Shown here one piece after another: positions 1 to 40,376 of a DNA stretch of 40,376 nucleotides; positions within the stretch are counted from its first letter, which is position 1; the number at the start of each line of letters is the position of its first letter. The stretch comes from Helicobacter cetorum (GTDB lineage Bacteria; Campylobacterota; Campylobacteria; Campylobacterales; UBA6016). A model generated the notes under the pieces. It was not told the origin of the DNA and made no database searches. It saw only the letters and a program-made list of their open reading frames with translations. The translations under genes and the position numbers were made by a program. Location: assembly GCA_022729705.1 (NCBI GenBank), contig DZAX01000019.1, positions 1 through 40,376 of the forward strand, in the 5' to 3' direction.

Positions 1-78
1 ACTCACAAGGAATAAAACTTTCTAGGAAATTGTTTGTTTTTCTTGGGGGATTATAGTTTAGGGCGACCGGACGCTATT

Positions 79-1674
79 TTATTCGCTTTTATTTTCCATA
101 TACTCTTCGTATGAGCCTCTAAAATCGATTATTTTATTGTTTGGTCTAATCTCTATAATTCTGTTTGCAAATGCGTCGATTAGCTCCCTGTCGTGCGTTA
201 CGCAGATTACCGCTCCCGTGTATTCGTATAGCGATTCGCCAAGCGCGATGATGGCTTCAAGGTCTAGATGATTGTTTGGTTCATCCATTACTAGAAAGTT
301 TGGACCCTCTAGCATGAGCTTTGAGAGCATAACTCTATGTTTTTCGCCTCCCGATATTGCACCTACAGGTTTTTCCTGCTCCGCTCCGTTAAACAGCATT
401 CTTCCAAGGCAGTTTCGTATCTCTCCAAGTTCCGCTTTTCTATCATATGCCCTTAGCCACTCATATAGTGTCTCTTCACCTTGCACTACATCAGTCGCAT
501 CTTGCGGAAAGTATCCGGTTTGCACCGTGGCGCCCCATGTTACTTTTCCTGTCTTTGGCGTTATTTCGCCCATTAGGATTTTTAGAAGCGTTGTTTTGCC
601 GATACCGTTTTGACCGATTAGGGCTATTTTGTCGTTTTTTAGGACGCTTAAATTGAAGTTTTTTAGGATTTCATCGCTCTCGTAACCAAAAGTGATATTT
701 TCAACCATAAGGCAGTCGTTGCCTATCTCTCTTTTTGGTTTAAATACGATACTTGGGTCTCTTCTGGACGATGGTTTGAAATCGTCTATCTGGATTTTTT
801 CCAGCTGTTTTTGACGGCTTGTCGCTTGTTTTGCTTTTGAGGCGTTGGCGCTAAATCGTCTGATGAAGTTCTCCAGTTGCTCTTTTTCGCCTAGCTTTTT
901 CTCTCTATCCACTTCCATCTGTTTTTGGATAAGGTTTGCCGCTATGTACCAGTCGTCGTAGTTGCCAGTAAACTCTCTGATAGCACCAAAATCTACGTCT
1001 AGGATGTGCGTAACGACAGAGTTTATAAAGTGTCTATCGTGCGAGATAACTATCATTGTGCCCTCATGTCTTTTGAGCTTCTCTTCTAGCCAGCCTATCG
1101 CTTTGATGTCGAGGTTGTTTGTAGGCTCGTCAAGAAACAGGATTTCAGGTTTTGGAAATAGCACTTGCGCTAGCAGAACCTTAAATTTTTCGCCGGATGT
1201 GATTTCGCTCATTTTTGAGTGGTGCAAGCTAGAGTCAAAACCAAGCTCTTCAAGGATTTTTTCGATGTTTACATCATATTCATACGTCGGGTCTTCCTCG
1301 GCGCACACCATCTCAAGCTCTCCAAGTCGCTCATTGACTTTGTCATCGTCAAAGTCGCCCTCAGCGTATAGTTTTTCTTTCTCTTTTATCGCGTCAAATA
1401 GTCTTTTATTGCCCCAAAGCACCGCATCAAATAGCGTAAAATCCTCAAAAGCAAACTGATTTTGCCCCAAAACGCCTATTCTAGCCCCCGGCTCCGTCCA
1501 TATATCACCATCTGTCGGCTCCATCTCTCGCGAGATTATCTTCAAAAACGTAGACTTCCCAGCGCCATTTGCGCCTATTAGCCCATATCTTTTGCCTCTA
1601 TCAAGTCTCAAATTTACTTTATCAAACAGTTTCCTTGAGCCAAACTGCATAGTTATATTAATCGCTTGTAACAA
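79..1674 (-). CDS. ybiT: ABC-F family ATPase, YbiT type
   Basis: This is a cytosolic protein with two ATPase cassettes and no membrane segment. ABC-F proteins act on ribosomes to tune translation. At 531 aa it matches the length of E. coli YbiT, and I recognise the same N-terminal block and the GNYDDW and SANASKAKQATS linker motifs. Cassette 1 has Walker A GANGAGKST at residues 34-42 and DEPTNNLD near 180. Cassette 2 has Walker A GQNGIGKTT near 353, signature SGGEK, and an unusual Walker B extension DEPNNHLD (normally DEPTNHLD). The start is TTG at 1674, supported by AGGA about 7 nt upstream and by the family N-terminus. It is transcribed alone, divergent from the toxin-antitoxin pair. The 78 bases downstream hold nothing I recognise. 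Confidence 0.93.
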   Translation of the reverse strand: MLQAINITMQFGSRKLFDKVNLRLDRGKRYGLIGANGAGKSTFLKIISREMEPTDGDIWTEPGARIGVLGQNQFAFEDFTLFDAVLWGNKRLFDAIKEKEKLYAEGDFDDDKVNERLGELEMVCAEEDPTYEYDVNIEKILEELGFDSSLHHSKMSEITSGEKFKVLLAQVLFPKPEILFLDEPTNNLDIKAIGWLEEKLKRHEGTMIVISHDRHFINSVVTHILDVDFGAIREFTGNYDDWYIAANLIQKQMEVDREKKLGEKEQLENFIRRFSANASKAKQATSRQKQLEKIQIDDFKPSSRRDPSIVFKPKREIGNDCLMVENITFGYESDEILKNFNLSVLKNDKIALIGQNGIGKTTLLKILMGEITPKTGKVTWGATVQTGYFPQDATDVVQGEETLYEWLRAYDRKAELGEIRNCLGRMLFNGAEQEKPVGAISGGEKHRVMLSKLMLEGPNFLVMDEPNNHLDLEAIIALGESLYEYTGAVICVTHDRELIDAFANRIIEIRPNNKIIDFRGSYEEYMENKSE

Positions 1675-1737
1675 TTTAGTTCCTAATAATATTTTTTTGG
1701 ATATTTTACACTGTTAGCGGTTAGTTTATTGAAAAGT

Positions 1738-1767
1738 TTGCTTTTAAAAAAATACTTCCGATATAAT
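1738..1767 (+). promoter_or_regulatory. Candidate sigma-70 promoter of the toxin-antitoxin/mtgA operon
   Basis: TTGCTT (1738-1743) and TATAAT (1762-1767) are separated by 18 nt, about 48 nt before the antitoxin start. The surroundings are A/T-rich, as usual for promoters in this phylum. The -10 is a perfect consensus and the -35 is weak. Confidence 0.5.
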
Positions 1768-1814
1768 TTTGCAAGAAATACTAAAAACAAAGCTTCCAAA
1801 AAAGGCTAAAAACA

Positions 1815-2054
1815 ATGATAAGAGAAGTTATACGACCAATGCAAAGCGATTTGCATATTAAAATACCGCTAGAGTATATAGATAGAGAGATTGAGTTTAT
1901 AATGTTTCCATTGGATGAGGGGTTTGCGACTCAAAATGTAGAGAGCTTAAATGCAGATTTACTCGGTGGGATACTAAATAAATATGCAGATTTATCAAAA
2001 ATAGATTTGGAAGACAAAGCTTGGGAGCTACATATAATGGATAAGTATAAGTGA
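1815..2054 (+). CDS. Small protein, probable antitoxin of a PIN-toxin pair
   Basis: This 79-aa protein has no domain I can name. It is called an antitoxin from context: it is small, precedes a PIN-domain gene, and its TGA stop overlaps the toxin's GTG start (GTGA at 2051-2054), the tight coupling usual in VapBC-like pairs. The N-terminal half is short and beta-like, and the C-terminal half (residues 44-79) is acidic and could wrap the toxin active site, as VapB tails do. The ATG at 1815 has only a weak ribosome site. The role is inferred. Confidence 0.6.
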   Translation: MIREVIRPMQSDLHIKIPLEYIDREIEFIMFPLDEGFATQNVESLNADLLGGILNKYADLSKIDLEDKAWELHIMDKYK

Positions 2055-2437
2055 TTCTTTTGGATACTAACTATATATTGAGATTTTTGCTAAAAGATGA
2101 TGATAGGATGTATGAAATTTCAAAAGATTGTATAAAAAATAACTCATGCAAAGTGTCGGTTGAGGTTTTGTGCGAAGTTGTTTTTGTTTTATTAAAAGTG
2201 TACAACGCCGCAAAGCAAGACATCAAAAATTCACTTATATATTTTATCGGACTTGACACTATTTTGATTGACGGTAAGCGTGATATGTTGGCGGCGCTAG
2301 AGCTTTTTGAGGCAAAAAATCTTGACTTTGTGGATTGTATTTTATGCACAAAATCAACTGAATATGAGATAAAAACTTTTGATAAAAAATTAAATAGTTG
2401 CATTCAAACACGTCTTTATAGGGATGAACTTGTTTAA
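2051..2437 (+). CDS. PIN-domain ribonuclease, VapC-like toxin
   Basis: This 128-aa protein spans one PIN domain. The acidic metal-binding residues of the family are visible: D5 in LLDTN, E42 in the VEVLCEVV helix, D92 and D95 in LDFVDC, and D111 in KTFD. PIN toxins cleave tRNA or other RNA and are held inactive by their antitoxin. The start is GTG at 2051, overlapping the upstream stop. The 3' end overlaps the mtgA start by 14 nt, so all three genes are probably on one message. The RNA target cannot be predicted. Confidence 0.82.
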   Translation: MILLDTNYILRFLLKDDDRMYEISKDCIKNNSCKVSVEVLCEVVFVLLKVYNAAKQDIKNSLIYFIGLDTILIDGKRDMLAALELFEAKNLDFVDCILCTKSTEYEIKTFDKKLNSCIQTRLYRDELV

Positions 2438-3275
2438 ATATATTAAATGGTTTGTTATATTAGTTTTTGTTTTTTTGGTTGTAGATATTGGCAGATACGC
2501 CGTTTATCCGGATGTGGCAGAGCTTGCCAAGATAAATCCGATACCTACGGCGTTTATGGAGTATCGTAAAGAGCAGTGGGCGGATGAGGGGAAACAAAAA
2601 GAGATTAGTCAAAAATGGGTTAGTTTTGGCTCCATCTCTCCATATCTTGTCAAGGCTGTGCTTATAAGCGAAGACGATGGTTTTTGGAAAAATGACGGGT
2701 TTGAAAAAGAGGAGATGAAAGCGGCTTTTGAGAAAAACCTAAAAGCGGGCAAATTTGTATCAGGCGGAAGCACAATAACGCAACAGCTAGCCAAAAATAT
2801 CTACTTAAGCCCAAGCAAAAACCCAATTCGTAAAATCAAAGAGGCGATACTAACTTATAGAATGAATAAAACGCTAAGCAAAAAACGCATAGCGGAGCTG
2901 TATCTAAACTGTGCGGAGTGGGGGGACGGAGTATTTGGCATAGAGGCGGCGGCAAGGCGCTATTATGGCAAAAGCGCCAAAGCCCTTAGTGCGATGGAAG
3001 CCGCAAAACTAGCCGCTATACTGCCAAATCCGATACTCTATCAACCCGAACAAAGCGGACGCATCGCTAGAAAATCAGCTCTTTTATACAGAATAATGAC
3101 GCAAAGAGGGGTGGTGGTCAAGGCGTACGAGGAGACGCTTAAGTCGTCAAAACAAGACAAAGAAGAAGCGGCGCCAAAAGAGACGAACGCGACGGAGCAA
3201 AATAGCCCAAAAGATGTGCCGGAGGCTCAGGAGGTGGATAAGGCTAAAGACGCAAACGAGAGCGTTGGCGGGTAG
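2424..3275 (+). CDS. mtgA: Monofunctional peptidoglycan glycosyltransferase
   Basis: This is a GT51 transglycosylase that polymerises lipid II into glycan strands at the inner membrane. One N-terminal membrane anchor lies at residues 9-24. The GT51 motifs follow: SEDDGFW with catalytic E83, SGGSTITQQLAKN near 110, then RKIKEAILTYRMNKTLSKKRI split across the next helix, and YLNCAEWGDGVFG. There is no transpeptidase domain. The catalytic part ends near residue 230. The last 50 residues are a Lys/Glu/Ala-rich low-complexity tail longer than in typical MtgA (about 240 aa). It overlaps the toxin gene by 14 nt, which is odd company for a housekeeping enzyme. Confidence 0.92.
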   Translation: MNLFKYIKWFVILVFVFLVVDIGRYAVYPDVAELAKINPIPTAFMEYRKEQWADEGKQKEISQKWVSFGSISPYLVKAVLISEDDGFWKNDGFEKEEMKAAFEKNLKAGKFVSGGSTITQQLAKNIYLSPSKNPIRKIKEAILTYRMNKTLSKKRIAELYLNCAEWGDGVFGIEAAARRYYGKSAKALSAMEAAKLAAILPNPILYQPEQSGRIARKSALLYRIMTQRGVVVKAYEETLKSSKQDKEEAAPKETNATEQNSPKDVPEAQEVDKAKDANESVGG

Positions 3276-3371
3276 CGAGTGCTTACCAATTCTCTGCAGC
3301 ACTATCACGCCTTGCTCAAGAGCTTTCTCTTTTAAGTCTTCGCGGTTTTTGCTAGTTGGGCATCCAAGGCA

Positions 3372-4580
3372 TTATAGTTTTTGTTTAAGATAAGCATTTA
3401 ACGGCGTCATAAACCTATAAATTATTGCTATCAGCAAAAAAATGACTCCCAAAAAGATAAGAGAAGCACCGCCGCCTACTCCTCTCTCCATCATAGCGCC
3501 GAGCGTCACTGAGGTCACAGTAGCGCTCATTGTGAAAAACATATCGTTGATCGCTATCACTCTGCCATAAAACTCCATATCCGTCAAATCTTGAAGCATC
3601 GTCATTGTATAAGACCATATCGTAGTGGTAAAAAGCCCGCAGAAAAACGCCCCAATAAGAGAGAGCCAAAAATCATGGCTCAAAGCACCCCACAGCATAA
3701 TTGCGACGCCCTGCCCCAAAAGCAGATAAAAAAGTCTCTCTCTATTGACAAATTTTGAAAACAAAAAAGGACCAATAATAAGTGCGACAGAACGTATGGC
3801 TCCTATGAAGCCTATGGCAAGAGCTATAGATATTACGCTTTTATACTTAGTCTCGGCAAGCACGGTCACAACTCCATCAAACACGGTAAGCCCGACGCTT
3901 GCATGAATCGCTATTGCAAACAGTAGTTTTGGATTTTGCTTAAAAACGTATTTTAGCCCCTGCCTAAAAGAGTCTAGGTAACTTCCATGGCTTTTTGGCG
4001 TCTTAATATCGATACGAAGCCTATTAAATACAAAAATCGCAATTATAAACAAAGAAGCGTCAACTATAAAAGCCGTCTTAACTCCCAAAAATTGCACAGC
4101 CAAACCGCCAAGAGCCATTCCCGCGGTGAGGGAAGCGGACCAGACTATGGAGTGTATTTCGTTTGCTAGTTTTAGCTCTGATGGCTTTAATACTTTTGGC
4201 ATTAACGACATCTCGGAGGTAAAATAAAACGAAGCGGCGCTCATCTTTATATACATCAGCGCCAAAAGAAGCCAAATATGCCCCGCCTCTTCTATAAATA
4301 CAAACAAAAAAGTACAAAACGCCTCTATCAAAAGAAGCGTATTCATAAGCTTTCTCGGCTCTAATCTATCAATAAGCGCCCCCGTAAAAGGAGCTTGCAA
4401 AAGGGCTGGCAAAAACGCCATAGAAACCGCTATCGAAATAACAAATGGGCCCGCTCCAATTTGAACCAATAGAGCCAAAATAGCGACATGGCTAAACCAA
4501 GAGCCAAAATATGCGATTATTTGCACGCTAGTCAATACTCTAACAGCTTGGCTTTGGCGTAATAATAGTATATAATTCAA
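3372..4580 (-). CDS. MFS transporter, MFS_3/EntS-like exporter
   Basis: This 402-aa integral inner-membrane protein has about 12 hydrophobic helices. The N-terminus (LLRQSQAVRVL, then GSWFSHVA) and the loop GALIDRLEPRKLM after helix 2 are those of the MFS_3 (DHA3) drug/siderophore exporters. The substrate cannot be read from the sequence. The start is TTG at 4580, chosen because the family begins almost exactly there and AAGG lies 8 nt upstream. It is divergent from the histidine kinase with only 25 bp between start codons, so the kinase promoter lies inside this coding region. The sensor pair may control it, but nothing shows that directly. Confidence 0.87.
   Translation of the reverse strand: MNYILLLRQSQAVRVLTSVQIIAYFGSWFSHVAILALLVQIGAGPFVISIAVSMAFLPALLQAPFTGALIDRLEPRKLMNTLLLIEAFCTFLFVFIEEAGHIWLLLALMYIKMSAASFYFTSEMSLMPKVLKPSELKLANEIHSIVWSASLTAGMALGGLAVQFLGVKTAFIVDASLFIIAIFVFNRLRIDIKTPKSHGSYLDSFRQGLKYVFKQNPKLLFAIAIHASVGLTVFDGVVTVLAETKYKSVISIALAIGFIGAIRSVALIIGPFLFSKFVNRERLFYLLLGQGVAIMLWGALSHDFWLSLIGAFFCGLFTTTIWSYTMTMLQDLTDMEFYGRVIAINDMFFTMSATVTSVTLGAMMERGVGGGASLIFLGVIFLLIAIIYRFMTPLNAYLKQKL
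4549..4576 (+). promoter_or_regulatory. Candidate sigma-70 promoter of the histidine kinase operon
   Basis: TTGGCT (4549-4554) and TATAAT (4571-4576) are 16 nt apart, about 30 nt before the kinase ATG. The site lies inside the first codons of the divergent MFS gene, so expression of the two genes may interfere. Confidence 0.5.
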
Positions 4581-4605
4581 CTAAAAACCTTATAAAGAGT
4601 AATTA

Positions 4606-6006
4606 ATGGCGATACGCCCGAGTTTTTTTAACCAAATTTCAATTATAGCTAAGATTTTAATAGCCACCATAGCGTTTTTATTTGGAGTTGAGATTTATGA
4701 AATTGCTTCGTGCGATTCATATAAAGATAATTTTCTTCCGATTATTCTCTTGCAGATTCTTATAACGCTTGCGGTTGTCGTCTTATTGACAGTATTTAGA
4801 AAATTAGAAAAAGGCTTACTTCTACAAACAAAAGCAAAACAAGAGGAGCTATACAAGCATACAATAGAAGATATTTCCGAAAAGCTGGCTGATGAGGAGA
4901 AGCTACTAAAAGAGTATAAAGAAGCGATAGATAAAAGTGCCATAGTGATAAAAACAGACACAAAAGGAATTATTACATACGTCAATGACAAATTTTGCGA
5001 ACTAAGCCAATGCGACAAATCAGAACTTATAGGCGGAAGCTATTTTATCTTTAAACACGCCGATGATAGCAGGGACTACTTTCGCCATATATGGGTAAAT
5101 GTTTTGGCAAAAAAAACTTACGGCGGCAAAATCAGAGGTCAATGCAAAAATGGAGCCGAATTTTTTTTAGAAGCCACCATTACGCCCATACTTGGTGTAA
5201 ACGACGAGATTGAAGAGCTTATCGCCATTATGTTTGATGTGACTAAAGAGACGATTATGGAGAAAAATTTATTTGAAAAAGCGGCAAAAGAGCAGGATGA
5301 AAAACACAAAGACGAGCTTTCAAAAGCCAAAGAGTCGTTTTTGCTAGTATTTACGCATGAGCTAAAAACTCCGCTAAACGCTATAATTAATTTTAGCTCG
5401 TTTATTAAAAAAAAGATAGAGAAGTCGGAATTGGACGACAAAGAGAGGCTTGTTGAGCTCCTTACAAGCGTCAAAAAAAATGGCGAGGATATGTTGCTAT
5501 CCGTGACAAATGCGCTTGATACTGCAAAACTAAAAAACAACAAAATGCTTTTTTCGAGCTCTACTTTTGAGCTTAGTGGGCTTATTGAAGAGGTTGAGTC
5601 AAAAATACTACCCCCAACAGACTTTAAATGCGTCTCAAATATAGAGAGCGGTATTTTTGTAAAAGGGGACGAATTAAGGATTGGGCAGATAATATCAAAT
5701 ATCATATCAAACGCTCTCAAATATGGAAATGGCGAAATTGCCGTAGATTTAAAGTCAATAGATGGTAAATTTTTACTTTGCGTAGACGATAACGGATTTG
5801 GGGTAAAACATAAAGAGGCAGTATTTGAGCTTTTTTGGACTGATGAGCACGATATGACTAGAATTTCCAATGGTACTGGGATTGGACTTTATTTTGCAAA
5901 AATGTTGTGTGATGAATTTGGTTTCGAAATAACGCTAAGCGACTCAGAAAAATTATCCGGCGCATGCTTTTGTATTAGTGGACAAACAATAGAGGTGAAA
6001 AAATGA
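4606..6006 (+). CDS. Membrane PAS-domain sensor histidine kinase
   Basis: This 466-aa kinase has two membrane helices (about residues 12-32 and 44-64) with a very short loop between them, then a coiled linker. A PAS domain covers about 100-215 (YVNDKFCELS). The HisKA box FTHELKTPLNAI carries the phospho-acceptor H251. The HATPase domain has N-box N369 (ISNALKYG), DDNGFG and GTGIGLYF. Almost no periplasmic domain exists, so the signal is probably sensed by the cytoplasmic PAS, for example redox or a small ligand. An AAGAG ribosome site precedes the ATG. It overlaps the next gene by 4 nt (ATGA), making a cognate pair. Confidence 0.9.
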   Translation: MAIRPSFFNQISIIAKILIATIAFLFGVEIYEIASCDSYKDNFLPIILLQILITLAVVVLLTVFRKLEKGLLLQTKAKQEELYKHTIEDISEKLADEEKLLKEYKEAIDKSAIVIKTDTKGIITYVNDKFCELSQCDKSELIGGSYFIFKHADDSRDYFRHIWVNVLAKKTYGGKIRGQCKNGAEFFLEATITPILGVNDEIEELIAIMFDVTKETIMEKNLFEKAAKEQDEKHKDELSKAKESFLLVFTHELKTPLNAIINFSSFIKKKIEKSELDDKERLVELLTSVKKNGEDMLLSVTNALDTAKLKNNKMLFSSSTFELSGLIEEVESKILPPTDFKCVSNIESGIFVKGDELRIGQIISNIISNALKYGNGEIAVDLKSIDGKFLLCVDDNGFGVKHKEAVFELFWTDEHDMTRISNGTGIGLYFAKMLCDEFGFEITLSDSEKLSGACFCISGQTIEVKK

Positions 6007-7292
6007 TTAAAGTATTGGTGGTAGACGACAACAAAGACAACAGAACGACAATCAAACTTCTGCTGGAGGATTTTGAAGAGATTTTATTAATAGAAGCCGA
6101 GGACGGTAAAAAAGCCATTGAAATCACGGCTCCGATTGTGCCTGACATAATATTTATGGATATTATGATGCCGATAATGGACGGCGTAGAAGCGACAAAA
6201 GAGATTAGAAAATTTGACAAAAAAGTTTTAATCGTAGCCCTTTCGGCTCTTAGTGACGACGAACATCAATCTCAAATGCTAAAAGCAGGCGCAGAGGACT
6301 ACATAACAAAGCCCATCAATGACGAACTGTTTGCCGTCAGAATGAACAACTACCTCTCCATCATCGAGCATAGACGCTCGCGAGGCAGAATGGATGGAGC
6401 TGTAAATCTATTCTCCAAAACTGTTCACTCAAAAAAAACATCTTTTTTTGTGGAAGATGAAGTTGGGCTAATAGAATTTTGGGAGTATGCGGCGGAAAAA
6501 AGTGCCAATAGTAACGTCAGCGACGCTATAAGAGCGGTATATAATATCGGTTTAAACCTTCTTGTGACAAACAAAAATTTTACCATTGTGGTCGAAGAGG
6601 ATGATTCTACTCTCTATTTTAGTATCGTGGCTATCAAAGTATTTACACCTCAGCACATTAGAGATATTTTTTCAAAAGAAGGCACGCACGTTACCCTCGC
6701 CATCAGAAACAACGAAATATCCATATCCACCCCAAAGGGCGAGCCCTTGCAATCAATCGCCAAAAAAGAAAAAATTATTTTAGACGACAGCGATACCAAA
6801 ATTCTTAGAATGGAGCACACAGACAAACTCTCCGCCGCCGACTTTACTAGCGATCTTGATTCTGATATGTTGGATAAATTGGATAAACTTGAAAGCAATG
6901 AAGAGATATTGGATAATCTAATATACGAGTATGAGACAAAAAGAGAGCATGCCGTATTGGCAAAAATTGCCGACGAATTAGCCATAATCTCCAGAGAGTT
7001 GGAACTATTATATGAGTTTTACAATCTAAACTATGCGCTCGGAAAACTTAATACCATTATCAGAGATATTCCAAAAGAGAGTTTGGATGAGACAAAAAGC
7101 AAAAAGCTAGCTATATTTCTTAGAAATATGTTTGAGGATTTTGTAAACTGGAGAGAGACGATATTTGTATATAAAAACACAGACGACATACACTACCTAG
7201 ACAGCTCCCTGCTTAGCTCCTGTTTGCAGGTGGAGCTTTTATTAAAAAATATGCAGACGGGAGATGAAGATAACGACATAGAACTGTTTTAA
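6003..7292 (+). CDS. Response regulator with long uncharacterised C-terminal region
   Basis: This 429-aa protein has a receiver domain at residues 1-120: acidic pair D8/D9, phospho-acceptor D53 (IFMDIMMP), the S/T switch in VALSALSD, and K in TKPIND. The remaining 300 residues match no output domain I know. There is an alpha/beta segment at about 150-250 and a mostly helical, Leu/Glu-rich part at 270-420. No DNA-binding helix-turn-helix, GGDEF, EAL or HD motif is visible, so the output may be protein-protein interaction. It is coupled to the kinase by an ATGA overlap. Its stop overlaps the convergent TIGR02757 gene by 4 nt. Confidence 0.85.
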   Translation: MIKVLVVDDNKDNRTTIKLLLEDFEEILLIEAEDGKKAIEITAPIVPDIIFMDIMMPIMDGVEATKEIRKFDKKVLIVALSALSDDEHQSQMLKAGAEDYITKPINDELFAVRMNNYLSIIEHRRSRGRMDGAVNLFSKTVHSKKTSFFVEDEVGLIEFWEYAAEKSANSNVSDAIRAVYNIGLNLLVTNKNFTIVVEEDDSTLYFSIVAIKVFTPQHIRDIFSKEGTHVTLAIRNNEISISTPKGEPLQSIAKKEKIILDDSDTKILRMEHTDKLSAADFTSDLDSDMLDKLDKLESNEEILDNLIYEYETKREHAVLAKIADELAIISRELELLYEFYNLNYALGKLNTIIRDIPKESLDETKSKKLAIFLRNMFEDFVNWRETIFVYKNTDDIHYLDSSLLSSCLQVELLLKNMQTGDEDNDIELF

Positions 7293-8020
7293 CCAAGCTT
7301 CTCTTGCCCTATTCTATAAAGCGCAAAATCATATTTAATAGGGTCAAGCGGGTCAAACTCTCGCAACTTTTCCGTAATCAAAATAGCCGATTTTAGGTCA
7401 TAGCTCTTTCTTTGTAAAAGTCTAAGTCTTTTTGAGACGTTAAAAGTATGCGTATCAAGCGGAAGTATCAAATCTTTTTTATCAACATCATCTTCCCACA
7501 ACCCCATATCAAGAGCGTCTTTACGCACCATCCAACGAAGATACATATTCCATCTCTTTAGCGGTGAACCGCCCATTTTTATATCAGAGGCGCCGACCAA
7601 GAAGTTAAGCCCTTGTGTATCTGGTCTTAGGATAGAGTTTAACTTCTCTATTGCCGCGCTTAACCCCTCAAGAACCGAGCGCTCTTTTTGGTAACCTTTC
7701 AAAAAATAGCTTTTTACTCCGCCCTCTTTTTTTAGCTCTTCTAGCGCACAAAAAAATCTCATCGTATCCGATGGTGTTTGAAAACGGTAGTATTTATCCT
7801 CAAAAGTGCATTCTTTTAACTCTCCTTCAAGCTTTAAAGAAGATAAAAATTTGACTATTTGCGAAGCGGAACCGTATGCAAAAAGAGCGCAAGCAAGCGC
7901 CGCAATCTCATCGTTATATCTTTTTGCAATCATTAATGGATCTGGACGCTCTGCGCTTAACTCTAGCTCGCTATTTCTAGTCTCATACTCCGCATCCAAA
8001 CGCTTTTTTAGCTCTATCAA
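7289..8020 (-). CDS. TIGR02757 family protein (DUF2400)
   Basis: This 243-aa soluble protein belongs to a family common in Campylobacterota and Bacteroidetes whose function is not established. The recognisable family features are the N-terminal NDEIAALACALFAYG block, NFLVGASDIKMGGSPLKR with the RWNMYLRWMVR helix, LILPLDTHTFNVSKRL, and the C-terminal DPLDPIKYDFALYRIG. The start is TTG at 8020, coupled to the stop of the upstream permease gene (TTGA overlap). It is the last gene of the minus-strand run that begins with the flagellar genes. Confidence 0.85.
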   Translation of the reverse strand: MIELKKRLDAEYETRNSELELSAERPDPLMIAKRYNDEIAALACALFAYGSASQIVKFLSSLKLEGELKECTFEDKYYRFQTPSDTMRFFCALEELKKEGGVKSYFLKGYQKERSVLEGLSAAIEKLNSILRPDTQGLNFLVGASDIKMGGSPLKRWNMYLRWMVRKDALDMGLWEDDVDKKDLILPLDTHTFNVSKRLRLLQRKSYDLKSAILITEKLREFDPLDPIKYDFALYRIGQEKLG

Positions 8021-8820
8021 ACGGCTACGCTTTTTGCGCTAATTTTATTTTGAAGCTTAAAGGAGAGACTTATGAGGGAGTATGTAATCAAAAATATCAT
8101 CAACCCCGGAAAAAAACTAACCCACCAAGCTATATCCATAACATCTTTTCCATCCGCCAAAAGCCCGCCAAGGCTCATATCGGGAGCCGCTATACCAAGC
8201 CCCAAAAAGCTAAGAGAGCTCTCCGCCAAAATCGCCCCGCTAACGCCGAAAACAAAACTTGTAAGAAGTATAGGCGAGAGTATTGGGGAGTAGTATTTTA
8301 GGATTATTTTTGAGTCGCTTACTTTTGCTATTTTTAGGATTTTGATAAACGGCTTGTCGTTTATAGCATATACCTCGGAGCGAAGAAGTCTAGCACTGCC
8401 CATCCAAGAGCTAATAGCTATGATAAACACCAAAAAAAACGGCGAAATATCTATATATGCGACAAGAGCTAGAAGTAAGAAAAATGTAGGGACGGTAAGA
8501 AACAAATCAATAGCCACAATGGTAACCCTATCTACAACCCCTCTATAAAATCCAGCGCTAACGCCTATCGCCAAAGATAGAAGAGTTGAGATAAGAGAAG
8601 CCGCTATGCCTATGACAAGAGAGTTTTGCCCCCCTTGCATCATGCGCGAAAGCATATCGCGCCCTAGCCTATCGTAGCCAAAAGGGGCGCTTAAAGAGGG
8701 AGGGTTTAGTATCATATTTTTGTCAAAAGAGGTTGGGTCTACCTGATAAACAAGCGAACCCGCAAAACAAAACAGAATTAAAAATAAAATAACAAAAAAC
8801 TGAAAGCTAAACTCTTTCAC
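8017..8820 (-). CDS. Oligopeptide-type ABC transporter permease (OppC/DppC family)
   Basis: This 267-aa inner-membrane permease has an N-terminal helix (FFVILFLILFCFAGSLVY), then FGYDRLGRDMLSRMMQGGQ, the characteristic entry of the DppC/OppC family, followed by about five more helices. The cytoplasmic coupling loop is ESSLSFLGLGIAAPDMSLGG. It would form half of the channel for peptide or nickel-type uptake, but no binding protein, partner permease or ATPase is next to it. Start is GTG at 8820, exactly abutting the flgK stop codon, so translation is probably coupled to flgK. Confidence 0.88.
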   Translation of the reverse strand: MKEFSFQFFVILFLILFCFAGSLVYQVDPTSFDKNMILNPPSLSAPFGYDRLGRDMLSRMMQGGQNSLVIGIAASLISTLLSLAIGVSAGFYRGVVDRVTIVAIDLFLTVPTFFLLLALVAYIDISPFFLVFIIAISSWMGSARLLRSEVYAINDKPFIKILKIAKVSDSKIILKYYSPILSPILLTSFVFGVSGAILAESSLSFLGLGIAAPDMSLGGLLADGKDVMDIAWWVSFFPGLMIFLITYSLISLSFKLQNKISAKSVAV

Positions 8821-10677
8821 TTATTGTTTCATACCAAGCAACGTATCAAGCATCTGATTGATAGTAGAAACTACTTTTGCCGAAGCTTGGTAGCTAGCCT
8901 GGTACTTCATTAGGTTTACCAGTTCCTCGTCTGTAGAGACTCTTGATATAGAAGACATCTCTTCATATACAGCGGTATACACAGCCGTAACGGTATCGTT
9001 ATTTACAACCGCCGTTGAGGTGTCTGACGCTACTTTTAATGCGGTGTCTGAATAAAAACCAGCGATAGTATTTGAATTAATAGTCCCGTTTCTCATTGTA
9101 AAATCTACTTTGGTGTACTGAAGCTGCAATATACTGTTTGCTGTGGCGTTATCGCCATATATTGGGCTTGAAAACGCTTTTATTAATAGCGGATCCTGTG
9201 CAAATTCATCTTTAAGCGTAATATCCGTAGCATCTTTTCCGTCAAAAAGTCTTCCAAGACCAAGAGCTCCCGCAAAATTAGACGGGCTTGTAGTGCTATC
9301 TTTTATGGCTATTTTATACCCCATGCCAGTTACGGCCGCTGTTTGCGTAATTGAAAACTCGCTTTGAGTTCCGGAGGCGACAAAACTTGCCGCAAAATAC
9401 GAGTTTAGGTCGTTTGTTGCGTTTCCGTCTGCGTTATCGTCATTTACAGCGTTTATTTTTGCTTGCACTGAGTTCATAGTATCCGTATCAAGGTTAATAC
9501 TAATAGTTCTTTTTGCAACCTCGTCGCCAGCGTTGTCGTAGACTATCACGTCAAACGAACCGCTTTTATAGTTTAGATCCAAAGACGAAAGAGGCTCCGT
9601 TCCAAGAGCGCTAAACTTATTTGAGCGCATCTCGTCAGCGGCGCTATTGGCGTAAGTATTGTTCATATTTTGTATAAAAGAAGTTCCAAGAGTATCTAGC
9701 ATATCTATATAATCTTGCAATTTTCCCTTAGTAGGCATACCCGTACTATCCATTTGCGTACCGCGAAGGTCAAGTATGGCGCCTAGTTTTCCGCCCGTTA
9801 GTTTATCCGAAATATCAATTTGCGTATAGTCTTGGTATTCAAAATAGACGCTTCTAAATTGCGAAGACGACGTATTGCTCGACGTATTTAGCACGATTGG
9901 GTGATAAGTAGAGCCATCTACAAGCGGGTAACCTGCAACCTGCATAACATATTGGTCTGTTCCATCGTTGATGGCAGAATCAATTGTCATATCGCTTGTA
10001 ACATTACTTTTGCTTACCGTTAGATTTACGAGTTTATAAAGAGCCGTTTCTCTTTTATCTCTTTCGTCTCTTAGTGTGTTTGCTTTACTAACGCCGTTTG
10101 CCTCGTGAAGAGATATTTGACCGTTAATATCGGCTATCTCTTTTGCAAGCCTATTTATTTCTTCAACCGTCGGTTCGATTCTATCATCAAGCGAAACTTG
10201 CAATCTCTCAACTGCATCTCTAGTATCCCTAATAGCACTTGATAGAACCTGCGCTTTTTCGGCGACCACAATAGAGTGTTTTGGATTACTAGGGTCGTTT
10301 GCGTAATCTTGCCATGAGTTAAAATAATCTTCAATAGACGAGGCGATACCGGTGCCTTGAATATCAGGAAAATATTTTGACACCTCAGTCAGCGTCGTCT
10401 CTTCAAAATCGGCAAACTCTTTTTGAGTAGAAGAGGTGTTTAGTCTTTTGTAGACAAACTCATCATGTATTCTAGTGACGTTAAAAACCTCAGAACCTGT
10501 GCCTATATCACCCGGTTGCGAACTCATAGGAGTTTTTGACTGAATAACTACTTTTTGTCTTGTATAGTCCGGATTACTAGCGTTTGATATATTGTTGCTA
10601 GTAACATTAACCGCCAACTGCGACGTTTGTAAACCGCTATATGCAGTATATAGCGAATCAAATATTCCACCAGCCAT
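8821..10677 (-). CDS. flgK: Flagellar hook-associated protein 1 (FlgK)
   Basis: FlgK forms the first hook-filament junction ring and is exported by the flagellar type III system. At 618 aa it is normal for this phylum. The N-terminus carries the rod/hook family signature (YSGLQTSQLAVNVTSNNISN, residues 13-32). The C-terminus has the matching DEELVNLMKYQASYQASAKV helix, which packs with it in the assembled ring. The middle is variable and Ser/Thr/Asp-rich, and is surface exposed in known FlgK. It lies 3 nt after flgN, its export chaperone gene, and should be in the flgM-flgN-flgK unit under sigma-28. Confidence 0.96.
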   Translation of the reverse strand: MAGGIFDSLYTAYSGLQTSQLAVNVTSNNISNASNPDYTRQKVVIQSKTPMSSQPGDIGTGSEVFNVTRIHDEFVYKRLNTSSTQKEFADFEETTLTEVSKYFPDIQGTGIASSIEDYFNSWQDYANDPSNPKHSIVVAEKAQVLSSAIRDTRDAVERLQVSLDDRIEPTVEEINRLAKEIADINGQISLHEANGVSKANTLRDERDKRETALYKLVNLTVSKSNVTSDMTIDSAINDGTDQYVMQVAGYPLVDGSTYHPIVLNTSSNTSSSQFRSVYFEYQDYTQIDISDKLTGGKLGAILDLRGTQMDSTGMPTKGKLQDYIDMLDTLGTSFIQNMNNTYANSAADEMRSNKFSALGTEPLSSLDLNYKSGSFDVIVYDNAGDEVAKRTISINLDTDTMNSVQAKINAVNDDNADGNATNDLNSYFAASFVASGTQSEFSITQTAAVTGMGYKIAIKDSTTSPSNFAGALGLGRLFDGKDATDITLKDEFAQDPLLIKAFSSPIYGDNATANSILQLQYTKVDFTMRNGTINSNTIAGFYSDTALKVASDTSTAVVNNDTVTAVYTAVYEEMSSISRVSTDEELVNLMKYQASYQASAKVVSTINQMLDTLLGMKQ

Positions 10678-10680
10678 CTC

Positions 10681-11115
10681 TTAAGCCTTTGCCTCTAAAA
10701 ATCCGGCTTTTCTTTGAATCAAACCGTCATATCCATGCTTTTGTTCCTCTGGCGGCAACATCTGCTCAACTAAAGAGTTATAAAATGAACTCACCGCAAC
10801 AACCAATTTTGCATAATGTCTATTTGTCTGCTTTAGCTCTATAAGTTTTTCTCTCATATCGCCAAGCAAATCTTTTTGCTCCTCAGAGAGTAGCTCTCTG
10901 AGCTCCAAAGACGGATTTGACACCGCCATTTCAACAATTGAAGAGTCTATAAGATGTTTATATTTTTCAAAAGAGTTTACAAACTCTTCTTTAATTTTTA
11001 GCTTACCAAAGAGCTTCTCATGTCTAGCCTCTTTGATGTCGTTTATATCGGTTTTTGTTAAGTCTATAAGACCCTGTAAGGACTCTGTAGCGAGGTTTAG
11101 ATAGTGAACTAACAT
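10681..11115 (-). CDS. flgN: FlgN-like flagellar export chaperone
   Basis: This 144-aa, almost entirely helical protein has heptad-like Leu/Glu/Lys pattern and no signal peptide. FlgN chaperones deliver FlgK (and FlgL) to the export gate. Sequence similarity in this family is low, and the call rests on size, helicity and position between flgM and flgK, the same place as Cj1465 in Campylobacter. The ATG at 11115 is preceded by GGAG at 7 nt spacing. Confidence 0.8.
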   Translation of the reverse strand: MLVHYLNLATESLQGLIDLTKTDINDIKEARHEKLFGKLKIKEEFVNSFEKYKHLIDSSIVEMAVSNPSLELRELLSEEQKDLLGDMREKLIELKQTNRHYAKLVVAVSSFYNSLVEQMLPPEEQKHGYDGLIQRKAGFLEAKA

Positions 11116-11145
11116 TATAAAACTCCTTTAAAATATACAAGAGAG

Positions 11146-11349
11146 CTAGAAACCTACAATGGCTCTAGCCGTCTTTTCCATATCAAGTCGGTAGGCTCCG
11201 CTCTCAATGGTTCTTTGAAACTTTTCTATTTTTGATTCTTCTTCTTTTGAAATTTCATGAGCGTTGCGATACTTATCTATTTTCGCTCTGTCTATTTCAG
11301 TTTTTATATTTTTGTGTTCGGCTATGCCGAAATTAAGTGCGTTGACCAT
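11146..11349 (-). CDS. flgM: Anti-sigma-28 factor FlgM
   Basis: This short 67-aa FlgM binds sigma-28 (FliA) until the hook is complete. The C-terminal segment IESGAYRLDMEKTARAIVGF has the conserved pattern of the sigma-binding helix pair. The N-terminal half is polar and probably unstructured before binding. AAAAGGA sits before the ATG. A sigma-28 promoter lies directly upstream, giving a negative feedback loop: sigma-28 drives its own inhibitor together with flgN and flgK. Confidence 0.85.
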   Translation of the reverse strand: MVNALNFGIAEHKNIKTEIDRAKIDKYRNAHEISKEEESKIEKFQRTIESGAYRLDMEKTARAIVGF

Positions 11350-11398
11350 ATCTTTTTCCTTTTAGTAGCTGGAGTTTGTATTGTTAGTTCGCACCCTA

Positions 11399-11425
11399 AA
11401 TCGACAAGAAAACACAAAAATTTAA
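11399..11425 (-). promoter_or_regulatory. Sigma-28 (FliA) promoter of flgM-flgN-flgK
   Basis: Read on the minus strand: TTAAATTT (-35, 11425-11418), an 11-nt spacer, and TGTCGATT (-10, 11406-11399). The FliA consensus is TAAAGTTT-N11-GCCGATAA, so spacing is exact and the CGAT core is kept. It overlaps the last codon of flgJ and lies about 50 nt before the flgM ATG. Confidence 0.75.
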
Positions 11426-11709
11426 GATCTCTCTTTTAAAAAGTCAAACAGCATTTTGCTATACCCAAACCCTCCTGATACGGAATTTGCAAGCGTATCG
11501 GTATACATAGATTTGTATATATCTTTACCCGCGTCATCCGGAAAGATAGAGTACTTCTCATCAAGCGCTATATCAAGCATCTGCTTTACAATCACAGACT
11601 CAAAAGCGTCTGTTTTCTCTTTAAGCTTTGCGTCGTCTTTACTTAGAGCTCCTATAGAACCCGTCTTTGCCGTCGAATATGAATTTATTGCGTTTGATAC
11701 ATCTAACAC
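11422..11709 (-). CDS. flgJ: Rod-binding protein, FlgJ N-domain only
   Basis: This 95-aa protein corresponds to the rod-cap domain of FlgJ without the C-terminal muramidase, as is usual in Campylobacterota. Conserved features are FESVIVKQMLD, KDIYKSMYTDTLAN and the GGFGYSKMLF ending. It helps assemble the rod through the peptidoglycan; another enzyme must cut the wall. The start is GTG at 11709: AAGGAG lies 6 nt upstream, and the nearby ATG would run into a stop after three codons. The flgI stop lies 10 nt upstream. Confidence 0.88.
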   Translation of the reverse strand: MLDVSNAINSYSTAKTGSIGALSKDDAKLKEKTDAFESVIVKQMLDIALDEKYSIFPDDAGKDIYKSMYTDTLANSVSGGFGYSKMLFDFLKERS

Positions 11710-11719
11710 TTCATGCTCC

Positions 11720-12787
11720 TTATATGATTTCTAAATCGGCTCTAATAGCGCCGGCGCTTTTCATAGCCTCTATGATAGAGATAACGTCTCTAGGTTTTGC
11801 GCCAAGCCTTTGAAGCGCTCTCATTAGCGTAGATAGCGTCATCTCGGAAGTCGGGGCTGAAACTATATTTGTGGCTACGCCTATTTTTGATTTGTCGCCA
11901 AGATCTACAACCGTTTTACCGTCAGCTGGTGCGTCGCTATTATCACTTGTTCTAATCTTAATCGTAATATCGCCGTGAGTAATTACGACCGGCTCTATTT
12001 TGATGTCGGCTCCCGCCACCACTGTTCCCGTTTTTTCGTCAATGATAATCTTATTCTCTTTTTGAGCGTCTATTGCTATCTCTTGGACTTTTGATATAAA
12101 CTCAACCATACTCGCATTGGATGGTTTTACAAGTTTCAAAGTTCGCGAATCCTCGGCAAAAGCTATAGTAGAACCAGCCGCTTTATTTATAGCGTCTTGT
12201 ATTCTTAAGGCGTTTTGGAAGTTAGACTGCTTTAGACTCAGCATTATCCCTTCTTTTTGGGCTATATTAAAAGATACTTCTCTTTCTATAAGTCCGCCGC
12301 TTTTAATAGTCGCCGCTGTGACATGATTCTTTTGACCCTTGCCACCGGCGTTAAAACCGCCTGTAGATATAGTGCCCTGCCCCAACGCATATATCCTACC
12401 GTCAACGCCTTTTAGCGCAGTAAGAAGTAGCGTTCCGCCCTCCAAAGACTTTGCGTCACCAATGGATGAGACGTACACGTCAACTTTATCCCCCTGCCTC
12501 GAAAAAGCGGGAATGCTTGCCGTTACCATAACAGCGGCTATGTTTTTTGATTTTATATCTTTGGGGTCGATTTTGACGTTTACCGTCGCCAATAAATTTG
12601 AGAGAGACTGCGTCGTAAACACCGACGTAGAACCATCGCCAACGCCGTTTAGACCTACAACTAGACCGTAGCCTATTAGTTGGTTATCTCTTACGCCGAC
12701 AATATTCGCAAGATCTTTTACCTTTGTGGCAAACAAAGAGTTGCAAAAAACTGCAATTAGCAGACAAATACCAAAAAACCTTTTCAT
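11720..12787 (-). CDS. flgI: Flagellar P-ring protein FlgI
   Basis: FlgI builds the periplasmic P-ring around the rod. At 355 aa it is full length. A Sec signal peptide covers residues 1-20 (FFGICLLIAVFCNSLFA). After it comes the family start KVKDLANIVGVRDNQLIGYG and GLNGVGDGS. The C-terminus has TLMRALQRLGAKPRDVISI followed by AGAIRADLEII. ATG at 12787 has GAAGG upstream. It has its own sigma-54 promoter and an 11-bp inverted repeat in the leader, so it heads the flgI-flgJ unit as a hook-basal-body stage gene. Confidence 0.96.
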   Translation of the reverse strand: MKRFFGICLLIAVFCNSLFATKVKDLANIVGVRDNQLIGYGLVVGLNGVGDGSTSVFTTQSLSNLLATVNVKIDPKDIKSKNIAAVMVTASIPAFSRQGDKVDVYVSSIGDAKSLEGGTLLLTALKGVDGRIYALGQGTISTGGFNAGGKGQKNHVTAATIKSGGLIEREVSFNIAQKEGIMLSLKQSNFQNALRIQDAINKAAGSTIAFAEDSRTLKLVKPSNASMVEFISKVQEIAIDAQKENKIIIDEKTGTVVAGADIKIEPVVITHGDITIKIRTSDNSDAPADGKTVVDLGDKSKIGVATNIVSAPTSEMTLSTLMRALQRLGAKPRDVISIIEAMKSAGAIRADLEII

Positions 12788-12794
12788 CGTACAC

Positions 12795-12827
12795 CTTCGT
12801 AAAGAGACTATTTAGTTCTTTACGAAG
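12795..12827. promoter_or_regulatory. Perfect 11-bp inverted repeat in the flgI leader
   Basis: The arms CTTCGTAAAGA (12795-12805) and TCTTTACGAAG (12817-12827) are perfectly complementary, with an 11-nt AT-rich centre. One arm overlaps the GAAGG ribosome site of flgI. The other touches the GC (-12) of the sigma-54 promoter. It could be an operator for a dimeric regulator. On any longer transcript it could be a hairpin hiding the ribosome site. Confidence 0.6.
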
Positions 12828-12841
12828 CAAAAGATGTTCCA
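12825..12841 (-). promoter_or_regulatory. Sigma-54 (RpoN) promoter of flgI
   Basis: Minus-strand TGGAACATCTTTTGCTT has GG (12840-12839) and GC (12828-12827) exactly 12 nt apart, as sigma-54 requires, and matches the Campylobacter form GGAAC...TTGCTT. The predicted start of transcription is about 12815, roughly 28 nt before the flgI ATG. Confidence 0.85.
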
Positions 12842-12908
12842 TATCGTATTTTAAGGGGTGGTGAAGTTTTTTTATGATGAAGTGTGGCACCGAAGGATAC
12901 CAAAAAAA

Positions 12909-12938
12909 TCTGCCGCTTTAAGGGGAGTGCAAGGACAT
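12909..12938 (+). repeat. Partial copy of the three-hairpin repeat preceding R1
   Basis: TCTGCCGCTTTA is followed by AGGGG and TGCAAGGACAT, i.e. hairpin 1's left arm joined to the start of hairpin 2, with the rest deleted. The same left arm begins the full copy 34 nt later, so R1 is a tandem one-and-a-half unit. Confidence 0.65.
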
Positions 12939-12943
12939 CAGCA

Positions 12944-13036
12944 ACTCTGCCGCTTTATGCGGCTAGCTTTAGGGGGTGCAGGGACATTTATGTCCTTGCC
13001 GCTAACACGGGCTTTGCCCGTGTTAGCGCATAACAT
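12944..13036 (+). repeat. Three-hairpin dispersed repeat, copy R1
   Basis: Hairpin 1 is gccgc/gcggc (12949-12963). Hairpin 2 is gcagggacat/atgtccttgc (12978-12999). Hairpin 3 is a perfect 13-bp stem cgctaacacgggc/gcccgtgttagcg with TTT loop (13000-13028), followed by the end motif taacat. The end motif abuts the rsmD stop codon (minus strand TAATGTTATGCG). Between the repeat and flgI lies the sigma-54 promoter. There is no T-run after hairpin 3, so it is not a canonical intrinsic terminator. Confidence 0.88.
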
Positions 13037-13614
13037 TAGGTGCTATAGTAGACCACAGAGCTCTTACCAAATTTTTTTGTTTTTTGCTCCACAAAAGAGC
13101 CTATTTTTTTAGGCAACTCATAGCCTGTCATAAACTCTACGGCAACTATATCCATTTGTTTTGGCTCTATGCTATCGATAAGAGATATACACTCTTCATA
13201 TATATTTTCCATGTTTTCACGAATACTAAAAGGCGGATCAAAATAAAATATTCTTTTCTCTTTTTTCCCAAGACTCTTTAAGAGTTCACCAAAATACTCA
13301 AAACTATCAACATTATATACTCTAGCGTTGTCAACATCCAAAGTATCAAGATTTTTTTGGATACACATATATGAGTTTCTATCTTTTTCCAAAAAGTAGA
13401 CAAACTCAGCCCCTCTACTAAGCGCCTCTATACCTATACTTCCGCTTCCGGCGAATACCTCCACAAATATAGAGTCCGCAACTTCGCCCTGAAGAGCGTT
13501 AAATACAGACTCTCTTATAATGTTTTTTGTGCTTCTTGTTACTGCAATATCGGCTAAAGTTATATTTTTGCCTTTAAATTTACCGGCTATAATTTTTGTG
13601 GATAACTGTTTCAT
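13036..13614 (-). CDS. rsmD: 16S rRNA (guanine966-N2)-methyltransferase
   Basis: RsmD methylates G966 of 16S rRNA in the 30S subunit using S-adenosylmethionine. At 192 aa it is typical. The SAM-binding motif is EVFAGSGSIGIEALSRGA (near residues 53-70). The catalytic N6/N2-methylase motif is DPPF (FYFDPPFS, near 122). The start ATG at 13614 overlaps the stop of the upstream small gene (ATGA). Repeat R1 begins right at its stop codon. The association with flgI is conserved in Campylobacter. Confidence 0.92.
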   Translation of the reverse strand: MKQLSTKIIAGKFKGKNITLADIAVTRSTKNIIRESVFNALQGEVADSIFVEVFAGSGSIGIEALSRGAEFVYFLEKDRNSYMCIQKNLDTLDVDNARVYNVDSFEYFGELLKSLGKKEKRIFYFDPPFSIRENMENIYEECISLIDSIEPKQMDIVAVEFMTGYELPKKIGSFVEQKTKKFGKSSVVYYST

Positions 13615-13997
13615 TTATGCTCTTTTATCACCCTAAGCAACTCTCTTACAAACTTTTCCGTAATAATAGAAACTTTTCTCTCCAAGGTAAGTCCTTCTCT
13701 TGAAGCCTGAGGCGCTCTTGGTTTTTCAGACTCATTTGATTTGCCTTGCTCATAGATAGTCTCCTGCTTTGGCTTGTTGCAATAAAGGTCAAGGGCTTTT
13801 AGTAATTTTGACTTTGAAAAAGGTTTTTTGAGATTAGCTCCGTTTTCAGAACCTATTAAAAACATAGGCTTTTCAACATCCAATTTTTTATCGCAGACAA
13901 CAAAATCACAAGCGGGATACGAGCTTAGTCGCTCTTTTAAAAACACCTCTAAGCACTTTTTCAAAAGAGGTGAGTCGCATTTTACATAAATCTTCAA
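13611..13997 (-). CDS. Conserved small protein next to rsmD (Cj1460-like position)
   Basis: This protein is 128 aa from my preferred start, a TTG at 13997 with GGAGG 5 nt upstream, giving MKIYVKCDSPLLKK. An earlier in-frame TTG at 14015 lacks a ribosome site. It has no signal peptide or membrane segment. The N-terminal 80 residues look alpha/beta (DFVVCDK, FLIGSENG). The C-terminal part is a polar linker and a basic helix (KVSIITEKFVRELLRVIKEH). I do not recognise a domain. The same small gene stands before rsmD and flgI in Campylobacter, which suggests a flagellar or ribosome-assembly link. Confidence 0.7.
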   Translation of the reverse strand: MKIYVKCDSPLLKKCLEVFLKERLSSYPACDFVVCDKKLDVEKPMFLIGSENGANLKKPFSKSKLLKALDLYCNKPKQETIYEQGKSNESEKPRAPQASREGLTLERKVSIITEKFVRELLRVIKEHK

Positions 13998-14040
13998 ATC
14001 TGCCTCCAAAGCCAATTTTTGACTCTAATTCTACCTAAAT

Positions 14041-14067
14041 TCAAATTTTACTAGCTTTTGCCGATAT
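14041..14067 (+). promoter_or_regulatory. Sigma-28 (FliA) promoter of flaG-fliD-fliS
   Basis: TCAAATTT (14041-14048), an 11-nt spacer, then GCCGATAT (14060-14067). The -10 matches the FliA consensus GCCGATAA in seven of eight bases, and the spacing is exact. The flaG ATG is 35 nt downstream, preceded by AAAGGGGGGG. Confidence 0.8.
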
Positions 14068-14101
14068 ATTAAGTTGAATAAATAATGGTAAAGGGGGGGT
14101 T

Positions 14102-14500
14102 ATGAATGGATTAGATATTTCATCCAGTATTCATTCGTTGCAAAATGGAATGAGGGTTGCTTTTGGAAGTATGTCAAATGCTGAGTCTGCACAGACACAT
14201 ACAAAAACGGTTGCTTCTTATACAGATGAGTATGTCAATATAGACGGCACAGACAAAAAAGTAACGGACGAAAAACTAAAACAGGAACTCATAAAATTAA
14301 CGGAACGACTAAATGTAGAGATGAATCCGCTAAACTTGCGTGTAAGGTTTGGCTATAACGATAAGATAGGGGAGATGTTTGTATCTGTATTTGAGAAAGA
14401 TTCAAACAGACTCTTGCGGAAGTTTCCAACAGACGAGGCGGTTGATTTAATGGCAAAAATGAGAGAAATCAACGGTATAATATTCGACAACAAAGCTTAA
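14102..14500 (+). CDS. flaG: FlaG family flagellar protein
   Basis: This 132-aa protein has a variable Ser/Thr-rich N-terminus and the FlaG domain at about residues 60-130: LTERLNVEMNPLNLRVRFGY, then ISVF-like MFVSVFEKDSNRLLRKFP and EAVDLMAKM. FlaG influences filament length in Campylobacter, and its gene usually precedes fliD. It begins the flaG-fliD-fliS operon behind a sigma-28 promoter with a strong AAAGGGGG ribosome site. Confidence 0.92.
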   Translation: MNGLDISSSIHSLQNGMRVAFGSMSNAESAQTHTKTVASYTDEYVNIDGTDKKVTDEKLKQELIKLTERLNVEMNPLNLRVRFGYNDKIGEMFVSVFEKDSNRLLRKFPTDEAVDLMAKMREINGIIFDNKA

Positions 14501-14514
14501 ATAAAGGATTTACA

Positions 14515-16494
14515 ATGGCTGCAATAAGCTCACTAGGACTTGGAAGCGGAACTCTTACAAGTGATTTACTAGACAAACTAAAAGCTGGAGAGACAAGCGC
14601 AACGGTCAATCCAATGACAAACTCCATAACAAAAATACAAAAACAAAAAACAGACTTATCGTCACTTATAGTAACAGCTTCATCTGCGAAAACAGCCGCT
14701 ATGGATTTAGGAGATGAGGCGACATACCTCAAAAGGACAGGCACAAGCAATAGTACCGATATAGGCTTAACTGTTGCAAACGGCGTAGCTCCGCAGAGTA
14801 TGACGATGACTGTGCAGCAACTAGCGCAAAACCATGTCATGAAAACAAGCGGGTTTGCAACATCAACCTCTATTGTAACATCCGAAGATAAAACAATGAA
14901 GATTGCGTTAGGCTCCAACACATACAGTATCAGCGTGACAGCCGGCACAACGCTAGAGCAGCTAGCGCAAAAAATAAACGATGCGACAAGCGGAGCCGTC
15001 AGTGCTGGAGTCTTAAACACAGGCACAGGTGCAAACCCATATGTAATGACGCTTAAAACAAAAGATACCGGTTCTGCAAACATTATGAAAATAACAAGTG
15101 AATTTGATCTTGAAATGACTACAAAACAAGGTTTTGAAAATAATGCGAAGACTGGAAGCATATCGCTTGATGCTGGCGATCTTAAAATAAACGGGGTTAG
15201 CATAGCGGCTCTAGACGCTACGGATGTGACTAACACAGATCAAGATAATGCGGAAGCCATAGTTGCCAAGATAAATGAGGCTACTACGACAACTGGAGTT
15301 AATGCATATACAGACGGTGACGGAAAAATATTTTTACAAAGTAAAAGTGGTGGGGCTATCGACGTAGTAACGGACAATGGAGCTGGAGACAAGATAGGAA
15401 CGGGGGCCGATGGAACCCTTAATATAGCGGCTGCCGCTCTTCAACAAGCCAAAGACGCTAAGTTTACCTACAACGGTATCGATATGACCAGGTCTAAAAA
15501 TGAGATTACAGACATTATCACCGGAGCCACTTTTAAGCTAAACAAAGTGACTACATCCAATGTAAACTTATCAGTCACGCAAGACACAACGGATATACCA
15601 AAATTTGCCGATACGTTTGTCAGTGCTTTTAATTCATTAAAATCAAAAATATCTGATTTGACGAAATATGACAGCGCCACAAAAACTTCCGGCTCTTTGC
15701 AGGGTATATCAGATGTTACCTCTATCTATAGTAAACTCTCAGCCCTAATTACAAAACAAAATGACGATAGCAAATCACTTGTGGATTACGGCTTCACGCT
15801 TAATAAAAACGGCACGCTAAATCTTGATAAGACTATTTTAAACGCAAAATTAAGCAGTGACCCTGCGGCTCTTGAAAAGATGTTTAGAGGTACGACAAAT
15901 ATCACAAAAGCGATATATTATGCACCATCAACATCAACGGATGAAGAGACTACGGTAGCCGCAGGCGATATAACAATAAATGGCAGAGCTATCGCCACCG
16001 TAACCACGGCAGATGGAACCGCCGAGTCAAATGCTCAAAAATTCGCTACGGCAATTAACGACATATATGAATCTACAGGCGTAAAAGCGTATACTGACGG
16101 CAGTGGAAAACTGAGATTAGAAAACCCTAGCGGCGGCGCAATAAAACTAAGAACCACAGAGACTGCGGCTACGGCGTCTGGCTTGACATTTGCCGCTCAA
16201 GATACAACAGTAGGCTATGGCTCTAGCACAAAAGTAAAAGGTTCCTTTGCAGAGATGAACTCTGCTCTTGGCTCTCTCATTAGCGGTGATAAGGCGACTT
16301 TAAATCTGCTCGATAAGTCTTTTCAGTCAAAAATTGATAGCCAAACAAAAGAAAAAGAAAAAGCTACAAAACTCATAGACCAAAGATATGAGATTATGGC
16401 AAAACAGTTTGCGCTTTACGATAGCATGATAAGTAAGTTTCAACAAAACTTTCAATCGCTTCAAATGCAGATAAACGCCGCAGCCAATGGCTAA
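14515..16494 (+). CDS. fliD: Flagellar filament cap FliD (HAP2)
   Basis: FliD caps the filament tip and guides flagellin folding. At 659 aa it is long but similar to Campylobacter FliD. The N-terminus (SSLGLGSGTLTSDLLDKLKA) and C-terminal coiled helices (KIDSQTKEKEKATKLIDQRY, then MAKQFALYDSMISKFQQNF) are the terminal domains that interlock in the cap. Two flagellin-IN-type motifs are visible, near residues 221-285 and 483-545. They resemble each other (KINGVSIAAL versus TINGRAIATV, then AYTDGDGKIFL versus AYTDGSGKLRL, each followed by SGGAI), so part of the exposed region arose by duplication. AAAGGA precedes the ATG. Confidence 0.95.
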   Translation: MAAISSLGLGSGTLTSDLLDKLKAGETSATVNPMTNSITKIQKQKTDLSSLIVTASSAKTAAMDLGDEATYLKRTGTSNSTDIGLTVANGVAPQSMTMTVQQLAQNHVMKTSGFATSTSIVTSEDKTMKIALGSNTYSISVTAGTTLEQLAQKINDATSGAVSAGVLNTGTGANPYVMTLKTKDTGSANIMKITSEFDLEMTTKQGFENNAKTGSISLDAGDLKINGVSIAALDATDVTNTDQDNAEAIVAKINEATTTTGVNAYTDGDGKIFLQSKSGGAIDVVTDNGAGDKIGTGADGTLNIAAAALQQAKDAKFTYNGIDMTRSKNEITDIITGATFKLNKVTTSNVNLSVTQDTTDIPKFADTFVSAFNSLKSKISDLTKYDSATKTSGSLQGISDVTSIYSKLSALITKQNDDSKSLVDYGFTLNKNGTLNLDKTILNAKLSSDPAALEKMFRGTTNITKAIYYAPSTSTDEETTVAAGDITINGRAIATVTTADGTAESNAQKFATAINDIYESTGVKAYTDGSGKLRLENPSGGAIKLRTTETAATASGLTFAAQDTTVGYGSSTKVKGSFAEMNSALGSLISGDKATLNLLDKSFQSKIDSQTKEKEKATKLIDQRYEIMAKQFALYDSMISKFQQNFQSLQMQINAAANG

Positions 16495-16528
16495 TTTGGG
16501 TTAACAAAATTTTGGGGGTATAATAAAT

Positions 16529-16900
16529 ATGAGGTCAAATGCGGTCAACGCATACGCGCAAAATGCAACTAGAGTAGAGTCGCCGGAGAAACTTGTACAA
16601 ATGCTTTTTGAGGGAGTGCTAAGATTTACGGCACAAGCAAAAAAAGCGATACAAGACGGCGATATAGATAAAAAAGTATACTGGATTAATAGAACCATAG
16701 ATATTTTTGCAGAACTTATAAACTCTCTAAATTATGAAAAAGGCGGTGATATATCAAACTATCTTAACGGTCTATATAGTCATCAAATATTTTTGCTTAG
16801 CACCGCAAATATTGAGAACACAATAGAACCTTTAGAGACGGTGATTTTGGTCACAAAAGGTCTTATAGACGCTTGGAAAGACGTCACTGGAGTAAAGTAA
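16529..16900 (+). CDS. fliS: Flagellin export chaperone FliS
   Basis: This 123-aa helical protein binds the flagellin C-terminus in the cytoplasm and prevents early polymerisation. Family landmarks are NAYAQNATRVESPEKLVQML near the start, the FTAQAKKAIQDGD and INRTIDIFAELINSLN helices, and LYSHQIFLLSTAN. It lies 34 nt after fliD, and its TAA shares a base with the ATG of the next gene (TAATG). Confidence 0.94.
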   Translation: MRSNAVNAYAQNATRVESPEKLVQMLFEGVLRFTAQAKKAIQDGDIDKKVYWINRTIDIFAELINSLNYEKGGDISNYLNGLYSHQIFLLSTANIENTIEPLETVILVTKGLIDAWKDVTGVK

Positions 16901-17130
16901 TGGAGTATTTAAACGAGTTAAAAGTCGCCGTAATAAACAGCGACTTTGCAAAAATGGATGAGCTTTCAGGCATAATGTTTACAAGCTCCGACAAAGTCGA
17001 GCTTGAAGAAGCGGCGGCTCTTATCAAAGAGGCGATGCGACTTTTGGACGAAGAGAGAGCAAAAACATTGGAAGAGATGCGAAATATCCAAAAAATTAGA
17101 AAATACGCCGAGGGTGATGCTAACTATTAG
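16900..17130 (+). CDS. Small helical protein after fliS, FliT-like
   Basis: I start it at ATG 16900 (76 aa), which overlaps the fliS stop as TAATG; the upstream in-frame TTG at 16873 would lie deep in fliS. It is helical, acidic and Leu/Glu-rich with no motif I can name. Size and position match FliT-type chaperones, which bind FliD. In Campylobacter an unnamed small gene also follows fliS. Repeat R2 begins at the base after its TAG stop. Confidence 0.65.
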   Translation: MEYLNELKVAVINSDFAKMDELSGIMFTSSDKVELEEAAALIKEAMRLLDEERAKTLEEMRNIQKIRKYAEGDANY

Positions 17131-17214
17131 ATGTTATACGCCAACACGGGCAAAGCCCGCATTGGCGGCAAGGACATAAATGTCCATTGATGCCCGCATA
17201 TAATGCGGGAGAGT
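17131..17214 (-). repeat. Three-hairpin dispersed repeat, copy R2
   Basis: This is a reverse-orientation copy. The end motif ATGTTATACG starts at the base after the stop codon of the upstream gene. Hairpin 3 (17139-17167) pairs fully, using two G.T wobbles when read in element orientation. Hairpin 2 is aaggacat/atgtcc with its 5' flank lost. Hairpin 1 is cccgca/tgcggg. The purine-rich spacer (agggggtgc in other copies) is deleted here. It lies between convergent genes. Confidence 0.85.
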
Positions 17215-17240
17215 GGAGGTTTTTACACCCATAAAGCACG

Positions 17241-18074
17241 TTAAGCTCTATATGATGTGAGTTTTATCTTTTTGACTTGCTCAAATGCATTTTGGACTCT
17301 TCTAAATTTAATCGTATATCGCTTTACGGTTTCTTCGTCTTTTCCATAGACTCTATCTGGATGATATATCTTGATGAGTTCCAAATATTTCTGCCTTATC
17401 GACTCCATACTATCTGTTTTTTTGGAATTTAGCTCTCCAAAGTACGCCTCTTTGAGCCTTTCGGAAGAGTCGGTAAAAAAACTATTTTTTGAATATTTGG
17501 AAAATGAATTTAGTTGTATTAGCTCTTCTTCGTTATATGTAAACTTAACTTGTAAAAAGTCGCTGAACTTGATATTTTTTTCAAGCAACTTTCTTAGCGC
17601 TATATACCCCTCTTTACTAGAAACTTTTACTTTGGCTATATTTTGATGGTAATCTACATCTACTTTTGCGCCAAAAAAACTTTTTTTTAGGAGCTCTACA
17701 ATACGTTTTGTCTCATCTGAAAATCTAAAAAAAACGCTGTCATTTCGGCAATTTACCACTATTTTACCGGCATTAAAACCTTCTTTTGATTGTGCAAACT
17801 CCACAAAAAAGGGTACATTTGGATTAAATTCAAAAAAAACTTTTTCGCTTCTTGTTTTGTTAAAGTTATCAAGAAGGCAACTGGCAAAAAACTGCCGCTT
17901 TTTTCTATCTTCATTTTTTGGAAAAATCAAAATTGATTCTTTTAGATGAATAAAAAATTTAAAATTTTTCTGTATATAGTGTCTTATATATTCGGAATAT
18001 GCCTCATCAGTCGCATCCACGCGAGCCAGTATCATATTTTCCGTGTGAGTAATAGCAAAAACTTGACTATTCAT
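17241..18074 (-). CDS. J-domain protein with C-terminal J domain
   Basis: This protein is 277 aa from ATG 18074 (an in-frame TTG at 18089 also has a possible ribosome site). The J domain is at the very C-terminus (residues about 215-277): YLELIKIYHPDRVYG contains the HPD motif (H238-D240) needed to stimulate DnaK ATPase. The N-terminal 200 residues have no zinc finger or G/F region and match no domain I know. So this is a DnaK co-chaperone of type III with its own targeting region, common in Campylobacterota. It lies between repeats R2 and R3. Confidence 0.83.
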   Translation of the reverse strand: MNSQVFAITHTENMILARVDATDEAYSEYIRHYIQKNFKFFIHLKESILIFPKNEDRKKRQFFASCLLDNFNKTRSEKVFFEFNPNVPFFVEFAQSKEGFNAGKIVVNCRNDSVFFRFSDETKRIVELLKKSFFGAKVDVDYHQNIAKVKVSSKEGYIALRKLLEKNIKFSDFLQVKFTYNEEELIQLNSFSKYSKNSFFTDSSERLKEAYFGELNSKKTDSMESIRQKYLELIKIYHPDRVYGKDEETVKRYTIKFRRVQNAFEQVKKIKLTSYRA

Positions 18075-18126
18075 CACCCAGCTCTCCAATTATTTTTAAA
18101 TGGAACCAGCAAAAGCCGTTCCGTTT

Positions 18127-18222
18127 GATGCTATACGCCAACACGAGCGAAGCCCGTGTTAGCGGCAAGGACATAAATGTCCCTGCACCCCCTGAGGCTA
18201 CCCGCCGTAGGCGGGAGAGTGC
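18127..18222 (-). repeat. Three-hairpin dispersed repeat, copy R3
   Basis: This is a full reverse-orientation copy between the rny stop (10 nt away) and the J-domain gene start. In element orientation: hairpin 1 cccgcc/ggcggg, hairpin 2 gcagggacat/atgtccttgc, and hairpin 3 (18136-18164) with 13 pairs of which two are G.T wobbles, loop TTC. The end motif is tatagcatc. The copy can be read through as a short peptide beginning MLYANTSEARVSG, which I reject as a gene. Confidence 0.88.
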
Positions 18223-18232
18223 AATACAGGGA

Positions 18233-19801
18233 CTACCTAGCAAACTCAGTCGCCCTTGTTTCTCTAATAACGCTAACTTTTATTTCACCGGGATACTGAA
18301 CGCCTTTTTCTATTTCAGCCGCTATCTCTCTTGCTATAAGAGCTGATTCGTCGTCGTTTACTAAAGAGGCGTTTACTATTACTCTTATCTCTTTACCGGC
18401 GGCTATCGCATACGCATTTTTGACGCCTTTGTGCGAGAGGGCGATTTTTTCCAACTCTTCCACTCTTTTCAAAAAGCTCTCAAGCACCTCTCTCCTAGCC
18501 CCCGGTCTAGCCGCCGATAGAGCGTCCGCCGTACAAACCGCCGCACACTCGATGGAACGAGCCTCTTCCAGCCCGTGATGTGCGTAGATGGCGTTTATTA
18601 CAACGCAGTGCTCTTTATATCTTTTGCAAACATCGGCGCCAAGGTCAACATGACTTCCTGAGTAGTCGTGAGTCAACGCCTTACCAATATCATGAAGCAA
18701 AGCGGCTCTTTTTGCCAGCGTCTCATCGCCGCCAAGCTCTGCGGCTATAATACCCGCCAAATGCACAACTTCCAAAGAGTGAGCCAAAGCGTTTTGACCG
18801 TAACTCGCTCTATATTTTAGTCGCCCTATCAGCTTAATAAGCTCTGGATTTACATGCCCGACTCCAAGGTCGATTACTATATTTTCACCCTCTTCATACA
18901 TTTTTTCATCAAATTCTAGTTTGACTTTTTCATATATCTCTTCTATTTTTGCTGGCTGTATTCTACCATCTTCTATGAGAAGCTCGATTGTTTTTGTAGC
19001 AATAGAACGTCTAAGAAGGTTAAAGCTGCTCACAATAATAGCGTTTGGCGTATCGTCCACGATAACGTCTACGCCAAGGAGCATCTCAAGAACTTTTATA
19101 TTTCGCCCCTCTTTACCGATAATACGCCCTTTTATCTCTTCGCTATGAATATGTACAACATTTATCAATCTCTCAGCCGCAAACTCTCCGGCATATCTAG
19201 TGGTGGCTTGAGCGATAATATAGTTTGCTTTTTTTCTGGCCTCCGCTTTCGCTTCCGCCTCATAACGTCTGACAATATGCGCTATCTCTTCTCTGCAATT
19301 CTCTTCTGTTTTTTTAAGCGCTATCTCTTTTGCCTCGCGCCTTGTAAGCCCAGCACCGGACTCTACTATTTTTAAAGCCTCTTCCGCTTTTAGCGCATAT
19401 TCGTCTTTAATTCGTTCGAGCTCTTTTTTGTTCAAAAGTATCTCTTCTTTTAAAGAAGCAGTCTCTCTCTTTTGCGACTCCAAAGCTCTTAATTCGCTTT
19501 TTGTTTTCTCAGAGAGACTCTCCTCTTTTTTTGAAAGAAGCTCTTGTTTTATGTCGTAATCACGTTTTAATCGCACAAGCTCAAGCTCAACTTTTTTTCT
19601 AGCGTCAAGCTCTAGGTTTATCTCCTTTGCTTTTATGCTCTCAAGTTTTAGCTCAGCCTCATGCTCTATCGCTCTAGCTTTTGATTTTGACTGCTCAATA
19701 TAGATTTGATACTTTGCGGAATCCAATTTTTTTGCTACGAAAAATCCTATTAGCCCTGACGACGCAGCGGCTGCCGTAGCCGTTAATACTGTTGTAAGCA
19801 T
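18233..19801 (-). CDS. rny: Ribonuclease Y
   Basis: RNase Y is a membrane-anchored endoribonuclease that starts mRNA decay. At 522 aa it has full family architecture: one N-terminal membrane helix (residues 5-23), a long charged coiled coil to about 200, a KH domain with GRIIGKEGRNIKVLE, and an HD domain with H370/D371 in LLHDIGKALTHDYSGSH. The ATG at 19801 lies inside the end of the cyclo-ligase gene, a 107-nt overlap, so the two are translated from one message. Repeat R3 follows its stop closely. Confidence 0.95.
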   Translation of the reverse strand: MLTTVLTATAAAASSGLIGFFVAKKLDSAKYQIYIEQSKSKARAIEHEAELKLESIKAKEINLELDARKKVELELVRLKRDYDIKQELLSKKEESLSEKTKSELRALESQKRETASLKEEILLNKKELERIKDEYALKAEEALKIVESGAGLTRREAKEIALKKTEENCREEIAHIVRRYEAEAKAEARKKANYIIAQATTRYAGEFAAERLINVVHIHSEEIKGRIIGKEGRNIKVLEMLLGVDVIVDDTPNAIIVSSFNLLRRSIATKTIELLIEDGRIQPAKIEEIYEKVKLEFDEKMYEEGENIVIDLGVGHVNPELIKLIGRLKYRASYGQNALAHSLEVVHLAGIIAAELGGDETLAKRAALLHDIGKALTHDYSGSHVDLGADVCKRYKEHCVVINAIYAHHGLEEARSIECAAVCTADALSAARPGARREVLESFLKRVEELEKIALSHKGVKNAYAIAAGKEIRVIVNASLVNDDESALIAREIAAEIEKGVQYPGEIKVSVIRETRATEFAR

Positions 19802-20363
19802 TATTTATTCTGCCTTTTGCGAAAATTTTATTCGGTAATATTAAATAATCCCCAACCGCATCATGCGCCTCCCCTATCTCTTCTTTGCTAAATAAAAGAG
19901 TCCTTTGGACAAACGCAATAGGCGGTTTGTATGAAAGGGAGTCAAAGAATCTATCATACATACCTCTGCCAAAGCCGATTCTTCTGAATTTTGAATCAAT
20001 CCCGATTGCGGGAACGATAGCTAAATCAATTTTTTTTATAAACCCTAAGGACTGAGCGCAACTCTGTATATTGTATGCGCCCCTACTAACAGGCAACCTG
20101 TATTTTACAATCTTAAAACTAATATCCTCTATAAAAGGAACATAAATAACCACTCCTCTCGCCCTTAAGTGCCGTATTGCGCCATTAATATTTGGCTCAA
20201 TGGAAAGCGGCAAAAACATCAAAATAGTTTTTGGGTTTTTCCTTTCAATAAACCAAAGCAAATTTTTTTCAAACAACTTATCTTTATTATAAGCTCTGTT
20301 TTTTTGTAATTTTTTTAAACTCTCTTTTGATTTCACTCTAAAGTTCTGTTTTTTATTTTCCAA
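19695..20363 (-). CDS. 5-formyltetrahydrofolate cyclo-ligase
   Basis: This enzyme converts 5-formyl-THF to 5,10-methenyl-THF with ATP in one-carbon metabolism. The conserved parts are an N-terminal helix with basic residues, FLPLSIEPNINGAI, IYVPFIED, and the active-site loop RRIGFGRGMYDRFF. The family usually ends soon after the HDAVGDYLILP strand. Here about 40 more residues run on, inside the first 107 nt of rny, so the tail may be an ancestral overlap or the mark of a lost stop. TTG start at 20363 has GGAG 7 nt upstream; the nearby ATG is out of frame. Confidence 0.85.
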   Translation of the reverse strand: MENKKQNFRVKSKESLKKLQKNRAYNKDKLFEKNLLWFIERKNPKTILMFLPLSIEPNINGAIRHLRARGVVIYVPFIEDISFKIVKYRLPVSRGAYNIQSCAQSLGFIKKIDLAIVPAIGIDSKFRRIGFGRGMYDRFFDSLSYKPPIAFVQRTLLFSKEEIGEAHDAVGDYLILPNKIFAKGRINNAYNSINGYGSRCVVRANRIFRSKKIGFRKVSNLY

Positions 20364-20403
20364 AAACCATCTCCAAAGCTTTTTTGGTTAAGCGCATAGA
20401 GTT

Positions 20404-20409
20404 TATAAT
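20404..20409 (+). promoter_or_regulatory. Candidate -10 box for the tlpA-ftsY-radA operon
   Basis: TATAAT lies 30 nt before the lipoprotein ATG, within a 75-bp divergent intergenic region. No good -35 is visible, which is normal for promoters of this phylum. AAGGA at 20429-20433 is the ribosome site. Confidence 0.45.
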
Positions 20410-20438
20410 CTTTTTACTGATATTACAAGGAAAAAAAT

Positions 20439-20984
20439 ATGAAAAAAGTAACGATTTCAGCTTTGATAATCTCATCATTAGCGCTTATTTTTGTCGGTTG
20501 CGGCAAAAAAGAGGATGCTAGTTCTTTGGTTAGCGCAAAACAGCTGGTTAAAAATATGGAACTTACGGGCGTTGATGGTAAAAAATTGACTTTAGTTGAC
20601 ACGGGAAGCGGGTTTAAAGTGCAAGAACTAAACGGCAAGACTACGCTAATCGTATTTTTCGCCACTTGGTGCCCGCCTTGTAAGGCGGAGATACCGCACC
20701 TTGTAGCAATGCAAGAAAAATACAAAAACGATTTTGAGGTTGTCGCTATACTTGCGGAAGAGAACAAAACAAACGAAGAGATGAGTGCTTTTATAAAAGA
20801 GCAAAACATCAACTACTTTGTGGCGAATGCACCCTCAAATATGGAAGTCGCAAGAGTTTTTGGCGTAAGAGGTTTTCCAACAATGTTTATGTTTGACAAA
20901 AACGGAACCAAAGCCGCATACTATCCGGGAGCTACGCCGGTTGACATAATAGAACAAGATATACTTAAAACGCTTGGAAAATAG
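20439..20984 (+). CDS. Thioredoxin-fold lipoprotein, TlpA/ResA type
   Basis: This 181-aa protein has a lipoprotein signal (LIFVGC, lipidated C21), so it is anchored at a membrane facing the periplasm. The thioredoxin domain spans about 45-178 with active site WCPPC (C78, C81) and cis-proline P147 in RGFPTMFMF. CPPC-type TlpA/ResA proteins act as reductants, for example in cytochrome c maturation or protection of periplasmic thiols. The partner is unknown. It is 3 nt before ftsY, which suggests one operon for envelope protein biogenesis. Confidence 0.92.
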   Translation: MKKVTISALIISSLALIFVGCGKKEDASSLVSAKQLVKNMELTGVDGKKLTLVDTGSGFKVQELNGKTTLIVFFATWCPPCKAEIPHLVAMQEKYKNDFEVVAILAEENKTNEEMSAFIKEQNINYFVANAPSNMEVARVFGVRGFPTMFMFDKNGTKAAYYPGATPVDIIEQDILKTLGK

Positions 20985-20987
20985 AAG

Positions 20988-21866
20988 ATGTTTGGATTAC
21001 TCAAGAGATCTCTTCAAAAGACCGTAGCGGCGATTACTGAAATTATAGGCTCAAAAAAAGAGACGATAACAAAAGAAGAGCTAGAAGAGATACTGGTAAC
21101 AAGCGATATTGACTACGAAGTCGTAGAAGGTATGCTTGAAAACCTGCCAAACTCAATAAACAAAATAGCGCTTCAAAATGCGCTTAGCTCTGTATTTTTT
21201 TCAGTCAACATCAAACAGACGGTGCCAATCTATTCTCAAAAACCTTTTGTAGATTTGATTATCGGCGTAAACGGAGCCGGAAAGACGACGACAATAGCAA
21301 AATTGGCGAATATGGCAAAAAAAGATGGCAAAACCGTAATACTTGGTGCTGGAGACACGTTTCGCGCAGCGGCTGTAGAACAACTTGATATTTGGGCAAA
21401 AAGACTTGGCGTTTTGGCGGTAACCTCAAAAATAGGAGCCGACCCCTCAAGCGTTGCGTACGACACAATCAACTCAGCCCTTTCAAAAGGAGCTGATTAT
21501 GCGGTTATAGACACCGCCGGAAGACTCCATACACAGACAAATCTAGCCGAAGAGCTAAAAAAAATAGTAAGAGTGTGTGAAAAAGCTATGCCCGGAGCAC
21601 CGCATCGTAAAATCGCAATTATCGACGCAACAGCCGGAAGCTCCGCCATCAATCAGGCAAAAGCGTTTGACGCAATGATAGGGCTGGACGCCGTCATAGT
21701 CACAAAATTAGACGGAACCGCAAAAGGCGGAGCTATATTCTCCATCGTAAGAGAGCTAGGACTTCCAATACTCTATGTCGGGGTTGGCGAAAAACCGGAT
21801 GATATAGAGGTTTTTGACACCAAAACATTTGTCGATGAGTTTGTCGGCGCAATCTTTAAAGAGTAA
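20988..21866 (+). CDS. ftsY: Signal recognition particle receptor FtsY
   Basis: FtsY receives SRP-ribosome complexes at the inner membrane for co-translational insertion. At 292 aa it is the short form, lacking the long acidic A domain of E. coli. The NG domain is complete: GVNGAGKTTT at 93-102 (G1), DTFRAAAVEQL, DTAGR from D175, TKLDGTAKGG near 240, and the closing GVGEKPDDIEVFD. The first 20 residues form a basic amphipathic helix that could bind membrane. It follows the lipoprotein gene by 3 nt and precedes radA by 4 nt. Confidence 0.96.
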   Translation: MFGLLKRSLQKTVAAITEIIGSKKETITKEELEEILVTSDIDYEVVEGMLENLPNSINKIALQNALSSVFFSVNIKQTVPIYSQKPFVDLIIGVNGAGKTTTIAKLANMAKKDGKTVILGAGDTFRAAAVEQLDIWAKRLGVLAVTSKIGADPSSVAYDTINSALSKGADYAVIDTAGRLHTQTNLAEELKKIVRVCEKAMPGAPHRKIAIIDATAGSSAINQAKAFDAMIGLDAVIVTKLDGTAKGGAIFSIVRELGLPILYVGVGEKPDDIEVFDTKTFVDEFVGAIFKE

Positions 21867-21870
21867 TCTC

Positions 21871-23214
21871 GTGGCAAAAGCAAAAACTCTTTTTGAGTGT
21901 CAAGCTTGCGGCTACCAAAGCGCCAAATGGATAGGTAAATGCCCAAATTGCGGCGCTTGGGAGAGTTTTCTTGAGGTAAAAGAAAAAGATCTTGAGCTTC
22001 TAAGCAAATCAGTAGCGCCAAAATCAAAAAAAGCGATTGCAATAACAGATGTTGAAGATGTAGGAGTAGAAAGAACCCCAAGCGGCGACGAAGAGTTTGA
22101 CCTAGTCCTTGGCGGCGGTATCGTAAGCGGCTCTCTTGTGCTTATAGGCGGAAGCCCAGGTGTTGGCAAATCTACCTTACTTTTAAAGATAGCCGGACTT
22201 TTGGCTTCAAAAAATGAAAAAGTACTCTACGCTGCGGGCGAAGAGTCAAACCACCAAATAAAGATGAGAGCCTCAAGGCTTGGAGCCCTCAGTAAAAATC
22301 TTTTTTTACTTGGTGAGATAGAGATAAGCGCAATACTTGACGAAGCCAAAGGCGGAGATTATAGGCTTATTATCATAGACTCCATACAGACGATGTACTC
22401 AAGCGCGCTAGATTCGGCGCCAGGGAGCGTCTCACAGGTAAAAGAGATAACCTTTCAGCTAATGCGGCACGCAAAGACAGATAGCGTATCTGTTTTTATC
22501 ATAGGACACATCACAAAAGAGGGCTCAATTGCAGGACCTAGGGTATTAGAGCATATGGTTGACACTGTTCTCTATTTTGACGGGGACGGGAGTAGCGATA
22601 TAAGGATATTAAGGGCGTTTAAAAATCGTTTTGGCTCTACAAGCGAAATTGGAATATTTGAGATGACATCCGAGGGGCTTGTGGCGGCAAAAAATATCTC
22701 TTCAAAATTTTTTAGCAAAGACTCATCTAATCCCGGATTTGCCATTACCGTGCTTATGGAGGGAACAAGACCGCTGGCGGTGGAGGTTCAAGCCCTTGTT
22801 TTAGAGAGTCCATATCCAAATCCAAAACGCTCCTCTAACGGCTTTGACAGCTTGCGACTTACGATGATTTTGGCTCTTTTGGAGAGAAAATTAGAACTGG
22901 CTCTTAGCAGGTACGACGTTTATATAAATGTAGTGGGAGGTATCAAAGTAACGGAACCATCTATAGATTTAGCCATAATTGCCGCCATAGTAAGCAGTTT
23001 TAGAAATAGACCGATAAATCCTGAGACTGTTTTTATTGGCGAGGTTAGCTTAACCGGAGATATAAGAGAGGTGTCAAACATAGAAAATAGACTTAAAGAG
23101 GCGGCGTCGCAAGGGTTTAAAAAAGCTCTTACGCCAAAACTGCCAAAAAATATGAAAACTTCTATGAAATGCTTTGAGATAAACGAAGTAGCTAAACTAA
23201 TAGATTGGATGTAA
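21871..23214 (+). CDS. radA: DNA repair protein RadA (Sms)
   Basis: RadA is a RecA-like helicase that helps branch migration in recombination repair. I start it at GTG 21871 (448 aa, VAKAKTLFECQAC), the family N-terminus, 4 nt after ftsY; an upstream in-frame start would run far into ftsY. Features are a four-cysteine zinc finger (C10, C13, C24, C27), Walker A GGSPGVGKST near 93-102, the RadA signature KNRFG at 251-255, and a C-terminal Lon-protease-like domain ending in FEINEVAKLIDWM. Confidence 0.96.
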   Translation: MAKAKTLFECQACGYQSAKWIGKCPNCGAWESFLEVKEKDLELLSKSVAPKSKKAIAITDVEDVGVERTPSGDEEFDLVLGGGIVSGSLVLIGGSPGVGKSTLLLKIAGLLASKNEKVLYAAGEESNHQIKMRASRLGALSKNLFLLGEIEISAILDEAKGGDYRLIIIDSIQTMYSSALDSAPGSVSQVKEITFQLMRHAKTDSVSVFIIGHITKEGSIAGPRVLEHMVDTVLYFDGDGSSDIRILRAFKNRFGSTSEIGIFEMTSEGLVAAKNISSKFFSKDSSNPGFAITVLMEGTRPLAVEVQALVLESPYPNPKRSSNGFDSLRLTMILALLERKLELALSRYDVYINVVGGIKVTEPSIDLAIIAAIVSSFRNRPINPETVFIGEVSLTGDIREVSNIENRLKEAASQGFKKALTPKLPKNMKTSMKCFEINEVAKLIDWM

Positions 23215-23217
23215 AAA

Positions 23218-24828
23218 ATGCATGACGAACACTTATTAACCGTATCTTTTATAATTTTTATTGCGATTATTCTAAGTCTACTTTTAAAGAGAATAGGTAT
23301 TAGTGCCATTATCGGATATATCCTAACCGGAGTAGTCGCAAAAGCTATTTTTGGGCTTACAGGAAGCGATGAACTTACCGCTATTGCAGAGTTTGGAGTC
23401 GTCTTTTTGATGTTTATGTTGGGATTGGAGTTTTCCCTTGAAAAACTAAACTCAATGAGAAAAGAGGTGCTCGGGCTTGGCGGACTACAAGTACTTATCT
23501 CTGGTCTACTGTTTTCAAGCGTACTTCATCATCTATTGGAGTTTGATATAAAAATAGCGATAGCGATAGGTTTTACGCTCTCGCTCTCATCAACAACTAT
23601 CATCCTAAAAATCCTACACGAAACCGGCAAAATTGGACGAAATCACGGTAGAAACTCGATAGGCATTCTGCTTATGCAAGACATCGCCGTTGTTCCAATA
23701 CTTATTTTGGTGAGTATTCTAGCCGATTCGTCAAAAAACCTTAATGAACTACTCTTGCAAACCGGATTCAATTCGGCGGGTGGAATTGTCGTTATCTACT
23801 TTTTTGGAAAATACGGTGTTTCATATTTTCTAAAACATGTAAGCGGCGCAAAATCAAACGAACTGTTTATGATGTCGGTACTACTTATAGTGCTTACCTC
23901 CGCTTCAATTGCCCACTTTTTTGATGTGCCATACTCGCTTGGAGCGTTTATCGCCGGCATTATCATCTCAGAATCGGCGTTTAAACATCAGATAGAAGCC
24001 GACCTTATACCTTTTCGTGATCTGCTTTTGGGTGTTTTTTTCGTTTCCATCGGTATTCTTATCGATATAAACTACTTTTTTAATAATATCTTGACAATAC
24101 TTCTTTTCACGATAGCTATTATGAGCTCAAAAACGCTTATAATTTTCTATCTTTCAAAGGCTTTTAAATACTCTTCAAGAACGGCGATAAAGACGGCGAT
24201 ACTACTCTCTCAAGTTGGAGAGTTTTCGTTTGTAATATTTGCGCACGCTAAGACGATACATCTTATTTCAGAAGAGATTGCGCAGACTTTTATAGCGGTG
24301 GCGGCTCTGTCTATGATAATAACGCCGTTTTTGGCAAAATATCTAGCTGAAATCTCTTATAGGTTTACCAAAAATGTCGATAGCGAACTAATTGAAAAAT
24401 CATCGGGATATAAAAACCATGTAGTCGTAATAGGCTTTGGCAACACCGGAAAGGCCGTAATAAGAGGTCTAACCAACAGCGGCGTCAAATACATATCGGT
24501 AGAGAGACAAAGAGATCTCGTATACGACGCACAGGCTAGGGGATACAACGTAATATTTGGAAGCGCCATGCAAAAAAATATACTTGAAACCCTAAAACTC
24601 AAAGATGCGTCCGCCGTTATCGTAACAATAGACAGAGAAGAGGAGCTTTTGACTATTTGCGAAATTATTAGATTTAACTATCCAAAAGTCAATCTTGTCG
24701 CAAGAACAAAAAACAATAGAGAGTACAAACTAATAAGAGCCGCCGGAGTTTACTCACTTGTGGATGAGAGCGAAGAAGTCGGCAAAAAGCTTGTAGAGAT
24801 GGCGTTGACTTGCAAGATTGGCTCCTAG
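23218..24828 (+). CDS. kefB: CPA2-type cation/proton antiporter, KefB family
   Basis: This 536-aa inner-membrane protein has about 12-13 helices over residues 1-385, including LMFMLGLEFSLEKL and LSLSSTTIILKIL typical of the Na+/H+ exchanger fold. A cytoplasmic RCK/TrkA-N domain starts at H401: HVVVIGFGNTGKA is the nucleotide-binding glycine motif. KefB-like proteins move K+ against H+ and respond to NAD(H) or thiol adducts; I see no sign of a KefF-type accessory gene. It lies 3 nt after radA, probably read through from the same operon. Confidence 0.9.
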   Translation: MHDEHLLTVSFIIFIAIILSLLLKRIGISAIIGYILTGVVAKAIFGLTGSDELTAIAEFGVVFLMFMLGLEFSLEKLNSMRKEVLGLGGLQVLISGLLFSSVLHHLLEFDIKIAIAIGFTLSLSSTTIILKILHETGKIGRNHGRNSIGILLMQDIAVVPILILVSILADSSKNLNELLLQTGFNSAGGIVVIYFFGKYGVSYFLKHVSGAKSNELFMMSVLLIVLTSASIAHFFDVPYSLGAFIAGIIISESAFKHQIEADLIPFRDLLLGVFFVSIGILIDINYFFNNILTILLFTIAIMSSKTLIIFYLSKAFKYSSRTAIKTAILLSQVGEFSFVIFAHAKTIHLISEEIAQTFIAVAALSMIITPFLAKYLAEISYRFTKNVDSELIEKSSGYKNHVVVIGFGNTGKAVIRGLTNSGVKYISVERQRDLVYDAQARGYNVIFGSAMQKNILETLKLKDASAVIVTIDREEELLTICEIIRFNYPKVNLVARTKNNREYKLIRAAGVYSLVDESEEVGKKLVEMALTCKIGS

Positions 24829-24911
24829 GCGGCTTCAGCTGTAGCGTAAATTGTTGTAATGGTTTGGTGATAATAATACGCCAAAATACTTATAAAATTT
24901 ACAACCCAAAA

Positions 24912-25006
24912 ACTCTCCCGCATTTATGAGGGTAGTTTTAGGGGGTACAGGGACATTCATGTCCTTGCCGCTAAGACGGGCTTTGCTCGTGTTAGCGTAT
25001 AGCATC
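24912..25006 (+). repeat. Three-hairpin dispersed repeat, copy R4
   Basis: This forward copy lies between kefB and the glycosyltransferase gene. Hairpin 1 is imperfect (ctcccgc/gagggtag). Hairpin 2 is cagggacat/atgtccttg. Hairpin 3 (24969-24997) has 12 of 13 pairs with one G.G mismatch and one G.T wobble. It ends tatagcatc, 31 nt before the next start codon, so it is carried forward in the leader or intercistronic RNA of the glycosyltransferase. The preceding 83 bases (24829-24911) are AT-rich with a short inverted GTAAATT/AATTTAC pair and no gene. Confidence 0.85.
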
Positions 25007-25037
25007 AGGCGTGTAATATTATGCAAGAGTTGGAAGC

Positions 25038-26153
25038 ATGAACAAAAAAGTAGCGTATTTTATAGACACATTTTTTGAAATAAACGGCGTAGCAAGGACT
25101 TCGCAAGCTCTTCTTGAGCAGTGCAAAAAAGAGGGTAGAGAGTTTAAATTTATCACAACCTACAAAGGCGACTACGACGTATCGTCAGTGTCAAATTTTA
25201 AACCTATTATCTCCATGCCGCTTCCATACTATCCGGAGTTGCAGCTAAATATATGCGGATTTTTTGAGATTTTGAGATTTTGCAAAAGAGAGAAATTTGA
25301 CATTATCTATGCGCCTACGCCTGGAGTGCTGGGAATATACGCCGTCATCATATCAAGAATACTCAAGCTTCCGCTTGTCAGCGCTTTTCATACCGACTTT
25401 GCCTCTTATATGCAAAAATATACGGGAAGTAAGCTAATCACAAAAATATCTAAGTTTTTTTTAAGACAAACTTACAACAGATCCGTAAGAGTGCTCTGCC
25501 CATCAAAAACCTACAAAGATATACTGATTGAGTGCGGCGTGCGAGAAGAAGCGATAAAAATCTTTACAAGAGGCGCAAATACGCAAAAATTTAACATATC
25601 TTTTAGAGACGATAATTTTTGGTCGCAATATATCCCGCATTATCGCGGTGAAACAGTAGTTTTGTATGTGGGACGCGTATCCGATGAAAAAAATATCTCT
25701 ATGTTTATCAGACTCTCCGAACACTTCTCACTCTCAAATGCCGTATTTGTAATAGTGGGCGATGGTCCGGCTAGAAAAAAATTGCAAGAGAGCGCTCGCA
25801 ATGTAGTGTTTACCGGATTTTTTACAGGAGAAACACTTTCAAAATCTTACGCTTCTAGCGATATTTTTTTATTTCCAAGCGAAACAGAGACGTTTGGAAA
25901 TGTAATTTTGGAAGCATGTGCAAGCGGGCTTTGCCCGATAGTCTCCGATAAAGGAGCCAGTTCTGAGCATATAGAGCATGGTAAAAACGGATATATCGCA
26001 AGCTCTTTTGAAGAGTATGCCACAATTTTACAAGAGCTTCTTTTGGATAAAGACCTTTTAAAATCTGTTCAGGCTGAAGCTTTTAGCTCCGTTGAAAATG
26101 TGGACGCAAATAAGCTTCTTAGCCTAATGCTAGACTTAATAGAGTTAAAATAA
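25038..26153 (+). CDS. Glycosyltransferase family 4 protein
   Basis: This 371-aa GT-B enzyme has an N-terminal acceptor domain that begins VAYFIDTFFEINGVARTS, with FHTDFASY near residue 118, the pattern of lipid mannosyl- or sulfoquinovosyl-type transferases (MgtA/SQD2-like). The C-terminal donor domain has YVGRVSDEKN, VGDGPARKKL, and the EX7E site in ETFGNVILEA. The product is probably a glycolipid or polysaccharide precursor at the inner membrane; donor and acceptor cannot be read. It stands alone behind repeat R4, so either a local promoter or read-through from kefB serves it. Confidence 0.88.
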   Translation: MNKKVAYFIDTFFEINGVARTSQALLEQCKKEGREFKFITTYKGDYDVSSVSNFKPIISMPLPYYPELQLNICGFFEILRFCKREKFDIIYAPTPGVLGIYAVIISRILKLPLVSAFHTDFASYMQKYTGSKLITKISKFFLRQTYNRSVRVLCPSKTYKDILIECGVREEAIKIFTRGANTQKFNISFRDDNFWSQYIPHYRGETVVLYVGRVSDEKNISMFIRLSEHFSLSNAVFVIVGDGPARKKLQESARNVVFTGFFTGETLSKSYASSDIFLFPSETETFGNVILEACASGLCPIVSDKGASSEHIEHGKNGYIASSFEEYATILQELLLDKDLLKSVQAEAFSSVENVDANKLLSLMLDLIELK

Positions 26154-26205
26154 CATAATCTTACCTAACAAATACGCTGTAAGGTTAAATTATGTTTATA
26201 AAACT

Positions 26206-26211
26206 TATAAT
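26206..26211 (+). promoter_or_regulatory. Candidate -10 box before the small exported protein and porin
   Basis: TATAAT lies 36 nt before the ATG at 26248, with a weak GGTTAA 17 nt upstream. AAAGAGG serves as ribosome site. The 94-bp gap holds no gene; an imperfect TTACCT/AGGTTAA inverted pair before the box may help end the glycosyltransferase transcript. Confidence 0.45.
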
Positions 26212-26247
26212 GACGGTTATATAAATATTGACAAAGAGGTTCACAAA

Positions 26248-26514
26248 ATGTGTAAAAAACAGATTATCGCTCTTTTATCTATGGCTATTTTGACACCTTT
26301 GTTGTGCGCAAAAAGCGGTCAACAAATTGCTAACGACCTCAAACTTAATCCCTCGTCTAAAGCAATAAAACAGTGGGAAAGACTACTAAACTCTGACGAG
26401 AAACTAAAATCAATAGGGGCCGACAAACTAAGTGCCGACGATAAAGCAGAACTAAAGAAGTATCTTACCGCTCACGCCGCGGACTCAGACAAGCCTACGG
26501 TAGCCGGAAGATAA
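26248..26514 (+). CDS. Small exported protein before the porin
   Basis: This 88-aa protein has a Sec signal peptide at about residues 1-20 (IIALLSMAILTPLLCA), leaving a 68-residue polar, Lys/Asp-rich mature part (QQIANDLKLNPSSKAIKQWE, then ADDKAELKKYLTAHAADSD). Size and helical look recall small periplasmic cytochromes, but no CXXCH heme motif is present. It lies 31 nt before the porin gene and is probably co-transcribed. I do not recognise a function; similar small proteins occur in Sulfurimonas-like genomes. Confidence 0.7.
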   Translation: MCKKQIIALLSMAILTPLLCAKSGQQIANDLKLNPSSKAIKQWERLLNSDEKLKSIGADKLSADDKAELKKYLTAHAADSDKPTVAGR

Positions 26515-26545
26515 CAAAAATAACGCAAAAATGAAAGGAAAACAA

Positions 26546-28021
26546 ATGCCAAGCAAGCATCTTTTAGCAACCGCTATCTTACTATCAATATCATGCGCCG
26601 CCTCTTTATTTGCCGTTACAAATGAGGAACTCCTAAAAAGAATGGAAAACCTTGAAGCAGAGGTAAAAGAGACAAAAAAACAAAATACAGAGTTTAAAAA
26701 CCAAATTGCCGGACTACAATCGGGTATTAAATCGCAGATGCAAAAAGAGCTAGGAGACACGCAGGATAGAATAGACTCTCTTGAGACTAGCATACTGATG
26801 AACAAAATAAATCTAGGGCTTGGTTTTAGAAATAGAGTAGACTTTTATAGCGCAAAAAGAGTAGATGGTTCAAAAACGGCAAATGACAACGTATGGACGA
26901 CAAAGCTACACGTCAATATGGACTCCCAAATCACCGATAATATGAAATTTACCGGTAGACTCGCTATGTACAAATACTGGTCAACAAATACAGCCCTAAG
27001 CAACTCTCAAAATATGTCCGTATACGACCCGATGCAAGGCAGACGCCCAGCTGATAGCTCAATATTTGCCGAAAGAGCTTATGTAGACTACTTAATCGAC
27101 AAAGATTGGAGCATTCCGGTTACGATGACTATCGGAAGACAGCCAAGCTCGGATGGCCCTTCTCATCAGTTTAAAGACAATACCGTTAGAAAATCTACAT
27201 ACTCCGCCCTTGGCTTTGACGGCGCAGCGGATGGTATAGTGGCTACCGCCGATTTTGAAAAAGCGACGGGCGTTGAAAACGCCGCCGTTAGATTCGCTTA
27301 TGGCAAAGGATACCAAGCTTACAATACAACAAACGCTTCAACTCAATATATAGATACATCTAGCGGGGTAAAAGACACGCAGTTTTACGCTATGTTTGTA
27401 GACGGCTCAATCCCCGGCATAAATGGCTCTTTACTACAATCTGGATATGTAAAAGCCTCAAACGTAACAGGAATGAGCGGCGGAGCAAATTTGGGGAATA
27501 TAGATATTTTCGGTTTTATGGCTGAGTTTACAAATATCAAGGACAGCGGACTTGATCTATTTGCACATTACGGCGTAAGCAAAATAGATGCGAACTCCAA
27601 TACAATAGCGATAGCTGGATATGACAATGTCGGTCTTATGGGTATGCAGATGATGGGAGACCTTGGCAAAGACAAAAGCGGAAACGCATTTTGGGTAGGG
27701 GGCAGATACGCTCTTCCTTTTGCAAAAGCTGGAAAAATTGGCTATGAGTACAACAGAGGTTCGCAATACTGGATAAGCTTTACAAACTCCGCAAACGACT
27801 TTACAAATAAGCTCTCCACAAGAGGGGATGCGCACGAGGTGTATTACATTCAGCCTATCAATAGATACGCATATCTTAGAGCTGGGGCTCAGTTTATAAA
27901 TTATGAGTACGCCGGAAGCGGATCTCACCTTGGAACCCCTATGAAACTTGGCGATATGGGAACCGCAAACGAACTTAAAAGTCTTACAAACTACTACCTA
28001 TTATTTAATCTACTGTTTTAA
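26546..28021 (+). CDS. Outer-membrane porin-like protein, DUF3373 type
   Basis: This protein is 491 aa from ATG 26546, chosen because AAAGGA lies just upstream; an ATG at 26531 would place that site inside the gene. A signal peptide ([18 protein letters not shown]) is followed by a coiled coil at about 25-80 ([20 protein letters not shown]). Then comes a long beta-rich region of alternating aromatic and small residues ending in YYLLFNLLF, a terminal phenylalanine as in outer-membrane barrels. The coiled coil would sit in the periplasm, perhaps touching peptidoglycan. The substrate is unknown. Confidence 0.83.
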
Positions 28022-28029
28022 AAAAAAAT

Positions 28030-28052
28030 CGCCCTTCTCGCAAGGAGGGGCG
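28030..28052 (+). promoter_or_regulatory. Hairpin covering the ribosome site of the chemoreceptor gene
   Basis: CGCCCTTC (28030-28037) pairs with GAGGGGCG (28045-28052) around a 7-nt loop, eight pairs with one G.T. The perfect ribosome site AAGGAGG (28042-28048) is half in the loop and half in the stem, 5 nt before the ATG. A run of nine A precedes it. Read on the minus strand, it would be a stem followed by T9, the form of an intrinsic terminator. Confidence 0.6.
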
Positions 28053-28053
28053 T

Positions 28054-29685
28054 ATGATGGAGAAAACAACAATGCTTTCAAAATTAAGCATCAAAATAAA
28101 ACTTCTACTTATGGCGATTATTTCACTTGGCGGTATGTTATCTCTTGGCATACTAGGTCTTTACTCTATCCACTCATCGCAAAAAGCGTTTGAGACATTC
28201 AAGACAAATGAACTAGCGCTTATGTCGGAGTCAAAAAATATTAAAGACGAGTTGTCTTCACTCATGACAAAAGCGATGTCGGCTTCTATGGAGGGCATCA
28301 AACTAGAGTCCACTATACAGTCTCAAGAAAAACTTGAAGAGTCAATAATAAAGTTAGGCGTCATCGGCGTTGCAATGAACTCGCAAGAGATTGCCGGACT
28401 GGCTCAAAATATCAGCATTAGAAGCTCCTCTCTTTTCCAAAATGCCGCTTCTCTTAGCGAAGCGTACCGCTCAAACAATAAAGACGATGCGCTAGATGCG
28501 TTGGACGGATTTAGTGCGATAGCCAAAAAGACTAATGAAGAGCTTGAAAAACTAGAGAGCGTCGCAAAAAAATCACTAGACAACAACCTTGCAAGCCTAA
28601 ATAGAAGCTATACCGCCTTTACTGTTTTGATTGCGATTGCGCTAATATTTTTTCTATTGTCAGTATTTATTATTGGCTATTTAATGGCGGCTAGCATCTC
28701 AACGAGGGTCTCCAATCTTGGAAAAGACATGAATTTGGTTGTGGAAAAAAGAGATCTTACTATTGTTTGCGATACAAACTCAAAAGACGAAATAAGCTCT
28801 ATAGCCTCAAATATCAACCACATACTCTTGCAACTGCGAACGCTACTATATAACGCAAAAGTTGGCTCAAACCAAAATAAAAAAGTCGCCTCCGAGCTAA
28901 TACCAATTTTTGCAACAATGACCGACAGTGCGATAGAACAAGCTAGAATGCTTCGCGACAGTAGCCAAGATGCGGCAGACGCGGCAAAAGAGTTGGAAAT
29001 CTCCGCCACAAAAGCAAGACGCGTGCAAGAGGACATCAAAAACTCCGCTTTGTCGCTTTCATCTTCAAGCACAAAACTAAGAACAGCTCTTTCTATGATG
29101 GAAGAGAGCGTTCAGGTAGAGGCTGAGTTTGCCAAAAAAATGAGTAGGCTCTCAAATGAAGCGGCTGAGGTAAAGAGCGTCCTACTTGTTATCTCCGAGA
29201 TAGCAGATCAAACAAACCTACTAGCTCTAAACGCCGCTATAGAAGCCGCTAGAGCAGGAGAACACGGTAGAGGCTTTGCCGTTGTGGCAGACGAGGTACG
29301 AAAGCTAGCAGAGAGGACACAAGACAGCTTATCTCAAACAGACACAACCATAAACACAATAGTAAAATCCATCAATGAAGCCTCAGAGGAGATGCTAAGA
29401 AACGCTAAAAATATAGAGACGCTAAGTAAAAACTCAATGGAGGTTGAAGTCTCCATAAGCTTGAGTGAACAAGCAATGAATGGAACATTACAAGATATGG
29501 AGAGTCTCGTAGAAGAGATAATTAAAAACTCAAACGCCATATCAAGTGTAGCAAGGGATGTACAAAACATAAACAGCATATCATCTTCAAACGCCGATAA
29601 AGTCGCAACCATGAGGGAAGCTGTAAAAAATCTGGAGCACGCTTCACACGAATTGGATAAAGAGCTTTGCTTATATATCACTTAA
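28054..29685 (+). CDS. Methyl-accepting chemotaxis protein
   Basis: This 543-aa transmembrane chemoreceptor has TM1 at about residues 17-38, a small helical periplasmic sensor (about 40-188) rich in Ser/Lys/Glu, TM2 at about 190-215, then a HAMP-like linker and the cytoplasmic signalling coiled coil. The kinase-binding tip is fully conserved: [19 protein letters not shown], then [20 protein letters not shown]. There is no CheR-tethering pentapeptide at the C-terminus. The ligand is unknown. An ideal AAGGAGG precedes it but sits in a hairpin. An IS481 remnant starts within 15 nt of its stop. Confidence 0.93.
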
Positions 29686-29696
29686 TCTTAATCCAA

Positions 29697-30028
29697 AAAC
29701 GGTTCATAGATGGAAAAAGGACACGAGTACGGAAGATAAAAAGAGTGGCGCAAAAAAGATTAAATCATCCCTTTATCGTGGCTTACAACGCAATGGTTTA
29801 TCGGTATTACTAAAGAGTGAAGATGAGCCGAGAGAGAAGAAAAAGTTTAAAGAATATGAAATAGGCTTTGTGTATGTTGACATCACTTAAGCAATCATTA
29901 AGAAATTGAAAGCTTTGACGTTTAAAAGTCCATACGATACGCTACTTGAAAAGTTCGACTCAAATCCTGAGCTTTTTAAAGATAAACCTTGCCGGAAGTT
30001 GAGGGGATTAAACAGGATTAAAAAATAA
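29697..30028 (+). pseudogene. IS481-type transposase remnant, internally deleted
   Basis: Translation from 29702 gives VHRWKKDTSTEDKKSGAKKI, the helix-turn-helix end and linker of IS481-family transposases. FKEYEIGFVYVDIT, the first strand of the DDE domain, then meets a stop (TAA) near 29888. The downstream part IKKLKALTFKSPYDTLLEKF and DSNPELFKDK is the family's C-terminus. The centre of the DDE domain and the N-terminus are missing. It ends with TAA at 30026-30028, directly before the mnmH start. It shares sequence with the remnant at 38.4 kb. Confidence 0.8.
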
Positions 30029-31048
30029 TTGATTACTGATATTACAATACAAGCATTTATCGAAAATATAGAAAACTACGACTTAATAATAGACGCCAGA
30101 AGCCCTGCAGAATATAAGTGTTCTCGTATCCAAAACGCTGTTAACTACTACGCTTTAGACGATAAAGAGCATCAAGAGATAGGAACTGTGCATAAACAAA
30201 TCTCGCCTTTTGAGGCAAGAGTCAAGGGTGCGGCGTATGTGTGTAAAAATGCGGTGGAGCATATACAGACGCTCTACAAATCTTTTACCCCAAGCGCAAA
30301 AATCGCTATTTATTGCGCTAGAGGCGGTATGCGTTCATCTTCGCTTGCGACTATTTTTTCTAGTATCGGGTATCGTATTGATAGGGTAGAGGGCGGGTAT
30401 AAAGCGTACAGGGCGTTTATGTTGCCCTATCTTGAAAACTTCGACGCTTACCGTTTTATTACCCTAACAGGTCTTACCGGATGTGGCAAAAGCGAACTAC
30501 TTGAAAGCTTAGACAATGTCATAGACTTAGAAAAAATGGCAAATCACTACGGCTCTGTGTTTGGAGAAGCTAGAGGAGAACAGCCGACACAAAAAGAGTT
30601 TCAAAACCGCACCGCCCACAACATACTAAGACTAAACCCGCAAATTCCCGTCTTTATCGAGGCGGAGAGTAAAAAAATAGGTCATATTATTATGCCCTCA
30701 AACCTACACAAAAGTATGTCGGCGGGGCTAAGGGTAGAGATTACAGCGCCATTGAAAAGTCGCATAGATCGTATTGTAAAGATGTATTCGCATATCAACT
30801 CAGAGTTTTTTTTGCAATGTATAGAAAAGATAACACCATATATCAAACATAGTGACAAACTAGATATAATCGCTGAATATAAAAAAGGTGAACTATCAGG
30901 AGTTGCCGAAATTCTACTTACACAATACTATGACAAGGTCTACAAAAAGACGCTTCCGCCGGATATGATAATTAATAATGACAACTTATCAAAAACGCTA
31001 GCGACATTGCGTGAATTACAACAAGAAATGAGTGAAAAAAGTCAATAA
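30029..31048 (+). CDS. mnmH: tRNA 2-selenouridine synthase
   Basis: MnmH (SelU, YbbB) replaces sulfur by selenium in 2-thiouridine at the wobble position of some tRNAs, through a geranylated intermediate, using selenophosphate from SelD. At 339 aa it has an N-terminal rhodanese domain with catalytic C96 in IYCARGGMRSS and a P-loop domain with GLTGCGKS at 148-155. SPFEARVKGAAYV and NRTAHNILRLNP are further family landmarks. The start is TTG at 30029; no close ATG exists and the ribosome site is poor (AGGA 11 nt upstream). The IS481 remnant supplies its upstream region. The gene implies a selenium pathway elsewhere in the genome. Confidence 0.93.
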   Translation: MITDITIQAFIENIENYDLIIDARSPAEYKCSRIQNAVNYYALDDKEHQEIGTVHKQISPFEARVKGAAYVCKNAVEHIQTLYKSFTPSAKIAIYCARGGMRSSSLATIFSSIGYRIDRVEGGYKAYRAFMLPYLENFDAYRFITLTGLTGCGKSELLESLDNVIDLEKMANHYGSVFGEARGEQPTQKEFQNRTAHNILRLNPQIPVFIEAESKKIGHIIMPSNLHKSMSAGLRVEITAPLKSRIDRIVKMYSHINSEFFLQCIEKITPYIKHSDKLDIIAEYKKGELSGVAEILLTQYYDKVYKKTLPPDMIINNDNLSKTLATLRELQQEMSEKSQ

Positions 31049-31050
31049 AG

Positions 31051-31056
31051 TATAAT
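31051..31056 (+). promoter_or_regulatory. Possible -10 box for the HD-GYP/GGDEF operon
   Basis: TATAAT begins 3 nt after the mnmH stop; no clear -35 is seen. If used, the message would have a leader of about 190 nt containing all of repeat R5 in forward orientation. Confidence 0.35.
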
Positions 31057-31147
31057 TTGATATATAAATAACCAAAAAAAATTACTTTGCTTTTCTTTAT
31101 CTTAGGCTAAAATAAACATAGCAAAAAGCGCTGCCACATAAAAGACC

Positions 31148-31240
31148 ACTCTCTCGCATAGCGGGTAGCTTTAGGGGGTGCAGGGACATTTTATGTCCTT
31201 GCCGCCAATACGGGCTTTGCTCGTATTGGTGTGTAACATC
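31148..31240 (+). repeat. Three-hairpin dispersed repeat, copy R5
   Basis: This forward copy ends 14 nt before the HD-GYP gene. Hairpin 1 is short (ctcgc/gcggg). Hairpin 2 is gcagggacat/atgtccttgc with an extra T pair in the loop. Hairpin 3 (31203-31231) pairs over all 13 positions with compensatory changes against R1 (C-G for T-A at position 4, T-A for C-G at position 7) and two G.T wobbles. The flanking 31049-31147 holds only AT-rich sequence. Confidence 0.88.
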
Positions 31241-31254
31241 AAAAAGGAAGCAAG

Positions 31255-33423
31255 TTGATTTTGTCAAACAAAATACTAATTGTAGAAGATTCTAAAACTA
31301 TAAATAACTTTTTAAAAAAGAGTTTTGAAGGCTTTGGGTATAGTTGCTATCAAGCTTTTACGCTCAAAGAGGCTCTAAGCCTAGTCTCAGACATTGAATT
31401 TGATTTTATTACTCTTGATTTACACTTGCCAGACGGCGAGGGAGATGAACTGCTAGAGAGCCTAAGTAAAAAAACCTCGACAAAAATTATAGTCCTAACC
31501 GTAATAACAGACAAAGACCGTAGAGATCTACTTTTTAGAAATGGAGTATTTGATTATTTTGACAAAGATTCGCTAAGCAAAAAAACCATACTGGATATTA
31601 TATTTCTCATAAAGCGAGCCAATGATAATACGGATACTTCGATACTGGTAATAGACGATTCCGTGGTTATAACAAAATGCATCAGGAGACTACTAGAAAT
31701 CAGGGGTTATCGCGTATTTTGCGCCGGAAATGGAAAAGACGGGCTTGAGACTCTTAATGCAAATAAGATAGATTTGGTGATTATTGACATTGAACTTCCA
31801 GATATTCGAGGAACAAAACTCTTAGAGATAATAAAAAATAATCCAAAGTTTGAAATGCTACCCACGCTTATGCTTTCATCCACAACAGACGCCACCATAA
31901 TAGGCGACACTCTAAAAAATGGAGCGGCGGATTTTTTGCGAAAACCATATATCGCAGAAGAGTTGATAAGAAAAATTGATTTCTGGATTGACTATAGAAG
32001 AAAAAGCGACAAAATCACGCACGCTGATAAAATATTAAGCGAATATAAAAAAGCCGTCGACAATAGCACGATTGTTTCAAAGACAGATAAAAACGGGCTT
32101 ATAACCTTCGTTAACGACAAGTTTTGTGAAATATCCGGTTATACCCCGGAAGAACTTATCGGAAAGCCGCATAGCATTCTTAGGCATCAGGATATGTCAG
32201 AAAAAGTATTTGAAGAGTTATGGAATACAATAAAGTCAAAAAAAATATGGCACGGGGTTGTAAAAAACAAAAGAAAAGATAAAACAGCATATATCGCCCA
32301 ATCAACAATAACGCCGATTCTTGATGAAAACGGCGAAATAGTCGAGTTTATAAGCGTTAGACACGATATTACGCAACTTGAAGAGCTAAGAGACGAACTT
32401 CAAAACAAACTAGGCGGCGCAGAGAGAAGTCTAAACGAAACCCTTGAGATAACCGCTCAATATGAGATAGCGCTTGATGAGGCAAATATGATTGTAAAAA
32501 CAGACCCCAACGGGATTATTATGTTTGCCAATGATAAATTTTGCGATATATCCGGCTATCAAATATCGGAACTTATAGGCAATACGCACGCCATAGTGCA
32601 ACATCAAGACACCAAAAAAGAGGCTATAAGAAAGATATGGGGAGCAATAAAACAAGGCGAAATATATAAAGGCGTAATTAAAAATAGAAGAAAAAACGGC
32701 TTTCCTTTTTGGGTTGAGACTATTATAAAGCCAATTACAATGGACGGTGAAATAATAGAGTATCTCCAAATAAGCAACGACGTAACAGAGGCGATATCTT
32801 TATATGAAGAACTCGAAGATACACAGCGTGAACTAATCTATAGATTTGGAGAGATAGGAGCGGCTAGAAATAAAGAAACAGGACAGCACGTCAAAAGAGT
32901 AGCCGAGTACTCAAGACTGCTTGCGCAAAAATATGGGCTATCAGATGAAGATAGCCAGCTCGTATTTGTAGCTTCGCCAATGCACGACATCGGCAAAGTC
33001 AGCATTCCCGATAGCGTACTTCTAAAACCTGGCAAGCTAGACAAGGAAGAGTTTGAGATAATGAAAACACACGCCGAAATAGGCGCAAAAGTGCTATCGG
33101 GCTCTAAGAGAAAGATTATAGAAGCGTCCTCCATAATAGCGTTTCAGCATCATGAAAAATATAACGGCAAAGGCTATCCAAGAGGCTTAAAAGGCGACCA
33201 AATACACATCTTTGGACGAATTGTCGCAATAGCCGATGTATTTGACGCTCTTGGCTCCGATAGACCATACAAAAAAGCTTGGGAGCTTGAAAAAATATTG
33301 GAGCTTTTTCACAAAGAGAGAGGCGAGCACTTTGATCCGTTGCTTACGGACATTTTTCTAAATAACTTTGCTGATTTTCTGGATATTAGAGATCAGTATA
33401 GCGACGAGATAGAGGAAATATAA
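31255..33423 (+). CDS. REC-REC-PAS-PAS-HD-GYP protein, probable c-di-GMP phosphodiesterase
   Basis: This 722-aa soluble protein has two receiver domains with phospho-acceptors D55 (TLDLHLPD) and D178 (IIDIELPD), two related PAS domains (about 260-380 and 392-510, both with GLITFVNDKFCEISG-like cores), and a C-terminal HD-GYP domain. HD-GYP enzymes hydrolyse c-di-GMP; the metal site MHDIGKVSIPD (H577, D578) and HHEKYNGKGYPRGL (GYP at 640-642) look intact. TTG start at 31255 has AAAGGA upstream. The next gene follows after 3 nt. The two receivers mean more than one kinase may feed in. Confidence 0.92.
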   Translation: MILSNKILIVEDSKTINNFLKKSFEGFGYSCYQAFTLKEALSLVSDIEFDFITLDLHLPDGEGDELLESLSKKTSTKIIVLTVITDKDRRDLLFRNGVFDYFDKDSLSKKTILDIIFLIKRANDNTDTSILVIDDSVVITKCIRRLLEIRGYRVFCAGNGKDGLETLNANKIDLVIIDIELPDIRGTKLLEIIKNNPKFEMLPTLMLSSTTDATIIGDTLKNGAADFLRKPYIAEELIRKIDFWIDYRRKSDKITHADKILSEYKKAVDNSTIVSKTDKNGLITFVNDKFCEISGYTPEELIGKPHSILRHQDMSEKVFEELWNTIKSKKIWHGVVKNKRKDKTAYIAQSTITPILDENGEIVEFISVRHDITQLEELRDELQNKLGGAERSLNETLEITAQYEIALDEANMIVKTDPNGIIMFANDKFCDISGYQISELIGNTHAIVQHQDTKKEAIRKIWGAIKQGEIYKGVIKNRRKNGFPFWVETIIKPITMDGEIIEYLQISNDVTEAISLYEELEDTQRELIYRFGEIGAARNKETGQHVKRVAEYSRLLAQKYGLSDEDSQLVFVASPMHDIGKVSIPDSVLLKPGKLDKEEFEIMKTHAEIGAKVLSGSKRKIIEASSIIAFQHHEKYNGKGYPRGLKGDQIHIFGRIVAIADVFDALGSDRPYKKAWELEKILELFHKERGEHFDPLLTDIFLNNFADFLDIRDQYSDEIEEI

Positions 33424-33426
33424 AAT

Positions 33427-34662
33427 ATGGAAAAGATACTAATAGTCGAGGACAATAAGGCGCTAGCAAAAGCGTTATCGGCGCACATTTCAAAAATATC
33501 CAAATACGTCGTAGTTATTGCGCACTCAATGGAAGAAGCAAAAAAAGCGACCGAAAACGAAAGTTTTCTCGCAGCTCTTCTTGACTTAAATCTTCCAGAC
33601 GCACCAAATGGAGAAGTGGTTGATTATATCTTAGCTCTCAATATACCCTCCATTATTCTAACGGCAAACTTTGACGAAGCTACAAAAAAAGTTGTTCTTC
33701 AAAAACCGATTATAGATTATGTCTATAAAGACAAACTAAAAGATGTGGATTATATCATCACAAAAGTAGAGAGATTAGAGAAAAACAGAACCCAAAAGGT
33801 TTTGGTAGTGGACGATTCTAGGGTAATTAGAGCTGAGATTAAAAACTACCTATCCAGAGAGCTTTATCAAGTATTAACGGCGGCTAACGGCGAAGAGGCA
33901 CTCTGGCTTTACAATAACGACCCCGATATTTCGCTTGTAGTTACAGACTACAATATGCCAATTATGAACGGGCTTGAGCTAGTAGAGAAGCTAAGAGAAA
34001 TAACCACAAAAAACACGCTCTCAATTGTTGGTATCTCTTCAAACGATGAGACGGCGGCAAATTTTTTAAAGTTTGGAGCAAATGATTTTATAAAAAAGCC
34101 GTTTACCAAAGACGAGTTTGTGTGTCGTGTCAATAACGCCGTAGAAGCCCTTGAAAACATAAAACAAATAAGGCAAATATCTATAACTGATTTTTTAACG
34201 GGCATCTACAACAGACGTCATTTTTTTGAAAAATTTGCAGACTACTACAATAAGGCGGTTGAGGTTGGCGAGCCTTTTGCGTTGGCGACATTCGATATAG
34301 ATAATTTCAAATCCATTAATGACGCTTATGGGCACCCAGTAGGAGATGAGGTGATTAAAATAACGGCAAATGCGTTACGAAACTATGCAAAAGGAACTGA
34401 CGTTGTAGCCAGAATAGGCGGGAAAGAGTTTTGCGTGCTACTAAAATCAATAAATGCGGGCAACGCCATCGCCCTCATCGACTCCATTAGACGGGCTATT
34501 TCATTGACCGCCTTACAGCTAAAAAACGGCGAAACATTGCGTTTTACGGTATCGGCAGGACTCTCCACAAATGCGCTAAGCTCAATGGAAGATATGATTG
34601 ATCATAGCGATGCGCTACTTTATAGAGCTAAAACAAGCGGTAAAAATTGTGTAATGTATTAG
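33427..34662 (+). CDS. REC-REC-GGDEF protein with variant GGKEF site
   Basis: This 411-aa protein has receivers with D53 (ALLDLNLPD) and D174 (VVTDYNMP), then a GGDEF domain (about 245-411) with ATFDIDNFKSINDAYGHPVG and VARIGGKEF. The signature residue that binds metal, D or E, is K333 here. The inhibitory RxxD site is KGTD, so its arginine is lost too. The architecture is that of Campylobacter CbrR. It may be a non-catalytic GGDEF acting as regulator or scaffold beside the HD-GYP enzyme; that is inference. Repeat R6 begins at the base after its stop. Confidence 0.92.
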   Translation: MEKILIVEDNKALAKALSAHISKISKYVVVIAHSMEEAKKATENESFLAALLDLNLPDAPNGEVVDYILALNIPSIILTANFDEATKKVVLQKPIIDYVYKDKLKDVDYIITKVERLEKNRTQKVLVVDDSRVIRAEIKNYLSRELYQVLTAANGEEALWLYNNDPDISLVVTDYNMPIMNGLELVEKLREITTKNTLSIVGISSNDETAANFLKFGANDFIKKPFTKDEFVCRVNNAVEALENIKQIRQISITDFLTGIYNRRHFFEKFADYYNKAVEVGEPFALATFDIDNFKSINDAYGHPVGDEVIKITANALRNYAKGTDVVARIGGKEFCVLLKSINAGNAIALIDSIRRAISLTALQLKNGETLRFTVSAGLSTNALSSMEDMIDHSDALLYRAKTSGKNCVMY

Positions 34663-34708
34663 ATGTTATACGCTAACACGGGCAAAGCCCGCATAAATGT
34701 GGGAGAGG
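34663..34708 (-). repeat. Truncated three-hairpin repeat, copy R6
   Basis: The end motif ATGTTATACG starts at the base after the TAG stop of the GGDEF gene. cgctaacacgggcaaagccc follows as in other copies. The sequence then jumps to gcataaatgtgggagagg, which is hairpin 1. Hairpin 2 and half of hairpin 3 are missing; the join lies in the GCGGG shared by hairpins 1 and 3. It sits between convergent genes. Confidence 0.8.
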
Positions 34709-34727
34709 TTGTGCTGCAAGGGCTTGA

Positions 34728-36509
34728 TTAAAAACTCTTTTCATACCATCTGCTGAAAATATAGAGTCCCCAAAGATGATGCCTAAAGCCTTTGTCGTGC
34801 CTTGGTTTTAGGTAAAACTCTATATTTTTTGTATTAAAGAGTCCGGTTTTTGCGGCGACTCTTCTCACTACGTCCAAATCCCCATCTTCTCTTAACCACT
34901 CCATAAATGGATAGCTAAACCCTTTTTTCTCTCTTCTGGTAATAACGGGCGGCAAAATGTCCGAAAAAGCCTCTTTGAGAAATGATTTTGGAGAAGTCGG
35001 AATTTTGTAGGTACTTTGGATACTAAGTGAATGCACTACAAACTCTCTATCCAAAAATGGGGCTCTCACCTCTATGCCGTTTGCCATAGATACTCTATCT
35101 ACTTTATGCAAAAGCGCCTCGTCAAGCCACAATCTCAAATCGACAAACGACGCCCAACGCCAGTAGTCTCCGCCTCCGCCCGCCTCAAACTCTTTTCTAA
35201 TGTCGCCAAGCATCTCTAAAGACGAAATTGCGCCGCCTGTGAGAAGCCTCTCTCTTTGCGAATCAAGGAAGTTTTCACCATATCCACGATAAACAGGCTC
35301 ATCTCTAAACACTCTCAAAAACCACTCCCACTCTTTGTTGTAGGCGATATTTGCGCTAAAGTAGTTTTTGAGCCACCCCTTATACGGCGCCTCTCTCATA
35401 GCTTCAAACTTTGCGTATTCTGAGTATTTGCGGTATCCGTAATATTGCTCGTCGCTCCCCTCCCCGCTTAAGACGCATTTGACGCCGCTCTCTCTTATGC
35501 GTCTCATCAAAAAATCAAGCGGTAATCCGGCTGGGTCGTTGAGAGGCTCGTCCATATAGCCCACAAAACGCTCTAGCGAATCGAAAAAATCAGTTTTGGA
35601 AAACACAAACTCTGAGTGTCTGGCTCCAAAAATTTCAGCACTCTCTCTCGCCGCCGCTCTCTCATCGTACCCGTCATAACCCTCATAGCCTACCGTAAAC
35701 GTTTGAAGCTTTTTTCCGCATATCTTTGACGCGGCTCCAAGTACAAGAGCGCTGTCTAATCCGCCGGACAAGAGAGAGCCAACCTCTGTGTCGGCGGAGA
35801 GCCTAAGCGAAAGAGAGTCAAAAAAAAGCTCTCTTGTTTTTTGTATAGACTCCTCTTTTGAGCTTTTATTTATAGGCTTAAGTGGTGTGTCAAATCTGCT
35901 TTTAAAGATAGAACCGTCATCAAACTCCAACAGCTCTCCGGCATGAAGCTTAAAAATATCTTCATAAATAGTATGGGGCGCCACAGGCGATAAAAAGCCA
36001 AAAAAACCGTTTAATCCCTCTTTTGAAATAGTTTTATTTTTTAGGTGCGGCAACAGGGCTTTTATCTCTGAGGCAAAAAATAGCGAGCCGTTGAGAAGTG
36101 TATAAAAAAGAGGTTTTTTGCCGATAGCGTCGCGGGCTAGAAGTAGTTTGCGACCATCCCAAAAAGAAATGGCGTACATACCACGAAGTTTTGTTAAAAA
36201 AGCTTTGCCATGCGCCAAAAGCCCGCATAGCACTACGTCGCCCTCAGAGAAAGGCTCCGATATATGTAGCTCTTTTGCAAGGCTTTTATAGTTGTAGATT
36301 TCGCCATTAAATACGACTCTTGCCAAACCGCACGCAAAAACGCCGCCGTTTTGCTCTATATCCATAATAGCTAAGCGAGTTTGTCCAAAAAAATAGCCGT
36401 TTGCAGCTTCAAAAGAGACGCCGTCAGTTCCTCGCGGCGCAAGCGAGTCCAAAGAACGCTCTGCCGCATTGCGGTTATAGTCGCCGACTACTCCGAAAAT
36501 CCCGCACAT
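34728..36509 (-). CDS. asnB: Glutamine-hydrolysing asparagine synthetase paralogue
   Basis: This 593-aa protein has an N-terminal glutaminase domain with catalytic C2 (MCGIFGVVGDY) and VFNGEIYNY, and a C-terminal synthetase domain with the pyrophosphate loop SLLSGGLDSALV near 250 and GEGSDEQYYGYRKY. The last motif differs from the usual GEGSDELFGGY. It is the third gene of an operon whose first two make a sugar nucleotide, 6 nt after the acetyltransferase. In that setting AsnB paralogues such as WbpS amidate uronic acids, so the acceptor may be a sugar rather than aspartate. No clear ribosome site precedes the ATG. Repeat R6 lies after its stop. Confidence 0.87.
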   Translation of the reverse strand: MCGIFGVVGDYNRNAAERSLDSLAPRGTDGVSFEAANGYFFGQTRLAIMDIEQNGGVFACGLARVVFNGEIYNYKSLAKELHISEPFSEGDVVLCGLLAHGKAFLTKLRGMYAISFWDGRKLLLARDAIGKKPLFYTLLNGSLFFASEIKALLPHLKNKTISKEGLNGFFGFLSPVAPHTIYEDIFKLHAGELLEFDDGSIFKSRFDTPLKPINKSSKEESIQKTRELFFDSLSLRLSADTEVGSLLSGGLDSALVLGAASKICGKKLQTFTVGYEGYDGYDERAAARESAEIFGARHSEFVFSKTDFFDSLERFVGYMDEPLNDPAGLPLDFLMRRIRESGVKCVLSGEGSDEQYYGYRKYSEYAKFEAMREAPYKGWLKNYFSANIAYNKEWEWFLRVFRDEPVYRGYGENFLDSQRERLLTGGAISSLEMLGDIRKEFEAGGGGDYWRWASFVDLRLWLDEALLHKVDRVSMANGIEVRAPFLDREFVVHSLSIQSTYKIPTSPKSFLKEAFSDILPPVITRREKKGFSYPFMEWLREDGDLDVVRRVAAKTGLFNTKNIEFYLKPRHDKGFRHHLWGLYIFSRWYEKSF

Positions 36510-36515
36510 GGTTCG

Positions 36516-37085
36516 CTAGAGTAGCGTCACTCTCCCATTTTCTAGCTTATATTTCGTGTCGTCGCTTTTATCAACAGCTATATCATCCGTATCAAATGAG
36601 AGTTTATAACCGGCTTTTGAATACCAAGCTTTTATTTTCGCGGGAGAGCCATATACCAACGCAAATGCGGGAATATCCCTAGTCACAGTACTTCCGGCAC
36701 CGACAAATGCGTATTCGCCAATAGTAACGCCGCATACCACCGTGCAATTAGCACCCAAGCTAGCACCTTTTTTTACGATAGTTTTTTTATACTCGTTTTT
36801 ACGAACTATAAAGCTTCGCGGGTTTATCACGTTTGTAAATACAGCCGAGGGTCCTATAAAAACGTCGTCTTCTATCACGACTCCGTCATAAAGACTGATA
36901 TTATTTTGCGCTTTTACATTGTCGCCGATTATGGCATTTGGTCCTATGACGCAATTTTGTCCGAAAGAGCAGTTTTTGCCTATCCTGCTTCCCTCAATCG
37001 CATGACAAAAATGCCAAATCTTCGTACCCTCGCCTATCTCTACGCCATCATCAACATATGACGATTCGTGCACAAAATATGACAT
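36516..37085 (-). CDS. Left-handed beta-helix acetyltransferase, WbpD-like
   Basis: This protein is 189 aa from ATG 37085, which has GAGG 6 nt upstream; an earlier in-frame TTG overlaps the previous gene and lacks a site. Hexapeptide repeats run through it (IGEGTKIWHFCHAIEGSRIG, then CVIGPNAIIGDNVKAQNN, and ASLGANCTVVCGVTIG). The sequence closely follows WbpD, which acetylates the 3-amino group of a UDP-sugar using acetyl-CoA. Related FdtC/QdtC enzymes act on dTDP-amino sugars, so the substrate is uncertain. It follows the aminotransferase by 1 nt. Confidence 0.88.
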   Translation of the reverse strand: MSYFVHESSYVDDGVEIGEGTKIWHFCHAIEGSRIGKNCSFGQNCVIGPNAIIGDNVKAQNNISLYDGVVIEDDVFIGPSAVFTNVINPRSFIVRKNEYKKTIVKKGASLGANCTVVCGVTIGEYAFVGAGSTVTRDIPAFALVYGSPAKIKAWYSKAGYKLSFDTDDIAVDKSDDTKYKLENGRVTLL

Positions 37086-37086
37086 C

Positions 37087-38181
37087 TTAAACCTCAAAAA
37101 ACTGTTTTATTTTTTCGCATACGAATAGCGCATCATCCACGCTTAGGTGTTCACCAATAGGCAACGACAGCAACTCTGCATCAACACGGCATGCGAAAAA
37201 TCCTTTTGTCTCCTGCGTAATATATGAGTACGCCGCAAGCTTTGGCAAGGCTACCGGATAGTGCACGCCCGTCTCAATGGCGCAATCAGCCAAAAATGCC
37301 TTAAGGTCGTCTCGCTTTGCGCTTCGCACAACAAATAGATGCCATGCGTGCTTTCTATTTTCATAAATAGTCGGCAAGACTAAGGGCGTAGAAGCCAGCT
37401 CTTTTAGATAGATTTTTGCTACTTCATCTCTTTTTTTGAGCCATCCGTCAAGATGTGGAAGCTTTACGCTCAAAATTGCCGCCTGAAGAGCATCAAGTCT
37501 TGAGTTTCTACCCTCAAACTCATGGTCATATTTGCCTGAGCGTCCGTGGTTTGCGTACATTTTGCTATTTTTTGCAAACTCATCATCGTTTGTGATTATT
37601 GCGCCGCCGTCGCCGTAGGCACCTAAATTTTTGCCGGGATAAAAGCTAAACGTAGAAGCCGTACCAAAAACACCTACTCTTTTACCCTCAAACTCCGCAC
37701 CGTGAGCCTGTGCGCTATCCTCCAAAAGAAAAAGAGAGTATTTATCGCAAAACGTTTTTAACTCATTCATATCGCAAGGCAATCCGTAAAGATGTACGCA
37801 AATAACAGCTTTTACGCTCTCATCCATTAAAGCTTCTACGCTTTTTACGTCTATCGTATAATCTTCTTTGACATCGGCAAAAACAACCTGAAAACCTGAA
37901 TTTGAAACAGCCTCGCTTGTAGCGATAAAACTATTGGCTGGAACAACTACTTTCGAGCCTTGCGGCAAAGCCAAAGCTTTTAAAGCTATTTCAATAGCGT
38001 CCGTCCCATTGCCAACTCCGACGCAATGTTTTGTGCCAATGTATACAGCAAACTCATTTTCAAATTTTTTTACTCTCTCACCGCCTATATATGCGGAGTC
38101 CGCTATTACGCCCTCAATCGCCGCGTCTACTTGCGGCTTTATACTTTTGTATTGAGAGTAGAGATCTAAGAATTTAATCAT
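37087..38181 (-). CDS. DegT/DnrJ/EryC1 sugar aminotransferase
   Basis: This 364-aa PLP enzyme transfers an amino group to a keto-sugar nucleotide. Family marks are FLDLYSQYKSIKPQVDAAI at the start, GVGNGTDAIEIALKAL, LLEDSAQAHGAE, and the PLP lysine K184 in FSFYPGKNLGAYGDGG. With the WbpD-like gene next, a WbpE/FdtB-like role (3-amino group installed, then acetylated) is likely. The product would be part of lipopolysaccharide, capsule or a protein glycan. GGAA lies before the ATG. A decayed transposase lies upstream, within about 90 nt. Confidence 0.9.
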   Translation of the reverse strand: MIKFLDLYSQYKSIKPQVDAAIEGVIADSAYIGGERVKKFENEFAVYIGTKHCVGVGNGTDAIEIALKALALPQGSKVVVPANSFIATSEAVSNSGFQVVFADVKEDYTIDVKSVEALMDESVKAVICVHLYGLPCDMNELKTFCDKYSLFLLEDSAQAHGAEFEGKRVGVFGTASTFSFYPGKNLGAYGDGGAIITNDDEFAKNSKMYANHGRSGKYDHEFEGRNSRLDALQAAILSVKLPHLDGWLKKRDEVAKIYLKELASTPLVLPTIYENRKHAWHLFVVRSAKRDDLKAFLADCAIETGVHYPVALPKLAAYSYITQETKGFFACRVDAELLSLPIGEHLSVDDALFVCEKIKQFFEV

Positions 38182-38264
38182 AAAATTTCCATATTTTTAG
38201 TATTTGCAAATGAATAATTTTTTTATATTCGGATATTTTTCTATTTTTTTTCGCAATAAGCCAA

Positions 38265-38605
38265 TTAAATTGTTTAATCCCCTAAACTGTAGGTACGGAT
38301 TATCTTTAAAAAAGTTCGGGGCTGGAGTCAAACTTTTCTAGCAATATAGTATAAGGAGTCTTAAACTTTAAAGCTTTTAATTTCTTCTGGTGGTTATAAT
38401 ACAGAAGATAACTCATCAGGTGTTGCTTAAGATGGTTTTGTTAAATATCTCCACTTGTCCATTAGTCTAGGGGTGTTTAAATTTAGGGTCTAAACTCACA
38501 GACAATTTGCTGTTCTGTGTCGCTTAGCGATGATTTAATCTTTTTAGCACCACTCTTTTTATCTTCTGTGCTTGTATCTCTTTTCCATCTATGAACCGTT
38601 TATAG
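38265..38605 (-). pseudogene. Second IS481-type transposase remnant, frameshifted and deleted
   Basis: On the minus strand, VHRWKRDTSTEDKKSGAKKI and SDTEQQIVCEF are the linker region. After a deletion come HPXTNGQVEIFNKTIL-like codons with stops (the DDE C-terminal part) and YYNHQKKLKALKFKTPY, ILLEKFDSSPELF and, after a one-base shift in a T-run, KDNPYLQFRGLNN. It shares its 5' end and C-terminus with the 29.7-kb remnant but has a different deletion. The rest of 38182-38676 is AT-rich leader DNA for the two divergent genes and the fliK promoter. Confidence 0.8.
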
Positions 38606-38622
38606 TCGTAATGAAATAACTA

Positions 38623-38640
38623 TTGGAACTTTATTTGCTT
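38623..38640 (+). promoter_or_regulatory. Sigma-54 (RpoN) promoter of fliK
   Basis: TTGGAACTTTATTTGCTT has GG (38625-38626) and GC (38637-38638) exactly 12 nt apart, the same form as the flgI promoter. Transcription should start near 38650; the fliK ATG is at 38677 with GAAGG upstream. The IS481 remnant ends about 18 nt upstream, where an RpoN activator site might be expected. Confidence 0.88.
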
Positions 38641-38676
38641 TATTAGATCAAAATTCAGTTTTGAAGGTTATGAAAG

Positions 38677-40122
38677 ATGAGCGAGCAGATAGTAGCGCAA
38701 AAAACCGCCGCCTCAAAAGCAAACGGCAAGACCAATCCTCTCGCCGGAATGCTAAAAGCGGGGCAAACGGACATAAAAGACGGTAAAGAGTTTATCAAAA
38801 AACTCGTTGAGATGGCAAAAAAAGGGGAGATAGAGCTAGATAAAAACGGCTCTGTAAAGATAAAGAAAACTCAGATCAAAGAAGAAGATATAGATGCGAC
38901 AACTCTTCTAAACATCAAAAGCCTGCTCTCAAATATAAAACAAAACGACAAAATGGCGATAGACAAAACCGTAAAAGAGCTAAGAGACGCTGCGGCAAAA
39001 CTAGATAGCAAAAAAGACGTCGGCGATACGCAAGCCTTGAAAAAACTACTAGAATTAGCCAAAGACGGCGGTGCAAACGTCAAAAAAATAAAAGTAGAAA
39101 AAGTAGAAACGGCGGCGGATGAAGAAGTGACTGACGCACAATCAAAAAAAGCTAAAAAAACTAAAACGGAAGCGGAAACAAAAGCGGATGCAAAAGCCAA
39201 GCCTGAAATTAAGGCGGAAACAAAAGCGGATGCAAAAGCCAAGCCCGAAATTAAGGCGGAAACAAAAGCGGTTTTAGAGCAAAACTTGGCGGCGCAAAAA
39301 AGTTTGGCTGAAAAGAGTGAAAAAGCGGCAAAAACGGATGCGGCAATGAAAATCATCTTGAATCCAAAAGAGGCTCCAAAAGAGGCTACGTTAGCGGCAC
39401 TGTTGCAAGAGATAAAAAAAGACGGCAAAAAAGATACGGATGTAAAAAAAGAGCTTGACGCCAAAAAAGAGGCGAAAAAAGAAGTTCTTGCAAAAACCGA
39501 ATCGCAAAAAGAGAGTGCCGTCATAGACGCAAAACTACAAACAGAGACGATAATCGCCGCAGAGATTGGAGCTAAAAAAGAGCTGACAAAAGAGATTATT
39601 AAAGAAGCGATTACAGAGGAGTTAACAGCCAAAACAGAGCAAGCGCAAGCAACGCTCATGGAAGCCCCGAAACAAGCCGAAACAGAACTAAAGGGCAAAA
39701 TGGCGGTAGCCTCGGAAGCTCTTAAAAACTTTTCATCGGACATGAAAGAGATGATAGAGAGCTATAAGCCGCCTGTCATGAAAGTATCGATGGAGCTAAA
39801 TCCGCATAATCTAGGCGCCGTGGACGTAACACTTATTACAAGAGGTCAAAACCTAGTAGTCAACGTCTCCTCAAGCCAAGAGACAATGCAGATGTTTATG
39901 CAAAACATCACAGAGTTCAAGCAAAATCTAGCGGCGCAAGGCTTTGTAAGCTTGCAAATGAATTTTAATTTCTCGGATAGCAATAAAGACCAAAATAGTC
40001 AAAGCAAGGGTTACCAAAAAGAAGCGACAAGAAAATATCAGATAAGTAGCGAGGATATGAGCCTCGGCTCTGCTACGGCTGATAGTCTTGACATCATAAT
40101 GCCTCATCCAAAGTATGCATAA
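38677..40122 (+). CDS. fliK: Flagellar hook-length control protein FliK
   Basis: FliK is a secreted ruler that stops hook growth and switches export to filament proteins. At 481 aa, residues 1-340 are Lys/Glu/Ala-rich and disordered, the ruler part. The C-terminal Flg_hook domain (about 355-445) has MELNPHNLGAVDVTLITRGQ, then NLVVNVSSSQETMQMFMQN and LAAQGFVSLQMNF. An in-frame 42-bp tandem repeat adds two 14-residue units, so hook length could vary with copy number. Sigma-54 control fits its hook-stage role. Repeat R7 lies downstream. Confidence 0.92.
   Translation: MSEQIVAQKTAASKANGKTNPLAGMLKAGQTDIKDGKEFIKKLVEMAKKGEIELDKNGSVKIKKTQIKEEDIDATTLLNIKSLLSNIKQNDKMAIDKTVKELRDAAAKLDSKKDVGDTQALKKLLELAKDGGANVKKIKVEKVETAADEEVTDAQSKKAKKTKTEAETKADAKAKPEIKAETKADAKAKPEIKAETKAVLEQNLAAQKSLAEKSEKAAKTDAAMKIILNPKEAPKEATLAALLQEIKKDGKKDTDVKKELDAKKEAKKEVLAKTESQKESAVIDAKLQTETIIAAEIGAKKELTKEIIKEAITEELTAKTEQAQATLMEAPKQAETELKGKMAVASEALKNFSSDMKEMIESYKPPVMKVSMELNPHNLGAVDVTLITRGQNLVVNVSSSQETMQMFMQNITEFKQNLAAQGFVSLQMNFNFSDSNKDQNSQSKGYQKEATRKYQISSEDMSLGSATADSLDIIMPHPKYA
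39172..39271 (+). repeat. In-frame 42-bp tandem repeat within fliK
   Basis: There are two full units (39172-39213, 39214-39255) and a 16-bp partial unit (39256-39271). Units encode AETKADAKAKPEIK and differ by one silent T/C change. Because 42 is divisible by three, slippage would lengthen or shorten the ruler region by 14 residues without breaking the frame. Confidence 0.92.
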
Positions 40123-40169
40123 AATAAAAAACGGAATAAGCTTTGCTTGTTAACATACAACATCGGTAA

Positions 40170-40219
40170 AAACTCTGCCGCTTTATGCGGCTAGCTTCGG
40201 CGACTCATGCCGCAAACAT
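40170..40219 (+). repeat. Partial repeat unit preceding R7
   Basis: aactctgccgctttatgcgg plus ctagctt is hairpin 1 as in R1. It then breaks into cggcgactcatgccg (a further small stem cggc/gccg) instead of the usual spacer. R7 is therefore a composite, like R1. Confidence 0.65.
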
Positions 40220-40230
40220 AGCAAAACAAG

Positions 40231-40327
40231 GTGCTCTCCCGCCTTTGGCGGGTAGCTTTAGGGGGTTGCAAGGGACATTCATGTCCCTGCCGCAAAACAC
40301 AGGCTTTGCCTGTGTTTTGCGTAATTG
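40231..40327 (+). repeat. Three-hairpin dispersed repeat, copy R7
   Basis: This forward copy lies downstream of fliK. Hairpin 1 is perfect (cccgcc/ggcggg). Hairpin 2 is agggacat/atgtccct. Hairpin 3 (40291-40321) is a perfect 14-bp stem cgcaaaacacaggc/gcctgtgttttgcg with TTT loop; most of the upper stem differs from the other copies while pairing is kept. The end motif is degenerate (gtaattgt). The last 49 bases of the window hold nothing I recognise. Confidence 0.88.
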
Positions 40328-40376
40328 TCCAGTTTCACCACGTTATAGTTGCCTAGTTTCATAAATACAAGCAATA

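Follow-up and report, generated by a model that had tools for sequence, protein, structure and literature searches.

A Campylobacterota family of small hairpin-rich repeats with the features of MITEs and a probable IS701-type mover

The repeats scattered through the window, by which we mean the whole 40,376-nucleotide stretch of DNA analysed here, are best explained, at a probability of roughly 70% and judging from sequence comparison, as a MITE family that is confined to one phylum, depends on IS701-type transposases acting in trans, and is unusual for its covarying hairpins and conserved linker. The family displays the traits by which a MITE is recognised: terminal repeats, 7-bp target duplications, a high copy number without coding content, and an autonomous relative whose ends are identical. 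The original prediction had likened the repeats to REP/BIME or MITE elements, and the second half of that comparison is upheld by the inverted repeats, the 7-bp duplications and the IS701 partners, whereas the REP/RAYT half is not. As detailed below, the copies in the window's own genome correspond mostly to the 3' part of a longer element that is found complete in related genomes.

Seven copies had been proposed in the window, and all are borne out: a covariance model generated from 12 own-genome copies recovers six of the seven places as full cores (67-116 bits), while the remaining one, at 34663-34708, is an internally deleted copy. The features are as follows.

12944..13041, + strand: core copy, hairpins 1-3 and right end GCGCATAACATTA; 115.5 bits
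17126..17214, - strand: core copy with the greater part of the hairpin 1-2 linker missing; 66.7 bits
17215..17250, - strand: possible, weakly suggested decayed left end (hairpin 0) of the preceding copy, from inspection
18123..18220, - strand: core-only copy, 14 bp past a gene stop codon; 106.2 bits
24912..25010, + strand: core copy; 102.8 bits
31148..31244, + strand: core copy; 99.9 bits
34663..34708, - strand: copy with an internal deletion that joins hairpin 1 directly to hairpin 3 and the right end
40171..40197, + strand: fragment, hairpin 1 and start of the linker only
40233..40334, + strand: core copy with altered right end; 75.6 bits

On inspection of the sequence, the candidate left end at 17215..17250 overlaps the end of the adjoining ORF. 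The window also holds two inverted, degraded IS-like transposase regions with broken frames, at 29697-30014 and 38271-38601, segments of which are complementary (76 nt at 88% and 42 nt at 83%).

This is a repeat family far beyond chance. The covariance model search, with 150 candidates scored, detected at least 147 copies in the 2.19 Mb of the own genome, in support of the earlier estimate of hundreds per genome. The hairpins are in turn backed by strong covariation. Folded as single-stranded DNA, two window copies scored 5.6 and 7.0 standard deviations better than dinucleotide shuffles (z of -5.6 and -7.0), and 97.1% of the stem cells are paired in the 12 own-genome copies, as compared to 34-45% when the partners are slid by 1-3 bases. 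Among 94 copies from about 60 genomes, changes on both sides were found in 26 of the 29 stem pairs and every covariation measure exceeded all 500 shuffles, counts that lean towards structure because the alignment was fitted to the model. A template-switch mutation that restores hairpins could also mimic part of such covariation. In the same 94 copies, stem 1 ranges from CCCGC/GCGGG to CGAAAA/TTTTCG, with whole stems differing between genomes, and almost all pairs of stem 3 vary, whereas the hairpin linker GTAGCTTTAGGGGGTTGTAGGGAC is nearly invariant. Some copies are more elaborate: a composite subfamily of the own genome (L019, L026, L006, L010, L015 and L031) carries, upstream of the core, an additional hairpin module of about 80 bp that is homologous from copy to copy (GGGCAAAGCCCAAAATGAGGTCTTCAGC...GCTCTCGCG), and an extra hairpin is located within the hairpin 1-2 linker region of L224 and L227 (both G062), L008 (5939-6004) and L013 (938-1003).

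Alignment of flanks from many genomes revealed the layout of the complete element, CTGACCTTACGCAC-loop-GTGCGTAAAACCTYTTA-[core]-GTGCGTAACATCAG, which in related genomes spans 118-145 bp and of which the three hairpins form the 3' two-thirds. The three hairpins of the proposed unit of about 95 bp are real, but the complete form also includes a left terminal repeat and, upstream of hairpins 1-3, an optional fourth hairpin (hairpin 0), both absent from most own-genome copies. The element is bounded by 14-bp terminal inverted repeats, CTGACCTTACGCAC ... GTGCGTAA[GG/CA]TCAG. Allowing up to three mismatches in 104 copies whose loci were anchored on the core linker only, we recovered the left repeat in 41 and its right counterpart in 62, compared with none for the reversed control; genome-wide in G029, the repeat ends gave 57 and 48 matches against 0 and 2 for the control. 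Outside the own genome, 15 of 39 two-ended copies are flanked by exact 7-bp target duplications (permuted mean 0.83, maximum 4 in 2,000), for example TAAATAA, TTATAAA, TTAAGAG, TTAAAAG, TTAGTTA and TTATTAT, the duplicated target being AT-rich and roughly TTAATAA. G029 and G062 harbour several size forms with the same ends, namely 118 bp (without hairpin 0), about 143 bp, and 177-221 bp, the latter with an additional hairpin in the linker region. Unrelated palindromic elements of 46-64 bp and 257-267 bp also carry these ends in the two genomes, without the three-hairpin core in those of G029 (L208-L214 and L217).

The terminal repeats also point to a candidate mover, since IS701-family (DDE) transposons of Campylobacterota have the same ends as the element, and in G062 and G404, both of which bear the element, the identity extends over 14 bp. 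In G062, which is rich in the 143-bp form, many contigs break some 40-55 bp inward of such an end, and at these contig ends the 14/14 repeat reads into two recurrent interiors, MKTD... and ...NQITYSELQKLKGA-stop, with the stop codon of the latter inside the terminal repeat. The MKTD... N-terminus matches NCBIfam NF049921, an IS701-family transposase, and longer relatives of the transposase match Pfam DDE_5. A family search for a complete IS in G062 found none, the interior being unassembled; read from the collapsed contig ends, an IS with element-like ends is nevertheless likely present. In G404, a transposase C-terminus ends at a 14/14 repeat, and the element itself has a copy about 1.1 kb from there (L303). 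Transposase N-termini adjoin identical or near-identical repeats at L297, L229, L230 and L244, and a partial transposase adjoins a near-identical one at L236. The final transposase codons lie inside the repeat at L221, L236 and L303. A complete related IS of 1203 bp (L296) has CTGATGTTACGATA at both ends and matches NF049921 with 264 bits, while no intact IS701 element with CTGACCTTACGCAC at both ends was seen in a single contig. From these shared ends we infer that an IS701-type transposase moves the element. The partner IS is otherwise gone from the own genome, where a transposase remnant persists as a 70-aa fragment (C6:49187), and IS701-type transposases are absent or fragmentary in the copy-rich G005, G001 and G002.

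The mechanism that we propose starts from a non-autonomous element composed of 14-bp inverted ends, the optional hairpin 0, and hairpins 1-3 joined by the nearly invariant linker. An IS701-family DDE transposase, encoded by an IS with matching ends, would most likely act on it in trans, in excision as in insertion. Insertion would occur into AT-rich intergenic sites resembling TTAATAA, of which 7 bp are duplicated. The hairpins may be kept as an aid to the spread of the element, or for harmlessness between genes, as suggested by the equal use of both strands beside tandem genes. The covarying internal stems are not explained by the MITE mechanism itself, because a MITE does not need them.

Placement and turnover were assessed from the flanks of about 90 of the at least 147 own-genome copies and from copies elsewhere. 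In agreement with the claim that all copies are intergenic, only 8 of 89 own-genome and 3 of 143 other copies fall inside a predicted ORF, where genes were called by a simple ORF rule and several of the ORF-internal cases represent short spurious ORFs. No strand bias is apparent relative to tandem genes (26 versus 21 in the own genome, 32 versus 34 elsewhere), and in the own genome 4 copies lie between divergent genes as opposed to 21 between convergent ones. Comparison of syntenic intervals with two sister species, about 75% identical, demonstrated that, for three copies in the window, one or both species lack the element in the corresponding interval. The original prediction had suggested such a check of filled and empty sites. 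The sites of 12944..13041 and 17126..17214 are empty in both, and at 18123-18220 G001, the only informative sister there, has an intergenic stretch that is shorter by 52 bp in all.

The own genome differs from its relatives in the left end. With up to three mismatches, the left terminal repeat is retained in 6 and the right in 33 of 84 copies, and 7-bp duplications are at chance level (1 versus 0.6 expected). Because only a fragment of the transposase of the IS is left and most copies have no left end, this population looks old, or spread partly by other means. Either the left halves were lost or decayed while selection kept the core, or the core spreads alone. It is conceivable, though rather unlikely, that the core constitutes a structured module, conserved across the phylum through covariation and an invariant linker, that spreads independently or was selected after insertion, and that occurs both alone, as in most copies of the own genome, and between IS701-type ends; one structured unit would then have two propagation modes. 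A stricter version, in which the three-hairpin core moves as a module of its own by some unnamed route and was also captured between IS701-type terminal repeats, we consider unlikely. Core-only copies do outnumber complete ones and retain the right end. Of 50 core-only copies of the own genome, 12 start no more than 30 bp from the end of a gene and leave no room for a lost left half; the copy at 18123-18220 likewise starts 14 bp past a stop codon that is conserved in a sister species. However, no duplication was found at the core-only boundaries in any register, the left half could have been lost via deletion or decay, and folding indicates that pairing between the linker and the left half is possible in complete elements, so that a common history and co-evolution of both are favoured.

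A further reading regards the repeats as a functional RNA or RNA-processing element selected after insertion, such as an mRNA 3'-end stabiliser or a regulator. The covarying stems and almost invariant linker, the conservation in the own genome of the core and not of the left half, and the enrichment between convergent genes would all be congruent with such a role. We nonetheless judge it distinctly improbable: both strands are equally frequent beside tandem genes, copies are unshared at all three testable sister-species sites, no T-run follows the last hairpin, and Rfam yielded no match at the gathering threshold and chance-level matches only below it.

REP/BIME-type elements, which a RAYT (Y1) transposase moves in single-stranded form, share with the repeats their hairpins, intergenic sites and hundreds of copies. 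Tandem arrays (L021 and L031), the GTAG that the linker contains and the presence of two RAYT-like genes in the own genome also speak for such elements, yet this reading fails because RAYT genes are unflanked by copies and the sister species G001 and G002 bear copies without any Y1 match, and for complete copies it is strongly disfavoured. Specifically, the RAYT gene flanked by copies that the original prediction proposed to look for was not encountered: the model (E<=0.1) found no copy in the loci of about 3 kb around 16 Y1/RAYT genes, including the own two, which sit among other repeats. Moreover, the GTAG is positioned 3' of stem 1 rather than before a hairpin, a GTAG that also opens hairpin 2 in many genomes is paired, and the element has inverted repeats and target duplications, which RAYT-type transposition does not make. 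The own RAYT-like genes encode a 247-aa protein amid GGGTGTCAGGCACTCTTTTATG repeats of a family distinct from the element (L034, G000:C17:5643-8978) and a 240-aa protein with GGAAGTGGGGCTTTAGCCCCGC-type hairpins in and around the gene (L035, G000:C72:12942-16178). Separately, one copy lies just downstream of an IS605-type element with tnpA interrupted by TGA and tnpB intact (L033, G000:C48:29422-32787), but the right end of the IS stops before the copy, and a link was rejected.

Turning to distribution, an exact pattern of linker and hairpin 2 recovered at least 111 stretches from 84,980 species genomes. Among the matches listed, including Sulfurimonas, Sulfurovum, Sulfuricurvum, Sulfurospirillum, Arcobacter and unclassified relatives, all named ones are Campylobacterota and one record is given only as 'bacterium'; almost all of these loci match the full covariance model. 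As far as searched, the family thus appears restricted to this phylum. Within it the occurrence is patchy. Among 60 relatives, many copies are present in G000, G001, G002, G005, G029 and G040 (at least 26 in G001 and at least 15 in G002, the sister species), and the element was undetected in most of the others, including congeners of G005 and G029. Within one genus (g4), one genome has 59 copies and another 50, whereas a third gave no detection, and 14 of 121 genomes in a phylum-wide sample match. Transfer by plasmid or phage was set aside as IMG/VR viral contigs, plasmids and phages gave no match at the sensitivities used.

For a phylum that matters in the cycling of sulfur and nitrogen, the family represents a further mobile repeat of high copy number, and it explains many of the intergenic repeats, and many of the breaks, in metagenome assemblies of the Sulfurimonas type. 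Mobility by terminal inverted repeats only does not require hairpins, and the family could hence provide a natural test of why small elements moved by DDE transposases keep them through compensatory change.

The view that this is not an already named family holds, considering the many copies and the lack of an Rfam, plasmid or phage match, and our literature search, in which few subscription journals were covered, returned no paper describing the element. ERIC, BOX, Correia/NEMIS and RUP are likewise small, structured and dispersed, are probably mobilised in trans, and in some cases have conserved RNA-like folds or modules; they belong to other phyla and have other terminal sequences and target duplications. 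Compared through Rfam, these showed no sequence match to the element. REPs are single palindromes of 20-40 bp, the GTAG families of which accompany Y1 transposases (PMC2817692, PMC3733652). REP/BIME elements resemble the family in being extragenic hairpins in hundreds of copies, but the single palindrome and the Y1-linked GTAG are unlike it. One of these sources reports GTAG and CGTC repeats in Sulfurovum NBC37-1, which may conceivably be identical with part of the element (PMC3733652). With the IS701 family (NF049921, DDE_5) the element has its terminal repeats in common, the IS encoding a transposase and the element none. Described members of this family duplicate 4-5 bp and are not known to duplicate 7. 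The closest likeness is to IS-derived bacterial MITEs, which are similarly short, non-coding, intergenic and abundant, with inverted ends and a duplication of fixed length, and the ends of the element match a DDE-transposase IS in related genomes. Unlike these, however, it has only the ends of the IS, of about 14 bp, instead of being an internal deletion derivative, and carries a conserved four-hairpin interior across many genera.

Follow-up and report, generated by a model that had tools for sequence, protein, structure and literature searches.

A candidate MITE of Helicobacter cetorum whose terminal repeat appears to provide the stop codon of native-length genes

We consider it probable (about 0.68) that the short repeats found at gene ends in Helicobacter cetorum are a MITE with a built-in stop codon, which is tolerated mainly where this stop falls in register with the adjoining gene; the excess of in-register copies is not fully explained in this way. 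Comparison of sequences indicates that the elements lie at native gene ends, yet that the stop codon is brought by the element.

The window, i.e. the complete stretch of 40,376 nucleotides that was analysed, is one contig (C51) of a 2.19 Mb genome in 75 contigs, here called G000; G001 and G002 are genomes of the same genus. The window contains seven copies of the repeat (R1 to R7), listed here with the genes that they meet (CM, covariance model).

12944..13040, minus strand: R1, CM 110.8 bits; left end supplies the TAA of rsmD
13036..13614, minus strand: rsmD, 16S rRNA (guanine966-N2)-methyltransferase (TIGR00095, 130.9 bits, cut-off 117.5); terminated by R1
16873..17130, plus strand: ORF downstream of fliS (coding score and orthologs in G001 and G002); ended by the R2 stop
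17127..17214, plus strand: R2, CM 74.6 bits; left end supplies the TAG (17128-17130) of ORF 16873-17130
18124..18220, plus strand: R3, CM 111.6 bits; right end faces the end of the RNase Y gene, 12 nt away
18233..19801, minus strand: RNase Y gene, whose end is faced by R3
24912..25009, minus strand: R4, CM 105.4 bits; right end faces the end of 23218-24828, 83 nt away
31146..31243, minus strand: R5, CM 107 bits; right end faces the end of 30029-31048, 97 nt away
33427..34662, plus strand: response regulator/GGDEF gene, CbrR-like (NF050064 and TIGR00254 matches); ended by the R6 stop
34659..34712, plus strand: R6, located from the sequence; left end supplies the TAG (34660-34662) of gene 33427-34662
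40233..40333, minus strand: R7, with a divergent left end, CM 82.4 bits; right end faces the end of 38677-40122, 110 nt away

The consensus of the seven copies is YTGATGTTAYRCGC-CAATACGRGCAAAGCCCGTATTG-GCGGCARGGACATAAATGTCCCTGCACCCCCTRAAGCTA-CCCGC...GCGGG-AGAG. It comprises three hairpins (SL1, SL2 and SL3) with a core of ~95 nt and a complete length of up to ~125 bp. Hardly any variation is seen in the SL1 apex (GRGCAAAGCYC), in SL2 or in the CCCCCTRAAGC linker, and the SL1 stem shows compensatory changes, with double changes in 5 of 18 pairs. Rfam gave no match to the repeat, neither in the window nor on the element copies. The frame following an ATG in the element is open, but an element-encoded peptide was dropped because SL2 variants shift the frame and the variable codons are non-synonymous.

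An earlier note on this DNA had placed R1, R2 and R6 exactly at stop codons, and these positions are borne out. The rsmD TAA (13038-13036, minus strand) continues into ATGTTATGCG, and the TAG codons of the plus-strand genes 16873-17130 and 33427-34662 directly precede ATGTTATACG at 17131 and 34663. R3, R4, R5 and R7 turn the opposite end toward the upstream gene at distances of 12-110 nt, as the note had also described. The right arm of R2 extends to about 17245 (GCACGTTAAGCTC), and gene 17241-18089, which converges on it, has its TAA inside that arm. In the derivative R6 an internal deletion joins the 5′ part of SL1 to the 3′ part of SL3. The family match of the gene ended by R6 runs to the end of the gene (409/411), ORF 16873-17130 gave no family match, and the element-free rsmD orthologs of G001 and G002 stop at the same residue.

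A genome-wide covariance-model search in which the best 150 candidates were scored found at least 130 good copies. The positional analysis used a sample of 104 stretches around copies (394 kb in total, with 133 copies inside). Copies were placed by the covariance model, independently of genes, and ORFs were scored with a dicodon model trained on the long ORFs of the same stretches. The excess of copies at 0-1 nt from stops, which the earlier note had proposed to look for, is strongly positive genome-wide. At the left end, 30 of the 67 coding ORFs that read in stop exactly at the junction, at offset -5 (TGA-TG or TAA-TG, overlapping) or offset -4 (TAG/ATG or TAA/ATG, abutting; slashes here and below mark boundaries), and every other offset holds at most two genes. 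Without the three copies of the earlier note, 27 of 54 are still at the junction (P ~1e-31 versus a flat spread over -40 to +60). These counts make R1, R2 and R6 typical copies. At the right end, where 74 genes read in, no offset holds more than two genes; it was measured from SL3, and the variable right arm blurs exactness. Forty coding frames are open at the junction: the TGA/TAA position of the terminal inverted repeat (TIR) is in frame in 29 of them (one third expected, P ~5e-7), in four more the stop comes one base sooner, and in no case is the element read through. Among the 20 copies with at least 95 bits that lie within 60 nt, offset -5 holds 15 and offset -4 one. Junction copies are, if anything, nearer to the consensus than the others (median 99 versus 82 bits), which leaves the idea of survivorship with age unsupported.

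Comparison with element-free orthologs in G001 and G002, a check likewise proposed earlier, was carried out and placed the end of the protein at the same position. Between the closest pairs the C-terminal end mostly differs by 0 residues and in the rest by one; examples with the same last residue are ArgB (...GIGTEISL), PurU (...KTVIF) and a glycosyltransferase on contig C42 (...GAY). Therefore nearly all copies are at native gene ends, and the equal lengths reject, for G000, the alternative that genes are cut at a random point and merely receive a stop from the element. The stop itself differs. In G000, TGA is used at 20 of 30 junctions versus 50 of 221 other genes, whereas the G001 and G002 orthologs of junction genes end in TAA or TAG and rarely in TGA. 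It follows that the stop belongs to the repeat; the same stop usage rejects native TGA stops as the target. A reciprocal case is found in G001, where ...LKKGPPF[TGA]TTTAAAAC with the element corresponds to ...LKKGPPF[TAA] without it in the G000 ortholog.

The original stop or gene end can still be seen on the right flank at PurU, C64:16429, C15:15939 and C61:18940. G000 and one G002 contig (L266: ...GTTATATTC[TAA]TGGTATACG) share the site of the purU insertion. There are two purU contigs in G002: L266 (G002:C16:20516-20614) has the element at the stop and G002:C83:109-390 lacks it, which points to a presence/absence pair or to a mixture of strains in the assembly. Both tips serve at C42:30770. 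There the left gene keeps its native last residue, and the gene converging on it ends at the TGA of the right tip and, from a reading of the two sequences, would be about three residues shorter than its G001 counterpart. At two loci the last codons also come from the element: C15:15939 (L027) ends in ...TI-IR versus ...TI-FR in G002, at equal length, and C19:41886 (L030) ends in AKL-TFDVAR versus AKLQK.

In G000 most copies no longer have a right TIR or a clear target duplication, and a search for them gave counts barely above shuffles, so relatives were used to define the complete element. The repeat is patchily distributed, being present in 13 of 60 relatives, with 49 matches in G005, 33 in G040 and 25 in G029; several congeners among the 60 gave no match. 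In these three genomes the complete element is bounded at both ends by 13-bp inverted repeats, CTGAYSTTACGCA. Across the three, the TIR pattern gave 31+27, 33+27 and 48+49 matches, with 0 for the reversed control. Both TIRs together with a 7-bp target duplication (at most one mismatch) are found in 31 copies in relatives, with the consensus TT[AT]NNAA. The target rule of the complete element is a 7-bp duplication TTNNNAA, the length having been settled with sister families. Complete copies measure 110-125 bp and have no coding capacity. The few complete copies in G000 include C6:43917 ([TTATACA]CTGATG...GGTCAG[TTATACA]) and C41:33627, and clear duplications occur there only in single copies, e.g. 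purU and C6:43917. The left arms of the decayed G000 copies may share the target rule of the relatives, to which the 7-mers before the junction copies lend weak support.

The TIRs and duplications delimit an element that starts with C-TGA-TG, the TGA being bases 2-4, and a stop codon is thus present at each tip in one frame. The earlier note had let the repeat begin after the stop. Its junction position stands, while its start has to be moved: the inverted repeat begins one base before the TGA (TTNNNAA/C-TGA-TG), which places the stop inside the element. The note's proposal of insertion with a target preference at gene ends divides in the same way. Gene ends are supported by the shared ortholog residue and by duplications one base before the stop in G005 and G040. 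As to the preference, the stop comes with the element and is no untouched stop of the host, and at sites with intact duplications the target is TTNNNAA instead of a stop codon.

How the stop comes into register can be read from empty sites that were reconstructed in G005 by joining the flanks. At L244 (...TTT CAT AAA TAA to ...TTT CAT AAC TGA TG) and L246 (...ATA ACG AAA TAA to ...ATA ACG AAC TGA) the insertion lies one base before the native stop. Altogether, 4 of the 42 duplication-verified sites in G005 and G040 are exactly one base before a stop, these two included; in 3 of 42 the native stop is formed by the last three bases of the duplication (TTNNTAA/CTGATG). Most of the 42 lie further downstream and a few are inside a gene (-4, -12 and -28 codons, or a tail replacement of equal length).

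We propose the following course of events. The repeat would be a non-autonomous, TIR-bounded mobile element (MITE) with three hairpins, whose transposase duplicates 7 bp (TTNNNAA). Each tip carries TGA (or a mutated TAA or TAG), which lies 2-4 nt from the end and acts as a stop in a single frame. On insertion one base before the native stop (…AA^ATAA to …AAC TGA TG), the last two bases of the host and the first base of the element form the last codon, and the TGA of the element replaces the native stop at the same codon position. The native stop and the ribosome-binding site and start of the next gene would remain intact behind the element. In a packed seam, the following gene would be cut off from its ribosome-binding site by insertion further downstream, and the first gene truncated by insertion further upstream, while insertion one base before the stop, with the TIR supplying TGA, would harm neither neighbour. 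A DDE-type transposase presumably moves the element. No TIR pair enclosing a recognised transposase was found in G005, G029 or G040, and a distant pair in G040, 3.8 kb apart, was rejected as an autonomous element because only host genes lie inside; the autonomous partner may be lost, diverged or in other genomes. The same TIR and TTNNNAA duplication occur in sister MITE families with lengths of 165, 269 and 435 bp (L270-L277 and L283 in G005/G040; L278 and L280-L282 in G040; L269), of which the 269-bp one varies very little and seems to be recent.

The genome is indeed packed, with a median distance of 7 nt between a stop and the coding feature that follows, and this register would be among the few harmless sites, so that such copies survive. 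Orthologs of junction genes have a gap of at most 25 nt in 12 of 16 cases, and in some of them stop and start overlap or the ribosome-binding site lies over the stop. However, junction genes are only slightly tighter packed than the background (75% versus 62%), and packing alone is therefore insufficient for the excess: 26 of 39 gene-facing G000 copies are in register versus ~6% expected from target preference and neutrality, roughly tenfold, where the expectation is a rough one, built on the target preference of relatives, an element-centred sample and our own gene calls. Given this excess and the similar background packing, some preference at insertion may be left over, or hairpins right behind the stop may be of benefit. 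The poor TTNNNAA match before junction copies, the decay of right TIRs and duplications in most G000 copies and the failure to find an autonomous element in G005, G029 or G040 also speak against the model.

In the model which we prefer, tolerance under selection and not stop-directed targeting would make most of the excess. If instead the machinery of this lineage preferred the boundary of last codon and stop, the excess would be made at insertion. The tenfold figure, the concentration of strong copies at offset -5 and the orthologs that differ by at most one residue in length would all suit such a process. The same holds for junction targets that are poor TTNNNAA matches: the 7-mers before junction copies match weakly, at a mean of -2.8 bits versus -4.4 for random nearby 7-mers. 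Yet a reading frame is not legible to a DNA-binding protein, and no trinucleotide resembling a stop is seen at that position in the intergenic targets verified by duplications. In G005 and G040, with duplications intact, the in-register share is 4 of 33, which fits the chance expectation (P = 0.12), and some copies there truncate genes by 4, 12 or 28 codons. We regard stop-directed insertion as rather unlikely. A version in which insertion is steered to the exact boundary by translation-termination coupling or another frame-aware cue, with a tip evolved to rebuild the stop, appears similarly unlikely.

Selection could also act on the RNA, as the earlier note had considered: hairpins ~8 nt after the stop might regulate translation or protect the message, and the spacing would keep the in-element stops. 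The compensatory changes in the SL1 stem agree with this, but they may serve transposition instead. E. coli REPs up to 15 nt from the stop stall ribosomes, according to earlier work reported in PMC12306157, and the purU copy shared by G000 and a G002 contig is on that account old and retained. Against a selected function, copies stand behind unrelated housekeeping genes, many face no gene at all, and same-genus orthologs manage without the element. Such a 3′-end function is improbable as the cause of the pattern and is not needed to explain where the copies lie.

The class of the element was considered against other hairpin-rich repeats. Integron attC sites, whose outer boxes are RYYYAAC...GTTRRRY, were rejected since the ends CTGATGTTACG...CGTAACATCAG have the opposite polarity. 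TTTGATG resembles IS200/IS605-type target motifs and thereby gave a lead to a REP element moved by a Y1 (RAYT/IS200-like) transposase beside TTGA-type sites, with the stop codons lying within the target. The hairpin-rich intergenic character of the repeat and three PF01797 genes in G000 would accord with it. However, the loci examined around the Y1 genes hold no copy of the repeat, G001 and G002 carry copies yet no PF01797 match, and target-gene orthologs rarely end in TGA. With no Y1 transposase flanked by the repeats, and with TIRs and 7-bp target duplications present, the REP/RAYT class was rejected, and we judge this origin very improbable. The features of a MITE are found instead: TIRs, target duplication, shortness, absence of coding and many copies, the TIRs and the duplication mainly in relatives, most G000 right ends being decayed. 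The element works like a MITE and passes the structural tests for one, with its partner transposase missing.

Further repeats were observed alongside. Two RAYT-like Y1 genes, L032 (C17:7143, 247 aa) and L033 (C72:14442, 240 aa), are each surrounded by their own short repeats, GGGTGTCAGGCACTCTTTTATG and GGAAGTGGGACTTTAGTCCCGC, which suggests that two or more other REP families exist in G000. Another intergenic repeat (GCGACTAGTCGCGAGAGC...GCTGAAGACCTCATTTTGGGCTTTGCCCAAAATGTGAGAATTAATCA) is often found adjoining or behind the right end of the element (C64:16429, C54:753, C58:21433, C49:64034, C22:29108 and C33:40014). Tandem arrays in which copies lose SL3, with joins ...GAAGCTCA/TTTGATG or ...GTTCCCGCTTACCAT/TCGATGG, occur at L007/L008 (C41:7029, 7191), L011 (C49:15900, 15982) and L024 (C16:15878-16148). 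In the window, 29697-30014 (plus strand) and 38271-38601 (minus strand) are related degraded sequences in opposite orientation which look like insertion-sequence remains.

Should the model hold, it describes how a transposable element can live in a packed bacterial genome: with a stop at each tip, insertion at gene seams spares both neighbours, and host genes come to depend on a transposon for their stop codon. The copies and their paired element-free alleles are natural replicates for testing the effect of hairpins behind a stop on translation. They also advise caution, since a repeat that starts at a stop codon can reveal a property of the repeat and not of the gene.

A search of the openly licensed literature found neither a description of this repeat family in Campylobacterota nor a family whose terminal repeat recurrently forms the in-register stop of native-length genes. 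REP/BIME sequences with RAYT transposases are likewise palindromic extragenic repeats behind genes, and in E. coli many of them are found 1-20 nt behind a stop (PMC12306157). REPs, however, follow the host stop at a variable distance and have no target duplication, whereas the present repeat contains the stop and has no associated Y1 gene. IS1272 (IS1182 family, inverted-repeat-replacing insertion) shares an unusual preference for a structural target feature (PMC5678879), but it replaces hairpins, while the empty sites here are plain TTNNNAA from which nothing is removed. A close likeness is to bacterial MITEs (ERIC/RU-1, RU-2, Correia-type, QMITE and MITEAba12), which are also short, non-coding, intergenic and present in many copies, with TIRs, target duplication and stable hairpins. 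Contacts with the 3′ ends of genes are known for ERIC/RU-1 and QMITE2; in one QMITE2 copy an indel placed a stop directly before the element (PMC2759123, PMC5896051). The duplication of the present element is the 7-bp TTNNNAA and not TA. Moreover, the MITEs in these papers usually extend or fuse with an ORF, whereas here the TIR contains the stop in register and dozens of genes keep their protein length.
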